A DNA stretch of 64,000 nucleotides, from the NCBI GenBank assembly GCA_024279255.1, contig JAJRRT010000066.1, forward strand, positions 1 to 64,000, in the 5' to 3' direction. Of the stretch, positions 1 to 64,000 are shown in pieces. Position 1 is the stretch's first letter. Each line of letters begins with the position of its first letter. Under the pieces are notes generated by a model. That model made no database searches. It was not told the origin of the DNA and was given only the letters and a program-made list of their open reading frames with translations. Source of the DNA: Deltaproteobacteria bacterium (lineage in GTDB: Bacteria; Desulfobacterota; Desulfuromonadia; Desulfuromonadales; Geopsychrobacteraceae). The translations under genes and the position numbers were made by a program.

Positions 1-13
1 GGAGGATACACCC

Positions 14-898
14 ATGGAACTGTTACCCCAGGCCTTGATCGACGGAATTCTGCTCGGCGGCATCTACATTACCATCGCGATCGGCTTCTCGCTGGTTTAC
101 GGAGTGATGCACATCATCGATTTCGCTGTCGGCGAATGGATCATGCTCGGCGCTTTTCTTGGCCTCTATCTCAACCAGTGGACCGGCCTCGACCCCTTCC
201 TACTGCTACCGCTGGTCTTTGTATTTTTCGGACTGATCGGTTATTTTCTTCAGCCGGTCATCCACCGCGTGATCAGCGGCCGCCAGGGCAACCCGCTGCT
301 GATGGGGTTGGTTTTCACCTTCGGCCTGGCGTTGATGTTCCGTGGCATCGCCCTGACCGGCTTCGGTTTTTTCAGCCACTCAATCCCTTCGGTCTTCTCT
401 TCCAGTTCCTTCTTCTATGAGAACGGGACCTTCTTCATGACCGTCTCCGGCATCCGTTTGGCCGGGCTGATCTACGCGCTGGTGATTACCGTCGCCCTGC
501 ATTGGCTGCTAAAGAAGACCAATTTCGGACTCGGAGTACGCGCCCTAGCTCAGAATCGCGAGGCGGCAGCACTGATGGGAGTCAACGGCAAGCGGACCAG
601 CTCCTACGTTTACGGGATCTATGTCGGAATAAGCGCCATGACCGGAGTGCTCATCGGCAGCATCCTCTCGGTCAGCGCCCAGATGGGGCCCGATTACACC
701 ATCGTCGCCTTCTTCGTGGTGGTTCTGGCTGGCATGGGTCATCTGGCCGGCGTCCCCTGGGCGGCCTTTTTGCTCGGATTGGTGCAGTCGTTCTTCCTGA
801 TTTACCTCGACCCCGGCCTCACTATGCTTGCGGTCTTCGCCATCCTCTTCACCATCCTGCTGGTCTCCCCGCGGGGCCTGTTCGCAAAGGGAGTCTGA
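14..898 (+). CDS. livH: Branched-chain amino acid ABC permease LivH
   Basis: 294-residue inner-membrane permease of the LivH family, almost wholly hydrophobic with about eight membrane segments, at the normal family length. It would form half of the channel that imports leucine, isoleucine, valine or related substrates. The start follows a clear GGAGG at bases 1-5. It is the first of four tightly packed genes in the order livH-livM-livG-livF. The periplasmic binding protein that sets the substrate is not in the window and may lie upstream, so the true substrate is unknown. Confidence 0.93.
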   Translation: MELLPQALIDGILLGGIYITIAIGFSLVYGVMHIIDFAVGEWIMLGAFLGLYLNQWTGLDPFLLLPLVFVFFGLIGYFLQPVIHRVISGRQGNPLLMGLVFTFGLALMFRGIALTGFGFFSHSIPSVFSSSSFFYENGTFFMTVSGIRLAGLIYALVITVALHWLLKKTNFGLGVRALAQNREAAALMGVNGKRTSSYVYGIYVGISAMTGVLIGSILSVSAQMGPDYTIVAFFVVVLAGMGHLAGVPWAAFLLGLVQSFFLIYLDPGLTMLAVFAILFTILLVSPRGLFAKGV

Positions 899-902
899 TG
901 CC

Positions 903-1946
903 ATGCGCAGCAAGATAATCACCTTGAGTATCCTGGTCGTCCTGGCTCTGGGGGTCATCCCCCTCTTCGTCAGCGATACCTTCGTCCTTAGAATCCTCAC
1001 CGAGGCGATCATGTGGATCGGGCTGGCCATCACCTTTGATGTCCTGGCGGGTTACACCGGCTACCTGAATTTCGGTCACGGTGCATTCTTCGGCATCGGC
1101 GCCTACACAACCGCGATCATGATGGTTCGCGCCAACTGGCCCTTCACCACGGCGCTGCTAGCCGGAGCGGTGATCACCGCCGTGTGTGCCCTACTGGCGG
1201 GCTTCCCGACCCTGCGTTTGCGTGGTGCCTACTTCGCCATCGCGACCTGGGCCCTTTCACTGGCGATCCAGCAATTGGCACTGATTCTGACGATTACCGG
1301 CGGTCCGGACGGCATGCGTTTGCCACCGTTTCTGGACCCGGTCTACTTCTTTTATCTGATGCTCGGCGTGGTATCAGCTACTTTCTTTCTACTCTGGTAC
1401 CTGCTCGAACGCGCACCCTTCGGCCTTAAACTCAAGGCGATACGTGAGGATGAACTGGGTGCCCAATCCCTCGGTCTCAACCCGACCCGGCTTAAGATTC
1501 AGGCCTTTGTGCTCTCAGCGGTGCCGACCGGGATTTTGGGTGGCATCTATGCCTACTGGATTACGTTCATCGACCCAGCTTCGACCCTAAGCGATCTAGT
1601 CAGCGATCAAGCGCTGGTGATGGTGGTCTTCGGCGGCATGGGGACCCTGATCGGCCCGATCATCGGTGCGGTGCTGATCTTCTCCTTTAAGACTATCTTC
1701 TGGGCCTACCTGTCCAACTTCCAACTCCTCTACCTGATTATCCTCGGTGCGGTCATCGCTCTGAGCGTGGTATTTTTACCGAACGGACTCTGGGGAACCA
1801 TCAAGAACCGCAAAAACAGGAGAGACGGCCCGAAAAAAGTTGAGAAAAGCATGTCGAGGGACGCTGAAGCAGATAAGAATATTGAAAAAAAATCTACCCT
1901 GGCCGCCGAGCTCAAGGCCTGTACACAGAAAGACGGGGTGAAATGA
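903..1946 (+). CDS. livM: Branched-chain amino acid ABC permease LivM
   Basis: 347-residue LivM-type permease, partner of LivH. I chose the ATG at 903, just after the livH stop; the reading frame is open further upstream but that part overlaps livH. The core has the usual hydrophobic segments and the family stretch around GYTGYLNFGHGAFFGIGAY. The C-terminus carries a highly charged, Lys/Glu-rich tail of about 45 residues that most LivM proteins lack, probably cytoplasmic. The stop overlaps the start of livG in an ATGA arrangement, which indicates translational coupling. Confidence 0.92.
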   Translation: MRSKIITLSILVVLALGVIPLFVSDTFVLRILTEAIMWIGLAITFDVLAGYTGYLNFGHGAFFGIGAYTTAIMMVRANWPFTTALLAGAVITAVCALLAGFPTLRLRGAYFAIATWALSLAIQQLALILTITGGPDGMRLPPFLDPVYFFYLMLGVVSATFFLLWYLLERAPFGLKLKAIREDELGAQSLGLNPTRLKIQAFVLSAVPTGILGGIYAYWITFIDPASTLSDLVSDQALVMVVFGGMGTLIGPIIGAVLIFSFKTIFWAYLSNFQLLYLIILGAVIALSVVFLPNGLWGTIKNRKNRRDGPKKVEKSMSRDAEADKNIEKKSTLAAELKACTQKDGVK

Positions 1947-2671
1947 TGGCTACGCCACTGCTAGAACTGAAATCTGTGACCAAAACCTTCGGCGGTCTGA
2001 CTGCCAACAACCAGGTCTCATTCAAGGTTCATCCCGGCGAAATCGTCGGCCTGATCGGCCCCAACGGCGCGGGCAAGACCACCCTGTTCAATGTCATCAG
2101 CGGTTACTACGCCCCTTCGCATGGTCAGATTCTATTCAATGGCAAGGATATCAGCGGCAAGCCTCCCTACGAACTTGCAGCACTGGGGATCGGTCGGACT
2201 TTCCAGGTGGTCAAGCCGTTTCCGGGCTTAAGCGTGTTGGAAAACGTGTTAATCGCCTCTTTTTTGCGCTATCCCAAGCGTGCCCAGGCGGAAGAACACG
2301 CCTGGCACATTCTGGAAACCACAGGGTTGGCTGATCGTGCCGAGGTCTCGGCCGCCGGGTTGACTCTGGCCGGACGCAAGCGACTGGAAATCGGCAAGGC
2401 GCTGGCCCTTAAACCTTCCTTCTTGCTACTCGACGAGGTGGTCGCCGGACTCAACCCGACCGAGGTCGATCTGACCATCGAGCTGATTCTCAAGCTTCGT
2501 GACCAAGGGGTCACCATCCTGATTGTCGAACACATCATGCGGGTCATCATGCAGATCTGTGATCGGCTGGCGGTACTCAATTACGGCGAAAAAATCGCCG
2601 AGGGGACTCCGGCTGAGATCTCCAGCAATCCTGCGGTTATAAAAGCTTATCTGGGAGAGACAGCGGCATGA
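1943..2671 (+). CDS. livG: ABC transporter ATPase LivG
   Basis: 242-residue cytoplasmic ATPase of the LivG family that powers the LivHM channel. Walker A is GPNGAGKTTL near residue 40 and Walker B is LLLDEVVAGLNP near residue 165. The position of the usual LSGGQ signature reads LTLAGRKRLEIGKAL, a divergence seen in some LivG-like proteins. It overlaps livM at its 5' end and livF at its 3' end by four bases each, so the genes are co-translated. Confidence 0.93.
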   Translation: MMATPLLELKSVTKTFGGLTANNQVSFKVHPGEIVGLIGPNGAGKTTLFNVISGYYAPSHGQILFNGKDISGKPPYELAALGIGRTFQVVKPFPGLSVLENVLIASFLRYPKRAQAEEHAWHILETTGLADRAEVSAAGLTLAGRKRLEIGKALALKPSFLLLDEVVAGLNPTEVDLTIELILKLRDQGVTILIVEHIMRVIMQICDRLAVLNYGEKIAEGTPAEISSNPAVIKAYLGETAA

Positions 2672-3378
2672 ATATTCTCGAAGTAAACTCGATATCAGTC
2701 AAGTATGGTGATTTCCAGGCGCTCTGGGATATCTCCTTTTCGGTCAAAGCCGGACAACTGGTCGCACTTATCGGCGCCAACGGCGCCGGAAAGACCACTA
2801 CACTGAAAAGTATCTGCGGTCTGGTCCCGCTGACCGAAGGACAGATCACCTACCAGGGAGGGCAAATTAGTGGACAACCGGTCCACCAAGTGGTCGATCA
2901 GGGGATCACGCTGGTCCCTGAAGGACGCCAGCTCTTCCCAAAAATGACTGTTGAAGAGAACCTGCTGGTAGGCGCTTACCTGAAGAGAACCCAGCAGAAG
3001 AAGACCGAAACCCTGCAGCGAGTCTATCAGCTCTTCCCGCGCCTTGAGGAGCGTCGCACCCAGACCGCCGAGACCCTCTCAGGCGGTGAGCAGCAAATGG
3101 TCGCTATCGGCCGGGCATTGATGCAGGACCCAAAGGTGATCATGTTCGACGAGCCAAGTCTGGGTTTGGCACCGATCCTGGTTCAGGAGGTCTTTGATGT
3201 CATTCAGCAGCTTCAACAGCAGGGTTTGACAGTGTTCATCGTTGAGCAGAATGTCCACCAGACCCTCAAGATTGCCGATTACTGTTACGTCATGGAGAAT
3301 GGTCGAATCGTTCAGGAAGGAACCGGCAAGGATCTGGAATCTGATCCCAAAATCCGCGAAGCCTACCTAGGCTTCTGA
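2668..3378 (+). CDS. livF: ABC transporter ATPase LivF
   Basis: 236-residue second ATPase of the branched-chain amino acid importer. It has Walker A GANGAGKTTT, a canonical signature LSGGEQQMVAIGRAL, and Walker B VIMFDEPSLGL followed by the switch histidine region IVEQNVHQ. Length and motifs are standard for LivF. It ends the liv operon; about 50 bases separate it from the universal stress protein gene downstream, which may be co-transcribed. Confidence 0.94.
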   Translation: MNILEVNSISVKYGDFQALWDISFSVKAGQLVALIGANGAGKTTTLKSICGLVPLTEGQITYQGGQISGQPVHQVVDQGITLVPEGRQLFPKMTVEENLLVGAYLKRTQQKKTETLQRVYQLFPRLEERRTQTAETLSGGEQQMVAIGRALMQDPKVIMFDEPSLGLAPILVQEVFDVIQQLQQQGLTVFIVEQNVHQTLKIADYCYVMENGRIVQEGTGKDLESDPKIREAYLGF

Positions 3379-3427
3379 GCTGTTCTTCTAATTAACGCCT
3401 GCGTTACAATCTGCTACAGGAGTTCGC

Positions 3428-4204
3428 ATGTCCATCAAGCATATACTTGTCCACCTTGACCTCTCTCCACAAAGCCATTCCCGGCTCGAGTACGCCCTTG
3501 GACTGGCGCGCCAGCAGCAGACGTCTTTGAGCGCCTGCTATGCCGTCGACAACCCTGAGCGTCATCAGGAGCAGCAGACGCAGCTCAAGAATTTCTTCCT
3601 TGAGCAGACCCATAACAATGACCCTCCGGCAAAGTGGCTCAACCTGAAGGAGGCCAGGAGTAGCCAGGCATTAAATCTCGAATTTTGCAACTTGGCGCGC
3701 TGTGCCGATCTGATCATCGTTGGCCAACCCGACCCGAAAATAAATCCTGTCGCTTCCCAGGATCTGATGGAGAAACTGATCCTGCATAGTGGTCGGCCAG
3801 TGCTGATACTTCCCTATGCCGGACAGTTTGATCCACATTGTGAACGAGTCATGGTTGCGTGGAACGGCGGGCGCGAATCGACACGGTCGATACATGACGC
3901 CCTGCCGTTATTGCAACAAGCCCAGCAAGTCAACCTCATCAGTCTCATTCCTGCCAGCGCTGAGATTTCTGTGTTACAAGGTTCGCTGGAGATGCTCCGC
4001 GAGCACCTTGTGCATCATGACATCCATGCCCACACTGAAACTCAGGTCTGTCTCGAGATTAGCAAAGGCGATATGCTGCTTAACCGCAGCGCTGAAGAGG
4101 GGATCAGCCTGCTAATCGCAGGCGGCTATTACCGAGGTCAGTTGGGCAAGGTCGCCAAGCACCTATTGAAACATATGACACTTCCAGTTTTGATGGCTCA
4201 CTAA
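3428..4204 (+). CDS. Universal stress protein, two-domain UspA family
   Basis: 258 residues, about twice the length of a single Usp domain. The first half starts with IKHILVHLDLSPQS; the second half starts with VMVAWNGGRESTRS and ends in GGYYRGQLGKVAKHLLKH, which resembles the nucleotide-binding G-x2-G-x9-G tail of UspA proteins. A tandem-Usp cytoplasmic protein of this kind is usually linked to stress or energy limitation, but no specific role can be read here. The start follows AGGAG. It lies 49 bases after livF on the same strand. Confidence 0.85.
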   Translation: MSIKHILVHLDLSPQSHSRLEYALGLARQQQTSLSACYAVDNPERHQEQQTQLKNFFLEQTHNNDPPAKWLNLKEARSSQALNLEFCNLARCADLIIVGQPDPKINPVASQDLMEKLILHSGRPVLILPYAGQFDPHCERVMVAWNGGRESTRSIHDALPLLQQAQQVNLISLIPASAEISVLQGSLEMLREHLVHHDIHAHTETQVCLEISKGDMLLNRSAEEGISLLIAGGYYRGQLGKVAKHLLKHMTLPVLMAH

Positions 4205-4567
4205 CAGTTCATGGTGGCCACGATGACATACCACACCACACTGCGTGGAAGTCAGGGTCGTTAGAGCACCTGACTTCACTTTGTTGCAAACTGAGTTCGG
4301 AATCTGCATCATGACTGCAAGTGTGTGAATTTTGCTTGAATGACAAGCGGTAGTCACCTCATGGCCTCTCCAGCCGAACCAGGCTTGCGAGGTACGGCGA
4401 ATCACTGCATGCAACCTACCCATGGAATCAAAATATATTTGACTGTTACGCTATCCTCTTTGTTTCAGCCAGAGTGTGAAACATTACTGAAAGCTGTCGC
4501 CAGCTAGCATATGCCGCTATAATTGGCATTCGCCTTAATGCTGACAATTGACCATGGAGGATAACCT
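4205..4567. other. Intergenic stretch without a gene
   Basis: 363 bases between the stress protein and aldehyde dehydrogenase genes. I see one inverted repeat, GAAGTCAGG...CCTGACTTC, near 4249-4278, which could end the upstream transcript although no T-run follows it. A GGAGG-type ribosome site immediately precedes the dehydrogenase ATG. I see no convincing small ORF or known RNA fold. Confidence 0.5.
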
Positions 4568-6154
4568 ATGCGTTTAACCGGAAAGCAACTTATCGGTTTG
4601 AATTTCGTTCTGAACAGCGAAAAAAGTTTCCGTGCGGTTAACCCGGAATCAGGGGAATTTCTTGAACCTGCTTTTGGGGAAGGAACATTCCGGGATATAG
4701 AGACTGCGACAGAGTTTGCAGAAAAAGATTTTGACTCATATAGAAGTAGCGACGGTAAAAAACGTGGTGAGTTTCTCGAGACCATCGCCTCAGAGTTGAT
4801 GGATCTCGAAGGAGATTTGGTCGGTCGGGCCATCCAGGAAACCGGCCTTCCCCATGCGCGACTTACTGGAGAACTGGGACGGACTGTCAATCAACTGAAG
4901 CTATTTGCCCGACTGGTCAAAGAGGGATCTTATGTAGAGGCACGGATCGATCGTGCCATCCCGGATCGAGAACCTGCACCCAAACCCGACGTTCGTGTGA
5001 TGCACATCGCCCTTGGACCGGTCGCCGTCTTCGGCGCCAGTAATTTCCCCCTCGCCTTTTCGGTGGCTGGAGGCGATACGGCGTCAGCGTTGGCCGCCGG
5101 TTGCCCTGTGGTGGTCAAGGGGCATCCAGCCCATCCCGGCACCTCCGAATTGGCCGGACTGGCTATCCAGAAGGCGGTAAAAAAATGCGGAATGCCAGCA
5201 GGGACCTTTGCTCTGATCCAGAGTAGTGGCACCGAGATTGGCGCCGCCCTGGCCCAACATCCGCGTATCAAGGCCCTGGCCTTTACGGGCTCGCTAACAG
5301 GCGGTCGGGCTTTATTCGATCTGGCATCATCACGGCTGGAACCGATACCCGTCTATGCCGAGATGAGCAGTGTCAACCCCGTTTTCCTGCTGCCTCGTGC
5401 GTTACAGGAACGGGGTGAGGATCTGGCCAGGGATTTTGTCGACTCGGTCACACTTGGCGTAGGCCAGTTTTGTACTGCACCGGGCCTTCTGTTTGCCATC
5501 AAGGGGCCCGAACTGGATACTTTTCTGAAATATACAGAAAAGTATCTGACGGAAAAGACCCCCGGTGTCATGCTTCATGCTGGGATTAAGCAGAACTACC
5601 AGTTAGGACTCGAGAAACTCACGGCTCTCAAGGAAGTGGACCGAGTTGGAGAAGTGCGCCAACAGGAGACGGGCTGCTTAGCAACCCCGGTCCTGCTGAC
5701 GACCACTGCCGCAACGCTACTCAAAAAGCCGGAGATTGCAAAGGAAGTGTTCGGCCCGTCCTCTGTTATTATTGTCTGCAACTCCCGGCAGGAAATGCTG
5801 ACAGCAGCCCAAAACCTTCAGGGTCAACTGACGGCGACCATCCAGGGAACAGTCCCGGAACTGGAGGAACACACAGATCTGCTCAGAGTGCTTGAGCTCA
5901 AAGCCGGCAGGATCCTATTAAATGGATTTCCGACTGGCGTAGAGGTCTGCGATTCGATGAATCACGGTGGTCCTTATCCAGCGACGACCGACGGCAGAAC
6001 CACTTCAGTTGGTACAGCGGCGATCAAGAGGTTCTTGCGGCCGGTCTGTTATCAGGACTTCCCCCAGCCGCTACTTCCCAAACCCTTGAGGAATAAAAAC
6101 ACCCAGCATATCTGGCGACTGATAGATGGTGTCTTGAATAGATCAGACATCTAA
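4568..6154 (+). CDS. Aldehyde dehydrogenase, ketoglutarate-semialdehyde type
   Basis: 528-residue NAD(P)-dependent aldehyde dehydrogenase. The overall pattern fits the 2,5-dioxovalerate (alpha-ketoglutarate semialdehyde) dehydrogenase group: FGASNFPLAFSVAGGDTASA near residue 155, catalytic Glu in YAEMSSVNP near 265, and catalytic Cys in GQFCTAPGL near 300. That reaction yields 2-oxoglutarate from sugar-acid or hydroxyproline breakdown. No partner dehydratase genes lie nearby, so the substrate is inferred from the family only. The ORF starts MRLTGKQLIG, as is usual for this group, after a GGAGG site. Confidence 0.85.
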   Translation: MRLTGKQLIGLNFVLNSEKSFRAVNPESGEFLEPAFGEGTFRDIETATEFAEKDFDSYRSSDGKKRGEFLETIASELMDLEGDLVGRAIQETGLPHARLTGELGRTVNQLKLFARLVKEGSYVEARIDRAIPDREPAPKPDVRVMHIALGPVAVFGASNFPLAFSVAGGDTASALAAGCPVVVKGHPAHPGTSELAGLAIQKAVKKCGMPAGTFALIQSSGTEIGAALAQHPRIKALAFTGSLTGGRALFDLASSRLEPIPVYAEMSSVNPVFLLPRALQERGEDLARDFVDSVTLGVGQFCTAPGLLFAIKGPELDTFLKYTEKYLTEKTPGVMLHAGIKQNYQLGLEKLTALKEVDRVGEVRQQETGCLATPVLLTTTAATLLKKPEIAKEVFGPSSVIIVCNSRQEMLTAAQNLQGQLTATIQGTVPELEEHTDLLRVLELKAGRILLNGFPTGVEVCDSMNHGGPYPATTDGRTTSVGTAAIKRFLRPVCYQDFPQPLLPKPLRNKNTQHIWRLIDGVLNRSDI

Positions 6155-6229
6155 ATTGAACGGACAGATAATCATAAACAACCATATCCATAAAACGCTC
6201 GATCTTCGAACATAATTTATCGCGAACGG

Positions 6230-6976
6230 CTAACGTTTTACAAAAAATTGCTCAATAGCCGCCCCAACTTCAGGTGACGCCAACCGTTCATTAAACAGGT
6301 CGAGTTCGCGCGACATCGCGGTGGTTACGGCATCTTTCATGCCGCGTTTGAGCAGGGCCTTGGCAGCACGGATCGCTTCAGGTGATTTCTGCGCGAGCCT
6401 TTCGGATGTATCAAGGGCCTTGGCCAGCAAGGTTTCGTCGGATACGATCTCGTTAACCAGGCCGATCCGCTCGGCGACCTGACTATCAAACTGCTCACCG
6501 AGAAGAATCAATTCCGCAGCTTTCTGATAGCCGATCAGGTGTGGCAGGATGTAACTTGTCCCTCCTTCAGGAGAGAGCCCCAGATTGACAAAAGGGAGTG
6601 AAAATCGGGTATCGGCAGTGGCATAGACAAAATCACAGTGGAACAGCATGATCGTGCCGATCCCCAGACAAATGCCGCTGACTGCTGCAATAACCGGCTT
6701 TTGCGCATGACTGAGTGCATCGATATAGAGGTTATGCGGATAGACGCGATCGGGCGAGGGACCATCTCGAAAATTTCCCAGATCGTTACCGCTGGTAAAA
6801 CAACCCTCAATACCGTGCAGAATGATGGCCCGAACACTGTCATCAGCGTCCCCTGCCCTGATGGCATCGGAAATCGCCGCGTACATCTCCTGGGTCAGGG
6901 CATTCTTTTTCTCCGGGCGATGAATCTGAATGCAGAGTGAGGACTTCTCACGAGTGACAAAAATTTGTGCCGACAT
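6230..6976 (-). CDS. Enoyl-CoA hydratase/isomerase family protein
   Basis: 248-residue crotonase-fold protein from the internal ATG at 6976, preceded by a GGCAGG ribosome site; the frame is open to 7015. Oxyanion-hole segments are GCFTSGNDL near residue 60 and SGICLGIGTIML near residue 100, which fit CoA-thioester hydratases or isomerases. It is a stand-alone gene on the minus strand, convergent with the aldehyde dehydrogenase. The usual glutamate pair of beta-oxidation hydratases is not obvious, so isomerase or another crotonase activity is possible. Confidence 0.83.
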   Translation of the reverse strand: MSAQIFVTREKSSLCIQIHRPEKKNALTQEMYAAISDAIRAGDADDSVRAIILHGIEGCFTSGNDLGNFRDGPSPDRVYPHNLYIDALSHAQKPVIAAVSGICLGIGTIMLFHCDFVYATADTRFSLPFVNLGLSPEGGTSYILPHLIGYQKAAELILLGEQFDSQVAERIGLVNEIVSDETLLAKALDTSERLAQKSPEAIRAAKALLKRGMKDAVTTAMSRELDLFNERLASPEVGAAIEQFFVKR

Positions 6977-7015
6977 CAACAACCTGCCTTTCTCTAGTTT
7001 ACAAATACATTTCAA

Positions 7016-7389
7016 TTAATTATTTGGGCCATTGGTACAGGGACAATTCACTCAACAAAACAAGCAGACAGAGTAAATATCCGCCGACAAAACCGAGAGG
7101 TTTTCTATTGGACTAAAGCTATACCATGCGAAGCGCAATGGGAAGCGGATCTCTTTGGTATAAACACAAAAAGCCGACCACTTTCGTGATCGGGCTTTGA
7201 TTTTTGTTGGTGCCGAAGGAAAGGCTCACGACAGTATATTTTCTTCAAAATTTCAGCGTGTCACAAAAGAAGAAAACCTAAAAGTTGCGTCAAAAAAGTC
7301 ACCATCTGCACCAAAGAATACAACCAAATACCGCATTATTCAAATCAAAGGAACAGAGCTGAAAAAATGGTTGCTATTAACTGACAATC
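7016..7389. other. Intergenic stretch with terminator and tRNA-end-like scrap
   Basis: 374 bases between two minus-strand genes. On the minus strand it holds a 12-base segment identical to a common tRNA 3' end (CCTTCGGCACCA, 7208-7219 region) followed directly by a hairpin terminator at 7168-7198. No T-loop or cloverleaf is present upstream of that segment, so no tRNA gene is called. A short plus-strand frame begins with TTG at 7197, but it overlaps the end of the neighbouring gene and lacks a ribosome site. Confidence 0.5.
7168..7198 (-). terminator. Hairpin terminator
   Basis: On the minus strand an imperfect stem of about ten pairs with a GAAA loop ends in GGCTTTTTG. It would stop transcripts coming from the lipoprotein gene at 7390-8007 before they reach the crotonase gene. 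Confidence 0.6.
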
Positions 7390-8007
7390 TCAGATCAATC
7401 TGTCTTCCTTGAGTTGCTTAACGAGAAGATCAACCAGGTCGTCAATGGTGTCAGGAGTTCGGTCGAGAGTTTCCATTCTCGTAAAAACAGACCAGACCTT
7501 TTTTTCACTACCAACAACATAAAGGTTGGTTTCCAGATTATAAACACTAAACTCGGACTCATAAGTGGAGGTTTGGCTGGAATAGTAATCAGTATACCAA
7601 CTACCACCGTAGCCAGAACTGGCATGCCCCATAACGCCTCCACTGTGTTCCGTTATCAGCTGTCTATAGGTCTCAGAATCCAACACTTTGGTAACCAGCA
7701 CAGAATCAATCCCGTTCTTTTTTACATAATCGACGATAGAATCTTTCTCCAATGTTTGATCATAATCGAATTCGGTAAATCCAGGATAGGCACTTATGCC
7801 GTGCTCTTTTAGTGCTTTAGATAACTTTGCTTCGAAAATCTGCCTGACCGCTCTGTTGTTGGTCATACCTAATATTAGAATTTTGGATGAGGTTTTGCTG
7901 TATCCTTCATCTTGCCACTTTCCGGTCAGTTTGGTAGTCGAACACGCCGTCAAAAAAAATGTGCAGGCTAAAATACTTATCAAAACAAAAATGAACCGTT
8001 TATCCAT
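7390..8007 (-). CDS. Lipoprotein of unknown function
   Basis: 205 residues from the ATG at 8007, which follows a strong GGGAGG site; the frame is open to 8073 but that part looks untranslated. The N-terminus is a lipoprotein signal ending LTACS. The next part (KILILGMTNNRAVRQIFEA, then a predicted mixed alpha/beta domain) resembles small envelope lipoproteins annotated only as hypothetical. A Ser/Gly/Tyr-rich stretch lies near residues 130-145. Function not recognised. Confidence 0.75.
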   Translation of the reverse strand: MDKRFIFVLISILACTFFLTACSTTKLTGKWQDEGYSKTSSKILILGMTNNRAVRQIFEAKLSKALKEHGISAYPGFTEFDYDQTLEKDSIVDYVKKNGIDSVLVTKVLDSETYRQLITEHSGGVMGHASSGYGGSWYTDYYSSQTSTYESEFSVYNLETNLYVVGSEKKVWSVFTRMETLDRTPDTIDDLVDLLVKQLKEDRLI

Positions 8008-8156
8008 AATGACCTCCCTAAGTGAGCAAAAAGTGTCCATTCGGTCTTCAATCCAAAGGATGAAGATATTCATTATTTCTAGAGTGAAAACATCAATTTT
8101 TTTCTACAGCTCTCTCGGTAAAGAATTAATTGTGGTTGTAGATAGCGATAAAATCC

Positions 8157-8306
8157 CTAAGTTATTAATAATTTCTGCGTAACTTCCGCAAACTCAGTTG
8201 TTGCCACCACAGTTTCAAAGTCAGAATTTTTTATCCAATCAATATGAGTGGCCCTTCTTTGTAAGTTGATAATTTCCAAATTAAACGACTCGCAAAGCAA
8301 GGTCAT
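8157..8306 (-). CDS. Possible 49-residue coupled ORF
   Basis: A short minus-strand frame starting at 8306 overlaps the stop of the upstream gene as ATGA, the usual sign of translational coupling. The product (MTLLCESFNLEII..., ending KLLIT) has a polar, charged composition and no recognised domain. It could equally be a chance ORF or a leftover of a longer gene, since base composition here is AT-rich and no homology can be judged by eye. Confidence 0.3.
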   Translation of the reverse strand: MTLLCESFNLEIINLQRRATHIDWIKNSDFETVVATTEFAEVTQKLLIT

Positions 8307-8758
8307 TCCACAATACGTGAGCACCTCCAAACAGCCTTAGATTTCAAATTTTCAACCGAAAACTCATCTTGAGATTCAAACTCTGTGTGCAATCTCATCC
8401 CTTCAGATAACACGATCTGATCCTCTCCCACCCGAGCCCATGAAGTAACCCGAGTGTTTCCCAGCACAGCTTCCTGCTGTACCATTTGGCCATTAGGCTC
8501 AAAAAAGATGTCATAGGTGAAGAGATTATTGGTGCAACTCCATTTGCCGACAATTGGGTCACTAAACATTTGGGCAGGAGGATCTGAAGATATTTGATTT
8601 CTCAAGGCCTGTAGCTCATCACGCATCTCTGCCAGATCCTCTTCCAACTGCATGATCCTCTGAGAATTTTCACTTATCTGCTGTTCCCAAGGGACTTCTG
8701 CCACAGAGATAGAGACAGCATACAGGATCAGGATGATGGTCAGGATTGTTGCTTTCAT
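8303..8758 (-). CDS. Small secreted protein with coiled coil
   Basis: 151 residues. A signal peptide (about residues 1-20, ending SVAEV) is followed by a heptad-rich segment (ISENSQRIMQLEEDLAEM, residues 28-60). The C-terminal half contains VGKWSCTNNLFTYDIFFEPNG, the look of a small beta-rich lipocalin-like or DUF domain. The start follows a GAGTGAG site. Probably periplasmic; no specific function recognised. Confidence 0.75.
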   Translation of the reverse strand: MKATILTIILILYAVSISVAEVPWEQQISENSQRIMQLEEDLAEMRDELQALRNQISSDPPAQMFSDPIVGKWSCTNNLFTYDIFFEPNGQMVQQEAVLGNTRVTSWARVGEDQIVLSEGMRLHTEFESQDEFSVENLKSKAVWRCSRIVE

Positions 8759-8801
8759 ACTTTCTCACTCCTTCAGCAATACCGAAATGTTGTGGTTACG
8801 A

Positions 8802-10406
8802 TCAAGGGATCTGAAAACTGTCCGATCTCGCAAGAGCCCAGTATTTCTTAAAAATAGGACGACTGATTTCACCCAGGAGTTCACCATTCTCGAGGCCGGG
8901 ATAGATTTCATCATAGGTTTTTATTTCGGTAGGCCCTACACGTTGACAGATATGTCGTAGTTCCATCTGAGTTGGATGATCAAGCCCCAAAGCGGCAACA
9001 ATTTCGTTCAGGGTCTCCAGAGTATTTCGATGGTAATTAAATACCCTTTGAGATTTATCCGCTACGTCCAGGGCCCTGGCAAGCTTGAGGTCCTGAGTCG
9101 TTACACCCACCGGGCACATATTGCTGTGGCAGACTTGAGCCTGAATGCAACCGATAGCGAACATGAACGGCCGGGAGGCGTTGGCCCAGTCGGCACCTAA
9201 AGCCATGACTCCGCCGATCCTGCCGGCGGCGGCGATTTTGCCGCTGGCCCCGATCCTGACCCTATCGCGCATGCCGATTCCCAGCAGGGAATTATGAACG
9301 AAGGCCACACCCTCCCGTAACGGCATACCTATATGGTCAGAAAACTCCAGAGGTGCAGCGCCCGTGCCGCCCTCGCCTCCGTCGACTACGATGAAATCGG
9401 GAACGATTCCCGTCTCCAGCATCGCCTTACATACGCCGAGAAACTCCCAGGGCTGACCAACACACAACTTGAAGCCGATCGGCTTGCCGCCCGAAAGCTC
9501 ACGCAAACGACCGATGAACTCCAACAGTTCGATAGGGGTGGAAAATGCCGAATGGTAAGGAGGCGAGATGCAGTCTTCACCGAGAGGGATTTTGCGTGCC
9601 TCGGCAATTTCAGGGGTGATCTTCTCGGCCGGCAGTATTCCGCCATGGCCCGGTTTGGCACCCTGAGACAACTTGATCTCGATCATCTTGACCTGCTCAT
9701 CTTTGGCCTGTTCCGCGAACAGATCGGGATCAAAGGAGCCGTTCTTCTGCCGGCAACCGAAATAGCCGCTGCCGAATTGCCAACAGAGGTCGCCGCCATA
9801 TTCCCGATGGTAGCGGCTGATAGAACCTTCGCCGGTATTATGGAAAAAGTTTCCCATTTTGGCGCCCTTGTTCAGGGCCATAATGGCGTTGGAACTGAGG
9901 GCACCAAAACTCATACCGGAGATATTGAAGATCGAGGCCGAATAGGGCTGGCTGCATTGGGGACCACCGATCGTGATACGCGGTAATTCCTTCGCCTTGG
10001 CCTTGGGTGCCATTGAGTGGTTAAGCCAGACGTAATCAGACTGGTAGACATTCAACTCGGTGCCAAAGGCTTTTTTAGACGTGACATCCTTGGATCGCTG
10101 ATAAACCATCGACCGCTCATCTCGGTTGAACGGAGCCCCGCTTTTGTTGCTTTCCACGAAATACTGGTGCATCGGCGGCCCGATCGACTCAAGGAAAAAA
10201 CGACCATGACCGATAATCGGATAGTTGCGCAGCAGACTGTGATGTGTCTGTTTCAGATCATAAATACCGAGAGCTACCAGCGGCAGAGTGCCGAGAAGCG
10301 GCCAGAAAAATCCGACATGAAAAAAACCAAGCAGGAAAAAGATCACCGAAAGGCCAATGAGGGCCTGCAATGGAAGCATCCGGTATGTATGTTCGGTGCT
10401 GGACAT
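8802..10406 (-). CDS. FMN-binding glutamate synthase family protein
   Basis: 534 residues. The N-terminus has two membrane segments (about residues 12-47), followed by the central and FMN-binding region of ferredoxin- or NADPH-dependent glutamate synthase. Visible family signatures are GGEGGTGAAPLEFSDH near residue 345 and a cysteine cluster CIQAQVCHSNMCPVGV near 430, which corresponds to the 3Fe-4S site. The glutaminase and C-terminal GXGXG domains of full GltB are absent, as in the archaeal-type single-domain family. Its donor and true substrate are unknown. It ends a minus-strand run. Confidence 0.87.
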   Translation of the reverse strand: MSSTEHTYRMLPLQALIGLSVIFFLLGFFHVGFFWPLLGTLPLVALGIYDLKQTHHSLLRNYPIIGHGRFFLESIGPPMHQYFVESNKSGAPFNRDERSMVYQRSKDVTSKKAFGTELNVYQSDYVWLNHSMAPKAKAKELPRITIGGPQCSQPYSASIFNISGMSFGALSSNAIMALNKGAKMGNFFHNTGEGSISRYHREYGGDLCWQFGSGYFGCRQKNGSFDPDLFAEQAKDEQVKMIEIKLSQGAKPGHGGILPAEKITPEIAEARKIPLGEDCISPPYHSAFSTPIELLEFIGRLRELSGGKPIGFKLCVGQPWEFLGVCKAMLETGIVPDFIVVDGGEGGTGAAPLEFSDHIGMPLREGVAFVHNSLLGIGMRDRVRIGASGKIAAAGRIGGVMALGADWANASRPFMFAIGCIQAQVCHSNMCPVGVTTQDLKLARALDVADKSQRVFNYHRNTLETLNEIVAALGLDHPTQMELRHICQRVGPTEIKTYDEIYPGLENGELLGEISRPIFKKYWALARSDSFQIP

Positions 10407-10446
10407 AGGCTCACTTTCCTTTTAAGTAGTTCTGTGGAGCATTCCT

Positions 10447-11205
10447 CTACTTCTGGATCTCCAGCATGCGCGCCTTGTTATAAATCAGCCTGACGAGTTC
10501 ATATTCGAAAGGTGAACCTGTCTCGTAATAACGAAAATCAAGCCGGTGCCGGGTATCGACCGTCTGAAGCAAACTAATGCCAGCTTCAAAGGCACCTTGA
10601 TCCGGATGATCATCAAAGGGCTCGATCTGATCGTAAATTGCCTGTCTAACAGCGGTATCAACGACTAAACCGGCAGTATCCCGCAGATTGGATGGCCCGA
10701 AAATCGGCAGGACCAGATAGGGACCATTACCGACACCGTAGCGACCGAGGGTTTGACCGAAATCTTCGCGCTGACGATGGATTCCCAATGGAGTCGCCCA
10801 ATCAAAGAGTCCGCCGATACCGACGGTTGAATTGATAACAAATCGCCCCAACGCCTTCAAAGATGATTTTGCCTTGAGCTGTAAAACTGAATTACTGAAA
10901 TTTCTTACTTCTTCCAGGTTGAGGAAGAAATTTGAGATCCCCTGCTCCATTAAATCAGGAGTGATGTATTCGTAGCCGCCGACCACCGGCAGAAAAACAT
11001 ACCGATCAAATTTGGCATTGAAATAATACATCGAACGGTTAAAACCTTCCCATGGATCATAGACATCAATCGGATACGTTCGATCAGAGTCGACATATTT
11101 TGCAATGGGATGCTGTGAGGGAATCTCGTCCGCCTGCGGGGGTAAGCTTGCGCTGCAGCCGGTCAAGAGAATTGCGGCCAGGATAAATATCAGAATTCTG
11201 TTCAT
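10447..11205 (-). CDS. mlaA: Outer-membrane lipid asymmetry lipoprotein MlaA (VacJ)
   Basis: 252 residues from the ATG at 11205 (the frame is open to 11226). The lipoprotein signal ends ILLTGCSAS. The family core is clear: YDPWEGFNRSMYYFNAKFD near residue 55 and NSTVGIGGLFDWATPLGI near 130. MlaA removes mislocalised phospholipids from the outer leaflet of the outer membrane and hands them to the Mla pathway. Other mla genes are not adjacent; the upstream neighbour is a secreted hydrolase 17 bases away, so the two are probably co-transcribed. Confidence 0.92.
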   Translation of the reverse strand: MNRILIFILAAILLTGCSASLPPQADEIPSQHPIAKYVDSDRTYPIDVYDPWEGFNRSMYYFNAKFDRYVFLPVVGGYEYITPDLMEQGISNFFLNLEEVRNFSNSVLQLKAKSSLKALGRFVINSTVGIGGLFDWATPLGIHRQREDFGQTLGRYGVGNGPYLVLPIFGPSNLRDTAGLVVDTAVRQAIYDQIEPFDDHPDQGAFEAGISLLQTVDTRHRLDFRYYETGSPFEYELVRLIYNKARMLEIQK

Positions 11206-11222
11206 AGCAAACCCTCTCTGCT

Positions 11223-12491
11223 TCAATTAGTAAAGAAGCCGGTAACCGACTCTAAAGTATCTGGATAGGCCAAATTACCCATGTGCCCTCCCCATGGGAA
11301 TATTGTGGCGCGGTCGCCGAAAACCTGCTTTAAATATTCAACCTCATCAGGCGTTAGAATTAGATCATCCGCATTGGTCAACACGCCGATCTTGTCGCTC
11401 TGTCTCAGGTAGGGTTCCAGAACTTTCAAGCTTAACTGGGTCACCAGCTCTTCTCGCGAAGCAGTTATTCCCCGCGCCGCAAAATATGGCCGGAAAAATT
11501 CATCAAAATACTCTTCATAGCTGATCCGAAAAGCCACCTTGGCATAATCGGTTATCTGATCACTCCGCGAAAGAGTACGATTCTTCGGCACGATGTAGCC
11601 ATGTCGCGTGACGACATCTGAGGTAAAGATCATATTAACCAGCGAGACCCGGAAGGAGAAGCCAATCAGGGAAGCCATTCCCTCTCGTTTCGGCTGTTTA
11701 TCCTTATAAACCTGATAGAGAAAGTCGTTAAAACCAATGAAATCCCCCTGCTGGTAGGTATCTGAAAAAGCTTCGAAGGTTCGGCCAAGAACCTGACCGA
11801 CATTCTCCACACCGAGATTGTCTACCAGCATGTTATCGAGCTTGGTCACCGAATTCAGCAGACTGACCGGCGGATTGATCAGCAACACCTTCTCAAAAGC
11901 GAATAGTTGCCTGGCTTCATCGAGTTTGGAAACAAAGGCAGCGTTTGCCGCCCCGAGACTGTAGCCGGTCAGCGCATATGTTGAAATATCCAGCCGCTTT
12001 TGCAGCTTCTTGGAGATCAGTTCCATGACCCGGTAAAGATCACGGGCATCCTCATGCATCAGGCCGGGCAGGCCGCTTTCAGAGGCGGAGACGATAAAGT
12101 TGGGATGGGTTGGCGAGGAGAGCGAAACCACATGATAGCCAGCCTGATAAAAGGCTTTTTGCAATAGTTGCATTTTCGACGACTTGTGACTGGCACCGGT
12201 CCCGGCAATGACAAAGATCAACGGGGCCTCGCCTTTCTGATAGGCCAGAGAATATTTCAGGGTCTTGTCGTACCAGAAAATTTCTGGAACTTCACGCTCT
12301 GGGAAGACCGTCAACTCCAGTTCCTTTACATGTTTAACCTCGGGTAGCTCGGCTTTGAATTCATTCGGCGTGCCAACAATGGTCGCCGCATAGGCGTCGC
12401 GTAGCGGATAATCATAGGCTGCTACGACTGGTGCTGCGCCGACCAGGCTGAGCATCAAGGTCATGATGAGCACGTGCTGACTTATTCGCAT
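11223..12491 (-). CDS. Secreted alpha/beta hydrolase-like protein
   Basis: 422 residues with an N-terminal signal peptide (about 1-25). An alpha/beta hydrolase fold is suggested by the oxyanion-type strand FVIAGTGASHKS near residue 95, the nucleophile elbow GYSLGAANA near residue 175 and a C-terminal histidine in PWGGHMGN. It lies directly upstream of mlaA with a short gap, so a role in envelope lipid metabolism is plausible but not shown. Serine esterase or lipase activity is inferred from the motifs only. Confidence 0.75.
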   Translation of the reverse strand: MRISQHVLIMTLMLSLVGAAPVVAAYDYPLRDAYAATIVGTPNEFKAELPEVKHVKELELTVFPEREVPEIFWYDKTLKYSLAYQKGEAPLIFVIAGTGASHKSSKMQLLQKAFYQAGYHVVSLSSPTHPNFIVSASESGLPGLMHEDARDLYRVMELISKKLQKRLDISTYALTGYSLGAANAAFVSKLDEARQLFAFEKVLLINPPVSLLNSVTKLDNMLVDNLGVENVGQVLGRTFEAFSDTYQQGDFIGFNDFLYQVYKDKQPKREGMASLIGFSFRVSLVNMIFTSDVVTRHGYIVPKNRTLSRSDQITDYAKVAFRISYEEYFDEFFRPYFAARGITASREELVTQLSLKVLEPYLRQSDKIGVLTNADDLILTPDEVEYLKQVFGDRATIFPWGGHMGNLAYPDTLESVTGFFTN

Positions 12492-12566
12492 GGTGCTTTC
12501 TCCTTTTTTTCGATGACATCAGCCAATGAAAACCCTCTGCACAGGCTTCTGGTTGATATTTCCACT

Positions 12567-13253
12567 TTATTTATTCTCCGCACCGGCGACATGCATCCCC
12601 ACCAGGCGCGCGACCAGCACCGCCATATAGGTCTGGCCAACGATCCCTTCAAGCATCGAAAAAGACCTGGCAACCCCTGTCATCGGGGTAATATCGCCAT
12701 AGCCGACCGTCGTCAAAGTAATGAAGCTGTAGTACATAAAACCTGAATCGTCTTGTTCCAACAAGATATCCGGAAAACTGAATGAGGCGGGCTGCAAAGA
12801 TTCGATTACCCCGTAGGCAAAGCCCCACATTGCCCCAAACAGAAGATAGACGACCAATGCCGCTGAAATCACTTCCCAGGTCACCGTTCGAACAGTAAAT
12901 ACGAAAGTAAGGATGATTCCGGCGACAAGGGCAAAATAAGCAATCCCGGAAACTCTTCCGATAAGGGTCAGATGCGGAATATCGAGTCCAAAGTATCCAA
13001 TCCAGACCGATAGCAACATCGGGATCGACAGTACAACGGCAACCCATGGGACGTATTTTTTCTGACTTACGGCAAAGCAGCCGAAAACAAATATCAGCGA
13101 CAAGGTGACATCAAAGACTATCCGCAGAATCCTGAATTCTACTATCAGCGGCCCAATAACAATTGTCAGCAAAAGTGCGATCAAGAGATAGTAAAATCTG
13201 TGCTGTTTATACTTGAGCAGGCGCGTTCCCAAAGAACCTCCATTATGAAGCAA
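12567..13253 (-). CDS. Potassium-channel family membrane protein
   Basis: 228 residues with about six hydrophobic segments. The last two flank the pore loop TLTTVGYGDITPMTG (about residues 175-190), the K+ selectivity filter T-V-G-Y-G-D. This is the Ion_trans_2 arrangement without a C-terminal RCK domain. It lies between the RND pump gene and the secreted hydrolase on the same strand; no functional link is evident. Confidence 0.88.
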   Translation of the reverse strand: MLHNGGSLGTRLLKYKQHRFYYLLIALLLTIVIGPLIVEFRILRIVFDVTLSLIFVFGCFAVSQKKYVPWVAVVLSIPMLLSVWIGYFGLDIPHLTLIGRVSGIAYFALVAGIILTFVFTVRTVTWEVISAALVVYLLFGAMWGFAYGVIESLQPASFSFPDILLEQDDSGFMYYSFITLTTVGYGDITPMTGVARSFSMLEGIVGQTYMAVLVARLVGMHVAGAENK

Positions 13254-13283
13254 TCAGCTTTGTTCGCTCGGTGGCCTACTGAC

Positions 13284-16200
13284 CTAATCGCCCTGCGGTG
13301 ACGGCACCTTTAAAAACATACAGTAGAGTACCGGCACCACGAACATGGTCAGAAAGGTTCCGACCGTTAAACCGGCCATGATGGCAACCGCCATCCCGAA
13401 CCAGAACACATCCTGCAGTAGCGGGACAACGCCGAGCACGGTGGTCGCGGCAGCTAAAACCACCGGGCGTAGGCGGGCTACCGCTGCTTCGATGACGGAA
13501 TCATACTGCGACTTACCCAAGGACAGGTTGGCGTTAACCTCATCAAGCAGCACGATGGAGTTCTTGATCATCATCCCCACCAGGCTCATGGCACCCAGCA
13601 ATGCCATGAAACCGAAGGGAGCACCGAAACCGAGCAGTCCGCCGGTAATCCCGATCAACGCAAATGGAATAGTGCAGAGGATCACCAACGGCGGACGGAA
13701 GGCATTGAACAGGGCGATGATGATGAATAAAATGACGGCAAAGGCCGGTACCACACCGGGTAACAGCGCCGCCTGTGAATTGGCCTGATCCTCGGTCTCC
13801 CCTCCCCAGTTAAAGGCATAGCCCGGCGGCAGGTCGATGTTCTCGACCTGTTGCTTGATATTTGCCATCACCGTCGGCAAGGTTTGACCAAGGATCGGGT
13901 TGGCCTGGATGGTAATCGTCCGGCGCCGGTCACGGCGCCAGATAAATTGCTCTTCCCAGTCTACGCGGACATCATCTGTCACCTGGGCCATCGGCACCGT
14001 CGAGGTGGAGAGTCCCGCTTGGACCTGCAGCACATCAAAGGAGCCAAGACTAGCCCGATCCGCTTCCGGATGGCGGAGGATGATCGGGATCAGTTCATCT
14101 CCCTCACGATACAGACCCACACTGCGGCCATCATAGGCTCGCTTGGTGGCATTCGCCAGATCCTCCCGTGAGACACCGGCCCAGCGGCCCCGTTCCTGGT
14201 TATAGATCGGGACCAGCCGCGGCACCCTCTGCCGCCAGTCGGTCTCTATGGCGCCGACGAGCGGTTCTGCCCGCAGAATATTTAGCACTTTTTCTGCCTG
14301 CGCCCGTAACACATCGGTTTCGGCAGTGGCCGGGCCACTGATCCGGGCCTGGAATTTCCAGGTCTGGCCGGGGCCGACGGCAAACTTACGTAGCATGACC
14401 AGCGAATCGGGATAGTTCTCCTTGGTCCAGGGATCGAGCTCTTTCAGAAGCGGATCGATATCATTGAGACTCTTCACGTTGACGATCAGTTGTGCGTAAG
14501 CAGGATTGGTTTTTTCAGGTTCCACCGGCAGATAGAACCGGGGCGGACCGGCACCGATGAAACTGGTCACTGCTTCAACCCGCTCATCCTGTTGAAGTTT
14601 GTTTTCAAGCTTAACCAGACCCTGTGAGGTGACTTCAATCCGTGTACCCTGCGGATTGTAGAAATCGATCATGAACTTGCTCATCGACGAGTCGGGGAAA
14701 AACAACTGCTCGACAAAACCGAAACTGAACACGGAAGCGACCAGCAGTGCCAACATGCTCCCAATGAAGATCAAACGGAGTCGGATCGCCTTTTCCAGCA
14801 GGGTACGAAACAGCACAAACAACTTGCCCCCATAGGGGTCTTTTTGCTCCCCTCCGGACTTCGGATCGGGCAGCATGTCGATACATTTGATCGGCGTCAG
14901 GGTCATGGAGATCAGCCAACTGATCAGCAATGAAATTCCGACCACCAGAAAAAGTGACTGACAGTATTCGCCGGTACTATCGGTTGAGCCACCGATGGGG
15001 TAAAAAGCCATCACGGCGATAACCGTCGCACCGAGTAAAGGGATGGACGGTTTACCCGCCGCCTCGATAGCGGCATCAGCCTTACTCTTGCCCTGCTCAC
15101 GCAACATCACGTAGCCATCTGCCACGACGATGGAATTATCGACCATCATACCAAGGGCAATAACCAGCGCTCCCAGGGACATCCGCTGCAGATCAAAACC
15201 CATTATCGCCATGATGATGAAGGTGCCGAGGATGGTCAGCAGCAGATCGATGCCGATGAGTACCCCCATCCGCCAGCCCATCGATACGGCCAATACCAAC
15301 AGTACAATGCCTACGGCCTCGGCCAGGCTGACAAAGAACCCGGAAATTGAGGCATCAACGACATCGGACATCCAATGGACTTTCTGTAATTCGAGTCCGA
15401 TCGGTAATTCGGCAACCAGTTCGGCAAGGCGTGCATCAACCGCCTTACCAACATCAACCACGTTAACACCGCTGGCATTGGTTATTGAAATGGCGAGAGC
15501 CGGTTGACCGTTCAGACGCATCAATTGTCGGGGTGGATCCTGATAACCACGCTTGACTGTTCCCAGATCACGGATACGGATCAATTCATCGGTTTTGAGC
15601 GCCGACTGCCCCAGCCCCAGCGCCTGAATGCTGTCGATCAGCGAAGGGATAATCGCAACTTCAGCGATATCTTCTGGAGACCGGTATTCCCCAGTGGGAG
15701 CCACGCGGACACGTTTATCACGCAAATTGACACTGCCAGCATCGACAACAATATTCTGTTTCTGCAGGGCCTGGATCAGACTCATGTCGCTCATTCCGAC
15801 CTGCGAGAGCTGACTTTCGGACGCTTCAAGATAGATGACTTTTTTCTGCACCCCCCAGAAATCAACCCGAGCCACCCCTTCGACCAGACTGATCTCCTTC
15901 TTCAAACCTTTGGCGGCCTCTTCCATCTCGGCATAAGAAAAACCGTCGCCGGTCAGCGCAAGCAGCAGGCCGTAAACGTCGCCAAAGTCATCATTGATGA
16001 TCGGCCGGTTGGCTCCAGGCGGTAGAGATTCTTCGATGTCGCGGATTTTGCGCCGCATTTCATCCCAGACCTGCGGCAGCCGATCGGCCCAATAGTCGGA
16101 TTTAATATTGACCCAGATCTGCGAATAACCGGGAGCTGAAAAGGATTTAACATAATCGAGCTGCTTCAGTTGCTGCAGAGCCGTCTCGATCCGATCGGTG

Positions 16201-16388
16201 ACCTCAAGCTCCACCTCTTCGGCAGTCGCACCCGGATAGGTGGTGACAACCACGGCGGTCTTGATACTGAAGGCCGGATCCTCAAGCTGCCCAAGGGAAA
16301 AGAAACTGGCAAGCCCGGCAACCACCAGCAGAACAGTCACGAAATAGGTAACATTTTTTTTCTCGATCGCTATTTTGGCAAGATTCAC
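13284..16388 (-). CDS. RND efflux pump inner-membrane subunit
   Basis: 1034 residues, the standard length for an AcrB/HAE-type RND transporter. It starts MNLAKIAIEKKNVTYF, then has large periplasmic loops after TM1 and TM7 and twelve predicted membrane segments; the region ALGMMVDNSIVVADGYVMLR near residue 410 carries the charged TM4 residues of proton relay. It is the third gene of a TolC-adaptor-RND operon read leftwards from about 19.2 kb. Substrates cannot be inferred. Confidence 0.95.
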   Translation of the reverse strand: MNLAKIAIEKKNVTYFVTVLLVVAGLASFFSLGQLEDPAFSIKTAVVVTTYPGATAEEVELEVTDRIETALQQLKQLDYVKSFSAPGYSQIWVNIKSDYWADRLPQVWDEMRRKIRDIEESLPPGANRPIINDDFGDVYGLLLALTGDGFSYAEMEEAAKGLKKEISLVEGVARVDFWGVQKKVIYLEASESQLSQVGMSDMSLIQALQKQNIVVDAGSVNLRDKRVRVAPTGEYRSPEDIAEVAIIPSLIDSIQALGLGQSALKTDELIRIRDLGTVKRGYQDPPRQLMRLNGQPALAISITNASGVNVVDVGKAVDARLAELVAELPIGLELQKVHWMSDVVDASISGFFVSLAEAVGIVLLVLAVSMGWRMGVLIGIDLLLTILGTFIIMAIMGFDLQRMSLGALVIALGMMVDNSIVVADGYVMLREQGKSKADAAIEAAGKPSIPLLGATVIAVMAFYPIGGSTDSTGEYCQSLFLVVGISLLISWLISMTLTPIKCIDMLPDPKSGGEQKDPYGGKLFVLFRTLLEKAIRLRLIFIGSMLALLVASVFSFGFVEQLFFPDSSMSKFMIDFYNPQGTRIEVTSQGLVKLENKLQQDERVEAVTSFIGAGPPRFYLPVEPEKTNPAYAQLIVNVKSLNDIDPLLKELDPWTKENYPDSLVMLRKFAVGPGQTWKFQARISGPATAETDVLRAQAEKVLNILRAEPLVGAIETDWRQRVPRLVPIYNQERGRWAGVSREDLANATKRAYDGRSVGLYREGDELIPIILRHPEADRASLGSFDVLQVQAGLSTSTVPMAQVTDDVRVDWEEQFIWRRDRRRTITIQANPILGQTLPTVMANIKQQVENIDLPPGYAFNWGGETEDQANSQAALLPGVVPAFAVILFIIIALFNAFRPPLVILCTIPFALIGITGGLLGFGAPFGFMALLGAMSLVGMMIKNSIVLLDEVNANLSLGKSQYDSVIEAAVARLRPVVLAAATTVLGVVPLLQDVFWFGMAVAIMAGLTVGTFLTMFVVPVLYCMFLKVPSPQGD

Positions 16389-16409
16389 GTTATCTCCTCC
16401 GGCATGGAG

Positions 16410-17516
16410 TTACTCGAGGATACGAACTAGTTGACCTTCGACCAAGGTATTCACGCCAGCGGTGGCAATCCATTCTCCGGTGCTCAGCCCCTTAACCAGA
16501 ATACCGGTGTCGGTCAGACCCCCGATTTCAACCTGGCGTCGACTGACCTTGTTGTTATCGGTATCAATGACCCAGACAAATGAGTTATCGCCCTGATCGG
16601 AGAATACAGCCACCACCGGTATTTCTACAGCTTCGGCTTGCTCCTGCCGGGCGATCTTTTCAACCGCTTGGCGATCACCACGAGCCTTGCCGGCCATACC
16701 GGATAGCACCTTGAAACCTTTCGGCTGATCCATAATCAGGGTGACCGGATAGGTCCGCGTGGTTTGCGAAGCCTCCGTACCGATCTCTTTGATTGTCGCT
16801 GGGATTTCGATTTCGGGATTAGCATCAAATACCACAAAGGCCTTAGGAACCTTATGGGCATGGATCATCATGCGTTCAGGAATCTGGATCGTAAATTCGA
16901 CCTGTCGGGTATCGACCAGTCGAACAATCTGCTGCTTGGCCTGAACATCTTCGAAATTCTGGACGAACTTCTCAACGACTGTCCCCTTAAACGGAGCATT
17001 CAAGGTGGTATAGCCGAGACTGTCTCTGGCCCTGGTGACTGCGGACTGTGCAGAATTCAGTTGTGCGCGCGCGCTGATCATCTCACCGCGCCGGGTATCG
17101 ACCATCGATCGGCTGACGGCACCCGGATCCTGAAGGCGGATATTCTCGACCCGTTTAAACTCAGTCTCGGCCAGATCCTCGGCAGCCTGAACCTTGCGCA
17201 ACTGAGCCTGGGCGTTTTGCAGTTCCACCTGGTAGTCACGCGGATCAAGCCGCGCCAGCAGATTGCCCTTTTTCACTTCATCGCCCAGCTTTACCGGAAA
17301 CTCAGCCAGGGTGCCAGCCACCCGGAACGCCAGATTGGCTTCCTGTGTTGCCTTGGCCTTGCCGGGAAACCAGCGACTGGCAAATGCCTCTACGCCACCG
17401 ATCTGAACGGCCTTAATGGGACGAATCTGAACCTCTTTTACTTCTTCCTCGGCGCAACCGGTCAGCAGGGTTGTACCCAGCAGGAACATGATCAGCAGAA
17501 GCAATCCTTTATTCAT
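16410..17516 (-). CDS. RND efflux periplasmic adaptor (MFP) lipoprotein
   Basis: 368 residues. The lipoprotein signal ends LLTGCAEEE. The body has the usual adaptor layout: barrel-sandwich (GDEVKKGNLLARLDPRDY near residue 75), alpha-hairpin (about 95-165), second barrel-sandwich strand (TTLNAPFKGTVVEKF), then beta-barrel and membrane-proximal domains. It lies 21 bases upstream of the RND gene and about 90 bases downstream of the outer-membrane channel gene. Confidence 0.94.
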   Translation of the reverse strand: MNKGLLLLIMFLLGTTLLTGCAEEEVKEVQIRPIKAVQIGGVEAFASRWFPGKAKATQEANLAFRVAGTLAEFPVKLGDEVKKGNLLARLDPRDYQVELQNAQAQLRKVQAAEDLAETEFKRVENIRLQDPGAVSRSMVDTRRGEMISARAQLNSAQSAVTRARDSLGYTTLNAPFKGTVVEKFVQNFEDVQAKQQIVRLVDTRQVEFTIQIPERMMIHAHKVPKAFVVFDANPEIEIPATIKEIGTEASQTTRTYPVTLIMDQPKGFKVLSGMAGKARGDRQAVEKIARQEQAEAVEIPVVAVFSDQGDNSFVWVIDTDNNKVSRRQVEIGGLTDTGILVKGLSTGEWIATAGVNTLVEGQLVRILE

Positions 17517-17603
17517 CGTTTCACCTGTCGTCTAGGGGTCCGTCAAGACCGACAGACCCTTTGGTTGTGAAAAAGCTTATCCAGGTCACCTCTTGCAGTG
17601 TGA

Positions 17604-19235
17604 CTACCAATCCGGAGCCCGCCAACTATCGTTAACCGGTTTTTCGGCAGGCGAAGTCGGACTGTCCGTGAGTATCCCCCCCCAGTCGGTCCGTTCTGCC
17701 ATCTGGTCACGGGTCTTAGCAGAAACAAAGTCCTGACCGGTGCGAATCTGCCAGCCGCCTCCCAGGGCTTTATAAACCCCAACCATATTAAGTGCTACCG
17801 AACCGCGGGTTTCTGTCGAACGGTCCTGGGCAGAGCTTAAACCTCGCTGAGTATCGAGGACCCGCTGGAAATCGACCAGTCCCTCGCGATACTGCAGGTT
17901 AGCCAGCTCAACCGAGCGCTGCGACGCATCGACCGCCTGTTGCAGAAAAATCAACTGTTGACGATCATTGACCAGCCCGGCCAGTGAATCTTCGACCTCT
18001 CGGGCGGCACGCAAAACTATATTCTGATAATTGACCAGCAATTGTTGTAGGCGGGCATCCTGAACCCTGACCTGGTTCTTGATCCGACCATAATTGAAGA
18101 TGTCCCAGCCGATCGCCGGACCACCAAAGTATTCCACACTGTCACTGTCGAACAGATCGCCATGATCACTATCGCCGATCCGGGTCAAGGGACTGGCACT
18201 GGCACGCAGTCCCACCGATCCGATCAAAGTAAAATGGGGATAGAGATCGGCCTTAGCCACACCAATCAAGGAACTCTGGGTAATCGCCAGCAGTTCCGCC
18301 TGGCGCACATCAGGCCTGCGACGGAGTAGTTCCGCAGGCATCCCTATGGCGACTGAAACCGGCACATCAGGAATAACTTCGGGACCTGAGATTAACTGAT
18401 CGACATGTTGCGGTGGAATTCCAAGCAGGATGGCAAGACCGTTCTCAGCCTGGCGCAGCGAAGCCTGAAAGGTTGGAATGATCGCCTGGGTATTGGCCAG
18501 CAGGTTGCGCGCCTGCTGCACATCGAGCTCGGTCACCAGACCGCCGTCAAAGCGGACCTCAGCGATCTCCAGCGAACGCCTCTGAATGATTACGTTCGCT
18601 TGCGCAACCTCGATGCGCTCTTCAAGGGTGCGGATCAGAATATAGGTTCGCGCCACCTCAGCCGTCAGGCTGACCAGAAAGCTATCGTAATCAGCGATGC
18701 TGGCCAGCAGGCTGGCATCAGCCGCCTGCAGTCCGCGTCTGAACTTCCCCCAGAAATCAAGCTCCCAGGCGGCATCAAAACCGACGGAACTCTCGCTAAA
18801 GTTAAGATCGCCGCCAATCGTATTGGCGCCATGTTTCGAAGCGCCTGCCGCACCGAAGCCAGCGGTCAGGGACTGCTGTTGCGGGTAAAGGTTGCCGGTA
18901 GCGATGCCAAGCTGTGCCCGGGCTTCAAGGATGCGCAGACCGGCAATCTGCAGATCAAGGTTCTGCTGATAAGCCTGATCGATCAGGGAATTGAGTACCG
19001 GATCCTCAAAGGATCGCCACCAGTCTGCGTGTTGTTCGGAGGTTGTGCGCAGACTATCGTCAGCCTCTGTGGCCCAGGAATCAGATAATGGGGCCGTCGG
19101 GCTGGTAAAGTCTGGGCCGACCATCGCACAGCCGCTTAAAACAGCACCGATTACAAACAGGCTGAGCAACCGTAACTTTGAAGAAAGTTGTCTTGAGAAC
19201 GATGTGTTCGGAAAGAACCGACTGAGGATCTTCAC
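17604..19235 (-). CDS. Outer-membrane efflux channel, TolC/NodT family
   Basis: 543 residues. N-terminal lipoprotein signal ending LSGCAMVGPDF, then two repeats of the long-helix OEP domain typical of NodT-type channels (PLSDSWATE..., AELLRRRPDVRQAELLA near residue 300). It completes the tripartite pump with the two genes downstream and is the first gene of the operon. A promoter block shared with three other genes lies about 170 bases upstream of its start (19374-19427). Confidence 0.93.
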   Translation of the reverse strand: MKILSRFFPNTSFSRQLSSKLRLLSLFVIGAVLSGCAMVGPDFTSPTAPLSDSWATEADDSLRTTSEQHADWWRSFEDPVLNSLIDQAYQQNLDLQIAGLRILEARAQLGIATGNLYPQQQSLTAGFGAAGASKHGANTIGGDLNFSESSVGFDAAWELDFWGKFRRGLQAADASLLASIADYDSFLVSLTAEVARTYILIRTLEERIEVAQANVIIQRRSLEIAEVRFDGGLVTELDVQQARNLLANTQAIIPTFQASLRQAENGLAILLGIPPQHVDQLISGPEVIPDVPVSVAIGMPAELLRRRPDVRQAELLAITQSSLIGVAKADLYPHFTLIGSVGLRASASPLTRIGDSDHGDLFDSDSVEYFGGPAIGWDIFNYGRIKNQVRVQDARLQQLLVNYQNIVLRAAREVEDSLAGLVNDRQQLIFLQQAVDASQRSVELANLQYREGLVDFQRVLDTQRGLSSAQDRSTETRGSVALNMVGVYKALGGGWQIRTGQDFVSAKTRDQMAERTDWGGILTDSPTSPAEKPVNDSWRAPDW

Positions 19236-19373
19236 TAGATATACCCTCCATCAAATGGAATTTATGAAGTTTGCAGGCAATAAAAATCTACATTCCTTCA
19301 TTCTGAGTTGCCCCGTCTCCGCACGAGTCTGCTCTCTTCCACCGCTAACCCATTGAGAGCATAAACTTGCTAT

Positions 19374-19427
19374 TTAATTAGATACGCAATAGAGGCCGCT
19401 TTTCAACTAGTAGAATTACGGGTTTTT
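19374..19427 (-). promoter_or_regulatory. Shared promoter block, copy A (efflux operon)
   Basis: Read on the minus strand it holds the box AAAAACCCGTAATTCTACTA (19427 downwards), then TTGAAA, an 18-base gap that includes CCTCTATTGCGTA, and TCTAATTA, consistent with -35 and -10 elements. Closely similar blocks stand upstream of the genes starting at 30441, 36356 and 39078. It is about 170 bases from the TolC-family start. The box carries the short inverted pair GTA-N4-TAC, as LuxR-type regulators often bind. Confidence 0.7.
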
Positions 19428-19545
19428 CAAACAAATTCAGTGTGATAATTGGCTCTCAGTTGATTTCCTTGTAGTATTTAAATACACAACATGGACGTAT
19501 TTTTATGATACTGAAGCCCGACTGAAGCAGAGGACGAAACCTTCA

Positions 19546-20157
19546 ATGTCCGCATTGCTAGCATGTCACGAATGTGACCTTCTAACTCAGCTCCCGCCAC
19601 TTCCTCCACGTGGTGCAGCCTACTGTCCACGTTGCGGCTCAGTTCTCGTACGCTCCAAGCCGAACAGCATTGAGCGGTCTTTGGCACTGACGCTGGCCAG
19701 TTTGATCCTTTTTGCTGTCGCCATCAGCTTCCCCTTTCTAGCGATGAAAACCGGCGGGTTTGAGCAACAGAGCAACCTGGTCACCGGAGTCTGGTTGCTC
19801 TATGCACAGGACATGACGGGGATGGCAACGGTGGTCTTTTTGACCTGCCTGCTCTTCCCATTGCTGCAGATTTCTACCCTGCTCTACATACTGCTGCCGA
19901 TTTATCTGAAGTACCGGGTACCGCATGCAATGCAGACATTTCGCTTCGCCATTAAATTGCAGCCCTGGTGCATGATGGAAGTCTTCATGCTTGGAATCCT
20001 GGTCTCCCTGGTCAAATTGGCCAAACTGGCGGAAATCGTACCAGGCATGTCGCTCTGGGCGTTTGCTCTGTTGATTATCACCTCCGCGGCTCAAGTAACC
20101 GTCCTCAACCCACATGAGGTCTGGGAAGCACTGGAGGTACCCAATGACTCCGATTGA
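19546..20157 (+). CDS. pqiA: PqiA-family membrane protein, first half
   Basis: 203 residues: an N-terminal zinc-ribbon pair (CHECD...CPRCG, residues 6-30) and four membrane segments. E. coli PqiA is about 417 residues and contains two such units; here each unit is its own gene, this one and the next. PqiA works with PqiB and PqiC in moving lipids or other hydrophobic molecules between the inner and outer membranes. The gene overlaps the next by 14 bases. Confidence 0.9.
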   Translation: MSALLACHECDLLTQLPPLPPRGAAYCPRCGSVLVRSKPNSIERSLALTLASLILFAVAISFPFLAMKTGGFEQQSNLVTGVWLLYAQDMTGMATVVFLTCLLFPLLQISTLLYILLPIYLKYRVPHAMQTFRFAIKLQPWCMMEVFMLGILVSLVKLAKLAEIVPGMSLWAFALLIITSAAQVTVLNPHEVWEALEVPNDSD

Positions 20158-20782
20158 GATGACGGCCAAAGGTGCGGGCATGATCAGCTGCAACAGCTGT
20201 CATATGCTTTGTCGGCCACAGCCGCTGAAAAACAACCAAAAACCCTTCTGCCCCCGCTGCGGCGCAGCCTTACATAGCCGCAAAAAGAACAGCCTCTCCC
20301 GCTGCTGGGCACTGGTGATTGCTTCCAGCATCCTTATGATCCCGGCACAGATACTGCCGATCACCATCACTTCGGCACTGGGTCACACCCAGGCTGACAC
20401 AATTGTCAGTGGGGTGATCTATTTCATGCATACCGGCATGTGGCCGATCGCCTTGGTGATCTTCGTTGCCAGCGTCTTCGTTCCCTTTTCCAAACTGTTG
20501 ATCCTGACCCTGTTGATGCTGTCCGTACAGTTGCGCTGGCGCTGGCGCCCACGAGACCGAACCCTTATCTACCGGGTAACGGAAATTGTTGGGCGCTGGT
20601 CGATGGTTGACGTCTATGTGGTCACAATACTGGTTGCCTTGGTCAAACTGGGTGCAGTGGCGACCATTGATGCAGGGCCTGGTGCCGCTTACTTCGCCGG
20701 AGTCGTCATTCTGACCATGTTTGCCGCCGAAAAATTTGATCCGCGACTGATATGGGATGCAATGGAGGATGTGAATGAGTGA
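20144..20782 (+). CDS. pqiA: PqiA-family membrane protein, second half
   Basis: 212 residues from the ATG at 20144, inside the end of the preceding gene; the frame is open back to 20114. It repeats the PqiA plan: CNSCH...CPRCGAAL zinc ribbon (residues 14-42), then four membrane segments, with KLGAVATIDAGPGAAYFA near the end. It overlaps pqiB by eight bases. The split of PqiA into two coupled genes is seen in other bacteria. Confidence 0.9.
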   Translation: MTPIEMTAKGAGMISCNSCHMLCRPQPLKNNQKPFCPRCGAALHSRKKNSLSRCWALVIASSILMIPAQILPITITSALGHTQADTIVSGVIYFMHTGMWPIALVIFVASVFVPFSKLLILTLLMLSVQLRWRWRPRDRTLIYRVTEIVGRWSMVDVYVVTILVALVKLGAVATIDAGPGAAYFAGVVILTMFAAEKFDPRLIWDAMEDVNE

Positions 20783-22475
20783 AGAGAACAATCAGCCGTT
20801 GATATCACAAACGGCTCCAAAAGCTGAGGTGAGGACCAAGCAGGGTCTTCAAGCTGTCTGGCTGATACCGCTGATCGCCCTGGTTATTGGCGGCTGGCTG
20901 GCCTACAAGGCCTTCTCCGAGAAAGGGCCTTTGATCAGCATCAGCTTTTCAACCGCTGATGGATTAGAAGCTGGAAAAACCAAAATCAAATTCAGAGATG
21001 TTGTTGTCGGCGAGGTCGAAGAAATTCTGCTGTCTGAATCATTGGACGGGGTTGTCGTGCTGGCCCGGATGAACAAGGCCGCAAAACCTTATTTGACTGA
21101 CAAAACACGCTTCTGGGTGGTCAGGGCCAGAATCTCCGCAGGGGAGGTTTCAGGTCTGGGGACGCTTTTATCTGGTGCCTACATAGGGATTGATCCGATT
21201 TTAGATGGAGCGCGAACGAAAAGTTTCACTGGTCTGAGCAAGCAGCCCCTGGTCACGGCGAATGTCCCCGGCCAGCACTATATGTTACGCACATCAACCC
21301 TCGGCTCGTTAAATCTCGGCTCACCAATTTATTATCGACAAATCAAAGTCGGTGAGGTGGTCGATTACGATTTCAGTCAAAGTGGTGAAGCCGTTGATGT
21401 CAAAATATTCATCCACGCACCGCACCATGAGCGTGTCAACTCAGCCACCAGATTCTGGAATGCCAGCGGGATCGATTTCAAGCTTGATAGCACTGGCATC
21501 AAGGTCGATACCCAATCATTGGTCTCGATCCTTCAGGGGGGGATCGCTTTTGATATGTTGCCCAGCCTGGCGGCAGAAACAGAAGTTTCTGACAACTTCC
21601 AATTTCTACTTCATCCTAACCGTGAGGCCGCCACAAAGAAAAACTACGCCATCAAGACCTATTACTTAATGTATTTCAATCAATCGGTGCGCGGTCTGGT
21701 TGCGGGTGCCCCGGTGGAATTCCGTGGTATCCCGATTGGGGAAGTTGTCGATTACAAATTGGTCCTTGATACCGACAGTCAGGAAGCGCGCATCCCGGTC
21801 CTAGTGATGATTGAACCAGAGCGCTTGGAACTATGGACCCAAGGCCAGAAAGTTGATTACCGAACTACACTAAAAGAAAAAACGGGCAGTCAGTTGCGCC
21901 CTATGCAGGAGAAGTTGCTCAAGCATGGCATGCGCGCCCAGTTGAAAACCGGCAATCTTCTGACCGGACAGCTTTACGTCGACATCGACATTTACCCCGA
22001 AGCGGAACCGATACTGGTTACCTATGAAAAGGATTATCCCATCTTCCCCACCGTTCCAGCCCCATTAGGACAGATTGCCGAAGATGTCAGCAGCATTTTG
22101 AAAAAAATCGATGCCATTCCCTTCCAAGAATTGGGTGTAAATCTGAACGAAACAATTATCACCCTCAAATCGACCCTGCAGGAATACAAAAAAGTTGCAG
22201 GCAACGTCAATCAGCAGGTTATTCCTCACTTTGGTCAAGCGCTAGCCAACATCAATAAACAGATCCTGCCGAACTTGAATCAAACGATGGAAGATCTCCA
22301 GGATACAATGGCTGGACTCAAAAAAACTGTCGGAAAAGATTCAGCACTCAATTTTAAGACCCAGCAAATTCTGGATGAGCTCACCGGAGCGATCCGCTCT
22401 ATAAGGTCGGTTGCGGACCAACTGGATCGCAATCCACGGGCGCTTATTTTTGGCCGAGGAGAATCAAAACAATGA
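20775..22475 (+). CDS. pqiB: PqiB-type MlaD-domain protein
   Basis: 566 residues: one N-terminal membrane anchor (LIPLIALVIGGWLAYKAF, about 29-46) and then three MCE/MlaD repeats (starting around residues 55, 170 and 300), followed by a long helical tail (about 440-545). MCE proteins of this kind form hexameric tubes across the periplasm for lipid transport. Gene order pqiA-pqiA-pqiB-pqiC and the four-base overlaps support a single operon. Confidence 0.93.
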   Translation: MSEENNQPLISQTAPKAEVRTKQGLQAVWLIPLIALVIGGWLAYKAFSEKGPLISISFSTADGLEAGKTKIKFRDVVVGEVEEILLSESLDGVVVLARMNKAAKPYLTDKTRFWVVRARISAGEVSGLGTLLSGAYIGIDPILDGARTKSFTGLSKQPLVTANVPGQHYMLRTSTLGSLNLGSPIYYRQIKVGEVVDYDFSQSGEAVDVKIFIHAPHHERVNSATRFWNASGIDFKLDSTGIKVDTQSLVSILQGGIAFDMLPSLAAETEVSDNFQFLLHPNREAATKKNYAIKTYYLMYFNQSVRGLVAGAPVEFRGIPIGEVVDYKLVLDTDSQEARIPVLVMIEPERLELWTQGQKVDYRTTLKEKTGSQLRPMQEKLLKHGMRAQLKTGNLLTGQLYVDIDIYPEAEPILVTYEKDYPIFPTVPAPLGQIAEDVSSILKKIDAIPFQELGVNLNETIITLKSTLQEYKKVAGNVNQQVIPHFGQALANINKQILPNLNQTMEDLQDTMAGLKKTVGKDSALNFKTQQILDELTGAIRSIRSVADQLDRNPRALIFGRGESKQ

Positions 22476-23080
22476 GATGCCTGCGCTCTATCAAGATTAT
22501 TACTGCCGCATCACTACTTGCGTTACTCACCAGCTGCAGTGGCCCACAACCGACAATGCACTTTTATCAATTGGCTCCAACAGCGCTACCCACAGCGTCA
22601 GCCGCAGAGAAGTTTCCAGATCTGGCCCTTGGAGTCGGTCCGGTCACCATTCCGGAAATGCTCAAGCGCCAGGAGATCGTTATTCGTGGGGAAGGAAATC
22701 AATATCACTTAGCCGATCTGCACCGCTGGGCAGGCTTGCTAGAAAAAGACATAACCAGGGTGATCATCGAAAATCTTGGCAACCAGCTCGGCACAGAGCA
22801 GGTCATCAGCTATCCTTGGAGCTCATACTTCGACCCGGATTATCGGATTGTCATTGAGATCCTGAACATGACGGGGCAACCGGGAGATCTGGTGACATTG
22901 AGGGCCGGTTGGACAATCGTGGATCGTTCTGGCGAACAAATACTCGTCAGAAAAATAAGTGAATTCCAGCAACAGTCCAGCGATCAGAGTTTCAACTCAC
23001 TAGTCGAAGCAGAGAACCAGTCAATCGCCCTGCTTTGCCAGGAAATCAGCAATGCACTCAAAATGCTTGATAAACAATAA
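22472..23080 (+). CDS. pqiC: PqiC-type outer-membrane lipoprotein
   Basis: 202 residues. The lipoprotein signal ends LLTSCSGPQ, and the rest matches the ABC-type transport auxiliary lipoprotein family (LGVGPVTIPEMLKRQEIVIR near residue 50, then HLADLHRWAGLLEKDI). It overlaps pqiB by four bases. PqiC is thought to dock the PqiB tube to the outer membrane. Only six bases separate it from the next gene, so the partner-switching module may share its transcript. Confidence 0.88.
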   Translation: MRCLRSIKIITAASLLALLTSCSGPQPTMHFYQLAPTALPTASAAEKFPDLALGVGPVTIPEMLKRQEIVIRGEGNQYHLADLHRWAGLLEKDITRVIIENLGNQLGTEQVISYPWSSYFDPDYRIVIEILNMTGQPGDLVTLRAGWTIVDRSGEQILVRKISEFQQQSSDQSFNSLVEAENQSIALLCQEISNALKMLDKQ

Positions 23081-23086
23081 ATCGTC

Positions 23087-23515
23087 ATGACCCCGAGAAC
23101 AGAGATGAAACTGACCGACGAATTCGAAGCACAGATTGAAAACCTTGAGCAGGTTAACGATTTTCTTGTCAGAGGTTTGGACAAAGACATTCTCAGACAG
23201 ACTGTGCTTTTTGATCTTAAACTAGCCATTGAGGAAATCTTTACCAATATCGTCAGGCACGGGCTAAAGAAGGAGCAAATTGCCACAGTTACTATTCAGT
23301 TGAGGGTTGACGAAGAATCAGTCCAGGTAGAGATCTGCGACACCGGTAAAGCGTTCAATCCGTTGACCACTGCCGATCCCGATCTTGATGTCCCCCTCGA
23401 AGAGAGAAAGCTGGGTGGGATGGGCATCTTTCTGGTGAAGCAATTGATGGATCATGTGAACTATCGCAGGGTTGAAAACATAAACATTTTGACGCTAAGA
23501 AAAAACATCGACTAA
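23087..23515 (+). CDS. Anti-sigma regulatory factor-like serine kinase (RsbW type)
   Basis: 142 residues with a GHKL/HATPase fold: N-box LAIEEIFTNIVRHG near residue 47, then ICDTGKAFNP near 85, and GGMGIFLVKQLMD near 108. RsbW-type proteins bind a sigma factor or other target and phosphorylate a STAS partner, which here is the next gene. A second ATG lies at 23105. No sigma factor gene is nearby, so the output of this switch is unknown. Confidence 0.85.
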   Translation: MTPRTEMKLTDEFEAQIENLEQVNDFLVRGLDKDILRQTVLFDLKLAIEEIFTNIVRHGLKKEQIATVTIQLRVDEESVQVEICDTGKAFNPLTTADPDLDVPLEERKLGGMGIFLVKQLMDHVNYRRVENINILTLRKNID

Positions 23516-23536
23516 CAAAATAACTAGGAGGAAGGC

Positions 23537-23905
23537 ATGTCACTATCAATCAATCGTTCTGTCAGGTCACCAAGTATTCTCACTCTCTCTGTCGCGGGCT
23601 CTCTTGATGCAAATACCTCCTCGCGACTTGAAGTTGAGGTAAAAGAGGTGTTGAAGGGTACGACAAGAAGTCTGATATTTGATTTTGAATCATTGGAATT
23701 CATCAGTAGTGCCGGTATTCGAGTCGTTCTGATGGCGCAAAAAAAGTTAAAGCTAAAGGGCGGTTCCATCATAGTGTTAAAGATGCAGCCACAAATCCGT
23801 AAAGTATTCGAAATCATCAAAGCCTTGCCGAATGCGACTGTGTTCAGCAGTGTGGAAGAGCTTGATGATTACCTTGCTGAGATGCAGAACAAATTTCAAG
23901 AATGA
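23537..23905 (+). CDS. STAS-domain anti-sigma factor antagonist (RsbV type)
   Basis: 122 residues, single STAS domain. The motif SLIFDFESLEFISSAGIRVV (about residues 43-62) contains the serine normally phosphorylated by the kinase partner. The start follows AGGAGG. With the upstream HATPase gene and the downstream RsbU-like phosphatase it forms a partner-switching set: kinase phosphorylates STAS, phosphatase removes the phosphate, and free STAS frees the kinase's target. Confidence 0.92.
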   Translation: MSLSINRSVRSPSILTLSVAGSLDANTSSRLEVEVKEVLKGTTRSLIFDFESLEFISSAGIRVVLMAQKKLKLKGGSIIVLKMQPQIRKVFEIIKALPNATVFSSVEELDDYLAEMQNKFQE

Positions 23906-23968
23906 TAAGCTCATATTCCGACAGCCGGTCGAGTTCTACAGGCAGGCTGGCAGGAGTGCGATTTCATA

Positions 23969-25036
23969 ATGGAGAATAAAATGGCCCGTCGTTTTCTGAC
24001 CTGTATTTTCCTGTTATCACTGTTGATTCAAGGCTGTGCTCAGCAAATGGCACAACAGAGCCCTCCCCTCGCGACCCTAGCTCCCACTGCAACAATCATG
24101 TCGAGTTCAACCGCCGGCACTTCCAGTCTATCGCTGCCGGAACTGTTCAACAAAGTCAGTTCTTCGGTCGTAGTGATTCAAACTGTCGAGAAAAAACTCT
24201 CGAACAAACTGAATAAAGGCAAAGCAAAGCTGGAAAGTGTCTATGGCCTTGGTTCCGGAGTTTTAATCAGTGCCGACGGTAAAGTTCTGACCGCTGCCCA
24301 TGTTGTGCATAGTGCAGATGTGGTTTCGGTCAAGTTTCAAAACGGCGAACAGGTTGCTGCCCGGGTGATTGGTTCTGCCCCTGCCGCCGATGTTTCACTG
24401 TTACAACTGGAAACGGTCCCCCAAGGGTACATGGCAGCCGTACTGGGCGATTCGGACAAGGTGCGGGTCGGGGAGAGGATCATGGTCATTGGTGCCCCTT
24501 ACGGCCTCTCAAAAACCATGACTGCCGGGTATATCAGCGGCAAAATGATTCCCAAAGATCAAAACTTCGGTTCCCAGCAAATGGAAGTTTTTCAATCAGA
24601 TGCTGCGGTCAATACCGGCAATTCCGGCGGACCAATGTTCAATATGCAGGGCGAAGTCATCGGCGTTGTCAGTTCGATCCTCTCTCGCTCTGGAGGCTTC
24701 GAAGGGATCAGCTTTGCAATCACCGCTAACACCGCCAAAAAACTCCTCCTCGACCAACCGAGCTACTGGCTTGGTATCGACGCTGTAATTCTTTCTCAAG
24801 TTTTGGCTCAGGTCCTCAATGTCCCTGGTGAATCGGGGATATTGATCCAAAGAATCGCCGAGGGATCAATTGGCGATCAAATGAGTCTAAAACCTGGGGT
24901 TATTCCGATAACTGTCGCCAAACAGGAGATTATTGCTGGAGGAGATATCATCGTCGAAATACTTGGAGTGCCCGTTCCGAGCGACCCGGAAAAATTGAAG
25001 GCCTATCTTGATGAGGTGCGTAAAAAGTTCCGTTAA
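23969..25036 (+). CDS. Secreted trypsin-like serine protease, lipoprotein
   Basis: 355 residues. A lipoprotein-like signal ends LLIQGCAQQ, followed by a Ser/Thr-rich linker and an HtrA-type trypsin domain. The catalytic triad is visible: His in LTAAHVVHS near residue 111, Asp in PAADVSLLQL near 141, and Ser in NTGNSGGPM near 216. The C-terminal part (about 265-355) looks like a PDZ domain that ends earlier than usual. After the TAA stop the same frame continues for 25 codons (25037-25114), with a PDZ-like ending (KALRNGKFIELGTTIK). It lies between the STAS and phosphatase genes. Confidence 0.85.
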   Translation: MENKMARRFLTCIFLLSLLIQGCAQQMAQQSPPLATLAPTATIMSSSTAGTSSLSLPELFNKVSSSVVVIQTVEKKLSNKLNKGKAKLESVYGLGSGVLISADGKVLTAAHVVHSADVVSVKFQNGEQVAARVIGSAPAADVSLLQLETVPQGYMAAVLGDSDKVRVGERIMVIGAPYGLSKTMTAGYISGKMIPKDQNFGSQQMEVFQSDAAVNTGNSGGPMFNMQGEVIGVVSSILSRSGGFEGISFAITANTAKKLLLDQPSYWLGIDAVILSQVLAQVLNVPGESGILIQRIAEGSIGDQMSLKPGVIPITVAKQEIIAGGDIIVEILGVPVPSDPEKLKAYLDEVRKKFR

Positions 25037-25127
25037 ATGAAATCGCAAGAAAAATTCACCGTCAAAGCATTAAGAAATGGCAAGTTCATCGAACTAGGGA
25101 CAACAATCAAATAGCGGAAAGAAACCT

Positions 25128-27041
25128 ATGAGCTTTCGTCGCAAACTACTGATTCTGCTTTTGGTGATCGCTCTGGTGCCCCTGCTGATCAATGGTCTGT
25201 TGCATCGAACTACGATGAGACGGATCAGTCAACAGTTGACTACCGATACCAGAGAGGCTCTGCAGAAAAATGCGACCAATCAACTGCTGACCCTGGTTAA
25301 TCATCAATCGTTACTGTTAAAAAGAGATCGCATCTTTATCTTGCAGTCGATTTTAGCTCAAGCACGGGATGTTGAAAATCTACTTGCCAATCAGAACTCA
25401 CCAACCGATGCCGAATTGGAAGAGGCTTATCTCGCGGTTCAACGCCTTAGGCCAGATCTCTTTCTTTGGCATGCAACATTTTTAGATTCGGGGCAGAATT
25501 CGGTTTTCCCAAGAGAAGCATTGTCGGCAAACGAACAGGCCGTTTGGCGCAATAAAACCAAACGGACGAAAACAATCGACTGGCAACTCGACTTCGTAAA
25601 CTCACATCTGCAGATCACTTTTTTTAGCCCTGTACGTTCCCCTGACGGAGAGCTTGCAGGTATCACGTCATTCGGACTCGACTACCAACAACTTTTCAGA
25701 GATTGGCAACTACCACATCCTTGGCAGGAACAGAGCAGACTGTTTGTCGCCTCAATCGGTCCAGCTACCAGCACAAGTCAAAAAAAACTAAACATACTGC
25801 TGGAGATCGTTGATCAAAGCACGGAACAAACTTCAGTCATTAGTCCAGAAAAACTGTTTCAATCTATGGCGTCAATTTCATCGATAAACACATTGATCGA
25901 GAAGGCAGAACCGAACAGATCTGGTTTTCTAACGACTGAGTTCGACAACAAAGAAACAATCTGGATTTATGCAACTTCGGCAAACGGAGAACCCTTTCCG
26001 CTTTTGCTTGTCCCACGCAAACTCGTTTCTTTACCAGCAAACCAAGCCGCTGATTATGTTGAAGATCAATTTATCAGCGGTTTAAAACTGACCGCCCTCC
26101 TCTCCTTTGGTGTTTTACTCTGGGCAATAATCACGGCGATATTCCGCGCCAGAGCGGTTACCAAACCATTAGCAGATTTAGCTCAGGCCGGAGAGCTGTT
26201 GTCACAAGGCGATTTCTCTGCTCATGTCAATATCAGCAGCAATGACGAGTTTGAGGAGTTGGGCAAAACCTTTAACCGCATCGGTCCGCAACTCCGGGAA
26301 CGGCAGGAGATCAAGCAGGCCCTTGCCGTCGCCCGGGATATCCAACTTCGGATTCTGCCGGCTTCAGTGCCTATTCTGGACAATTTCGAGATTGCCGCCA
26401 GACTTGACTACTGCGATGAAACCGGCGGCGACTACTACGATTTCATCAAGACTGATTCTGGCAAATGGGGTCTGGCAGTCGGGGATGTGGTCGGTCACGG
26501 GGTGGGGGCGGCCCTGCTGATGACCTCTGCAGCCGGTATCCTGCACGCAGCCATCGCCAGCGGACAGGAAAATCTGGAAACCCTTTTTTCCAGCTTGAAT
26601 ACTTTTCTCGAAAAAGATGTCGGCGACACCCGCTTCATGACCCTTTTCTTTGGCTTACTCGATCCCACCGCCGGTACGCTGCACTGGCTTTCCGCCGGAC
26701 ACGGCCCGATGCTCCTATATCGAGCCGCTACCAAATCAGTAGAGGAATTGCCAGCCACAACCATGCCTTTGGGAGTCATGGATGATGTTGAATTCAAGCC
26801 GATACACGAAGAAACCTTTTCAAGCGGAGATATGCTGGCTATCGGGACTGACGGAATCTGGGAAACCAGCAACCCTTCCGGCGAGATGTTCGGCATCGAG
26901 CGGTTTGGTCGACTCTTAACCGAGCAGGCGCAACAGTCGGCCGACAAGATTGTTTCCGAGATTCTGCTTGCGGTGGAAGAGTTCCGCGGTGAAGCTGCCA
27001 AAGATGATGATGTGACCCTGATCCTTCTAAAAGCAAAGTGA
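25128..27041 (+). CDS. RsbU-like PP2C phosphatase with membrane sensor and HAMP
   Basis: 637 residues: N-terminal membrane segment (about 7-26), periplasmic sensor region (27-315), second membrane segment (about 322-345), HAMP (about 345-400), then a SpoIIE/PP2C phosphatase domain. Metal-binding motifs include ETGGDYYDF near 437, GDVVGHGVGAALLM near 457, and GTDGIW near 578. It would dephosphorylate the STAS protein in response to an external signal. Same-strand neighbour of the protease and the AlbA fusion. Confidence 0.92.
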   Translation: MSFRRKLLILLLVIALVPLLINGLLHRTTMRRISQQLTTDTREALQKNATNQLLTLVNHQSLLLKRDRIFILQSILAQARDVENLLANQNSPTDAELEEAYLAVQRLRPDLFLWHATFLDSGQNSVFPREALSANEQAVWRNKTKRTKTIDWQLDFVNSHLQITFFSPVRSPDGELAGITSFGLDYQQLFRDWQLPHPWQEQSRLFVASIGPATSTSQKKLNILLEIVDQSTEQTSVISPEKLFQSMASISSINTLIEKAEPNRSGFLTTEFDNKETIWIYATSANGEPFPLLLVPRKLVSLPANQAADYVEDQFISGLKLTALLSFGVLLWAIITAIFRARAVTKPLADLAQAGELLSQGDFSAHVNISSNDEFEELGKTFNRIGPQLRERQEIKQALAVARDIQLRILPASVPILDNFEIAARLDYCDETGGDYYDFIKTDSGKWGLAVGDVVGHGVGAALLMTSAAGILHAAIASGQENLETLFSSLNTFLEKDVGDTRFMTLFFGLLDPTAGTLHWLSAGHGPMLLYRAATKSVEELPATTMPLGVMDDVEFKPIHEETFSSGDMLAIGTDGIWETSNPSGEMFGIERFGRLLTEQAQQSADKIVSEILLAVEEFRGEAAKDDDVTLILLKAK

Positions 27042-27051
27042 ATATTGACCG

Positions 27052-28668
27052 ATGAAGACGTTGCCACCTGCTCAATTCAGATTATTGCGCGATCTGTTGC
27101 TGATTGTCCTGACAGTCGCCGGGTTGATTGTTCTGCTGGGAATATACATCGGTAATACGAGCCGCAAGGAGTATTCTGAAACAATCATTGCCCATGCGAG
27201 TGAAAAGGTTGCGACCGATTTTGAATACAGGCTCGAACCTTTTAACAAAAGCTTGAGCGTTCTGCAAAAATGGGGTTTGAGTGAACTCTCAACCTCTGGC
27301 AAGGCCAGAACTCTCAATACAGAACTATTAAATGTCCGCCTGATTCCAATTCTGGAAAGCCTGGGTCAGCAAATTTTCTTTCATCTAGCAACCTCCCATG
27401 GGACAGAATACCTTCTCTACCGCAAAGATCGGACCTGGCTAACCCGATCAGTCAATATTGCGGAATGGGGAACTCTGCAAAAATGGCAACGCTGGGAGCC
27501 ATCAGGCAAACTCCTCGATGAATGGTGGATTGATGAAAGTTATGACCCACGCAAAGAACTCTGGTATCAGACGGCATTGACCTCGGGAACTCAGCAACCT
27601 GTCTGGACGGAGCCCCTTGTTCATCCCCTGAATCGACAACCTGGCATCTCCGGTGTCATCCAATGGCAGCGTGATGACACTCACTATGTCGTCGCCATAG
27701 ATATCCCCATGAGAGAGATTCATCGAATAATTTCACAGCTTAAAACCACCGACAATGGCCTGTCTTTCATCGTAACAACCGACGGCCAGGTGCTCTCCCC
27801 CGGTTTCCCGGATCAAATCCCTGTCGAGGATGACCAGCTCTTCATCGCCCCCTCCAAGGTGGCGAACCCGGTCATCGCAGCAGCTGTTTCAGCTAGGAAA
27901 CAGCAAATGACCCGTCCTGATAAACCCTATTTCTTTCGCGTCGCGGGTAAGGGCTGGTGGGCTGGCTTCAAGCCACTGGGACAGAAACAACAACCTCTTT
28001 TCTGGGCAGGCATTGCAATTCCGGAAACTGACTTTTTAGGGGATGTGAGCCAACGGCGCTCCCTCTTGATCAGTATATTGGCGCTGGTTGTCATTTTGGG
28101 AGGGTTACTGACTTTCATGATTGTTCGTCGACACAGCAAAACCCTTCAATCTCACCAGCAACCAATTCTAGATACAACCCAGCTTTCGAATCAGTTAGCG
28201 GAGATGATTAAGCAGGGAGAAGGCTATCGGCAAGAATTCAAATCGACCATGCGCCACAACTTGAGAGAGAACAAACCAGATAAAGGCATTGAATTGGCCT
28301 GGCTGAAAACAGTTGTCGGTTTTTTGAACAGTGATGGCGGAACGCTATTTCTCGGTATCGCCGATGATGGCAATATCCTCGGACTTGAGGCTGACAACTT
28401 TGCCAACGAAGATAAGTGCCGCCTGCATTTTAAAAATCTTCTCGGACAACATATCGGTCTCGAATATTCGTGCTATATCCATCTGGACCTCGTCAGCCAT
28501 GCGCATAAACAGATCGCCCTGGTCCAATGCGAAAAATCCCAGACGCCGGTCTTTCTGAAAAGCAAGAATGACGAAGAGTTCTATATCCGCAGTGGCCCTT
28601 CCAGCACCAAATTAACCGGCAGCAAATTGTTGAAATATTTAGAACAGAGCAAGTCAGTGACAAACTAA
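27052..28668 (+). CDS. Membrane sensor fused to Schlafen/AlbA_2-type domain
   Basis: 538 residues: TM near 16-36, extracellular dCache-like sensor (about 37-330), second TM (about 337-358), then a cytoplasmic AlbA_2/Schlafen-type domain (about 385-525). In that domain REFKSTMRHN, FLNSDGGTLFLGIADDGNI and ENLLG-like RLHFKNLLGQHI are visible; AlbA_2 domains usually sit in transcription regulators or RNA-linked proteins, rarely behind a periplasmic sensor. The start lies 10 bases after the phosphatase stop, so it is probably co-expressed. The function is not known; nucleic-acid binding is inferred. Confidence 0.8.
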   Translation: MKTLPPAQFRLLRDLLLIVLTVAGLIVLLGIYIGNTSRKEYSETIIAHASEKVATDFEYRLEPFNKSLSVLQKWGLSELSTSGKARTLNTELLNVRLIPILESLGQQIFFHLATSHGTEYLLYRKDRTWLTRSVNIAEWGTLQKWQRWEPSGKLLDEWWIDESYDPRKELWYQTALTSGTQQPVWTEPLVHPLNRQPGISGVIQWQRDDTHYVVAIDIPMREIHRIISQLKTTDNGLSFIVTTDGQVLSPGFPDQIPVEDDQLFIAPSKVANPVIAAAVSARKQQMTRPDKPYFFRVAGKGWWAGFKPLGQKQQPLFWAGIAIPETDFLGDVSQRRSLLISILALVVILGGLLTFMIVRRHSKTLQSHQQPILDTTQLSNQLAEMIKQGEGYRQEFKSTMRHNLRENKPDKGIELAWLKTVVGFLNSDGGTLFLGIADDGNILGLEADNFANEDKCRLHFKNLLGQHIGLEYSCYIHLDLVSHAHKQIALVQCEKSQTPVFLKSKNDEEFYIRSGPSSTKLTGSKLLKYLEQSKSVTN

Positions 28669-28728
28669 CCCGCAGATGAAAACGGCAGGAAACAGCCTTG
28701 TCTTACTGAATAGAAATGAGCCGAGTGC

Positions 28729-29655
28729 TCACCAGAACGCGGAGATTCCCATCACGAAGGTATCCGAATCAAAACCGACCGATTCCTGTTTGCGGGTGCC
28801 GACATAAGCCACCTTGGCCCCCAAGTGGCGAGCGATGGGAAAACCGTAACTGAGAGCCCAGGCCAGGTTCTGCTTGCGGTCGTTCTTTTTTGAGCCATCC
28901 ACAGTCGATTCCCCACCATAATCATAGCCAGAGCTCAGACCTGCCCATACCCCAGGGCGAAAGGTATAAATAAGGTGGCCGTGAACTGTGTAGAGCGGGT
29001 CCTGCTCCAGCTTTCTACCATTAAAAAAATCATTATTGCTGGTGTAGAGTGCGACGACTCCATTGACTTCCGCCGACCATTTTCCACGCGTATGGACGAC
29101 TCCGAACTGGGGTCGAAAGGTAAACCGATTGGTGCCCAGATTAATAAGTTTATCCTCCATATATTCGCCGGTCGGGAGCTGCACTGAAAGCCCGGCACCA
29201 ACGATGGTCTCAATCTTGGCCTTCGCCCGGTATGCAGCGTACTCTTTGCCCTGCAAAGCCGGAGCACCATACAGATTTATTGAAAACCGCAGCAAAGTGT
29301 CTAACCAGCCACTACGCCTGACCGTCGTTGGGACACCATCAAGAAGTCCGGTCCAGCGTCCGTCCTGGTAGGCTTGCAAGAGGCCGATTCGGGCAGATTT
29401 TCCGGCCAGCGCGAATGTCCGGATGTATTTTGCCACCCAGGTATGCAACTCTACCTCGGCATCTTCAACCTTGAGTACGGGATCAAAGCTGATATCCGCC
29501 TTGGTAAAGACGTACCCGGAGCCAGCAAAGTTTGTTTCAACTGGAAGGTGGGACCATCGTCGAGGCTCTAATTCTTCGGCCAGACATGAGCCAGGAAACA
29601 AAAAAACTATCGGAATGAAGACACACAACCAGATGTAAATATTTAATAATCTCAA
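28729..29655 (-). CDS. Outer-membrane beta-barrel protein (phenol MetA-pathway type)
   Basis: 308 residues with a signal peptide ending SCLAEE and amphipathic beta strands to the end, terminating in ISAFW, the Phe/Trp ending of outer-membrane proteins. The pattern (SGYVFTKADISFDP, GAGLSVQLPTGEYM, RPQFGVVHTRGKW) fits the family annotated as a MetA-pathway phenol degradation/transporter-like barrel. No specific substrate can be given. Confidence 0.8.
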   Translation of the reverse strand: MRLLNIYIWLCVFIPIVFLFPGSCLAEELEPRRWSHLPVETNFAGSGYVFTKADISFDPVLKVEDAEVELHTWVAKYIRTFALAGKSARIGLLQAYQDGRWTGLLDGVPTTVRRSGWLDTLLRFSINLYGAPALQGKEYAAYRAKAKIETIVGAGLSVQLPTGEYMEDKLINLGTNRFTFRPQFGVVHTRGKWSAEVNGVVALYTSNNDFFNGRKLEQDPLYTVHGHLIYTFRPGVWAGLSSGYDYGGESTVDGSKKNDRKQNLAWALSYGFPIARHLGAKVAYVGTRKQESVGFDSDTFVMGISAFW

Positions 29656-29729
29656 GTTAAAGACCTAATGTAAAAAGAGATTCGAAACGTCTTACAGTTC
29701 CCCGCCAATTAAATCCATAACACACGAAA

Positions 29730-29760
29730 AAGGCTAGCAATTCAAGTGATTGCTAGCCTT
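29730..29760 (-). terminator. Rho-independent terminator of the DUF3313-like gene
   Basis: The stem AAGGCTAGCAAT/ATTGCTAGCCTT has about 12 pairs with a short loop, and on the minus strand it is followed by TTTTTCG. It lies 19 bases beyond the stop of the lipoprotein gene at 29779. Confidence 0.8.
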
Positions 29761-29778
29761 ATATTGTAAAGCTACAGT

Positions 29779-30441
29779 TTACATACCCCGCGCCTCATCT
29801 AGTCGTTCACGGAAACGCTTGGCCCAGAAATCAAATGCATTCTTGGTGTCTACCCACTTGCCACGGAAGGCCGACTTGCCACCCTGCCGACGATCAACTG
29901 CAGCGGCTAAACGCTGGCCTGTCAAGGAGTCAAGAACATCGATCTCCGTCGCAGCTTCACCGGTTCCCATGTTATCTCCGCTGACGGCCTTGGTGGCACC
30001 GGATGTAATCCAGCCAACGGGAAGAATGGTGGAGAGGGTGTTGGCCGTTGGTTTACTTGGCTTGACACCGGTGATGGCTGCTCGCACTCTCAAGACCCCC
30101 GGGCCCGGTTTATCAACCAGTTGATAACCACCTTTGATCGCATTGATCAGGGCAGTCTGATAATAAGTAGTGAGCTCATTCATCACTGCAGGGTCAACGA
30201 CCTTGTACTCAGCCTTGTCACTCAACATTATCGCGACCCGATCGAACATGACTTTATCATAGCGCTTGAAATTGGCCCCCTCCTTGATATAAACCAAAGC
30301 AGCACGATCTTCACCACCGGCCTTCAACTTGCTATAGTCAACGAGAAAGCCGCTCTTTGTAACATCTTTCATGCCGCTTGCGGCACAGCCAGCAACGAAA
30401 GTAACGAACATAAGAATTGCAAACAGTCTTGTCATTTTCAT
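29779..30441 (-). CDS. DUF3313-like lipoprotein
   Basis: 220 residues from the ATG at 30441, which follows GGAG; the frame is open to 30486. Lipoprotein signal ending FVAGCAASG. The body (FLVDYSKLKAGGEDRAALVY, then RVRAAITGVKPSKPTAN) resembles DUF3313-type periplasmic lipoproteins of unknown function. A promoter block shared with the efflux operon and both stand-alone receivers lies about 85-130 bases upstream of its start (30525-30573). Confidence 0.75.
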   Translation of the reverse strand: MKMTRLFAILMFVTFVAGCAASGMKDVTKSGFLVDYSKLKAGGEDRAALVYIKEGANFKRYDKVMFDRVAIMLSDKAEYKVVDPAVMNELTTYYQTALINAIKGGYQLVDKPGPGVLRVRAAITGVKPSKPTANTLSTILPVGWITSGATKAVSGDNMGTGEAATEIDVLDSLTGQRLAAAVDRRQGGKSAFRGKWVDTKNAFDFWAKRFRERLDEARGM

Positions 30442-30524
30442 GATTTTCTCCTTCTCCCAGTAAAAGATTCTTTTAGCCTTATTCAAGCACCATATCTAAA
30501 TATTCAACAGATCAGGATACTGTC

Positions 30525-30573
30525 ACTCTAGCGTAGTAAGATTGGCAAACAACTCGTAAAACTACTGGTTTTT
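30525..30573 (-). promoter_or_regulatory. Shared promoter block, copy D (lipoprotein gene)
   Basis: Read on the minus strand: AAAAACCAGTAGTTTTACGA, then GTTGTTTGCC and, 17-18 bases after the -35-like TTGTTT, TAGAGT. It is the most divergent of the four copies, but the box (AAAAACC-GTA-N4-TAC) and its spacing to the downstream promoter elements agree with the others. Confidence 0.6.
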
Positions 30574-30605
30574 CCGAATAGGGCTGACAATGTTTCATTC
30601 TCTGG

Positions 30606-32978
30606 CTACCTTCTGCGAGACCGTCCACCGCCTCCAGATGAACGCTGTCTGGTGCTTCTAGAGCGCTTTTGGAAATTATTCGCGCGCGAGTTCCCCCGGC
30701 TGCGTTTTTTATACTCTCGATTCAGATTATTTGAGCGCCGCTGGGAATATGAGCCCTGCGAGGAATACCTGCTCCTCCCGCTGCTCAACCTGGATGAACC
30801 TGAGGATCCGGATCGAGTTCTCTGACTGTTGATATTTGAGGTAACCGACCGGGTTCTTTCGCTGATTCCAGCCCTTGACCGGGCAGAATCGGCACGCGAC
30901 TGGGCAGAGTTTCGGTCCGCAGCCGTATCAACGTCACTCCACCCTTTGCCACTGTTTTTCTGCCAGGTTTCACCTTCACGCTTGTAGACATTGCCGTCAC
31001 GACCGACATAAACATCACCATATTTATCTTTGCCAACCACGGCTCCCCGGCCGGTCCATTTGTTATAACCACCAATCGCTTTACCTCCCTTTGAGGTCTC
31101 AATAGCGCCAACGATTTTCCCCCCTTTTGAGCGGTGTCCGGCGCGGGCCCAATCGTTGCCATCCTGCACCACCGTTCGCCCCCATGAGCCATAAGGGGTC
31201 TTGCCTCCAGCCTGGGCAGCATAGCGGTTCGTATAGGGGTTATAGGCCTCTCTGGCAAAGGCATTACCATAGGGACCACTGACATAGCCGCCCCGATAGT
31301 AGGTTCCCGATCCCGGGTCATAACCAGACCATCCGGCCGCTCCGCCATGAGGGCCGTAATACCGGGCACTGTGGTAATACCCGCCGTGGTAATAGTCGTA
31401 GTGAGCTCCGCTGCCGTAGGCGTAGTAGTGCGAGTGATAATGATAATGATGGTAATGGTAGTAAGGATCGTCGTATGCCATCCAATAACCAAGACCGAAC
31501 ATAACGACACCGGTGGTCGCCACATAGGTCCCTGAATAGCCGGAAGTGTAGCCAACCACTATCGTATCCGGAGTCGAGTCGTAGACACGGACATAGGTGA
31601 CGTTGTGTTTAGGGTGGGTCGACGGGATCGTATAAATAACCAGGGGCACACTGGCACAAACCACCCAGGTCCCGGTTGGGCTGGAGGCAACGAACCAGAT
31701 CCCGTTGTGAACAGAATAATAGCGATTTTCGACACGAAAGACGCTATAGGGAGAGTTGACCGCATAATAAACGGCAGAGGAAGTCCCGTTGACCACCACG
31801 AACTCAGGATCGCCTTCATAAACCACCCTGAGTGTCGTACTTTTACGGTCCACCGTTGCCTTGCGAGGGACCGAAGCCAAAAGCACAGCCGCATCAGCTT
31901 CTGGTGTGCCAGGGATAGAACTCAGTACGTGGGCTTTTTTATGATCGGTCGGTATTTTGGCGAAATCTGTAGGCAATTTTGCTGAGGCGGCGCTCCAGGG
32001 CCCGGAAAGGCTCTTCGCACTGAACCAACGCCCGGCGGTAAGAAAGTAAATCTGCCCACTGCCGGAGTGAATAAAAATATCACTCTCGGTATTACTTACA
32101 TAAAGTAGCCTGGTGCCTTCAATCGGAGAGTAATTAGCAGCCCCCTCGGTCAGGATCAGCTCTGCCGGCTTGAGTGAGACAAGAACTTTGGGTACCTCAG
32201 CGGGCAGAAAACCCGGGATATTCTGCTTGACCACTTTCCAGTTCTTGTCATCAGGTAGTTTAAGGAAGGACTTAGGCAGCGAGGTCGCCGCCTGCCATGG
32301 ACCCTTGAGTAGATTGGTGGTCACCATCCAGCTTTGACCATGTAACAGATAGTATTTTGATGTTCCGATATCGAGCAGAATGTCCCAGTTGGTATTCACT
32401 GCGGTGAGCAGTTCGGGGACACCCGGGACGGCTTTCAGCTTTGGTTCACCCATAAACATAACTAGGGCCGCCGGTGTTTCACTGGAGTAGATCGGAGGAG
32501 GCTCAAAGTTGAGGGCAACAGCCTTGGCCTGCTCTGCAGTCCTTTCCAGTCCGGCGAGAATACGGTCCAGAGAGATCGTCATTGTCTTGCCGACAGGCAG
32601 GGAATTTTTGACTGCCTTCCGACATTTATCCGCCAACGTTTCATCGATGTTCGGAAATGTCAGCTTGGTGACTGCCAGCTTTTCGAGCAGCACAGTGCGA
32701 GAACCAAAATCGACTTCGGTGGTCGCCTGAAGATCGATTGCACCGTAATATTCTTGAGCTTTACCTTTTAGCTCTACGGCAACAGCCGCCTTACCGAGCA
32801 ACAACCCATAATCCTGCCACTCATCCAGCTGGGGCTGGTAGACAATCACCTTATTGCCGCCACTTTCATACGAACGCGGCCAGCCCTTCGTCGGCCCTTC
32901 GGTCTGTGCACAAGCCGTCCCGGCAATTAATGTAATCATCCAAACGAACAGCAAAAAGAGTTTGCAACTATGACACAT
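30606..32978 (-). CDS. Large secreted protein with Tyr/His- and Arg/Ser-rich C-terminus
   Basis: 791 residues from the ATG at 32978, with GGAG seven bases upstream; the frame is open to 33095 but the extra part lacks a signal peptide. Signal peptide ends GTACAQTEG. Residues about 20-520 are a soluble domain with repeated sections on the pattern YYLLHGQSWMVT...GPW and FLTAGRWFSA...GPW. Then comes a His/Tyr/Gly-rich tract (GHYYYG-like YHYHHYHYHSHYY near residue 540), and an Arg/Ser-rich tail from about 700. Function unknown; export and possibly metal or surface binding are plausible. Confidence 0.75.
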   Translation of the reverse strand: MCHSCKLFLLFVWMITLIAGTACAQTEGPTKGWPRSYESGGNKVIVYQPQLDEWQDYGLLLGKAAVAVELKGKAQEYYGAIDLQATTEVDFGSRTVLLEKLAVTKLTFPNIDETLADKCRKAVKNSLPVGKTMTISLDRILAGLERTAEQAKAVALNFEPPPIYSSETPAALVMFMGEPKLKAVPGVPELLTAVNTNWDILLDIGTSKYYLLHGQSWMVTTNLLKGPWQAATSLPKSFLKLPDDKNWKVVKQNIPGFLPAEVPKVLVSLKPAELILTEGAANYSPIEGTRLLYVSNTESDIFIHSGSGQIYFLTAGRWFSAKSLSGPWSAASAKLPTDFAKIPTDHKKAHVLSSIPGTPEADAAVLLASVPRKATVDRKSTTLRVVYEGDPEFVVVNGTSSAVYYAVNSPYSVFRVENRYYSVHNGIWFVASSPTGTWVVCASVPLVIYTIPSTHPKHNVTYVRVYDSTPDTIVVGYTSGYSGTYVATTGVVMFGLGYWMAYDDPYYHYHHYHYHSHYYAYGSGAHYDYYHGGYYHSARYYGPHGGAAGWSGYDPGSGTYYRGGYVSGPYGNAFAREAYNPYTNRYAAQAGGKTPYGSWGRTVVQDGNDWARAGHRSKGGKIVGAIETSKGGKAIGGYNKWTGRGAVVGKDKYGDVYVGRDGNVYKREGETWQKNSGKGWSDVDTAADRNSAQSRADSARSRAGISERTRSVTSNINSQRTRSGSSGSSRLSSGRSRYSSQGSYSQRRSNNLNREYKKRSRGNSRANNFQKRSRSTRQRSSGGGGRSRRR

Positions 32979-33025
32979 TAGGCACTCCGATACTTTTGGG
33001 GCGCTGCGCTTAAATAGACTGCTTT

Positions 33026-33062
33026 GCGCCACTGTCCAGGAATGGGCAGTGGCGCTTTTTGT
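33026..33062. terminator. Strong hairpin with T-run
   Basis: GCGCCACTGTCC/GGGCAGTGGCGC pair over 12 bases with a six-base loop, and TTTTTG follows on the plus strand. It lies between two minus-strand genes, so its T-run is on the opposite strand from the transcripts flanking it. It may still block read-through from the MscS-type gene or act as an antisense stop. Confidence 0.55.
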
Positions 33063-33084
33063 TGTTTCTTTTATGATTTCTCCA

Positions 33085-35459
33085 CTAGATTTCACCGGGT
33101 TTTGTCAGCTTCATCTTTGAACTATGTAGATGAACATCCAACTGTGGAAATGCAATGGTGATATTCGCTTCATCAAGACGCTTAACAAGCATGTGGCGTA
33201 AATCACTAGCGATAATCCGATAATCATAGGTCTCATGGACCTCGACCCAGAAGTAGGTACTGAATATCAGGGCACTGTCACCAAAATCTTCGAACAGAAT
33301 GATCGGTTCAGGTTTTTTGAGAATTTTACCGTGTTCGTCCAAGGCGTGGTCAATGATTCGTGAGACTTCACGCGTGGGCGAACCATAGGCAACACCTAGC
33401 TTCACCTGTAGACGGATCAGTTGATCGGTAAGGGTCCAGTTGACAACACTCTTCTGTAAAAACTCACTATTGGGGACCAGGATGTCGACCCCGTCATAGC
33501 GCCTGACCTGTGAGCAACGCAGGCCGATACTGACGACCCTTCCCTTGGTTCCTTCAACCTCGACCCGATCGCCCGTCTTGATCGGCCTCTCGAAAAGCAG
33601 AATGATGCCGCTGATAAAATTATTGATCAACGCCTGGGCACCAAAGCCGACCCCGATCACCAGCGCCCCGCCCATGAAGGCAAAGGCGGTTAAGGGGATT
33701 TTCACCGTAATCAGGGCAACAACCAACAAGGTAAAAATGGCAGTAATCTGCAGAAATTTCTCTATCAGCAGTGCTGAACCCGCGTCAATCTTGAATACTT
33801 TGGCTATCAAATCACTGAAACGGAACTTCAGTTGCATTGTCAGCCAGATACCAATGATCAGAATCAACAGAGCCCGGATAACCTTGCTGATGGTCACCGG
33901 ACGTTGCGCGGTTACCGGCTGCCCCTCGACAGAAATCGTATCCTCTACGACAAATAACTCGTAGTTCCAGATCACCCCAAAGAATTCTAAACTACGGTCA
34001 AAGAATCCTTGCAGCCGTTCACCAGCAGAGGCTTGCTGGCGATAATGGCTAACTTCATCCTGAAATCGCTGGGCATTGCGGGTCATGTCATCGATAGCTA
34101 CAAGCAGTTTGCTGGTAAAGTCAGCCTGTTTTCTATGCGTGACTACTTTCTGCCGAACCAGAGCCCGCTCTTTCTCAGTCAGGGTACCAGCGGTCAGTAT
34201 TTGCTCTTCGTTTAAAATCAGATTTTGCGCCAGCTTCAAATTCGAATCGATATAAGTCCGGTGTTCACGGATTTTCTCGAGGCGTTTTTTAAGCGATTCT
34301 GCAACCTGTTGCAGTTCTGCTTCGTCGCGGTTGTTGGCCAACCGGTAACGTTTTTCCCAAAAGAGCATCTCCCCCTTCATGCCCATGATCCAGATTTTCA
34401 ACAATTCGACTTTCTCAGCACTTGCATCGGCCTGAACCTTGCGCGTTTCGACCAGTTCCTGAAGATAGTTAATCACCTCAGTTTGCCCATCCTCTTTCCC
34501 CGGTTCGGACAGAGCTTCGCGGGCTTGCTGCAAGCTATTTCGGGCTTGATGCAGCTTTTCCTGATTTCGATTGTTGTCCCTGATTGCCCGTCGCTTCTCT
34601 TTCTCCAGAGATTTATTTTTTTGCCCAGCGGTGAAAGTTTTTGATCAAGCTCTTTCTTGCTGAAGGTCGCGTCGGTCACAGCGACCTGAAGTTGGCGTTC
34701 AAGAAAGGTTCTCTGCTTATTGTATAAAGAGAGGGATTCATCGACTGCCTGCAGCTGAGCTTTGCTGGCCAGAACATTAAGCTCAGCCACCGCGTTTTTA
34801 AGTTTAGCAAGTTCATGTAACCAATTCGCACGAATTTGGTCATCCCCAGTCACAGGTTTCTCAAGGGACTCTCTGACCTTGCGGAGTTTTTTTTCCGAGG
34901 AGACCAGAGATTTAAGCGCTTCGTCCTGTTCCAGCTGGATCAGTGCTATTCGGACACCGTCCTTTGTAATGGCCAGGGATTGGGCATGAATAGAATCACG
35001 CAGTTCATCAACCAGACTGATCGGGTATGGTGGATCTTGAGTAAAACCTTGCCAGGCTTCACTTTTTGCCACCAGATCTTCGTTGGCTAAGCGGATCTCT
35101 TCAAGTTTACTTAGGTTTTCGATATTTTTGCCGTACAGAAATACGCGGGAAAGAAGTAAAAACTGTTTCTCCTTGGCCTCTTCCGTGGTCGCTCCAAGTT
35201 GTTCGGGAGGGGTGTTTTCCAAAACCGGTTGGGCGCTGTTTAAACTCTGCCGAGCCTTCGCCTGAAGTTGTTGTAGACGTTCTAATAGCTGCTCAGTTGT
35301 CTCGATTTTCTCAGTCTTCTGTTCTTCCTGTTCAGCCTGGATGATATTTACGGGAAGCTGACCCCAGGCGGAAGACGGGGGCATAACCAGCAGAATCGAA
35401 ACGGCCAGAAGAGAAAATATATCTATTATTTTAAATCTAATACGGAGTGGAACTTTCAT
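33085..35459 (-). pseudogene. MscS-type mechanosensitive channel split by a frameshift
   Basis: Two minus-strand frames overlap and join into one protein of about 790 residues. The 5' part (35459 down to about 34620) gives a signal peptide ending SAWGQLPV and a long coiled-coil region up to SPLGKKINL; the 3' frame (open from 34533 to 33085) gives the rest of the coiled coil, the MscS membrane segments (about FAFMGGALVIGVGFGAQ) and the C-terminal cytoplasmic domain. They differ by one base at a run of seven T on the plus strand (34616-34622), i.e. AAAAAAA on the mRNA. Either an extra A or a -1 ribosomal slip at this heptamer restores SLEKEKRRAIRDNNRNQEKL. So this is a frameshifted gene, a sequencing error or a programmed slip. 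Confidence 0.75.
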
Positions 35460-35515
35460 TTTTTCTCCGTTATAGGGGTATCCCACCAAAAATAATCGTC
35501 GGAGAGTTCACTCAT

Positions 35516-35917
35516 TTAGTTTTCTGATTTTTCCAGGCGAGCAGTGACAACTCCAAAGGAATCAATGACATAGATCAGCTTCATGATCCGACCCTCACTT
35601 GCCACAGAATAATCATGGGGGAGATCCAAAGTCACCTCTCTCTTGACCCCAGCACCATCACGCCAACTGACAGTCGCTTTTCGAGCCAACATCGGTTGCC
35701 CCGAAAAGCCTATGTCCAAAGACTTCTGCGGCAATATCGCATTGACTTGGGCAGACTTGCGTGTGGGTTCATGGAAAATCCTCACATCAGTGATCTTGCT
35801 ATCCGTCGCATTCAGGACAATGGCCCGCTCAAGCAGGACATGCGGCTTGGCGCAGCCCGACATCAAGAGGAGCAGAATAAGAGTGCCGAGTGAAGCCAGG
35901 CCACAGAGGTGCTTCAT
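35516..35917 (-). CDS. Small lipoprotein
   Basis: 133 residues from the ATG at 35917, which follows AGGAG; the frame is open to 35986. The lipoprotein signal ends LLMSGCAKPH. The rest (ATDSKITDVRIFHEPTRKS, then a beta-rich ending) is a small periplasmic domain of unknown function. It lies 10 bases downstream of the stand-alone receiver gene and may share its transcript. Confidence 0.72.
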   Translation of the reverse strand: MKHLCGLASLGTLILLLLMSGCAKPHVLLERAIVLNATDSKITDVRIFHEPTRKSAQVNAILPQKSLDIGFSGQPMLARKATVSWRDGAGVKREVTLDLPHDYSVASEGRIMKLIYVIDSFGVVTARLEKSEN

Positions 35918-35927
35918 GGATATGCTC

Positions 35928-36356
35928 CTAAAGTTCATTTTCAAAATTGATCGCCGGTGACACATAGGTTCTGCCTTTCTGTACATCCAGAACAGCAGGA
36001 ATCAGGTCATTAATCGCCGACCGTTTAAGTACAAACCCCATAGCCCCAGCCGACAGGCAGGCATCGACAACTGTCTGCTCATCGTGGACACTCAGGATAA
36101 GTATTTTCAGATCCGGGAATTTTTTTCGCAGTTCCTGCGTAACGTGAAGTTCATCAGTGATCGCCAGGGACAGATCGACAACAACCAGGTCAGGAAGAAC
36201 TGTTTTTAGTGAATCGAAGAGTGAAGCCTTATCGGCGACCATCAGCACCACATCGAAAACCGATTCCAATAAAGTCCTGATGCCTTCGAGCATATTCTGA
36301 TGACGGTCGGCAATCAGAACACGACTGATCTTTTCTCCCACCGCTTGATTTTCCAT
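35928..36356 (-). CDS. Stand-alone response-regulator receiver protein 1
   Basis: 142 residues from the ATG at 36356 (frame open to 36404). The protein is a single receiver domain with no output domain: SRVLIADRHQNMLEG, phosphoacceptor Asp in LVVVDLSLA near residue 62, LILSVHDE near 90 and Lys in GFVLKRS near 112. The usual acidic pair (ADDH) reads ADRH, so Mg binding may be altered. It is a close paralogue of the receiver at 38650-39078. A shared promoter block lies 56-110 bases upstream of its start. Confidence 0.87.
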   Translation of the reverse strand: MENQAVGEKISRVLIADRHQNMLEGIRTLLESVFDVVLMVADKASLFDSLKTVLPDLVVVDLSLAITDELHVTQELRKKFPDLKILILSVHDEQTVVDACLSAGAMGFVLKRSAINDLIPAVLDVQKGRTYVSPAINFENEL

Positions 36357-36411
36357 GAGCAGGACCCACTTTCGACAGAATCGAGGCAACAGTGAACAGT
36401 ACAACTCGCTC

Positions 36412-36465
36412 TTAAATTAAATACGCGGCAGAGGCTGGTTACAACTGGTAGAATTACGGGTTTTT
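36412..36465 (-). promoter_or_regulatory. Shared promoter block, copy B (receiver 1)
   Basis: On the minus strand: AAAAACCCGTAATTCTACCA, then GTTGTAACCAGCCTCTGCCG and CGTATTTAATTTAAG, with a plausible -35 (TTGTAA) and -10 (TTTAAT) 17 bases apart. The same block stands upstream of the efflux operon, the second receiver and the DUF3313-like gene. Confidence 0.75.
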
Positions 36466-36619
36466 GGGTGTTTTTTTCGAAATGTAAATGGATGAAGACG
36501 GAACAGCTTATATCTTCAGGCTGGATTTAACGTTTTTCCCCTGACGATTTTAATAAATGCGGCATTAAGCAAATACTCACATCGGGTTTTTGCGGTCAGT
36601 TTTGGACAATCTGGAAGGA

Positions 36620-38011
36620 TTATTCGTATCTGAGCGTATCCAAACCAGCAAAAAAATAACGGCTGGATGCTACTTCCAACTCATGTTTTAAATGCTCATC
36701 CTCGCGTCCGGCAATTTCAGTATAAAAACCATCTGCCATCGGTCTGAAAACATCAAGGATTTTTGGATCAAAGTGGCTACCTCTCCCCTCTTCAAGGATC
36801 TGTAGCGTTTTTTCAAAGGTGAACGGTTGCTTGTAGGGACGCCGACAGCAAAGGGCGTCAAATACATCAACTACGGCAAAAATCCTTGCCGCCAGGGGGA
36901 TATCATCACCCGCCAGCCCCGCCGGGTAGCCACTGCCGTCATATTTTTCATGATGACCGGCGACCACATCGGAAGCCGCACTCAGCCAGCTTGAGGAGGC
37001 AACCAGATCAACCCCCGTAGCAACATGTTCAGGCTGCTGGTCGCATAACCATTCCGTTCCGGAAACGATCTCAAACCCAAGGTTCACATGGGTTTTCATC
37101 ACTTCAAACTCAGCTACATCCAATTTGGCGGGTTTCAGCAGGATCTCATCACGGATGCCAATTTTGCCTATATCATGTAGGAAAGCACCGAGGACCAGTT
37201 TCTGAATCTTGACTGCTGGCAGGCCAAGTTCTTCCGCCACTTGAATCGCCATGAGGGTGACGCGATAGTTGTGTGCACTGGTATCACTGTCTCGTTTGGC
37301 GATGGCGCTACCGAGGGTCCGGACAGTTTCCAGGTGGGACTCCAGAAGGTCTTCGGAATAACTTGCCAGGCGGCGAGTCAGGGAGTGGATCACCGGATAG
37401 AGGATCGCTGCGGTAACCAGCACGATCAGGGCGACCCACAGAGCGGTTTTAATCGCATTCTGCCTCAGGTCGGCTCGTACTGCATCGGAGAGGGTAAAGA
37501 TCCCTTCAGCGTAGGCGACCAACTGATCGTCATGGTTGTTGATCGGAACGATCAGATGAATATAGAGCCGCTCGTCGATACGGATGATCTGCTGCCAGGG
37601 TTCTAGACCGGGAAAGCGCTGCGGTGTAGCCCCAAGACGACGGTGAAGCTGAATCTTGGTGATCTCAGGAGTTACCGATTCAGCGAAGTTCTCCCCGTTT
37701 GGAGTATAAAAACGGGCATAGGAAAAGTGGCCAAGATAGCTCTGCAGCTTAGCGGATTTCAACATCTCAAGGGTTTGACGAAAGACATCTGCCGGTTCAG
37801 CACCTGTCTCTTTCAGGTTGGCAAGGGTCTGGGTACGCAAGATACTGATCCGGTTGAGGGCGGTTTCCATAACCATGTTGCCGACCCGATCTCGCTGGGT
37901 CACAAAAACAACCACCGCCAGGAGCACTGCAATCAACAGAGCGGCCAAGACCACTCGCAACGCAAGAATTCGGTAGACGTAGCTGCGCAAACTGTGTCTC
38001 TGGTTGGCCAT
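36620..38011 (-). CDS. HD-GYP phosphodiesterase with membrane sensor
   Basis: 463 residues: an N-terminal membrane segment (about 12-34), periplasmic sensor (to about 190), second membrane segment and a cytoplasmic HD-GYP domain. The metal motifs HDIGKIGIRDEIL near residue 283 and HHEKYDGSGYP near 345 are intact, so hydrolysis of cyclic di-GMP is likely. It lies between the two paralogous receivers on the same strand, which suggests shared signalling. Confidence 0.92.
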   Translation of the reverse strand: MANQRHSLRSYVYRILALRVVLAALLIAVLLAVVVFVTQRDRVGNMVMETALNRISILRTQTLANLKETGAEPADVFRQTLEMLKSAKLQSYLGHFSYARFYTPNGENFAESVTPEITKIQLHRRLGATPQRFPGLEPWQQIIRIDERLYIHLIVPINNHDDQLVAYAEGIFTLSDAVRADLRQNAIKTALWVALIVLVTAAILYPVIHSLTRRLASYSEDLLESHLETVRTLGSAIAKRDSDTSAHNYRVTLMAIQVAEELGLPAVKIQKLVLGAFLHDIGKIGIRDEILLKPAKLDVAEFEVMKTHVNLGFEIVSGTEWLCDQQPEHVATGVDLVASSSWLSAASDVVAGHHEKYDGSGYPAGLAGDDIPLAARIFAVVDVFDALCCRRPYKQPFTFEKTLQILEEGRGSHFDPKILDVFRPMADGFYTEIAGREDEHLKHELEVASSRYFFAGLDTLRYE

Positions 38012-38173
38012 ATTGGTTCATCCTTGTAGCAACCCGATCGCAAGTGGCCACCTTATGAACATCTATTTTGCCCCCTTACACTCAAACTATACGGCAAAAA
38101 GATGCGCATCACCGCGACACGCTCAAGTGAGATCAAAGGTGGATCATGTATATGATTCCATTTCCGTATCTAG

Positions 38174-38449
38174 TCATGTCGAGGTAACGATACGCACATT
38201 TTCAATCACGTTTTCTGGAACTTTGGGTGGAGCAGGATTAACTTCTATTTTCAAGATACTCTGTATGGGGATGGCCAGCAGTCGGTTGGCTGAGGTCTTA
38301 AACACAAGCACATTTGATTGCAGTGCCCTTTGAAGTCTTTCAACATTCGCATGTTGACCCTCTGGTGAGTCGTCCCGTAAAAAAATCAATTCTTCCTGCT
38401 CCCCATTTACATAGTGGATTATCGCACCACCCAGAGTTTCTTGTGTCAT
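38174..38449 (-). CDS. Small hypothetical protein
   Basis: 91 residues, MTQETLGGAIIHYVNGEQEE..., no signal peptide or cysteine motif. The ribosome site AAAGGAAG precedes the ATG. It lies between the HD-GYP gene and the second receiver on the same strand. Function not recognised. Confidence 0.65.
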   Translation of the reverse strand: MTQETLGGAIIHYVNGEQEELIFLRDDSPEGQHANVERLQRALQSNVLVFKTSANRLLAIPIQSILKIEVNPAPPKVPENVIENVRIVTST

Positions 38450-38649
38450 AGCATCTTCCTTTCTAAGCTCAATTAAACACTCTGACCGGCCTGCACTGCT
38501 ATCTCCCCAAGCTGGTCGACATCTTCGACTACAGCGCAGAAGTGTCTTATATATGATTTCAACCTAATCGTTCTTTGATGCCCCTATTGCTCCACCCTGA
38601 GTTATGGCGCTCATCATCAAGTATTGACGGTTGTCACGCCTACCGGTGA

Positions 38650-39078
38650 TCAGCCTTCAGGATTGATCGTTGGCGACACGTAGGTTCTGCCTTTCTGTAC
38701 TTCCAGCACAGCAGGGATCAGGTCATTAACCGCCGTCCTTTTGAGGACAAACCCCATGGCCCCTGCAGCGAGGCATGCATCGACTGCTGTCTGTTCATCG
38801 TGGACACTCAGGATGATTATTTTCAGGTTCGGGTGCTTTTTGAGCAGCTTGCGGGTCACGTTCACTTCCCTGGGGAGCGGTATGGACAGATCGATGACGA
38901 TCAGATCTGGGACAGTCGTGGCCAGTGAATCGAAGAGAGAAGTCTCATCTGCGACCATCAGAACCACATCAAAAAGCGGTTCCAGCATGGTCCTGAGGCC
39001 TTCAAGCATATCCTGATGGCGGTCGGCAATCAGCACACGGCTGACCGAACCTCCAATCTTTTTATCTGGCATGGGCAC
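38650..39078 (-). CDS. Stand-alone response-regulator receiver protein 2
   Basis: 142 residues, a near duplicate of the receiver at 35928-36356: SRVLIADRHQDMLEG, LIVIDLSIP, IILSVHDEQTAVDAC and GFVLKRTAVNDLIPAVLEV are shared almost throughout. The acidic pair is also ADRH. No output domain. A second in-frame ATG lies at 39072. A shared promoter block lies 46-99 bases upstream. Partners could be the adjacent histidine kinase or the HD-GYP protein, but that is inference. Confidence 0.87.
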   Translation of the reverse strand: MPMPDKKIGGSVSRVLIADRHQDMLEGLRTMLEPLFDVVLMVADETSLFDSLATTVPDLIVIDLSIPLPREVNVTRKLLKKHPNLKIIILSVHDEQTAVDACLAAGAMGFVLKRTAVNDLIPAVLEVQKGRTYVSPTINPEG

Positions 39079-39123
39079 ATCCCTCTTCTGGGTGGGTCAT
39101 CAAGGGTAGTGTAGATTCGTTCT

Positions 39124-39177
39124 ATAATTAGATACGCGATAAAGGCAGGTTTTCAACTGGTAGAATTACTGGTTTTT
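39124..39177 (-). promoter_or_regulatory. Shared promoter block, copy C (receiver 2)
   Basis: On the minus strand: AAAAACCAGTAATTCTACCA, GTTGAAAACCTGCCTTTATC, then GCGTATCTAATTATAG. TTGAAA and TCTAAT are 18 bases apart and can act as -35 and -10. The match to copies A and B is nearly base for base over about 50 bases. Confidence 0.75.
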
Positions 39178-39308
39178 GGACATTGCATGGAAACTAGGAG
39201 TGTCTGGGATTCTCGTGGCGATTCACGTTGCCAAAGTTTATTCAGGTAAATAGACCGTTATTCCGGTTTTATAAGAAAAATCGGGTGGAAATAAAAATTC
39301 AGAACGGA

Positions 39309-39950
39309 TCAGGCGCGCGAAGTTATTCGATATTTGATGGCAAACTGGACAAGTTCTGCAATTGTATGAATCCCCAAAGAATTCGATATATTGTTTTTAT
39401 GAAACTCAACGGTTCTTGGGGAGATGTACAAGATCTCTCCCACCTCTTTAGCCGTTTTCCCCTCAACCAGAAACTGCAGAACTTCGATCTGCCGGGAAGA
39501 GAGCTTTGCCAAAGCCTCATTACGGATGTGTGATTCAGGCTCATTGCATATTCCAAGACCGCTTTCTATCAGCGGCGACACATACTTGCGGCCAGCAAAG
39601 ATTTCCTGCAGTGCAATCAGCAGTTCGGTGGATGCCGAGTGTTTAAGAAGAAAGCCCACTGCCCCCACGGCCATGGCTTTTTCAATATAAGAAACTTCCG
39701 AGTGCATGGTCAAAAAGACAATTTTAACCTGAGCATCACTCTTTTTAATCCGGGTTGCCGCCTCAATCCCGTTGAGTAGTGGCATCGAAATATCAACAAT
39801 GATCACATCCGGACGGTACTTTGCCGCCGCATCAATCAATTCGAGGCCGTTGGTCGCAACCCCGACCAGATCGTAGTCCGGCTCCAGGATATGGGCCAGT
39901 CCATCGGTGACAATTTTGTGATCATCAGCTAGCAGAACTCGCGGTTTCAT
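39309..39950 (-). CDS. NarL/FixJ-type response regulator
   Basis: 213 residues: a receiver with intact acidic pair (LLADDHKIV), phosphoacceptor in IIVDISMPLLNG near residue 54, and Lys in FLLKHSAS near 104; then a LuxR-type helix-turn-helix (LSSRQIEVLQFLVEGKTAKE, about 148-168). It follows the histidine kinase gene by 47 bases on the same strand. It is the only DNA-binding regulator in this signalling cluster and the obvious candidate for binding the shared promoter box. Confidence 0.92.
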   Translation of the reverse strand: MKPRVLLADDHKIVTDGLAHILEPDYDLVGVATNGLELIDAAAKYRPDVIIVDISMPLLNGIEAATRIKKSDAQVKIVFLTMHSEVSYIEKAMAVGAVGFLLKHSASTELLIALQEIFAGRKYVSPLIESGLGICNEPESHIRNEALAKLSSRQIEVLQFLVEGKTAKEVGEILYISPRTVEFHKNNISNSLGIHTIAELVQFAIKYRITSRA

Positions 39951-39997
39951 GGGTGGGCCTTAAATAAAGAGAGTTTTCCATCGTTACCCGCAAGGGC

Positions 39998-41143
39998 TTA
40001 TTCCTGAGCTGTCTGGGCCAGGGGTGCTATAACCTCGATACTTGTTCCCTTGCCTTCTTTCGTCTCAATTGTGAATTGACCGTCAATCAGCCTGACTCGT
40101 TCCCTGATACTGCTGAGCCCCAATCCTTCCTTATGTTTGATTTTTTCAGGGTCAAAACCGACACCCGTATCACGGATCATCAAGTGGAGATTCTCATCAG
40201 TTCTCTCCAAAAAGACATAGATATTACTGCCCTTGGCATGCTTGACGGCATTATTCAGACCCTCCTGAACAATCCGGTACATTGCCAGTGCAATATTAGA
40301 AGGAACAACTACCGGGACATCCTTTGTTTTAAAGATAACCGGCAAACCCATTCTCGAAGAAAAGTTGGTACATTCCGCTCGGACGGCCTCCTCCAGACCA
40401 AGATCTTCGAGTATCGAAGGATGCAGATTACGGGACAGTACGTGGACTTCTTCAGAGATGCGAATCAGCTGGTTTTTAATGTGGGATATGCCGGTCAAGG
40501 TGGGGGCAGACAATCCGGACTGTTTCTCAAGTCCTCCAGCCTCAATTGCCAGTACAGCCAATTTTTGTGTCAGGTTGTCATGAAGGTCACGGGCCAGACG
40601 GCGCAATTCATCTTCCTGTTTATTAATCAAACGACCAGCAAGCTTCTGTAGATCTTTTTTATTTAACAGCAATTCCTCTTCAAACCGTTTCTTCTCGGTG
40701 ATATCGCGTGAATTTCCCCACAGCCTGTAAAGCAAACCATCTTCAAGGACAGGAGAAAAATTGTTCAGATAAACACCCTTTGTTCCGTTGCTATAAACTT
40801 CGGTCGTTTCAAGATCAGTGACATCAAACCTCACCGCCATTGCTTTTTTCAAGAATGTGAGGTTTTCAGGAATCGATCTCGGGAAAAAATCACCAAGCCG
40901 TACGCCAACCAGGTCCTCAACCTTCAAACCAACAAATTTTGCGTAAGCTTCATTGACTTCGGCAAGATAAGCATGTCGATAGAGCAGATCAATAATTTGC
41001 CCTTCGGGCAAATCGATGGGGACAGGTTCCTCCATCTCGACACAAAAAACTGCTTCTGAGCTGTTACGAATGAAGGCACGTAGACGTTCGTTTGTCTTTT
41101 GATCATCCTTATCAGTAGCCAAATCAGCGTACTTTGGAATCAT
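39998..41143 (-). CDS. PAS-domain histidine kinase, NarX/HisKA_3 type
   Basis: 381 residues, soluble: a PAS domain (about 25-155), then a HisKA_3 dimerisation region with phosphorylation site RDLHDNLTQKLAVLAIEAG near residue 187, and a C-terminal HATPase (GLNNAVKHAKGSN near 295, DTGVGFDPEKIKHKEGLGLS near 325). It is the natural partner of the LuxR-type regulator immediately downstream. No membrane segment, so the signal is likely cytoplasmic or redox/heme-type via PAS. Confidence 0.92.
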   Translation of the reverse strand: MIPKYADLATDKDDQKTNERLRAFIRNSSEAVFCVEMEEPVPIDLPEGQIIDLLYRHAYLAEVNEAYAKFVGLKVEDLVGVRLGDFFPRSIPENLTFLKKAMAVRFDVTDLETTEVYSNGTKGVYLNNFSPVLEDGLLYRLWGNSRDITEKKRFEEELLLNKKDLQKLAGRLINKQEDELRRLARDLHDNLTQKLAVLAIEAGGLEKQSGLSAPTLTGISHIKNQLIRISEEVHVLSRNLHPSILEDLGLEEAVRAECTNFSSRMGLPVIFKTKDVPVVVPSNIALAMYRIVQEGLNNAVKHAKGSNIYVFLERTDENLHLMIRDTGVGFDPEKIKHKEGLGLSSIRERVRLIDGQFTIETKEGKGTSIEVIAPLAQTAQE

Positions 41144-41287
41144 GTATTCACCACGCCTAGACGCAAATTTTTACTATCCAAACAGCGGAAAACCTTCCAC
41201 TCATCAGCAATTAGTAACCTATCAGGTTAATATTTTTTGTCAAACTTCCTGCTCGACAAAGCTAACGCAGTTGGTGTCTCAATTTAA

Positions 41288-41509
41288 ATGATCAAAAACG
41301 TATCCAGCAAAGGTTATGGAGTGCATGCCCTTTTCGCCAAAAACGCCCCTGTAACCTTGGAGACACGCTGTTGGAAACGGGATGAGAAGGTTGGAGAAAG
41401 ACTGATAAAAAACGGTCCAGCAAGAGTGGAGTTAAGGTATTTTGTGGTTTACAAGTCCGGAGATCGCCTACTTTGTGAAGCACCGGTTGACTTGGCACCA
41501 CTGACATAA
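41288..41509 (+). CDS. Small hypothetical protein
   Basis: 73 residues on the plus strand (MIKNVSSKGYGVHALF..., ending VDLAPLT). No signal peptide or known motif. No clear ribosome site can be seen before the ATG, and its last codons lie in a 19-base sequence that recurs at 41678-41696, so the 3' end may have been involved in a duplication. Could be a fragment of a longer gene. Confidence 0.4.
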   Translation: MIKNVSSKGYGVHALFAKNAPVTLETRCWKRDEKVGERLIKNGPARVELRYFVVYKSGDRLLCEAPVDLAPLT

Positions 41510-41696
41510 AAGGCCGGGATGCAGCGGTATATGGTGAAATTCGATGGGATTTTCAGTGGAAAGCTTTTGCGGATGCGGGATTGCTGAATTGATCGATATT
41601 AAACTGAGAGTTAAATCAGGTGTTAAGTAGTGCCAAAACAAGCGTTAGTCGAAAAACCCTCTCAGGGATAAATTTCTCGGTTGCTTTGGCACCACT
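41484..41696. repeat. Three-copy 19-base repeat
   Basis: CGGTTGMYTTGGCACCACT occurs at 41484-41502 and 41678-41696 in direct orientation (two mismatches) and inverted at about 41626-41644 (three mismatches). The 41503-41828 stretch otherwise has no gene. Clustered short repeats in mixed orientation are what transposase-binding sites at a Mu-like left end look like, but this is not proof. Confidence 0.5.
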
Positions 41697-41828
41697 CTCT
41701 ACATCTCAGAAATCACAGGACAAGTGAGATTTGCCGAAAATCATATCTGAGACAATTTAAGAGACACCCGCCAAGCAGTATTAAAGTATGTATCAGCACT
41801 TTCAGCATAAGAGATGATGATTTATCGG

Positions 41829-42521
41829 TCATAATATGGACCTGACTTGACCAACATTTACTACGAACTCACTCAACGACTTCGGAAGTTTTCTGAATAC
41901 AATCGAAAAGGATATTGTCTCTCCAGGTTTAAGGTTTGAAGCCATGGGTTTTTCCATCTTTTTCACAATTTCTGCAAACGATAATTTTTGCGCAGCTTCA
42001 TCGCTGATCGGGTTTCCGCACACCGCCCCTTGCTTCAATAGCAAGGTTCCAGCTTTATCAAAAATACTCCCGTTGACCTTAATACTGACTTTTGGTTTGA
42101 GGTACTTGTTGGTGGCGGTTCCGTTGATAATAAAAAGTTCACCTTCGGTTTTATTTGGGATGAACTTCCCCTCCAATCCCGTCAGGAGAATAGACCCCGC
42201 TTTATTCTTCAGAAGAGCGTTCTTCCAATATTCCTCCATCTCCTTGAGATCGTTTTTTATCTTCAGTTCTGTGGCAGCCATTCTTTCTTTCTGTTCCCTG
42301 GCCACCTTTATCTTCTCAAGCTCGCTGATGATCTCTTTCGCGATGAATGTTTGAGGATATTTTTTGACGACTTCTCGCAGTGTTTCTTCGTATTCGACCT
42401 TATTATTGTCCAAGGCCTCTAACCGTGCTTGGTTATAAAGCCCAGTCGCTTCCTGCTCTGGGTTGGTGCAGCCGAACATCACCAAAAGGCACAAAACCAA
42501 GATGGTTAGTTTTTGTTTCAT
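41829..42521 (-). CDS. Lipoprotein with helical segment
   Basis: 230 residues from the ATG at 42521, after a GGAGAGGG site; the frame is open to 42608. Lipoprotein signal ending VMFGCTNPE. A helical segment of about 60 residues (TFIAKEIISELEKIKVAREQ..., to about residue 100) precedes a beta-rich C-terminus (GLEGKFIPNKTEGELFIING), which resembles DUF-type proteins with a FxLyD-like fold. Whether it belongs to the host or to the prophage left arm is not clear. Confidence 0.65.
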   Translation of the reverse strand: MKQKLTILVLCLLVMFGCTNPEQEATGLYNQARLEALDNNKVEYEETLREVVKKYPQTFIAKEIISELEKIKVAREQKERMAATELKIKNDLKEMEEYWKNALLKNKAGSILLTGLEGKFIPNKTEGELFIINGTATNKYLKPKVSIKVNGSIFDKAGTLLLKQGAVCGNPISDEAAQKLSFAEIVKKMEKPMASNLKPGETISFSIVFRKLPKSLSEFVVNVGQVRSIL

Positions 42522-42657
42522 GGTCCCTCTCCTGTGGTAGGTAATAATAGCTGTCGCCCTTGTTCTCAAACATCCTAAGTTTAAAACAGAACAAAAGCAG
42601 TCAAACACGACTAGACCTGACTATGCCCGCCAGATCAAGCTAGAACACCCCCCCACC

Positions 42658-42942
42658 CTACTCAACCACAGCCATCTTGATATCCGATTGACAATGCTTG
42701 CACTTAATCGCTTCACTCTTAATCAGCTCGGCACACATCGGACACTTCTTCATGGCGCCGCTCTCTAAATTTTCTTTTTCGATTTGATTTTCATTACTCG
42801 GAAGCACCGCAGCCACGATTACCCCCAGCGGCCCCAGCAGCAAACCCATCAAGAAGAAGCCCCCGGCACTTCTTCCCTTACTCCCCGCAATAACCGAACA
42901 GATGAACCCGCAAACCAGCCAAACAATGAAGATTGTCAACAT
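42658..42942 (-). CDS. Small membrane protein with zinc ribbon
   Basis: 94 residues: two hydrophobic segments (about 2-18 and 28-48) and a C-terminal zinc ribbon, CPMCAELIKSEAIKCKHCQ (about residues 68-86). Proteins of this shape occur widely as uncharacterised. It lies between the lipoprotein and the left-arm prophage genes on the minus strand. Confidence 0.65.
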   Translation of the reverse strand: MLTIFIVWLVCGFICSVIAGSKGRSAGGFFLMGLLLGPLGVIVAAVLPSNENQIEKENLESGAMKKCPMCAELIKSEAIKCKHCQSDIKMAVVE

Positions 42943-42966
42943 CCCCTCCTTAATGTTTTATCCGCC

Positions 42967-43482
42967 CTACTCTCCAACAACCCGAACCTTCGCCACACTG
43001 ATCAGCCCATAGCCACGCGAGCGCTCGATCCCCATCACCCTGGTGATCAACCCATTGAATTTTGCCGACTCCACACTCACATCATCCAGCCCAAACCCCA
43101 GCAGCGCAAAACCTTGCACATATCCCGTCTTGCACGACCCACTCTCCGTGCAGATATCGAACTCAGCAGGCGAAAGGTTATCGGATGCAAAAAACGGCGA
43201 ACATCCCGCCAGCAGCGATAGACACACCAGTGCCAGCAATGATTTACGCAACAGCAAGCCCTTACGCAAAGCCAGCAGCGCACCGATCAATCCGAAAGCC
43301 AGCGCCGAAGCCAGCATATTTAAGTGAGGATAAGGAATCATGCTGCCAGCGATACACAGCAGCAATAAAGGATAGAGATACTTACAAGTGATCGAGATTT
43401 TATCCGCGCGAGCCCGCCGAGCCGCATCATCCAAGGCACTGCGAAAAGCCGAGCTTATCAATGAGTTTTTACTTTGCTCCAC
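42967..43482 (-). CDS. Membrane protein of unknown function, prophage left arm
   Basis: 171 residues: hydrophilic N-terminus, two to three hydrophobic segments (about 35-100), then a segment ending LLAGCSPFF and a soluble C-terminal domain (LLGFGLDDVSVESAKFNGLI). No known family. It starts 11 bases from the repressor stop on the same strand, so co-expression with the lysogeny repressor is likely, as for a lysogenic accessory gene (moron). Confidence 0.6.
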   Translation of the reverse strand: MEQSKNSLISSAFRSALDDAARRARADKISITCKYLYPLLLLCIAGSMIPYPHLNMLASALAFGLIGALLALRKGLLLRKSLLALVCLSLLAGCSPFFASDNLSPAEFDICTESGSCKTGYVQGFALLGFGLDDVSVESAKFNGLITRVMGIERSRGYGLISVAKVRVVGE

Positions 43483-43493
43483 CCTACCCCCAA

Positions 43494-43919
43494 TTAAACA
43501 ACAAGTTTCAGATGACGCTTGATTTCCGTAACGTCAACCTGGGCGCCCTCTTCTTCCGCGTAGATATCATACAACCGCACAATCAGCTTGGCCTTCGCCT
43601 CTGGGTCCAGCTTCACCTTCAACTCGCCCAGAGCACGCTCAACGCATACGATGAGTTCCTCCATCAGATCCCGATTAAAAACACCGGCAGGAAGCGCCTC
43701 GCGGGCCAGGTCATTATGCATTGGGCCTTCGCCGGTCAAGAGCCAGGTAGCAGAAAAACCCAACCGAACAAGCTTTTCGCATATCTCCATACCTGGTTTG
43801 CTTGAGCCCTCTTCATAATTCTGCCATGTGCGCGAATTCACTCCGATTAATAGCGAAATCTCTTTCTGCGTTTCCCGCCTGTCTTCTCGAATCTTTTTTA
43901 GACGTTCAGACGAAAGCAT
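43494..43919 (-). CDS. Mu-like prophage repressor, XRE-type
   Basis: 141 residues. N-terminal helix-turn-helix of the XRE/Cro type: LKKIREDRRETQKEISLLIG, then VNSRTWQNYEEGSSKPG (about residues 6-45). The rest (GEGPMHNDLAREALPAGV, then VCVERALGELKV) is a helical C-terminal part. It is transcribed away from the early operon, with a repeated operator in between, as for the c repressor of Mu. Confidence 0.85.
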   Translation of the reverse strand: MLSSERLKKIREDRRETQKEISLLIGVNSRTWQNYEEGSSKPGMEICEKLVRLGFSATWLLTGEGPMHNDLAREALPAGVFNRDLMEELIVCVERALGELKVKLDPEAKAKLIVRLYDIYAEEEGAQVDVTEIKRHLKLVV

Positions 43920-43936
43920 TTTCGTAATATCTCCAG

Positions 43937-44000
43937 GTCAGAGTTAGTCCACCGAACTCTGACCGAACTCTGACGTCACAAGCAACACGTCAGAGTTCGG
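43937..44000. promoter_or_regulatory. Four-site repressor operator
   Basis: The motif GTCAGAGTTCGG occurs four times between repressor and early genes: 43937-43946 (direct, GTCAGAGTTA), 43952-43963 (inverted), 43963-43974 (inverted) and 43989-44000 (direct). Outer and inner pairs form inverted repeats. Multiple sites between divergent repressor and early promoters are the Mu operator layout. Confidence 0.8.
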
Positions 44001-44081
44001 CTTAAGTTATTATTTTTACGTACAAAAACTCATTTTTCACAAAAAAGACAAAGACGGTAAACAATGACGCATATTTTTTCG

Positions 44082-44122
44082 TTGACACGAAGAAAATTTC
44101 TTCGTAGTGTCAGTCTATAAAT
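44082..44122 (+). promoter_or_regulatory. Early promoter region with palindrome
   Basis: TTGACA at 44082-44087 overlaps a 19-base palindrome, ACGAAGAAAATTTCTTCGT (44087-44105), which is perfect on both arms. A TATAAAT lies at 44116-44122, but the spacing to TTGACA (28) is too long for one sigma-70 promoter, so which elements pair is unclear. The palindrome could be a Ner-type or second regulator site. The Ner-like gene starts at 44166. Confidence 0.5.
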
Positions 44123-44165
44123 ATTAACTCTCATAGACTCACAAAGGCCAAAAAAAGGAGCCTCA

Positions 44166-44498
44166 ATGAACAACCTACAAACCTACCTAGAAATCAAAGG
44201 GCTCACCGCCGCCGATATCTCCGTCGGAACAAAATGTGGGTATCACAGCGTCCAAAAGAACATAAAGGGCGTCCGCAATAACCGTTTCGTGCGCGAAGCT
44301 ATCGCAACATATCTAGACGTACCCTATACCCACATTTGGGGAGCCGCATCTGGTCGTCATATTCGTAAGATGATTTTGCAGGCCATCAAAGAGACTGCCA
44401 ACCAGCGCGCCAGAGCAGAGCAACAGAGGCTCGAAAGAAAGTATCTCCCTCACGGTGATGCAATTCTAAAGGGCCACAAACAAGCCGTCAATGCCTAA
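44166..44498 (+). CDS. Ner-like early transcriptional regulator
   Basis: 110 residues, start after AAAAGGAG. An N-terminal helical DNA-binding region (LEIKGLTAADISVGTKCGYH, then SVQKNIKGVRNNRFVREAIA) precedes a basic tail rich in Gln/Arg (about 70-100). It is the first rightward gene after the operator, the place of Ner in Mu, which shuts off early and repressor promoters. Sequence similarity to Mu Ner itself is not obvious. Confidence 0.65.
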   Translation: MNNLQTYLEIKGLTAADISVGTKCGYHSVQKNIKGVRNNRFVREAIATYLDVPYTHIWGAASGRHIRKMILQAIKETANQRARAEQQRLERKYLPHGDAILKGHKQAVNA

Positions 44499-44543
44499 TA
44501 TTTTTATGTCACTTAGACAGGTAGAAATCTACAGGGGGAATTC

Positions 44544-45014
44544 ATGGCCAAACAAAAAGAGAATCCGAACCAGCTCAACCTGCTCGACTTGCTTGAGCAC
44601 CAGGAGGCCGTTTTGAGAAGTACAAACGAACCCGGCAGTCTCAATATGCGCGCCGCCACCCGGCAGGCCCTCTGCGACTCGATCAAACAGTGTCCGCTTA
44701 ACCGCTACGAAATAGCGGCAAAGATGAGCGAGCTGCTCGATCAAGAAGTCACCAAAGGCATGCTCGACACCTGGACCAGTGAAGCGAAAGAAGGGCACCG
44801 TTTCCCTCTCGAATATGCCACCGCATTCTGCAAGGTCACCGGCTGCACACGAGCGTTTGAGGTTAATACCCGCCCGGTCGGACTCTTCTGTGTAGAAAGC
44901 CCCGACGCCATCCGCGCCCAGCTGAGCCGCCTCGAAGAAAATCGAAAAAAGATTCAAGGCCAAGAAAACGAGATGAAGAAGCTACTGAGTCTGTTTGAGA
45001 AGCCCTGCGTTTGA
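44544..45014 (+). CDS. Early phage protein of unknown function
   Basis: 156 residues beginning MAKQKENPNQLNLLDLLEHQ. The N-terminal half holds a helical pattern (CDSIKQCPLNRYEIAAKMSE), the middle FCKVTGCTRAFEV, and the C-terminus a short coiled coil (SRLEENRKKIQGQENEM). A gene of this type lies directly upstream of the transposase in many Mu-like phages and is annotated as hypothetical. The role is not known. Confidence 0.7.
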   Translation: MAKQKENPNQLNLLDLLEHQEAVLRSTNEPGSLNMRAATRQALCDSIKQCPLNRYEIAAKMSELLDQEVTKGMLDTWTSEAKEGHRFPLEYATAFCKVTGCTRAFEVNTRPVGLFCVESPDAIRAQLSRLEENRKKIQGQENEMKKLLSLFEKPCV

Positions 45015-45056
45015 TTTTTAAATTGCCATCAGCGACCTACAAACACTGAGGATGCC

Positions 45057-47279
45057 ATGACCACGTCACACGCCTACTACAGCGCCAAGGAACTAGCCGG
45101 ATTACCAGGCATGCCGATGAGTGAAAGTGCAACTATCCGTCGCGCCAAGCGTAAAGGTTGGGATACAGGCAAACGTTCAGGTCGTGGTGGCGGTCTCGAA
45201 TACGCCCTCGAAAGTCTCCCCCTCGCCACCCGCCAAGCTCTGGCCAAAAATCAGCCAGCACCCGCCACTGAAGCAGGCCAGGCCGGACAATCCGCAGGCA
45301 AAAAACTCGCCCTCACAGCAAAAACGCAACAACGCTCCACCTATCGCACCGCAGAAGAAGGTCTTAAAGCCGCCATCACCCTGAATGAGCGTGAGCAACA
45401 ACGCGATCAAGCACGCAGCGCCATCCTGAATGATTGGCAAGCCTACCGCCGCACCAGCGGCGAAGCCATCAAACCAAGCATGGAATCCTACGCTATCTAC
45501 TACAACGCCGGTGAGCGGATCGGCATGGAACATACCCGCACTATCGTACCCAAAGTGTCCCAGCGCACCCTGCTCCGCTGGCGCAAAGACCTCAAGACCA
45601 AGGGGCACCTGGGCGCGAACTTCGGTACCCGCAAAGGCAGCAGTAAAATCGACAGCCAACCCGAAGTTTCCGAATTTGTTCAAGCCATGATGACCAGCTA
45701 CCCACACTGCCGAGCCAGTCAGGTTATCCAGACCCTACGCGCCCGCTTCGCCAAACGCACCGATATCGACCTGCCCTCCCAGGGCCGACTCAACACCTGG
45801 ATGAATACCTGGAAAGAACAGAACGCCCAGGTGTTCGCCGCCATCACCAGCCCCGATGAATGGAAAAACAAGTTCATGGTCGCCTACGGCTCAATGTCCG
45901 AAGGAGTAGAACGCCTCAACCAACTATGGGAATTCGACGGCACCCCCGCCGACATCATGTTCATTGACGGCCGTCACAGCATCAACGGCGTGATCGATGT
46001 CTACAGCCGCCGCGCCAAAATGCTGATCACACCCACCGCCGTCGCCGCCGCCGTGGCTTCACTGCTGCGGCGCACCCTGCTTGACTGGGGCGTGCCCCAG
46101 GTCGCCAAAACCGACAACGGCAGCGACTACAAGGGTCATCACATGCGCCGGGTGTTTGAAATGCTCGATATCGAACAAGATTTCTGCCCGCCATTCTCCC
46201 CCTGGATGAAGCCACATATCGAACGCTTCTTCCGCAGCTTTTCGCACGACCTGGTCGAGCTGATGCCCGGCTTCATCGGCCACAACGTCGCCGACCGCAA
46301 GCAAATTGAAAACCGCAAACAGTTTTCCGATCGACTTTTCAAAAAGGATGAGGTCATCGAGGTCAACATGACCGCAGCCGAGTTCCAGCAGTTTGCCGAT
46401 GAATGGTGCGAGAACATCTACCACCAGCGTAAGCACAGCGGTTTGAATGGCAAGTCACCCTTCCAGATGATGACCGAATCGACCCTGCCCCTGCAGCGCA
46501 TCAGCGATCCGCGCGCCCTCGACCTGCTGCTCGCCGAAGCCCCCGGCAATCATGGCATCCGCACCGTCAGTAAAAACGGTATCCGCCTCGATCACGGGCT
46601 GTTTATTGCCCCCGAGCTTGAAACAGTTATCGGCCAGAAAGTACGGGTGCTCTATGACCCGGCCGATCTCGGTCGTATCCAGGTCTACGGTGGTCCTGAT
46701 TTAAACGAATATATCTGTATCGGCGAATGCCCAGAGCGCACCGGGATGGATCGCGCAGAAGTGGCAGCCAGAGCCAAAGCCATGCAGAAACAGCGAATTC
46801 AGGAAGAACGACGCAGGCTCAAAGCAGCAGCCAAGGCAGTCGGTACCGACGATATCGTCAGTGAGATCCGCCATCAAGCCGCTGCCGATGCAGGCAAACT
46901 GATCAGCCTGCCGAAACGCAGCGAAGAATACACCAGCACCGCACTTGCGGCCGCCAGTGAAGCGGTCGAAGCCCTCAGCGAACCAGTGACCGCGCCCAAG
47001 GTCGAGCGAGTTGAAATGCTGCAGAAAGCGCTGATCCGGGCCAAGGCCGAGCAGGCCGCCTTTGACGCCGAACAACGAGAAGATAACACCAGAAAAATCA
47101 ACGAATCACCAGCACAAGAATATGCCCGCTGGCAGAAGGTGGATAAGGCAATACAGAAGGGAGAACCAGTCAGTGAAGCCAACAGGTACTGGCATAAAAC
47201 CTATCAGACTCATCCAGATTTCAGCACACAAAAGATGATGGCAGAAGACTTTGCCGACTTTTATCAGGTCCAGGCATAA
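45057..47279 (+). CDS. Mu-type DDE transposase (MuA homologue)
   Basis: 740 residues. N-terminal DNA-binding region with YYSAKELAGLPGMPMSESAT and a basic stretch; central RNase H-like core with first Asp in WEFDGTPADIMFIDG near residue 295, second in TDNGSDYKG near 352 and Glu in HIERFFRSF near 387, the D-D-E triad; then the Mu-type C-terminal domain that contacts MuB. It carries out replicative transposition of the phage genome. Confidence 0.95.
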   Translation: MTTSHAYYSAKELAGLPGMPMSESATIRRAKRKGWDTGKRSGRGGGLEYALESLPLATRQALAKNQPAPATEAGQAGQSAGKKLALTAKTQQRSTYRTAEEGLKAAITLNEREQQRDQARSAILNDWQAYRRTSGEAIKPSMESYAIYYNAGERIGMEHTRTIVPKVSQRTLLRWRKDLKTKGHLGANFGTRKGSSKIDSQPEVSEFVQAMMTSYPHCRASQVIQTLRARFAKRTDIDLPSQGRLNTWMNTWKEQNAQVFAAITSPDEWKNKFMVAYGSMSEGVERLNQLWEFDGTPADIMFIDGRHSINGVIDVYSRRAKMLITPTAVAAAVASLLRRTLLDWGVPQVAKTDNGSDYKGHHMRRVFEMLDIEQDFCPPFSPWMKPHIERFFRSFSHDLVELMPGFIGHNVADRKQIENRKQFSDRLFKKDEVIEVNMTAAEFQQFADEWCENIYHQRKHSGLNGKSPFQMMTESTLPLQRISDPRALDLLLAEAPGNHGIRTVSKNGIRLDHGLFIAPELETVIGQKVRVLYDPADLGRIQVYGGPDLNEYICIGECPERTGMDRAEVAARAKAMQKQRIQEERRRLKAAAKAVGTDDIVSEIRHQAAADAGKLISLPKRSEEYTSTALAAASEAVEALSEPVTAPKVERVEMLQKALIRAKAEQAAFDAEQREDNTRKINESPAQEYARWQKVDKAIQKGEPVSEANRYWHKTYQTHPDFSTQKMMAEDFADFYQVQA

Positions 47280-47280
47280 G

Positions 47281-47331
47281 AAAAAGCCGTGCTCTAACAC
47301 GGCTTTAACCGACCCCTTAACGGGGCCTTTT
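47281..47331 (+). terminator. Tandem hairpins between the MuA and MuB genes
   Basis: Two perfect stems follow the transposase stop: AAAGCCGTG/CACGGCTTT (47283-47306) and CCCC-TTAA-CGGGG followed by CCTTTTAT (47311-47331). In Mu these genes are co-transcribed, so these would act as attenuators or as RNA stability elements rather than a full stop. Confidence 0.55.
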
Positions 47332-47353
47332 ATGAAGAAGTACAGGAGGAAGT

Positions 47354-48088
47354 ATGACCCACCCAGCACCCATCGTCAACACTGTCGCGCCGCTGGCCAA
47401 TGTGGCTCGCTGCATGGCCACCCTGCAGCGAGCCATCGACCGGCCAGCACATCTGCCCGGCATGGTCGTTTTTCATGGGCCCAGCGGTTTCGGCAAAAGC
47501 ACCGCCGCCGCCTACGTCCGCAACAAGCTCGATGCCATCTACGTCGAATGCAAAAGCACCTGGACCAAAAAGGCCCTGCTCACCGAGATCCTCTTCGAGA
47601 TGGGCCTGCCGCCCGAAAAGACCATCTATTCAATGTTCAATCAGATCTGCGAATACCTGGGTTCAACCGGCCGCGCACTCATCATCGACGAAATGGATCA
47701 CCTGGTCGAAAAGAAAGCGGTCGAGATCATCCGCGACATTTACGAAGGCAGCCAAGCGCCCATCCTGCTGATCGGCGAAGAACAGCTCCCCGCCAAACTT
47801 GAAAAATGGGAACGCTTCGCCGGGCGAATCCTCGACTGGAGCGCAGCACAAGCCGTCAGCATCGAAGACGTTGTCCACCTCGGACACCTCTACTGTCCCG
47901 GCCTGCAGATTGATGAAGATCTCCTGATTGAAGTCCACCAGCTCGCCAAGGGCAGCATCCGCCGGGTGTGCGTCAACCTGGCGCGCATCCAGGAAGAATC
48001 AAAGCGCATCGGCACGACCGAGATCAGCAAGGCCGATTGGGGTGCTCGGGCACTCTACACCGGCAAAGCCCCGGCGCGGAGGGCATAA
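47354..48088 (+). CDS. AAA+ target-capture ATPase (MuB homologue)
   Basis: 244 residues. Walker A FHGPSGFGKSTAAAYV (about residues 37-52), Walker B RALIIDEMDHL near 112, and sensor-like GEEQLPAKLEKWERF near 137. MuB binds target DNA and activates MuA. This protein lacks the larger N-terminal extension of Mu MuB, as do many relatives. It overlaps no gene; the next begins four bases after its stop. Confidence 0.92.
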   Translation: MTHPAPIVNTVAPLANVARCMATLQRAIDRPAHLPGMVVFHGPSGFGKSTAAAYVRNKLDAIYVECKSTWTKKALLTEILFEMGLPPEKTIYSMFNQICEYLGSTGRALIIDEMDHLVEKKAVEIIRDIYEGSQAPILLIGEEQLPAKLEKWERFAGRILDWSAAQAVSIEDVVHLGHLYCPGLQIDEDLLIEVHQLAKGSIRRVCVNLARIQEESKRIGTTEISKADWGARALYTGKAPARRA

Positions 48089-48091
48089 AGA

Positions 48092-48700
48092 ATGTCCCTT
48101 AAGCCAATCGACAAACGCACCCGGTTCGACACTCGTGACACCCTCTGGTCCGAGATCCGCACGCGTAAAACCTTCACCATCAGCGATCTATACGGCGCCA
48201 CCCATCTGGCCCGGCAGTCGATCCGCCCCTTTGTAACCGGGCTGTGCAACGCCAAAATCGTCGAACAACGCGGCGAGCGCAGCATTAAGGGCAACGGCAC
48301 CGACGCCGCCAAACTCTACCACCTGATCAAAGACGTCGGCACCATCACCCCACGCGTCCGTAAAGACGGCAGCATGGTTACCCAGGGCAACTCACGCCGC
48401 CAGATCTGGGCCACCATGCGCATCCTCGGCACCTTCACCTTCCGAGAGTTGGCTATCAACGCCAGCACCGAAGAATGCCCCGTCGACGCCAGCGAAGTCA
48501 CCACATACTGCCAGGCACTCGCCAAGGCCGGATACCTCAAGGTGATATCGGGCGGCAACGGCACGATCCCAGCCACCTATCGCTTCCTTCACTACAAATA
48601 CACCGGCCCCCGCCCGCCGCAGATCCAGCGCGTCAAGTCGGTCTACGATCCCAATCTCAAAAAGGTCGTCTGGGACAGTCTGGAGGGTCGCCATGACTGA
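48092..48700 (+). CDS. Early phage winged-helix-like protein
   Basis: 202 residues, KTFTISDLYGATHLARQSIR near residue 25 and GTFTFRELAINASTEECPVD near 112. Both look like helix-turn-helix modules of a winged-helix fold, so two DNA-binding halves are likely. Genes of this type follow MuB in related phages. The stop overlaps the next start. Confidence 0.65.
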   Translation: MSLKPIDKRTRFDTRDTLWSEIRTRKTFTISDLYGATHLARQSIRPFVTGLCNAKIVEQRGERSIKGNGTDAAKLYHLIKDVGTITPRVRKDGSMVTQGNSRRQIWATMRILGTFTFRELAINASTEECPVDASEVTTYCQALAKAGYLKVISGGNGTIPATYRFLHYKYTGPRPPQIQRVKSVYDPNLKKVVWDSLEGRHD

Positions 48701-49007
48701 ATCCGATCGCATGCAACTGCTGCGCGCCAAGGTCGCCGAATCCAGCCAATCAAAGGTCGCCAAAGCCCTCGGTTACAAACCAGCCACCATCAGCCTGATC
48801 CTCTCAGACAACTACCCCGGCAGCCCGGTCACCGTGCTGCAAAAAGTCGCCGAAGTCTACGGCAGCGAAACCGTCCCATGTCCCCTACATGGGGAACTCA
48901 GCCTCGGCGCCTGCGCCGATCACCGCCGTCGCGCTCGCCCCGGCGGCAACCACGAACGCGTGCAGCAATACCGCGCCTGCAAAGCCTGTGAAAGGGGTCA
49001 ATCATGA
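48693..49007 (+). CDS. Phage protein with helix-turn-helix
   Basis: 104 residues. N-terminal HTH (SKVAKALGYKPATISLILSD, about residues 20-39), then a Cys/His-rich part (CPLHGELSLGACADHRRR, with CKACERG at the end) which may bind zinc. It overlaps its neighbours by 8 and 4 bases. Confidence 0.7.
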   Translation: MTESDRMQLLRAKVAESSQSKVAKALGYKPATISLILSDNYPGSPVTVLQKVAEVYGSETVPCPLHGELSLGACADHRRRARPGGNHERVQQYRACKACERGQS

Positions 49008-49234
49008 ACATAATCCTCATCATCGCCAGTATCATTTTCGGACTCATCGGTGGCATCGCTCTGACCTGCCTGATCCTTTCCGGATGCAAACCTAATTCAA
49101 AACCAGCCAGTAACGGCATCCGTCTCTGGCGACCCAGCCGCCAACGCCGCGAAACACTCAAACGCGCCACCCAAAACGCCAAGTTAATGGTCGCAGGCGG
49201 CACAATCGATTTCCCAACAAGGAGAAGAGCATGA
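49004..49234 (+). CDS. Small phage membrane protein
   Basis: 76 residues: one hydrophobic segment (MNIILIIASIIFGLIGGIAL, residues 1-20) with CLILSGC, then a basic tail. It could be a small lipoprotein or a single-pass membrane protein. It overlaps both neighbours by four bases. No function recognised. Confidence 0.6.
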   Translation: MNIILIIASIIFGLIGGIALTCLILSGCKPNSKPASNGIRLWRPSRQRRETLKRATQNAKLMVAGGTIDFPTRRRA

Positions 49235-49836
49235 CGACACAAGAAGGGTTTATGGAAAACGCCCAGGGCTCCCTGGTTCCCATATCCAAGGTCAAAGAGA
49301 TCGACAAACTCCGTGACGACGTTGTAGACGAGATGATCACCAAAGCCAAAGACATGCACCAGCTGCTGGCCCACTTCAAACAAGACGCCCTCGACAGCGT
49401 GCAGGCCTTCGTCGAGCTCTCCGCCGAACGCTACGGCGCCAAGCTCGGCGGCAAAAAAGGCAACCTCACCCTGCGCAGCTTCAACGGCAAGGCCCGCGTC
49501 ATGGTCGCCATCGCCGATCGCATCGCCTTCGACGAACGGCTCCAGATCGCCAAGTCCCTCATCGATGAGTGCATCCACCGCTGGAGCGAAGGCGGCAACG
49601 ATAATATTCGCGTCCTGGTCAACGACGCCTTCCAGGTCGACCGCCAGGGCAACATCAACACCTCACGCATCCTCTCCCTGCGCCGTCTAGAGATCAAAGA
49701 CGCCAAGTGGCACGAAGCCATGCGCGCCATCAGCGATAGCGTCACCGTCGCCAGCACCAAAGAGTATTTGAGATTTTATGTTCAGGATGAAGAAGGTGCC
49801 GAGTACCAGATCGCTCTCGATCTAGCTTCGGTTTAA
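49231..49836 (+). CDS. DUF3164-type phage protein
   Basis: 201 residues. It starts MTTQEGFMENAQGSLVPISK, with KLGGKKGNLTLRSFNGKARV near residue 72 and FQVDRQGNINTSRILSLRRL near 133. These features are typical of the DUF3164 family found in the early region of Mu-like phages, often near a sensor or recombination gene. Its function is not established. Confidence 0.8.
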   Translation: MTTQEGFMENAQGSLVPISKVKEIDKLRDDVVDEMITKAKDMHQLLAHFKQDALDSVQAFVELSAERYGAKLGGKKGNLTLRSFNGKARVMVAIADRIAFDERLQIAKSLIDECIHRWSEGGNDNIRVLVNDAFQVDRQGNINTSRILSLRRLEIKDAKWHEAMRAISDSVTVASTKEYLRFYVQDEEGAEYQIALDLASV

Positions 49837-49845
49837 GGAGGAACC

Positions 49846-50043
49846 ATGTGCAATCAAAACAAACAACACCCAGAACTCGCCCAGATCAAAGAGCATCCCG
49901 ACATCACCACCCTCGGCCAGCTGCGCGCCGCCACCGCCGCCCTGTCCGATGACACCCTGCTCACCGACAGCATGGGCGAGCCGGTCATGCTCACCATCTG
50001 CCCAGAACATGAGACCGACGGCAGCACCGCCGTCATCTACTAA
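49846..50043 (+). CDS. Small phage protein
   Basis: 65 residues after an AAGGAGG ribosome site, MCNQNKQHPELAQIKEHPDI..., ending STAVIY. No motif that I recognise. It stands in the early operon immediately after the DUF3164 gene. Confidence 0.6.
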   Translation: MCNQNKQHPELAQIKEHPDITTLGQLRAATAALSDDTLLTDSMGEPVMLTICPEHETDGSTAVIY

Positions 50044-50050
50044 ATGCGAA

Positions 50051-50081
50051 ACCGGATCTGCTTCAGTTAAGCAGATCCGGT
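50051..50081 (+). terminator. Perfect 13-pair hairpin
   Basis: ACCGGATCTGCTT pairs exactly with AAGCAGATCCGGT over a five-base loop (CAGTT). No T-run follows (TCGTCC), so RNA processing or stability is as likely as termination. Confidence 0.5.
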
Positions 50082-50127
50082 CGTCCAGAACTGGCACCCT
50101 GGGCCTGATGAGCAGCCACCCTAATTA

Positions 50128-50165
50128 CCGCAGCGGGTACCCTCCTGCCCGCTGCGGGTTTTTTA
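50128..50165 (+). terminator. Rho-independent terminator
   Basis: CCGCAGCGGG/CCCGCTGCGG stem with a ten-base loop, followed by GTTTTTTAAA. It is the most terminator-like element in the early region and lies in front of the gene at 50194, which suggests that gene has its own promoter or depends on read-through. Confidence 0.8.
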
Positions 50166-50193
50166 AATCAATGATTAACCAGGGATTTAAGCC

Positions 50194-50397
50194 ATGGCTA
50201 AACAAAAACCAAATGATCGCTTCCCCCAGCAAGTCGAAGCGATCCAGATCCTCGAGCGCACCGACCTCCCCAACGATCAGGCCCTTATCCGCCTGGGCGT
50301 TACGGTCAGAGTGCCGATGAATACCTATCTGCGCTACCGGGGACAACCATCGCTCCTGGTCGACGTGGCCGGGATCAGCGAGGTCACAGATAAATGA
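50194..50397 (+). CDS. Small phage protein
   Basis: 67 residues, MAKQKPNDRFPQQVEAIQIL..., ending ISEVTDK, start at ATG after CAGGG. A small basic N-terminus and a possible beta-rich C-terminus (LRYRGQPSLLVDVAG). No function recognised. Confidence 0.6.
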   Translation: MAKQKPNDRFPQQVEAIQILERTDLPNDQALIRLGVTVRVPMNTYLRYRGQPSLLVDVAGISEVTDK

Positions 50398-50438
50398 GTC
50401 AGAACTACAGGATCGAAAACAGGCAGGAAAAATAAAAA

Positions 50439-50476
50439 GAGACCCAGCGCAGGAGGGGGTTTAGCGCCGGGTCTCT
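50439..50476 (+). terminator. Hairpin between small gene and gemA
   Basis: GAGACCCAGCGC pairs with GCGCCGGGTCTC apart from one bulge, spanning a 14-base loop. No strong T-run follows. Likely an RNA structure in the leader of gemA. Confidence 0.5.
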
Positions 50477-50529
50477 CGAGGTGGACCGTTTAAGGCCCCT
50501 CTGCTGCTCAACCTATAAAAGGTGACCCA

Positions 50530-50943
50530 ATGAGTCAATCAAAAAACAATCGCAACGGCCTGCTCGCCAGAATCCACATTCTGGCCAACGAACTCGGCAT
50601 GAACAAAGACGATTACCGCGACATGCTAGAAGACCGCACCGGCAAGCGCAGCGCTGGTGATCTTAACACCAGGCAGCTACTTAACACCGTCAATCATCTA
50701 AAAAACTTGATCGACGGTCCCACAAAACAACCGCTTGAACGCAACCCAGGCGAAAGTCCGCAGATGATGAAGATCAAGGCCATGCTCATGGCAGGGGGTA
50801 AATCAACCGCCTACGGCGACGGTATCGCCCGCAAGATCTGCAAAGTTGATCGCCTTGAATGGGTATCAGAAGAAGACCTTTACAAGATCATCACCGCCCT
50901 CAAGAAACAGGGCCAGCGGAAAAATTGGAACCACAATGATTAA
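50530..50943 (+). CDS. gemA: GemA-like regulatory protein (DUF1018)
   Basis: 137 residues beginning MSQSKNNRNGLLARIHILAN, with GMNKDDYRDMLEDRTGKRS near residue 20 and KICKVDRLEWVSEEDLYKII near 103, the pattern of GemA/DUF1018. In Mu, gemA alters host gene expression and DNA topology. It overlaps the next start by eight bases, as gemA does with mor in Mu. Confidence 0.85.
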   Translation: MSQSKNNRNGLLARIHILANELGMNKDDYRDMLEDRTGKRSAGDLNTRQLLNTVNHLKNLIDGPTKQPLERNPGESPQMMKIKAMLMAGGKSTAYGDGIARKICKVDRLEWVSEEDLYKIITALKKQGQRKNWNHND

Positions 50944-51301
50944 CCTCGCCGAAAAACGAAGCGGCCGCCAGGGTATGGAAGCCCTGCTCGAGATCGCGCG
51001 CATCGTTCAAGAGCAGCTACAGGCCGATGGCCTCCCCGCCGATCAGGCGCGCAAGGTTGCCCTGGCGGCCGCCGACCAGGTGCGGCAGAACTACGGCGGT
51101 ACCGAGGTTTATATTCCCAAGGGGGTCGCCTTGGTACTTAGCGAGCGTGATCGGCAGATCTGGGATGAGTTTAATGGGGATAATTACTCTACCCTGGCGA
51201 AAAAGCACGACCGTACTGAACGCCAAATCCGCTATATCATTACCAGAGTGCGTGATGAGCAGGATGCTCGGGTGCAGATGAGGTTGTTTAATGAGAGTTG
51301 A
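50936..51301 (+). CDS. mor: Mor-type transcription activator of middle genes
   Basis: 121 residues from the ATG at 50936; the frame is open upstream but that part is inside gemA. The helix-turn-helix domain (GDNYSTLAKKHDRTERQIRY, about residues 80-99) and the helical N-terminus (EALLEIARIVQEQLQ) match Mor/C proteins. Mor switches on the middle promoter. A terminator lies shortly after its stop, and the usual next gene (C) is replaced by the cassette insert. Confidence 0.9.
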   Translation: MINLAEKRSGRQGMEALLEIARIVQEQLQADGLPADQARKVALAAADQVRQNYGGTEVYIPKGVALVLSERDRQIWDEFNGDNYSTLAKKHDRTERQIRYIITRVRDEQDARVQMRLFNES

Positions 51302-51373
51302 TCTGTAGAACTTGCTAATGGTATAACTCTCTCCGTTGATGTTGTTTATGGTGAGGGGCGAGGGGTTCTATGT

Positions 51374-51417
51374 AAAAGCCGCAATTCACCAGGAGGTGAA
51401 GATTGCGGCTTTTTTTG
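51374..51417 (+). terminator. Rho-independent terminator after mor
   Basis: AAAAGCCGCAATTCACC pairs with AGGTGAAGATTGCGGCTTTTTT with a short loop and a T7 run. It closes the early/middle transcript right before the first attC-like site at 51451, so the cassette genes need their own promoter or a distant one. Confidence 0.85.
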
Positions 51418-51450
51418 TACCTAAAAAGAAGAGCCTGTATTTATTGAGAT

Positions 51451-51513
51451 TTTCAACTGACATCTGGTTACCGGATATCCAATATTCTGGTAACCGACTA
51501 ATCCCTGTTAGGC
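51451..51513 (+). repeat. attC-like site 0 (left end of cassette array)
   Basis: 63 bases: TTTCAAC (R''-like, first base off consensus), an inverted pair TGGTTACCGG/CTGGTAACCGA as L'' and L', a nine-base spacer and GTTAGGC (51507-51513), an exact GTTRRRY core. It carries the junction into cassette 1. Evidence is the core, the hairpin and spacing; the R'' half is weak, so this may be the remnant of an earlier cassette's site. Confidence 0.55.
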
Positions 51514-51536
51514 AAAATCAAATTAAGGAGCCATAG

Positions 51537-51902
51537 ATGGTGAAACTTGGATGGAATACTTTTATAGATAAAAATACGAAAAGAATTGCCTTTGCAGCAG
51601 CTGTTTCAGCGAACTTGCCTAAAGGTCTGGAGCTTGACAAGAATGGCAGAAAACTTCCAACTCCTTACGGGTTATTCTCTGAGTGGTGCAAAGCGTATCT
51701 TTCCGGGGAGTGGGCAACAACAAAAGTAAATGGTGGGTTTTTAATATGCGTTGCAACGAATGAAGACGCGAAAACCATCCAAGATGAATTCAAGGTCACT
51801 GGACAAGCTAGACGCACGCCCGCAGGAAAGGATACCCATCCTTTAGGCTATAGAGACTCACAATACGCTGCACTTGCGGGTGATCTTGGGTATGTTCTGT
51901 GA
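51537..51902 (+). CDS. Cassette 1: small protein of unknown function
   Basis: 121 residues, MVKLGWNTFIDKNTKRIAFA..., ending ALAGDLGYVL. There is no signal peptide or membrane segment. A central WCKAYLSGEWATTKVNGGFL and a C-terminal PLGYRDSQYAALAG stand out but match no family I recognise. The start lies 29 nt after the GTTAGGC junction and follows AAGGAG; the stop is followed five bases later by the attC-like R'' GCCTAAC. Confidence 0.75.
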   Translation: MVKLGWNTFIDKNTKRIAFAAAVSANLPKGLELDKNGRKLPTPYGLFSEWCKAYLSGEWATTKVNGGFLICVATNEDAKTIQDEFKVTGQARRTPAGKDTHPLGYRDSQYAALAGDLGYVL

Positions 51903-51906
51903 AAAT

Positions 51907-52021
51907 GCCTAACCAGATCAACTTAAACGGAAAATACGTCTGCTTTTGGCCAAAAAACAAAATCTATAATTCCGGTGGGTCACGCAAGTTCGCGTTGCCG
52001 CCGCTTATCATGACGTTGTGT
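51907..52021 (+). repeat. attC-like site 1
   Basis: 115 bases: R'' GCCTAAC (51907-51913) fits RYYYAAC exactly and is the exact reverse complement of the GTTAGGC that opens cassette 1. The 3' half reads CCGCTT-N8-GTTGTGT (core at 52015-52021). The inner arm TTAAACGG can pair with CCGCTTAT apart from single mismatches, as L'' with L'. Confidence 0.8.
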
Positions 52022-52050
52022 TTTTTAAATAAGGAGCATCACCCAAGACC

Positions 52051-53088
52051 ATGAATGAATTACAGAGCTATGATGAAATTCTGCCGTATCTTCGTAAAAA
52101 ACGAAGGAAAGCTCATTTGTTATTGGGCAATGGTTTCAGCATAGCTTATGACCATAAAATATTTTCCTACAATGCTCTACAGGGCTTTATTGAAGAAATT
52201 GAAGACGAGCTACTCTCGAAATTATTCGACATTGTGAAAACTAAAAACTTCGAACTGGTTATGCAGCAACTGGACAATTTCTATGAACTCATAGAAGCGT
52301 TTGGGTCTGACAAGAAATTGGGCAGAAAGGTTCAGGAGGCAAGCAAAAAGCTTAAAAGCTCTCTAATTGACGCAGTGCAGACTCTTCATCCCGAGCACGT
52401 TTTTAAGATCCCCGCAGAAGAAAGCGAGCAGTGCGCTCAATTCCTGGCTGAGTATCTTGATAATGGCGGGAATATATTTAGCTCAAATTACGACTTATTG
52501 TTGTATTGGGTATTGATGAGAAATAATTTACCGAATCATATTGATGGTTTCGGTCGTGATAAGGAAGATGAAGAGGAAGAGTTTACTCAAGATCCAGACT
52601 ATTCGGAGCTAAGGTGGGGAAAATATAAAGACACCCAAAATATGCATCACCTCCATGGCACACTGCCAATATTTGACACAGGTATAGATATTGTTAAAGA
52701 AGAGTACGGCGGCGGCAAATACCTACTTGAAAACATTGAGGATAGACTAAATAACGATGAATATCCAATTTTCGTAGCATCAGGCGATAGTGACGATAAA
52801 TTGAATCATATTTTACATAATAGGTATCTCACGCATTGCTACGAAGCACTTACAAAGATTGAAGGTTCATTAGTCACTTTTGGCTTCAATTTTGGTAAAT
52901 ATGATCATCACATTATTGACGCTATAAATATTGCGGCCAAACATGGAAAACGTGTAGGAAACAAATTATTCAGTGTCTATATAGGCGTTTATTCAGAAGA
53001 TGACAAAAAGCATATTGAAAGCATAACAAAGTTGTTTAAATGTAAAGTAAATATGTTTAATGCTAAAACCGCAAAAGTTTGGCGGTAG
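52051..53088 (+). CDS. Cassette 2: SIR2-like (DUF4917-type) protein
   Basis: 345 residues. SIR2-fold landmarks are visible: LLLGNGFS (residues 23-30, the nucleotide-binding loop), SSNYDLLL (144-151), HHLHGT (199-204) and TFGFNFGKYDHHI (276-288). This layout fits the DUF4917 branch of SIR2-like proteins. SIR2-like domains in phage-defence proteins often break down NAD+; here that activity is inferred, not shown. There is no N-terminal effector or partner domain. The ATG is 35 nt from the upstream junction and follows AAGGAG. Confidence 0.8.
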   Translation: MNELQSYDEILPYLRKKRRKAHLLLGNGFSIAYDHKIFSYNALQGFIEEIEDELLSKLFDIVKTKNFELVMQQLDNFYELIEAFGSDKKLGRKVQEASKKLKSSLIDAVQTLHPEHVFKIPAEESEQCAQFLAEYLDNGGNIFSSNYDLLLYWVLMRNNLPNHIDGFGRDKEDEEEEFTQDPDYSELRWGKYKDTQNMHHLHGTLPIFDTGIDIVKEEYGGGKYLLENIEDRLNNDEYPIFVASGDSDDKLNHILHNRYLTHCYEALTKIEGSLVTFGFNFGKYDHHIIDAINIAAKHGKRVGNKLFSVYIGVYSEDDKKHIESITKLFKCKVNMFNAKTAKVWR

Positions 53089-53094
53089 ACCCAA

Positions 53095-53212
53095 ATACAA
53101 CAAACTAATCAAGCGGACGAAAAATACAGGTGTTGTTCGTGAAAAGCAAAATCTAAAATTTCGATGGCAATCTAAAACATCACGTCGCCACCGCTTTTCA
53201 CAGCCGTTAGAC
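53095..53212 (+). repeat. attC-like site 2
   Basis: 118 bases: R'' ATACAAC (53095-53101), nine bases, AAGCGG as L''; 3' half CCGCTT as L', nine bases, then GTTAGAC (53206-53212), an exact GTTRRRY. L'' and L' pair perfectly over six bases with equal nine-base spacers on both sides. ATACAAC matches the cassette's own start, GTTGTGT, at six of seven positions. It is the most regular of the sites. Confidence 0.85.
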
Positions 53213-53236
53213 ACACAAATTAAAAAGGAGAACTGC

Positions 53237-53389
53237 ATGCCTACGACTCGCCCAAAAACATTCGGAATTGATTTTCGCTCTATTGGAGACAAAACAATCT
53301 CCAATGCCTTACTGATACTTACCAGAGAAATAAGTAAGCTACAGGAAGAAATCATTGATCTAAAATCGCGCCTTCCGAAAGAAGAATAG
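53237..53389 (+). CDS. Cassette 3: 50-residue protein
   Basis: 50 residues, MPTTRPKTFGIDFRSIGDKT..., ending LKSRLPKEE, with a C-terminal helix of heptad type (ISNALLILTREISKLQEEII). The start is an ATG 30 nt from the GTTAGAC junction, six bases after AAAAGGAG, which supports translation. It could be an antitoxin, adaptor or small regulator; no homology can be judged by eye. Confidence 0.65.
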   Translation: MPTTRPKTFGIDFRSIGDKTISNALLILTREISKLQEEIIDLKSRLPKEE

Positions 53390-53430
53390 GAAGCAGTGCG
53401 TAGATACATATACTTTCCCGAATAGCACAG

Positions 53431-53478
53431 TGCTAAACGACACCGTTCCATCGAGCCCGTTTATCTTTAACGTTATAC
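53431..53478 (+). repeat. attC-like site 3 (partial)
   Basis: The 3' half is regular: CCGTTT, nine bases, GTTATAC (53472-53478; one off GTTRRRY). The 5' half is degenerate: the best inner arm is AAACGAC at 53436-53442, and no good RYYYAAC precedes it. It serves as the junction opening cassette 4, whose ATG follows 23 nt later. Confidence 0.5.
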
Positions 53479-53495
53479 CGAAGAAATAAAAAATA

Positions 53496-54347
53496 ATGAA
53501 ATTAGACATTTACCAAATATTCAACAATCGCGAGATTTCAATCGGTATTTGGTTAATTGCTCTGTTCATTTGGATGATTTATAAAAAAGAAACTAGGGTA
53601 GCGCTTGGCCATTTAATCAAAACTTTTTTTGCATGGAAATTGACAATTTTTTACATGGCAATGCTTTTTTACATCGTAATAATTGTTTTCGCTCTTTATT
53701 CGATTGAAATTTGGAAGTGGTCACTCACAACAAGTACAATCCTATGGGTTGCATTTGGTGCTTTTTCAATGTTTATGAATTATGAAAAAGCGAATAATGA
53801 AAACTTCATTATTGAATCAATAAAAGACCAATTTAAAATTTTAGTTTTATTTGAATTTCTCACCAATTTTTATGTATTCAACCTTTGGGCTGAGCTAATA
53901 ATTATACCGCTATCTGCGTTCATTGGTGGGATGCTAGCAATTTCCGAAACGAAAGAAGAATATGAGCCCGCCCAAAAAGCTCTAACCTTCATCCTTGCAA
54001 CATTTGGTACTTTTACAATAATTTACGTTGCCTACATGGCATTCAACGACTTTTCCAATTTTGCTACGCTGGAAAATTTACGTAGCTTTATAGTTCCAAC
54101 TTTATTGTCGTTGTCATTTTTGCCGTTCATCTATCTTGTAACATTGTCAATGAACTATGAAACACTGTTCACCAGGCTGAGCTTTATTTCCAAAGAAAAG
54201 CATGTAGTCAGTTATGCAAGAAAAAGGTTTATCCTCACATTTGGAATTAACCTAAAAAAACTCAATAAATGGTCAAAGGAAATGAATAAATACTACTTCG
54301 ACACAACTGAAAGTGTTGATAAAGCCTTAAATTGTTTCGGAAATTAA
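53496..54347 (+). CDS. Cassette 4: multi-pass membrane protein
   Basis: 283 residues with about six hydrophobic segments (for example GIWLIALFIWMIYK near 15-30, IFYMAMLFYIVIIVFALYSI near 50-72, ALTFILATFGTFTIIYVAYM near 165-185, VPTLLSLSFLPFIYLVTLSM near 205-225) and a soluble C-terminal tail. No known family. A cassette-borne membrane protein could be a pore-forming or membrane-sensing effector, but nothing proves that. The start has no strong ribosome site. Confidence 0.65.
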   Translation: MKLDIYQIFNNREISIGIWLIALFIWMIYKKETRVALGHLIKTFFAWKLTIFYMAMLFYIVIIVFALYSIEIWKWSLTTSTILWVAFGAFSMFMNYEKANNENFIIESIKDQFKILVLFEFLTNFYVFNLWAELIIIPLSAFIGGMLAISETKEEYEPAQKALTFILATFGTFTIIYVAYMAFNDFSNFATLENLRSFIVPTLLSLSFLPFIYLVTLSMNYETLFTRLSFISKEKHVVSYARKRFILTFGINLKKLNKWSKEMNKYYFDTTESVDKALNCFGN

Positions 54348-54360
54348 AACAAAAAAAACG

Positions 54361-54473
54361 GGATAACAATCTAATTAACACGGTCGGAAAATACGTCAGG
54401 TTTGCAACCTTGCAAGCCTGACTCCGTAGATTATTTAAGTATTACTTAGGTACGAATGTATAAGCGGTTTAAC
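54361..54473 (+). repeat. attC-like site 4 (partial)
   Basis: R'' GGATAAC (54361-54367) matches the cassette 4 start GTTATAC at six of seven bases; the inner part shares GAAAATACGTC with site 1 and holds a near-perfect stem GTCAGG-T-TTGCAA/TTGCAA-G-CCTGAC (54395-54422). A candidate core GTTTAAC lies at 54467-54473, giving 113 bases, in line with sites 1 and 2, but the L' arm is not clear. Confidence 0.5.
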
Positions 54474-54500
54474 TAGGATTATGGGAGTGTAATTCAAGAC

Positions 54501-57500
54501 ATGAAACATGCAATTGTTCACGTGGCTGATATTCATTATCGCAAAGATGCGCCTGAAGGCGCATCAAGTATCATAAAAGCCTTTGTAACGGATTTAGAGG
54601 AGCAAATAAAATCCCTTGCGGGCTACCAGCTCTCTATTGCCATGACGGGAGATATTGTTCAATCGGGCGCCGATATGGAATCATATGAGGCTGTCATTGC
54701 GGAACTCGACACTCGATTGGATGCCATGGGTATAACTAAGAATGATAGAGTAGTTGTTCCCGGAAATCATGATCTTGATCGGCAGCTCGTGGAAGACAAT
54801 TACGATGATTATGTGAAACTCCATGATAAGCACACAGGAACAGAACCCGAATTCAATAATTTCATGTGCGCACACAACCGTCTACATGACAAGTTTGAGA
54901 ACTATGAATTGTTCGTATCGGAGTTCGCAAAGCATGATGCCTTTTTTTCGCGTCTAGGTTGGGGTTATAATATTGATGACAATGTGGGGGTGTATTGCCT
55001 AAATTCTGCTCTATGTTCATTCGGGGGGGCGAGAGGGGTAGATGATGAAGAGAGGCTGGCAATATATACTCGCGGGTTAGTGGAGTGGTGTAACAATAAG
55101 ACCACTTCCACCAACATACTGCTGCTACATCATCCTCTTGATCATTTGAATGCTTGGAGCAGAACGGAGTTGCAATCCATTATTGAGGAACATTTTTGCC
55201 TATGCTTGTCTGGCCATAATCATCTTCCGGCCGTATATCACAATAGAATTCCCCAGAACTCACTGATGTGCTCTGCTCCCCCGTTATTTAGTTGCAAACA
55301 AGACACTCTGGCATATTCCATAGTGCTCATTGAAAATAATGAACCGTCATACATCAAGTATAGAGAGTATAACGGAGGTAAATTTTTCCCGAGTTTGCGA
55401 CTTGCCAAAACGGACGATGGCACTGTCAAGCTAGACAACACTTATCTTCACAGCCTTCAGCAATTAGAATTAAAACTGCAAAATGCACTGCAATCCTTTA
55501 AGGGCCAGCCCTACGTTTTCATAAAGCCAAAACTTTCTGAATCGCGAGAGCACAATGATAAAACTAATCTACTTGAAAGCCTTATCGACTCGCCTGACAA
55601 TGCAATTATTGTTGCTCCCCCACAATTCGGTCTGACCTGCCTCTCTCTTTACATGCAGGTTGAGGCATTCAAGAAAAGAAGGAAATTTTGGATATATATC
55701 GACGCTACGCATGTAAAAACAAGAAATGTACTAAAAACCATAGAAGAAGAACTTCAGCGTTATAGCAAGGAAGACTCTGACATAGAATGCATAATGATTG
55801 ATGGATGGGACAACTCTTTAGTCGATCATTCAAATATGATCAAGGTTATCGACGATGAATACGCCGACATTCCTTTGGTTCTACTCTCAAGTAAAACCGT
55901 ATGCCTTGACTCTACATTTTCTCTCTCGAAAGTAAACAGGGATCTAAATGTACTTCACTTGCAGTCACTCACTCGAAGTTCTATGCGGGTTCTCGTATCG
56001 GGTTACAATGAAGAAAGGTCAGTCGGAAAAGAAGACGAAGTCCTTTCACATATGGTAAAGCATATGGAAACTATAAACATTCATAGAACCGCACTGAACT
56101 GCTTAACTTTATTAAGGGTGTTAGAAAGTAATTACAATGAAAAGGTGTTAAACAGGACGAAGCTTATGAAAGCAATCCTATTTGTTCTGTTTACTGATAA
56201 CGAGAGCTTTTCATATTCAAATGAAAGACCTGAAGTTGATGAGTGTACCTACGTGCTGGGGCAATACTGCAAAGATCTCGTAATGCAATCAACTGGGAGT
56301 TTTGATGCGATCGAATTCGCTAATAAACTAAGAAAAATTTGCGATGAAAACCTCATGTCACTCGATGTTGATAGAATGATCGAAGTGCTAATTGATAATA
56401 ATATTCTTGTCAGACACCAAAATATTTATGAGTTTAAGCATTCTTTTTGGATATTCTACTTTTCCGCTGAATACATGCGGCACGATGATGTGTTCAAAGA
56501 TTACGTCCTGGGAAAACAGAAGTATATCAATTATCCTGAAATTATTGAATTCTATGCAGGCATAGATGGCAAGAGAGAAGATGCCGTAAAAATATTGTTG
56601 ACTGACCTTAACAACTTGATTGATAAGGTTGGCGATAATATTGGCATTAAGGAGTCGTTCAATCCTCTATCAAGGTTCTTATGGAATCCCTCTGATGGGT
56701 TTATTAAAGAAGTAAGACATGAGATTTCCGAAAAGGTGGAATCGTCTAATTTGCCATCCGCATTAAAGGATAAGCATGCAGATAGCAACTATGCTTCTGA
56801 AGCACCCTATGATCAGAGTATCAACCAATTCCTAGATGACTATGCAGTGCGCAGCTTGTTGCAAAGCATTAAGGCGACCTCCAGAGCATTGCGCAATAGT
56901 ACATTTATTAGTCGTGAACTGAAGCTTGATACTGCAAAAGCAATTTTTAGGGGATGGGAGGAGTTCTCAAAAGTAATTTTTTGGATTTCCCCATCACTTG
57001 CTCAGAAAGGTAGAGCAACACACGATGGGCTTAGTTTAGTACTGGCTAGTGGATTTTCTGAGGATGTGAAAGAGAGGTTCAAAGAAATCCTTATCGCTAA
57101 CCCTCTGAATGTCGTTGCATTATTAAAAGATGATTTGTCTTCCAAAAAGATGGGCCCGCTTCTTTGCAAATTTCTTGCAGATAGTGACTCTGAAATACAA
57201 AAGCATCTCATCTCTATTTTCTTATTAGAAGAACGCCCCACCGATTGGGACAAACATTTACTTGACCACCTAAATCTTTTGCATCCTAGTTCTTTTTATC
57301 TTGGTAACCTTTTAAGCAATTTAAAGCAGGAAATTAAGACTGGATTCATAGAGAAACCCGAAGAAGCACAGTTGAAGAAACTTGTGGGTGCCGTTCTTGC
57401 GAAGCGACGCTATGCTGGTAAACTCACGGAGAAGAAACGGAAGGCAATTTCTGCTGGCATGATGATGAACAAGGAGAATGAGCTGCCCATAGATCAATTG

Positions 57501-57539
57501 CTTTCTAGTGTCACACCTAGACCCAGCCGAAGTCGTTGA
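54501..57539 (+). CDS. Cassette 5: calcineurin-like phosphoesterase joined to STAND-like NTPase
   Basis: 1012 residues. The N-terminus (1-260) is a calcineurin-like metallophosphoesterase with all metal motifs: ADIH (D10, H12), GD (50-51), GNHD (88-91), HH (210-211), GHNH (238-241). Residues about 370-560 look like an NTPase core: VAPPQFGLTCL (371-381) fills the Walker A position but Leu replaces the Lys of GKT, and Walker B reads IECIMID (D434). The rest (about 560-1012) is helical. This is the layout of STAND-type sensor proteins with an enzymatic effector. It ends the array; no attC follows. Confidence 0.8.
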   Translation: MKHAIVHVADIHYRKDAPEGASSIIKAFVTDLEEQIKSLAGYQLSIAMTGDIVQSGADMESYEAVIAELDTRLDAMGITKNDRVVVPGNHDLDRQLVEDNYDDYVKLHDKHTGTEPEFNNFMCAHNRLHDKFENYELFVSEFAKHDAFFSRLGWGYNIDDNVGVYCLNSALCSFGGARGVDDEERLAIYTRGLVEWCNNKTTSTNILLLHHPLDHLNAWSRTELQSIIEEHFCLCLSGHNHLPAVYHNRIPQNSLMCSAPPLFSCKQDTLAYSIVLIENNEPSYIKYREYNGGKFFPSLRLAKTDDGTVKLDNTYLHSLQQLELKLQNALQSFKGQPYVFIKPKLSESREHNDKTNLLESLIDSPDNAIIVAPPQFGLTCLSLYMQVEAFKKRRKFWIYIDATHVKTRNVLKTIEEELQRYSKEDSDIECIMIDGWDNSLVDHSNMIKVIDDEYADIPLVLLSSKTVCLDSTFSLSKVNRDLNVLHLQSLTRSSMRVLVSGYNEERSVGKEDEVLSHMVKHMETINIHRTALNCLTLLRVLESNYNEKVLNRTKLMKAILFVLFTDNESFSYSNERPEVDECTYVLGQYCKDLVMQSTGSFDAIEFANKLRKICDENLMSLDVDRMIEVLIDNNILVRHQNIYEFKHSFWIFYFSAEYMRHDDVFKDYVLGKQKYINYPEIIEFYAGIDGKREDAVKILLTDLNNLIDKVGDNIGIKESFNPLSRFLWNPSDGFIKEVRHEISEKVESSNLPSALKDKHADSNYASEAPYDQSINQFLDDYAVRSLLQSIKATSRALRNSTFISRELKLDTAKAIFRGWEEFSKVIFWISPSLAQKGRATHDGLSLVLASGFSEDVKERFKEILIANPLNVVALLKDDLSSKKMGPLLCKFLADSDSEIQKHLISIFLLEERPTDWDKHLLDHLNLLHPSSFYLGNLLSNLKQEIKTGFIEKPEEAQLKKLVGAVLAKRRYAGKLTEKKRKAISAGMMMNKENELPIDQLLSSVTPRPSRSR

Positions 57540-57567
57540 AAGAAAAAAGAAACCCATTTTAAAATAA

Positions 57568-57585
57568 ACCCTTTGAACAAAGGGT
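57568..57585 (+). terminator. Hairpin after cassette 5
   Basis: ACCCTTT-GAAC-AAAGGGT... forms a stem of seven pairs 29 bases after the stop of the phosphoesterase gene. No T-run follows, but the stronger terminator at 57629 lies just downstream. Confidence 0.5.
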
Positions 57586-57628
57586 CATATCCTGACAACC
57601 CACAAAGCTGCTATCATTCGATATCAAC

Positions 57629-57665
57629 AAAGGCCCCGACCACCCCGGACGGGGCCTTTGTTTTT
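57629..57665 (+). terminator. Rho-independent terminator
   Basis: AAAGGCCCCG pairs with CGGGGCCTTT around an eleven-base loop, followed by GTTTTTC. It marks the right edge of the cassette insert and separates it from the lysis genes. Confidence 0.85.
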
Positions 57666-57798
57666 CCTGAAGCACTTCAACTGAACATCCCCTCCCCCAT
57701 CTAATATCCTGACCCCCGTAACGAACATTGCGCCGCCGGGCACCGCCCCGGCTTTCCACAGCCGACCATCTGGTCGGCTACACGCATACGGGGAATCC

Positions 57799-58371
57799 AT
57801 GAAAAACAAAACTCGCATCCTGATCGATCCCGGCCATCCAGCCAAAGACAACCCAGGCGCTATTCACGAAGGTGTCTTTGAAGCCGACATCAACCTGCAA
57901 GTGGCTATCCGCCTCGGCGATAAGCTGGCCGCTGCCGGTTTTGCCGAACGCTACACCCGCAAAGACAGCCTCCCTGTCGAGCTTTACGACCGAGTCCACA
58001 TCGAGCATCTAACCAAGCCAGATCTATTTATCAGCCTGCACTGCAACAGCTTCAGCTCCCCCGGTGTCCACGGGCTTGAGGTCTTCACCAGCGTCGGTCA
58101 AACCGCCGCTGATCAAGCGGCCACCTGCGTCAGCAAATGTCTGCAAAGGTCTTTCCCGGCCTCCAGCTTTCGCGCTGATCTGTCTGATGGTGACCCAGAC
58201 AAAGAAGCGCACTTCTACGTGCTCGACAACACCCGCTGCGCTGCGATGCTGGTCGAGATGGGTTTTTTATCCAACCCCGCAGAGCGCGCCTGGCTCACCG
58301 ATCCAGAAACCCAGGACGCCATTGCCGAGGCAATCTGCATCGCACTGATCGAGTGGAGAGACAACCGATGA
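57799..58371 (+). CDS. Phage N-acetylmuramoyl-L-alanine amidase (endolysin)
   Basis: 190 residues, Amidase_3 fold. The zinc ligands are visible: H in DPGHPAKD (about 12), E in GVFEADIN (about 26), H in ISLHCNSF near 80, and the catalytic E in LVEMGFLSN near 155. No signal peptide, as is usual for a holin-dependent endolysin. The stop overlaps the next start by four bases. Confidence 0.9.
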   Translation: MKNKTRILIDPGHPAKDNPGAIHEGVFEADINLQVAIRLGDKLAAAGFAERYTRKDSLPVELYDRVHIEHLTKPDLFISLHCNSFSSPGVHGLEVFTSVGQTAADQAATCVSKCLQRSFPASSFRADLSDGDPDKEAHFYVLDNTRCAAMLVEMGFLSNPAERAWLTDPETQDAIAEAICIALIEWRDNR

Positions 58372-58805
58372 CCACCCGCGAATTCAGCCCAACACTACCG
58401 GTCAAACTGTTCGCCCCCAGCGACTATATCAAGTCGAGCAAACGGGTCCGTGCCCGTGTCGTTAACGGCTGCGGTACCGGCGGCTGGAAAGGCGCGCTGA
58501 TTCCCGAGACTTTCTACGGCCTCAAGATCACCGCCGCCTGCAACATCCACGACTGGATGTACCTGCGCGGCCAGACCCCGGCCGACAAAGAAGAAGCCGA
58601 TCGCGTTTTCTTGAATAACCTGCTGCGCCTGGTCAATTCCGGTAGCAGCTGGAGCTGGCTCAAGGCTCTGCGCCGCCGCCGGGCGCTCAAGTATTACCAC
58701 GCTGTTCGTCTCGCCGGTGGTCCGGCTTTCTGGGATGGCAAGAACGATCCCGACACCCAGATCTCAGCCGACCTGGCCGAGGTCAAAGAGGAGGATAAAC
58801 GATGA
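58368..58805 (+). CDS. Phage protein with phospholipase A2-like motif
   Basis: 145 residues from the ATG at 58368 (in-frame ATG at 58353 lies inside the amidase). The stretch NGCGTGGWKGALIPE followed by ACNIHDWMY has the Gly-rich calcium loop and the C-x-x-HD core of phospholipase A2-like proteins. Mu-like phages often carry such a gene in the lysis region. Membrane attack in lysis is an inference. The next gene overlaps its stop. Confidence 0.6.
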   Translation: MTTREFSPTLPVKLFAPSDYIKSSKRVRARVVNGCGTGGWKGALIPETFYGLKITAACNIHDWMYLRGQTPADKEEADRVFLNNLLRLVNSGSSWSWLKALRRRRALKYYHAVRLAGGPAFWDGKNDPDTQISADLAEVKEEDKR

Positions 58806-59323
58806 CCCGATTCGCCCTGTTACTGGTCGCCCTGTCAATTGCCGTGTCCGTTGGCTTCGGCTGCAGTGGCATCACCAAGATCTTCGAGAAACATGATGTC
58901 GCGCTCGAACTGGTGGTCCGCGCCACCGCCGGGCGCATCTTGACCGAAAATCCACACTGGGTGGTCCCGGCCCAGCTGATCACCGCCGAAGCCTTGACCC
59001 TGATCGATGACGATCCCCTGGTCTCATTGGCCGAACTTGAACAAAGCATCGTCGCCCGGATCAACTGGAACAAGCTGACTCCTGAAGAGCAAGCCTTACT
59101 CAGGGTACTGATCAGCGGAGTCCGACAGGATCTCGAAGAACATTTTCGACAACAAGGCATAAGCGATCCCTCGGGTGCTGCCGTTCGCGCCGCCCAGATC
59201 CTCAACTGGATCAATCAGAGCGCCACTCTGCGGATGAGCAGCAACGTCGTCAACTGGTCATCGCTGCAGACCTATGCCAGGGGAACACAGGTTATGCCTT
59301 GGGCCGGGGGCTGCGGTGCCTGA
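58802..59323 (+). CDS. Phage lipoprotein of lysis region
   Basis: 173 residues. A signal sequence ending VGFGCSGI suggests a lipoprotein; the rest is helical (LALELVVRATAGRIL-like, then LRVLISGVRQDLEEHFRQQG near residue 100). Its place beside the endolysin suggests a spanin or other lysis accessory role. It overlaps its neighbours by four and eight bases. Confidence 0.6.
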   Translation: MTRFALLLVALSIAVSVGFGCSGITKIFEKHDVALELVVRATAGRILTENPHWVVPAQLITAEALTLIDDDPLVSLAELEQSIVARINWNKLTPEEQALLRVLISGVRQDLEEHFRQQGISDPSGAAVRAAQILNWINQSATLRMSSNVVNWSSLQTYARGTQVMPWAGGCGA

Positions 59324-59540
59324 TTTCACCGACCGCGTGCAAGACGCCACCGAGCTGTTCAACTCGTTGGCTCTGGCCGATGCTACGCGCGGATCAGCGC
59401 CGAAGCCCAGCCGCCAAGACTGTCTCGACTGCGAAGAGCCGATACCCGAAGCACGCCGCGAAGCGCAGCCTGGCTGCGAACGTTGCTTGGCATGTCAAAC
59501 AGACCTTGAAAATATCACCGACAACTGGAGGCCCCTTTGA
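59316..59540 (+). CDS. DksA/TraR-type zinc finger protein
   Basis: 74 residues from GTG at 59316, inside the end of the previous gene. Four cysteines in C-x2-C...C-x2-C arrangement (CLDCEEPIPEARREA, then CERCLAC) match the TraR/DksA zinc finger. TraR-like phage proteins bind RNA polymerase and change transcription without needing ppGpp. The stop overlaps the next start. Confidence 0.82.
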   Translation: MPDFTDRVQDATELFNSLALADATRGSAPKPSRQDCLDCEEPIPEARREAQPGCERCLACQTDLENITDNWRPL

Positions 59541-59962
59541 CACCACAGCCACTCGATTACAACGCCTGGAAGTTCTGGCTCGACATCGCTCAACTGATCG
59601 GACTGATTGTCATCGGTCTTTATACCTGGTGGGCGAACCGTGAAAAGGTCAACTCCAAAAGGTTCAAGACCCTTGAAACTAAAGTTGGCGACCGAGTCAC
59701 CAAAGTCGCTCTCGATGCGATCGAAAAAGAACGAGAAGAGCGGTGCGAACGCCACCGGGAAAGAACCGGCAGCATCGAAGGTGAAATGAAGGGGTTTAAG
59801 GCTGACCTGAAGCACTTGCCAACGAAGGACGATATCGGTCGGGTTCACGCCCGTATGGACACCGTCGCCAGCGAGATCGATCAAGCCGTCGGTGAGTTAA
59901 GAGCGACAACCCGCCAAGTCAACCTGGTTCTTGAATCACTATTACAGAGGGATAAACGATGA
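59537..59962 (+). CDS. DUF2730-type phage protein
   Basis: 141 residues from a TTG start that overlaps the zinc-finger stop (GGAG lies seven bases upstream). One N-terminal membrane segment (FWLDIAQLIGLIVIGLYTWW, about 13-32) precedes a charged helical body that looks like a coiled coil. Such proteins accompany the Mu head genes; the role is unknown. Confidence 0.75.
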   Translation: MTPQPLDYNAWKFWLDIAQLIGLIVIGLYTWWANREKVNSKRFKTLETKVGDRVTKVALDAIEKEREERCERHRERTGSIEGEMKGFKADLKHLPTKDDIGRVHARMDTVASEIDQAVGELRATTRQVNLVLESLLQRDKR

Positions 59963-60258
59963 ATTTCAGCGCACTACTCGATGAAGACCAGCGCCTGGTC
60001 ATTCTGCGTGCCCTTGCCGCCGACAACGGTTTTGAGCACAACGAAAGCATCCTGCATAGCATCCTCGCTGAGTTCGGTCACAAGGTCGGCCGCGACAAGG
60101 TCCGCACCCTGATCAGCTGGCTCAAGGATCAAGGGCTGGTTACCGTCCGCACCGCTGGCAGCACCATGATCCCGCGCATCACTCAGGCCGGGCTCGATGC
60201 CGCCAACGGCGCAACCAACATCCCCGGCGTCAAGCGCCCCTCTCCAGGGATGGGCTGA
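59959..60258 (+). CDS. Small phage winged-helix protein
   Basis: 99 residues, FSALLDEDQRLVILRALAAD then LISWLKDQGLVTVRTAGSTM: a winged-helix pattern with a recognition helix and beta wing. It resembles the small gene between gp25-like and gp27-like genes in Mu-like phages. It overlaps its neighbours by four and one bases. Confidence 0.7.
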   Translation: MNFSALLDEDQRLVILRALAADNGFEHNESILHSILAEFGHKVGRDKVRTLISWLKDQGLVTVRTAGSTMIPRITQAGLDAANGATNIPGVKRPSPGMG

Positions 60259-60848
60259 TGAGCAACCAGCAATCGAGCATCGATCTACTACCCGACTTGG
60301 TCCGCGAGAAACTGAACGCGATGCTTGACGATCGCAAGATCACTCAAAAAGACGCTGTCGAGCGGATCAACGTCATCCTGGCTGAGATGAAAGCCACTGG
60401 CGAACTCGATGATGCCAGCCCGGAAAAACTTAGCAAAAGCTCGGTCAATCGCTATGACATGCAGATGCGCGAAGTCGGAGCCAAGTTGCGCCAGTCGCGT
60501 GAGGTCGCGGACCGCTGGATCAGAAATCTAGGCGCTGCACCACAAGGGCAGATCGGCAACCTGATCAACGAAATGCTCCGCACCGTAGCCTTTGATCTAA
60601 CTCTCCACGCAGGAGAAGAAGGCATTACAGCCGAAAACGCACCCGCCATCGCCGGAATAGGCAAAGACCTTTCGCTGATGATGATGCGGCTTGAAAAAGC
60701 CGCCAACCTCAACGTCGAACGTGAAAAAGAGATCCGTAAGCAGGCCTTGGCCGATGCTGCCGACACTGTTGAAGAAGCCGCCCGTCAGATGGGCCAAAGC
60801 GAAGAAGACGCCATGTTCTGGCGCAAGAAAGTCTTGGGAGCTGGTTAA
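60258..60848 (+). CDS. Mu gp27-like protein (DUF3486), small terminase candidate
   Basis: 196 residues: an N-terminal helix-turn-helix section (LPDLVREKLNAMLDDRKITQ, then VERINVILAEMKATG) followed by a helical C-terminus with LNVEREKEIRKQALADAADT. This is the DUF3486 pattern of Mu gp27, thought to act as the small terminase subunit. It overlaps the previous gene by one base and abuts the terminase gene. Confidence 0.85.
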   Translation: MSNQQSSIDLLPDLVREKLNAMLDDRKITQKDAVERINVILAEMKATGELDDASPEKLSKSSVNRYDMQMREVGAKLRQSREVADRWIRNLGAAPQGQIGNLINEMLRTVAFDLTLHAGEEGITAENAPAIAGIGKDLSLMMMRLEKAANLNVEREKEIRKQALADAADTVEEAARQMGQSEEDAMFWRKKVLGAG

Positions 60849-62459
60849 TTGAATAAAACGACCAAACAACCAGGCGACGTTATTCGCATCCTCGATCATG
60901 AGGAGCTGCCAGCAAGCGTGCGCGATCTCCCCCAGGGGGATAATCCGCTGGCCGATGGTGTGCTGATGCGGCACCAGCGTCAGTGGATCAAGCTGATTCA
61001 CGAAGAAGACCTGTGTATCGCCGAAAAAGGCCGCCGGACCGGGATCACCTACGCCACCGCGCTGGACGATGCCATCACCGCATCCACCTCGAAGAGAGCT
61101 GGCGGCGACAACATCTACTACGTCGGCGACACCAAGGAGAAGGGTCTCGAATTCATCGGCTACTGCGCCCACATGGCCAAGGTTATGGCCAGCGCCATGG
61201 CCGACAACTGGAACGGTATCGAAGTCTTTCTGTTCGAGGATCAACAAGACGATGGAAGCAGCAAGCACATCACCAGCTATCGCATCCGCTTCGCTTCCGG
61301 GTTTCAGATCGTCGCCCTGTCGAGCAACCCGGCCAACATTCGCGGACTACAGGGCATCGTCAATATCGACGAAGCGGCCTTCCATAAAGATGTTCAGGGT
61401 GTGATCGACTCGGCCGTAGCGCTGCTGATCTGGGGCGGCAAAATCCGCATTATCAGCACGCACAACACCGATAAAAGCCCCTTTAATCAGTTAATTAAAG
61501 ACAGCCGGGCCGGACTCTTTCCGTTCAAAGTTTTACGGGTCACCTTTGACGATGCTGTCAATAACGGCCTCTTCGAGCGGGTCTGCCTGGTGCGCGGCTG
61601 GGCAGCAACCCCCGAAGCCAAGCAAGCCTGGTACGACAAAATCCGCAGGGCCTACGGCACCAACACAGCAGCGATGAAGGAAGAGCTTGACGCCATCCCT
61701 CGTGAAGGCAGCGGCGTGGCGATCCCCAGCATCTATATCGAGCAGTGCATGCACGAACCCCGGCCGGTTCTGCGGCTGGCACTCGAAAAAGAGTTCGTCC
61801 TGCGTAGCACCAGCTACCGCGAAAGCTACGCCGACGATTGGATTCGCAATCACCTGGCTCCGCTGTGCGAACAGCTCAACCCAAAACTTGAGCATGTATT
61901 CGGTAGTGACTACGCCCGCCACGCCGACTTCGCTGTCTTCGGACCTGGAGCGATCCAGCAGGATCTGGTCCGCAAAGTGCCCTTCCTGGTCGAGATGCAC
62001 AACGTCCCGACCAAGCAGCAAGAGCAGATCCTCTGGTACATGATTCGTCATCTGCCGTGCTTCCGCTGTGGGGCGATGGACGCCACCGGCAACGGCCAGG
62101 CCCTGGCCGAATATACCGCCGATGAGTTCGGTCACGATCTCATTCATCAGGTCACTCTCAGCGAGGCTTGGTACCGCGACAACATGGGCAGCTTCGAAGA
62201 CGCCTGGCGCGATCGCATGCTCGATGTTCCAAAAGATGCCGACGTGCTCAACGACATGCGAATGCTGGAGAGGATCAACGGCATCATCAAACTGCCGCAT
62301 CTCACGCAAAAAGACACCAAAAACAGCAAGCTCAAACGGCACGGCGATAGCGCCATCACTCTAGCCCTGCTCTGGTTCGCCAGTCAGCAGGACATGCTCG
62401 ACACAACCATCCTCTCCGGTGGAGTTCGAGAAACCTCCACCATGTTCCAGGGATATTGA
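60849..62459 (+). CDS. Large terminase subunit, Mu gp28-like
   Basis: 536 residues. The ATPase core has AEKGRRTGITYATALDDAI (about 57-75, Walker A position), Walker B GIVNIDEAAFH near 170, and a nuclease domain starting around FGSDYARHADFAVFG near 350. It cuts and packages phage DNA with host flanks. The start is a TTG directly after the gp27-like stop; start choice rests on that spacing. Confidence 0.92.
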   Translation: MNKTTKQPGDVIRILDHEELPASVRDLPQGDNPLADGVLMRHQRQWIKLIHEEDLCIAEKGRRTGITYATALDDAITASTSKRAGGDNIYYVGDTKEKGLEFIGYCAHMAKVMASAMADNWNGIEVFLFEDQQDDGSSKHITSYRIRFASGFQIVALSSNPANIRGLQGIVNIDEAAFHKDVQGVIDSAVALLIWGGKIRIISTHNTDKSPFNQLIKDSRAGLFPFKVLRVTFDDAVNNGLFERVCLVRGWAATPEAKQAWYDKIRRAYGTNTAAMKEELDAIPREGSGVAIPSIYIEQCMHEPRPVLRLALEKEFVLRSTSYRESYADDWIRNHLAPLCEQLNPKLEHVFGSDYARHADFAVFGPGAIQQDLVRKVPFLVEMHNVPTKQQEQILWYMIRHLPCFRCGAMDATGNGQALAEYTADEFGHDLIHQVTLSEAWYRDNMGSFEDAWRDRMLDVPKDADVLNDMRMLERINGIIKLPHLTQKDTKNSKLKRHGDSAITLALLWFASQQDMLDTTILSGGVRETSTMFQGY

Positions 62460-62461
62460 TT

Positions 62462-64000
62462 ATGACTGATGGCATCTGGACCGGACCCAATCAATTTCAA
62501 AGCTTTGGCGAGACTGTCGATCGCGCAGCCTTAAGCGAAGAGATCGCCAGCCGCAGCGCCGCCTGGGACTGGAGCGGTCTGCTCGGCCTGCTCCCCGATC
62601 CAGATCCGGTATTGCAATCCCTCGGTGATGGCGTCGAGGTGTTAGAACGCCTCACCGCCGATGGTCATCTATGCAGCGTCATCCAGACCCGCCAGCTCGG
62701 CACCCTCAAGAAAGAATTCGCGTTCCAGCCCTACAGCCTCATGGGTGAAAAGCCCTCCCCGGCCGCCGTCAAACTGAGCAATCAACTGGCCGAAGATCTG
62801 GAACGGGTCGATCTCTACTCTCTTGTCTCCGGCATTCTCGATGCGCCGCTCTATGGCCTGACCCCGATCGAAATCAAGTGGCAACCCGGCAAAGGTCGGG
62901 CGCAGATCAAAGACCTCGAAGTAAAACCGGCGCGCTGGTTCGGCTTCAACGAGGAGAACGAATCGCGCTTTATCAGCACCAATAACCCCTGGGACGGTGA
63001 AGAACTGCCTTTCGGCAAGTTCGTCTTTGCCCGGCATTTTCCGACCTATGACAACCCTTATGGCCTGCGCCTGCTCAGTCGATGCTTCTGGCCGACCGTC
63101 TTTAAAAAAGGCGGCTACAAGTTCTGGGTCACCCTGGCAGAAAAATATGGCATGCCGTTCCTGGTCGGTCAGTACGCCAAGGGAACCAGCCCGCTTGAAC
63201 AGCAAACCATGCTCAGCAACCTCGGCAAGATGGTACGCGATGCGGTAGCGGTCATCCCCCAGGGTGGCTCGGTCGAAATCCTCGAATCGAAAGGCAGCGG
63301 CAAGGTCGAGATCCATGCTGGCTTGATCAACGAGATGAATGGCGAGATGAGTAAGGTCATCATGGGCCAGACTCTCACCGCCGATGTCAGTGACAAGGGC
63401 GGAAGTTACGCCGCTGGCAAGGTGCACGAAGGTGTGCTTGGCGATTATCGCGCCGCTGATCAAAAGCTGGTCAAAACCGCCATGGAAGAGATCGCCTGGA
63501 TCTATGGCCAGGTCAACGCACCCGGTGTACCGACACCAAAATTCACTTGGCACGAAGAAGACGACCCTAAGATTGAATTTTCAGAACGGGACAAAAACCT
63601 TAACGAAGGTGGCGTCAGGCTGACCAAGAGCTACTACAAGCGGACCTACAACTTACAAGATGGTGATTTTGAACTGTCAACGCCGCCCAGGCAGCCAGAA
63701 GAAACAGAGTTTGCCGAAGCGGCCGCCAAACCGGAGACCACCGACCTCATCGCCGCCAGGCTCGGCCTCGAACAACAAGCCGCCGTCGACGCCGCCGCCG
63801 ACGCCTACAGCAACGAAGAGCTGCAGCAGCAGATCGAGCCGATCCTGCAACCGATCATCGACCTGCTCAATCAGGGCGAAAGTTATGAAGCGATCTTGGA
63901 GTCGCTCTCAAACGCCGATCCGCTACTCGATACCAAGCAACTCGAAGACCTGTTGACCCGCGCTATCTTCGCCGCCGAAATGTTCGCCAGGCTAACCGCC
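62462..64000 (+). CDS. Portal protein, Mu gp29-like (DUF935), cut by window end
   Basis: At least 513 codons, open to base 64000. Residues 1-400 match the DUF935 portal family: PYSLMGEKPSPAAVKLSNQL near 85, AEKYGMPFLVGQYAKGT near 225, TADVSDKGGSYAAGKVHEG near 305. The ATG at 62462 is two bases after the terminase stop. The C-terminal part (from about 410) is helical and Gln/Glu/Ala-rich. The gene is incomplete here, so its end and total length are unknown. Confidence 0.92.
   Translation, partial: MTDGIWTGPNQFQSFGETVDRAALSEEIASRSAAWDWSGLLGLLPDPDPVLQSLGDGVEVLERLTADGHLCSVIQTRQLGTLKKEFAFQPYSLMGEKPSPAAVKLSNQLAEDLERVDLYSLVSGILDAPLYGLTPIEIKWQPGKGRAQIKDLEVKPARWFGFNEENESRFISTNNPWDGEELPFGKFVFARHFPTYDNPYGLRLLSRCFWPTVFKKGGYKFWVTLAEKYGMPFLVGQYAKGTSPLEQQTMLSNLGKMVRDAVAVIPQGGSVEILESKGSGKVEIHAGLINEMNGEMSKVIMGQTLTADVSDKGGSYAAGKVHEGVLGDYRAADQKLVKTAMEEIAWIYGQVNAPGVPTPKFTWHEEDDPKIEFSERDKNLNEGGVRLTKSYYKRTYNLQDGDFELSTPPRQPEETEFAEAAAKPETTDLIAARLGLEQQAAVDAAADAYSNEELQQQIEPILQPIIDLLNQGESYEAILESLSNADPLLDTKQLEDLLTRAIFAAEMFARLTA

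Follow-up and report, generated by a model that had tools for sequence, protein, structure and literature searches.

Sequence comparison makes it very probable that a block recurring four times on the minus strand of the window (the whole 64,000-nucleotide stretch of DNA analysed) serves as the docking site for a two-component regulator whose gene lies beside it. The reading favoured here, with a probability of about 0.82, is that each block combines an operator and a promoter of a local regulon of the kinase and regulator pair at 39309-41143, in which the regulator would bind a dyad and act by class II activation. In about twenty further genomes of the phylum, of which Desulfogranum marinum is a named example, the same site adjoins this regulator too and appears to switch on envelope genes together with a pseudo-receiver.

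The four blocks described in an earlier note are confirmed and share the core AAAAACC(C/A)GTA(A/G)TT(C/T)TAC(N)AGTTG, which lies on the minus strand at 19427, 30573, 36465 and 39177. Block A (19374-19427) consists of an operator (19404-19427) and a -10-like TCTAAT and precedes an efflux operon; it scores 35.6 bits with a 10-site matrix whose training included block A itself. Block B (30525-30573; operator 30550-30573, -10-like TAGAGT) precedes a DUF3313 lipoprotein gene and block C (36412-36465; operator 36442-36465, -10-like TTTAAT) precedes orphan receiver 2, while block D (39124-39177; operator 39154-39177, -10-like TCTAAT) lies in the gap that separates the regulator gene from that of orphan receiver 1, and a box directly past the regulator gene is found in other genomes too. 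No box precedes the kinase gene in the window. Each block faces a gene on its own strand, with about 138 (A), 83 (B), 55 (C) and 51 (D) bases between block end and start codon when starts are chosen by hand from a Shine-Dalgarno match or homologue alignment (GTG 19235 for the outer membrane efflux protein, ATG 30441 for the DUF3313 lipoprotein, ATG 36356 and ATG 39072 for the receivers). None of the four is located inside an open reading frame of more than 120 amino acids in a non-overlapping set, and the end of block B overlaps a mechanical plus-strand reading frame (30121-30531) by 7 bases. To call the transcription units unlinked is misleading, as all four are situated within 20 kb on one strand, and every block lies at most 22 kb from the single pair of histidine kinase and LuxR-type regulator. 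The G+C content, looked at for horizontal transfer, is 50% over the region, which falls among the values found elsewhere in the window.

The blocks are rare as well as clustered. A 24-base pattern with up to three mismatches matches four times in the window and not once in any of 100 dinucleotide shuffles. Over the 3.53-Mb genome the 18-base core gives 25 matches at up to three mismatches, of which four are exact and correspond to blocks A-D; the remaining 21 all carry three mismatches, the reversed-pattern control produces 30 matches, and at up to two mismatches nothing is found in the 3.53 Mb besides the four blocks.

The genes behind the blocks are all on the minus strand, and the operon extents given here are predictions. 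The unit behind block A would start with the outer membrane efflux protein (OEP, 17604-19235), whose homologue in genome G149 (59% identity) likewise follows a box, and continue with the membrane-fusion protein of an RND pump (16410-17516, 57% to G149), the RND transporter (ACR_tran, 13284-16388, 74%), a potassium-channel-like Ion_trans_2 protein (12567-13253, 44%), an exported protein with a weak resemblance to alpha/beta-hydrolases (11223-12491; E 0.04 or worse) and, taken as its last gene, an MlaA-family lipoprotein recognised by domain search (10447-11226). Block B is followed by the DUF3313 lipoprotein (29779-30441), with a terminator-like hairpin downstream (29760-29730). Block C faces orphan receiver 2 (35928-36356), which is 71% identical to receiver 1, followed by a small protein whose LMSGC signal resembles that of a lipoprotein (35516-35986; 50% identical to L138:15199-15600 of the box-bearing G149), an exported protein of unassigned family (34473-35489; hydropathy), an MscS-type mechanosensitive channel (33085-34533; domain search) and, as a possible further member of the unit, an 829-amino acid exported protein of no Pfam family (30606-33095), which has homologues near boxes in G149 (62%) and G220 (45%). 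Block D faces orphan receiver 1 (38650-39072; domain search and alignment), and the start codons of both receivers, which are pseudo-receivers with the acidic pair D-R, have been re-assigned. The next gene encodes an HD-GYP domain protein with two membrane segments and the motifs HDIGK and HHEKYDGSGYP (36620-38011; domain search and hydropathy), and is possibly co-transcribed from block D across 638 bases.

The operator consensus across genomes is AAAAMCYCGTAATTTTVCGAGTTG. The GTA-N4-TAC inverted pair pointed out previously is present, but an imperfect 20-bp dyad, AAC-N2-GTA-N4-TAC-N2-GTT, captures the window site better; 12 of the 20 bases are symmetric in the window copies. The promoter elements fared less well. 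TTGAAA and TCTAAT were said to occur in all copies, yet both are restricted to A and D; B has TTGTTT and TAGAGT, and C has TTGTAA and a TTTAAT that is one base nearer, so that the spacing is not exactly constant. A -35 element TTGAAA is not supported by an alignment of 45 sites, in which none of bases 25-36 exceeds 0.37 bits; the TTG of the earlier "-35" is the edge of the operator. These 45 were drawn from 50, after removal of sites that scored below 17 bits, had a better neighbour within 60 bases or were incomplete; the 17-bit and 1e-75 limits are our own choice, and a 17.0-bit site in L145, on a contig other than that of the regulator, is held to be due to chance but is counted among the 45. 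Past the operator comes a weak pyrimidine-rich stretch and then the second strong peak, an AT-rich -10 at bases 44-49 that is about 31 bp from the dyad centre, with window copies varying by one or two bases; this peak played no part in choosing the sites.

Class II activator sites cover the -35 region with their centre at a near-constant distance from the -10. Since the -10 and the dyad centre are some 31 bp apart, with little conserved between them, the site would sit near -43, over the position of a -35 and with its spacing to the -10 almost constant, as in class II activation. A dimer of the phosphorylated regulator would thus bind the dyad, take up the usual place of the -35 in a promoter that otherwise has a -10 alone, and recruit sigma-70 RNA polymerase, presumably upon a signal, to the RND efflux unit with MlaA, the DUF3313 lipoprotein gene and the two orphan pseudo-receivers with their downstream envelope genes. 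The same overlap, and the fair TTGAAA that A and D possess there, would also suit a repressor which blocks RNA polymerase over the -35 region until a signal releases it. This is rather unlikely given that no -35 is conserved over the 45 sites, which would leave the polymerase without an anchor unless an activator is present, and that the dyad centre keeps the near-constant distance of class II sites. TTGAAA and TCTAAT in A and D could equally be taken to indicate an ordinary family of sigma-70 promoters whose likeness is limited to -35 and -10, a notion that is hard to sustain as the conservation reaches some 20 bases upstream, is dyadic and omits the -35, and as the core is confined to the four blocks in the 3.53-Mb genome at up to two mismatches.

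The copy-to-copy identity past the operator that was noticed before is true of A, C and D, whose spacers are 0.67-0.78 identical. It does not extend to B, which, at 0.33-0.39, has the operator alone in common with the others; the mean spacer identity between genomes is 0.38. The likeness of A, C and D fits promoter copying. This suggests two types of site in one genome, whole copied promoters (A, C, D) and a lone operator in unrelated sequence (B). That the spacer is common to A, C and D, and that C and D precede duplicated receivers, is also what would be expected of function-free repeats spread by duplicated promoter-gene segments, but in B, as in the sites of distant genomes, the operator and a -10 alone are retained and the spacer has diverged, which makes this explanation barely credible.

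The proposed binder of blocks A-D is a LuxR/NarL-family response regulator (39309-39950, minus strand) with the receiver and GerE helix-turn-helix make-up of NarL/FixJ proteins (Pfam Response_reg 8.6e-27, GerE 3.9e-16) and an intact phosphorylation pocket, D9, D10, D53, T81 and K103 being invariant in a 10-row alignment. It adjoins a histidine kinase (39998-41143, minus strand) composed of PAS, HisKA_3 and HATPase_c domains (domain search) with 0 membrane segments by hydropathy. The generalisation that receiver-bearing loci always have membrane-segment-free kinases was dropped; it is true in six of nine, with two hydrophobic segments in L206 and L207 and one in L208. On a tree without the fragmentary regulator of G182, the regulator orthologues form one group with a support of 100/99. 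Among the NCBIfam matches listed (25 of 114 models) the regulator falls below every curated cut-off, with MctR the best at 156.7 against 300 and UvrY/GacA at 128.2 against 280, and by this measure it is not a member of the named response regulators (MctR, UvrY/GacA, FimZ, NarL and others). As a query against plasmids it matches 2124 records, of which the best among the matches listed has 42% identity and none reaches 60%.

The first pattern used (ACCMGTARTTYTACCAGTTG, up to three mismatches) and a GTA-N4-TAC scan both missed the site of D. marinum, a genome reached via the regulator and not via the site, in which the genes are arranged kinase-regulator-orphan receiver and the block lies in the gap between the last two. 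This site was spotted by eye and then scored with a matrix; with the matrix of the four window copies its 17.8 bits in the 17.6-kb L047 are barely above a match inside the kinase gene (17.3). The same matrix places a site of 16.2-28.1 bits before each of five close orphan receivers of D. marinum's order (L071-L075). Three more 19/20 matches in D. marinum lie in repeats of an intron-like element and are taken as coincidence.

Among 257 genomes of that order, a box with at most one mismatch is present in 16 of 18 regulator-positive versus 26 of 239 negative genomes (p 1.9e-12), the latter being the background level, and the exact pattern in 10 of 18 versus 1 of 239 (p 1.6e-12), where the sole negative, G182, has a regulator that is fragmentary at a contig end. 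Pattern and regulator profile derive partly from the same genomes, and the held-out test is weaker: 6/8 versus 25/238 outside the pattern design (p 5.9e-5). The regulator-positive G184 and G319 have no box at up to one mismatch; weaker sites are seen. A site of at least 17 bits occurs within 1.5 kb of 16 of 25 regulator orthologues, six of these 25 loci having supplied training sites for the matrix, versus none of 24 paralogues. In eight of 14 loci outside the training the best site outscores all 20 shuffles, and the other six (L195, L198, L184, L187, L181, L179) have none above all shuffles within 1.5 kb. In L200, L202, L203 and L191 the best site lies on the strand of the regulator match and starts 17-94 bases beyond it. 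An orphan receiver, found only after the site, follows it in L200, L202 and L203. The sites in L207 and L208 are weak (11.7 and 12.7 bits), under the 16-bit limit of the site survey. In 135 other genomes of the window's own order, the exact-type block is absent at up to one mismatch, and a broader pattern has one 1-mismatch match in each of nine. A family-level scan at up to two mismatches gave one or two scattered matches in nine other genomes, which were judged to be chance.

The genome comparison strongly supports the suggestion that the block is bound by the regulator at 39309, as a prediction of binding. The association rests on neighbourhood, and the window also encodes an HTH_19 protein (43494-43919), so that a different regulator might bind a block merely travelling with the gene cluster. 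This is improbable considering that 19 fetched loci have the orthologues of kinase and regulator side by side, that the orthologues of the regulator form one group and that its paralogues show no such site.

A box precedes all ten orphan receiver genes found, two of these boxes being weak. The receivers qualify as pseudo-receivers, which miss at least one of five active-site residues: the second Mg-binding acidic residue (DD2) is non-acidic in nine of ten (V, C, T, I, R, R, K, T, R), and the tenth, from G149, keeps D-D and has Gly at the Ser/Thr position, which is otherwise Ser in eight and Gly in L208. The alignment excludes L144, which is truncated at the end of a contig, as well as two duplicate frames, and the residues of the last three of the ten receivers were read by eye. 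The loss of DD2 resembles the pseudo-receivers defined in PMC12632262, about 80% of which have a non-acidic DD2, and unlike those the receivers here stand alone and keep the phospho-acceptor Asp and the Lys in 10/10. An orphan receiver is present in nine of ten loci outside a 15-row subclade with arylsulfotransferase loci, and in none of the ten longer loci examined inside it. The pseudo-receivers may, as a guess, feed back on the kinase or the regulator. A tentative version of this is a conserved circuit in which the regulator, via its own operator, turns on a stand-alone, poorly phosphorylatable decoy, similar to the regulator's receiver domain, that binds kinase or regulator and damps or reshapes the response. 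If this were true, the spread of the receiver on the regulator tree would make it an old part of the system.

The system is like NarL/FixJ systems with HisKA_3 kinases in the domain make-up of both proteins, their adjacent genes and a dyadic site with GTA/TAC cores, and like class II promoters of the lux box type in having a site near -43 over the -35 region and a -10 alone. In the lux box the GTA/TAC halves are 6 apart and the regulator is an autoinducer receptor; the present halves are 4 apart and are paired with a response regulator. Searching the literature with the operator strings gave nothing related by title and start of abstract, and no report was found of an arylsulfotransferase with a response regulator in Desulfobulb or of sulfatase/DUF3604/DUF1254/DUF2092 combinations. 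The response regulator targets of Desulfovibrio vulgaris, a sulfate reducer with a few LytR and NarL-family regulators, include no such operator in the portion of PMC3333781 consulted. The regulon is new, although its system is of a familiar kind, and no earlier description was found in the literature searched. What emerges is a predicted operator, promoter design and target list across about twenty genomes for a two-component system, so far undescribed, that sulfate-reducing and related bacteria possess, and the roles of the pseudo-receivers and of the efflux, sulfatase and arylsulfotransferase targets are therefore directly testable.

The block is well supported as the predicted operator of the kinase-regulator pair at 39309-41143, which consists of a LuxR/NarL-type response regulator (39309-39950) and a histidine kinase with a PAS domain (39998-41143). 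The four minus-strand copies, A (19374-19427), B (30525-30573), C (36412-36465) and D (39124-39177), were all found where the earlier note had placed them, and AAAAACCMGTARTTYTACCAGTTG has four matches in the window at up to three mismatches versus none in 100 shuffles. Across the whole genome (3,534,386 bases in 108 contigs, 91% complete) an 18-base core has four exact matches, all within the window; at up to three mismatches there are 25, the four exact ones and 21 with three mismatches, and the reversed core gives 30. About 4 kb separate the kinase gene from a Mu-type transposase gene (45057-47279) on its upstream side.

The TTGAAA and TCTAAT elements, previously described as held at fixed spacing, occur together in A and D only; C has a spacer one base shorter and B lacks both hexamers. 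TTGAAA does not stand as a -35 element, its TTG being the outer edge of the operator's right half-site. The claimed identity beyond promoter elements holds for A, C and D, whose spacers (bases 25-42, best of three registers) are mutually 0.67-0.78 identical, and fails for B, which reaches 0.33-0.39 with each of them. Shuffled pairs have a 99th percentile of 0.56, between-genome pairs a mean of 0.38 and a maximum of 0.94 (947 pairs), and similar pairs within one genome recur in G149, G187, G265 and G268 (0.61-0.72). Because of this difference between B and the rest, A, C and D would most simply be copies of one promoter with which B has the operator alone in common. The receivers downstream of C and D are 71% identical, and each block with its receiver reads as one half of a duplicated promoter-gene pair.

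The consensus of 45 sites from fetched loci, selected by operator score only, is AAAAMCYCGTAATTTTVCGAGTTG over bases 0-23. Bases 25-36 hold at most 0.37 bits per base, bases 37-42 a weak pyrimidine-rich stretch of up to 0.68 bits, and bases 44-49 a second, TTTAAT-like peak of 0.39-0.90 bits; in the window copies the -10-like hexamer begins at base 43 to 45. Taken as the -10 element, the peak at 44-49 would put the centre of the dyad (bases 12/13) near -43, the class II position. Among the 50 sites listed, 47 lie outside ORFs of over 120 aa; L136:10351 falls within an upstream extension of the receiver ORF, and L144:1937 and L213:5219 within opposite or overlapping mechanical ORFs.

The surroundings of the blocks hold the unit OEP-MFP-RND-channel-unknown-MlaA, the DUF3313 lipoprotein, two receiver-only proteins, an HD-GYP protein, an MscS channel and several exported proteins. 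One exported protein of 829 aa (30606-33095) matches no Pfam family and has a C-terminus rich in Gly, Tyr and Arg; its homologues lie near boxes in G149 and G220. A plus-strand hairpin of 13 pairs with a T run (33026-33055), just past the MscS stop codon, falls inside the mechanical start of this ORF. Between A and B lies a plus-strand set without boxes (19546-28668) encoding PqiA-like, MCE, ABC_trans_aux, HATPase_c_2, STAS, protease, SpoIIE phosphatase (with HAMP) and AlbA_2 proteins.

When genomes of 84,980 species were searched with the window's regulator, 20 loci were returned, of which the best regulator match (48%) is that of Desulfogranum marinum. Here kinase, regulator and orphan receiver are consecutive, the receiver is 50% identical to receiver 1, and the gap between regulator and receiver holds AAAACCCCGTAATTTTCCTAGTAC and an AT-rich element at the same distance as in the window. 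Searching the 257 genomes of the D. marinum order with a receiver profile of three rows added close orphan receivers from G220, G137, G265 and G149. With a matrix built from the four window copies alone, the best sites upstream of the five receivers score 17.8 (D. marinum), 28.1, 16.2, 18.5 and 24.1 bits, and G149 has a second of 23.0; runners-up in the 3.4-kb loci score 7.5-13.4, and a match inside the kinase gene of the 17.6-kb D. marinum locus 17.3. The D. marinum operator also has 19-of-20 matches in three repeat copies (L068:1501-1520, L069:13-32 and L070:13-32), which were taken as coincidence; one of these copies adjoins an ORF resembling a reverse transcriptase (by eye, group II intron-like).

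In 14 held-out loci, none of which had supplied a site to the matrix, the best site exceeded all 20 shuffles in eight (L200, L202, L203, L191, L192, L183, L188 and L189) and did not in six (L195, L198, L184, L187, L181 and, by a tie, L179). The site lies beyond the regulator match, on its strand, in L200, L202, L203 and L191, beginning 50, 94, 17 and 32 bases on and scoring 11.7, 18.7, 12.7 and 17.7 bits, with shuffle maxima of 9.7-10.8. The longer loci L204 and L205 place the box of L195 and L198 6-7 kb from the regulator. L206, L207 and L208 extend L202, L200 and L203, and in each an orphan receiver directly follows the site; these receivers were found only once the boxes had been scored, and the order regulator-box-receiver is common to the window and all three.

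Ten orphan receivers are counted in nine loci, each with a box upstream (weak at L207 and L208). All keep the phospho-acceptor Asp and the Lys. The second acidic position holds V, C, T, D, I, R and R in the first seven and, aligned by eye, K, T and R in L206, L207 and L208, the last having lost the first acidic position too; the G149 receiver has Gly at the Ser/Thr position. According to PMC12632262, metal is bound directly by the second residue of the acidic pair, and about 80% of pseudo-receivers have a non-acidic residue there; on this basis nine of the ten would be pseudo-receivers, and that of G149 would be one by its Gly. The kinases of six receiver-bearing loci, namely the window, L047 (D. 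marinum), L135, L136, L137 and L140, lack hydrophobic segments; the L206 and L207 kinases have two each and the L208 kinase (a 432-aa ORF, perhaps cut) has one. Among loci where no receiver was found, the kinase of L209 lacks such segments, that of L204 has a single one and the remaining nine have two or three.

In G149 (L138) a box is followed by a DUF4136 gene and then OEP, MFP, RND and channel genes, the RND transporter sharing 74% identity with the window's; homologues of the window's 829-aa protein and of its 156-aa small protein are found further upstream. Genes in the same orientation after a box elsewhere encode an arylsulfotransferase (L212), a sulfatase (L204), an MFS transporter and FAD oxidoreductase (L131), Phenol_MetA_deg outer membrane proteins (L131, L213), DUF3604 (L135), Ysc84 (L137), DUF1254/DUF1214 (L209) and, 863 bases away, DUF3300 (L206). 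The receiver-bearing D. marinum locus also has a sulfatase, and target types therefore do not separate loci with and without a receiver.

The site follows one clade of regulators. A 49-row tree, for which the program warned of long branches, mainly among paralogues, places 25 orthologues on one side of a branch (support 100/99), with the window's regulator on a long branch at their base. A site of at least 17 bits lies within 1.5 kb of the regulator in 16/25 orthologues versus 0/24 paralogues (31-40% identical; top value 15.1 bits); six of the 25 loci had supplied training sites. Four Omnitrophota paralogue loci (L048, L050, L051 and L055) carry, no more than 1.5 kb from the regulator, weak sites of 10-14 bits whose GTAGTTT core may be an older, shared one.

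A broadened pattern (22 bases, up to one mismatch) matches 42 of the 257 genomes and the regulator profile 18 (E <= 1e-75, a limit set by the analyst); both occur in 16 of these 18, the box missing in G184 and G319, versus 26/239 regulator-negative genomes (Fisher p 1.9e-12). The latter matches are at background level, since the reversed pattern reaches 46/257 (hand count of the table); they are single one-mismatch matches except for two in G309 and an exact one in G182, where the regulator is fragmentary. Exact matches occur in 10/18 versus 1/239 (p 1.6e-12). Because 12 genomes went into the pattern and ten regulators into the ten-row profile, the test is partly circular; outside the pattern design the box is present in 6/8 regulator-positive genomes versus 25/238 (p 5.9e-5). 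In the window's own order, exact matches are confined to its genome (four); among the other 135 genomes, nine each have a single match, at one mismatch. A phylum-wide sample of 395 genomes holds 11 with the regulator, namely the window's, five places known from the 257-genome search and five new (G505, G533, G684, G729 and G756).

The orphan receivers may act in feedback on the kinase or the regulator. The regulon is new, and the kind of system to which it belongs is known.
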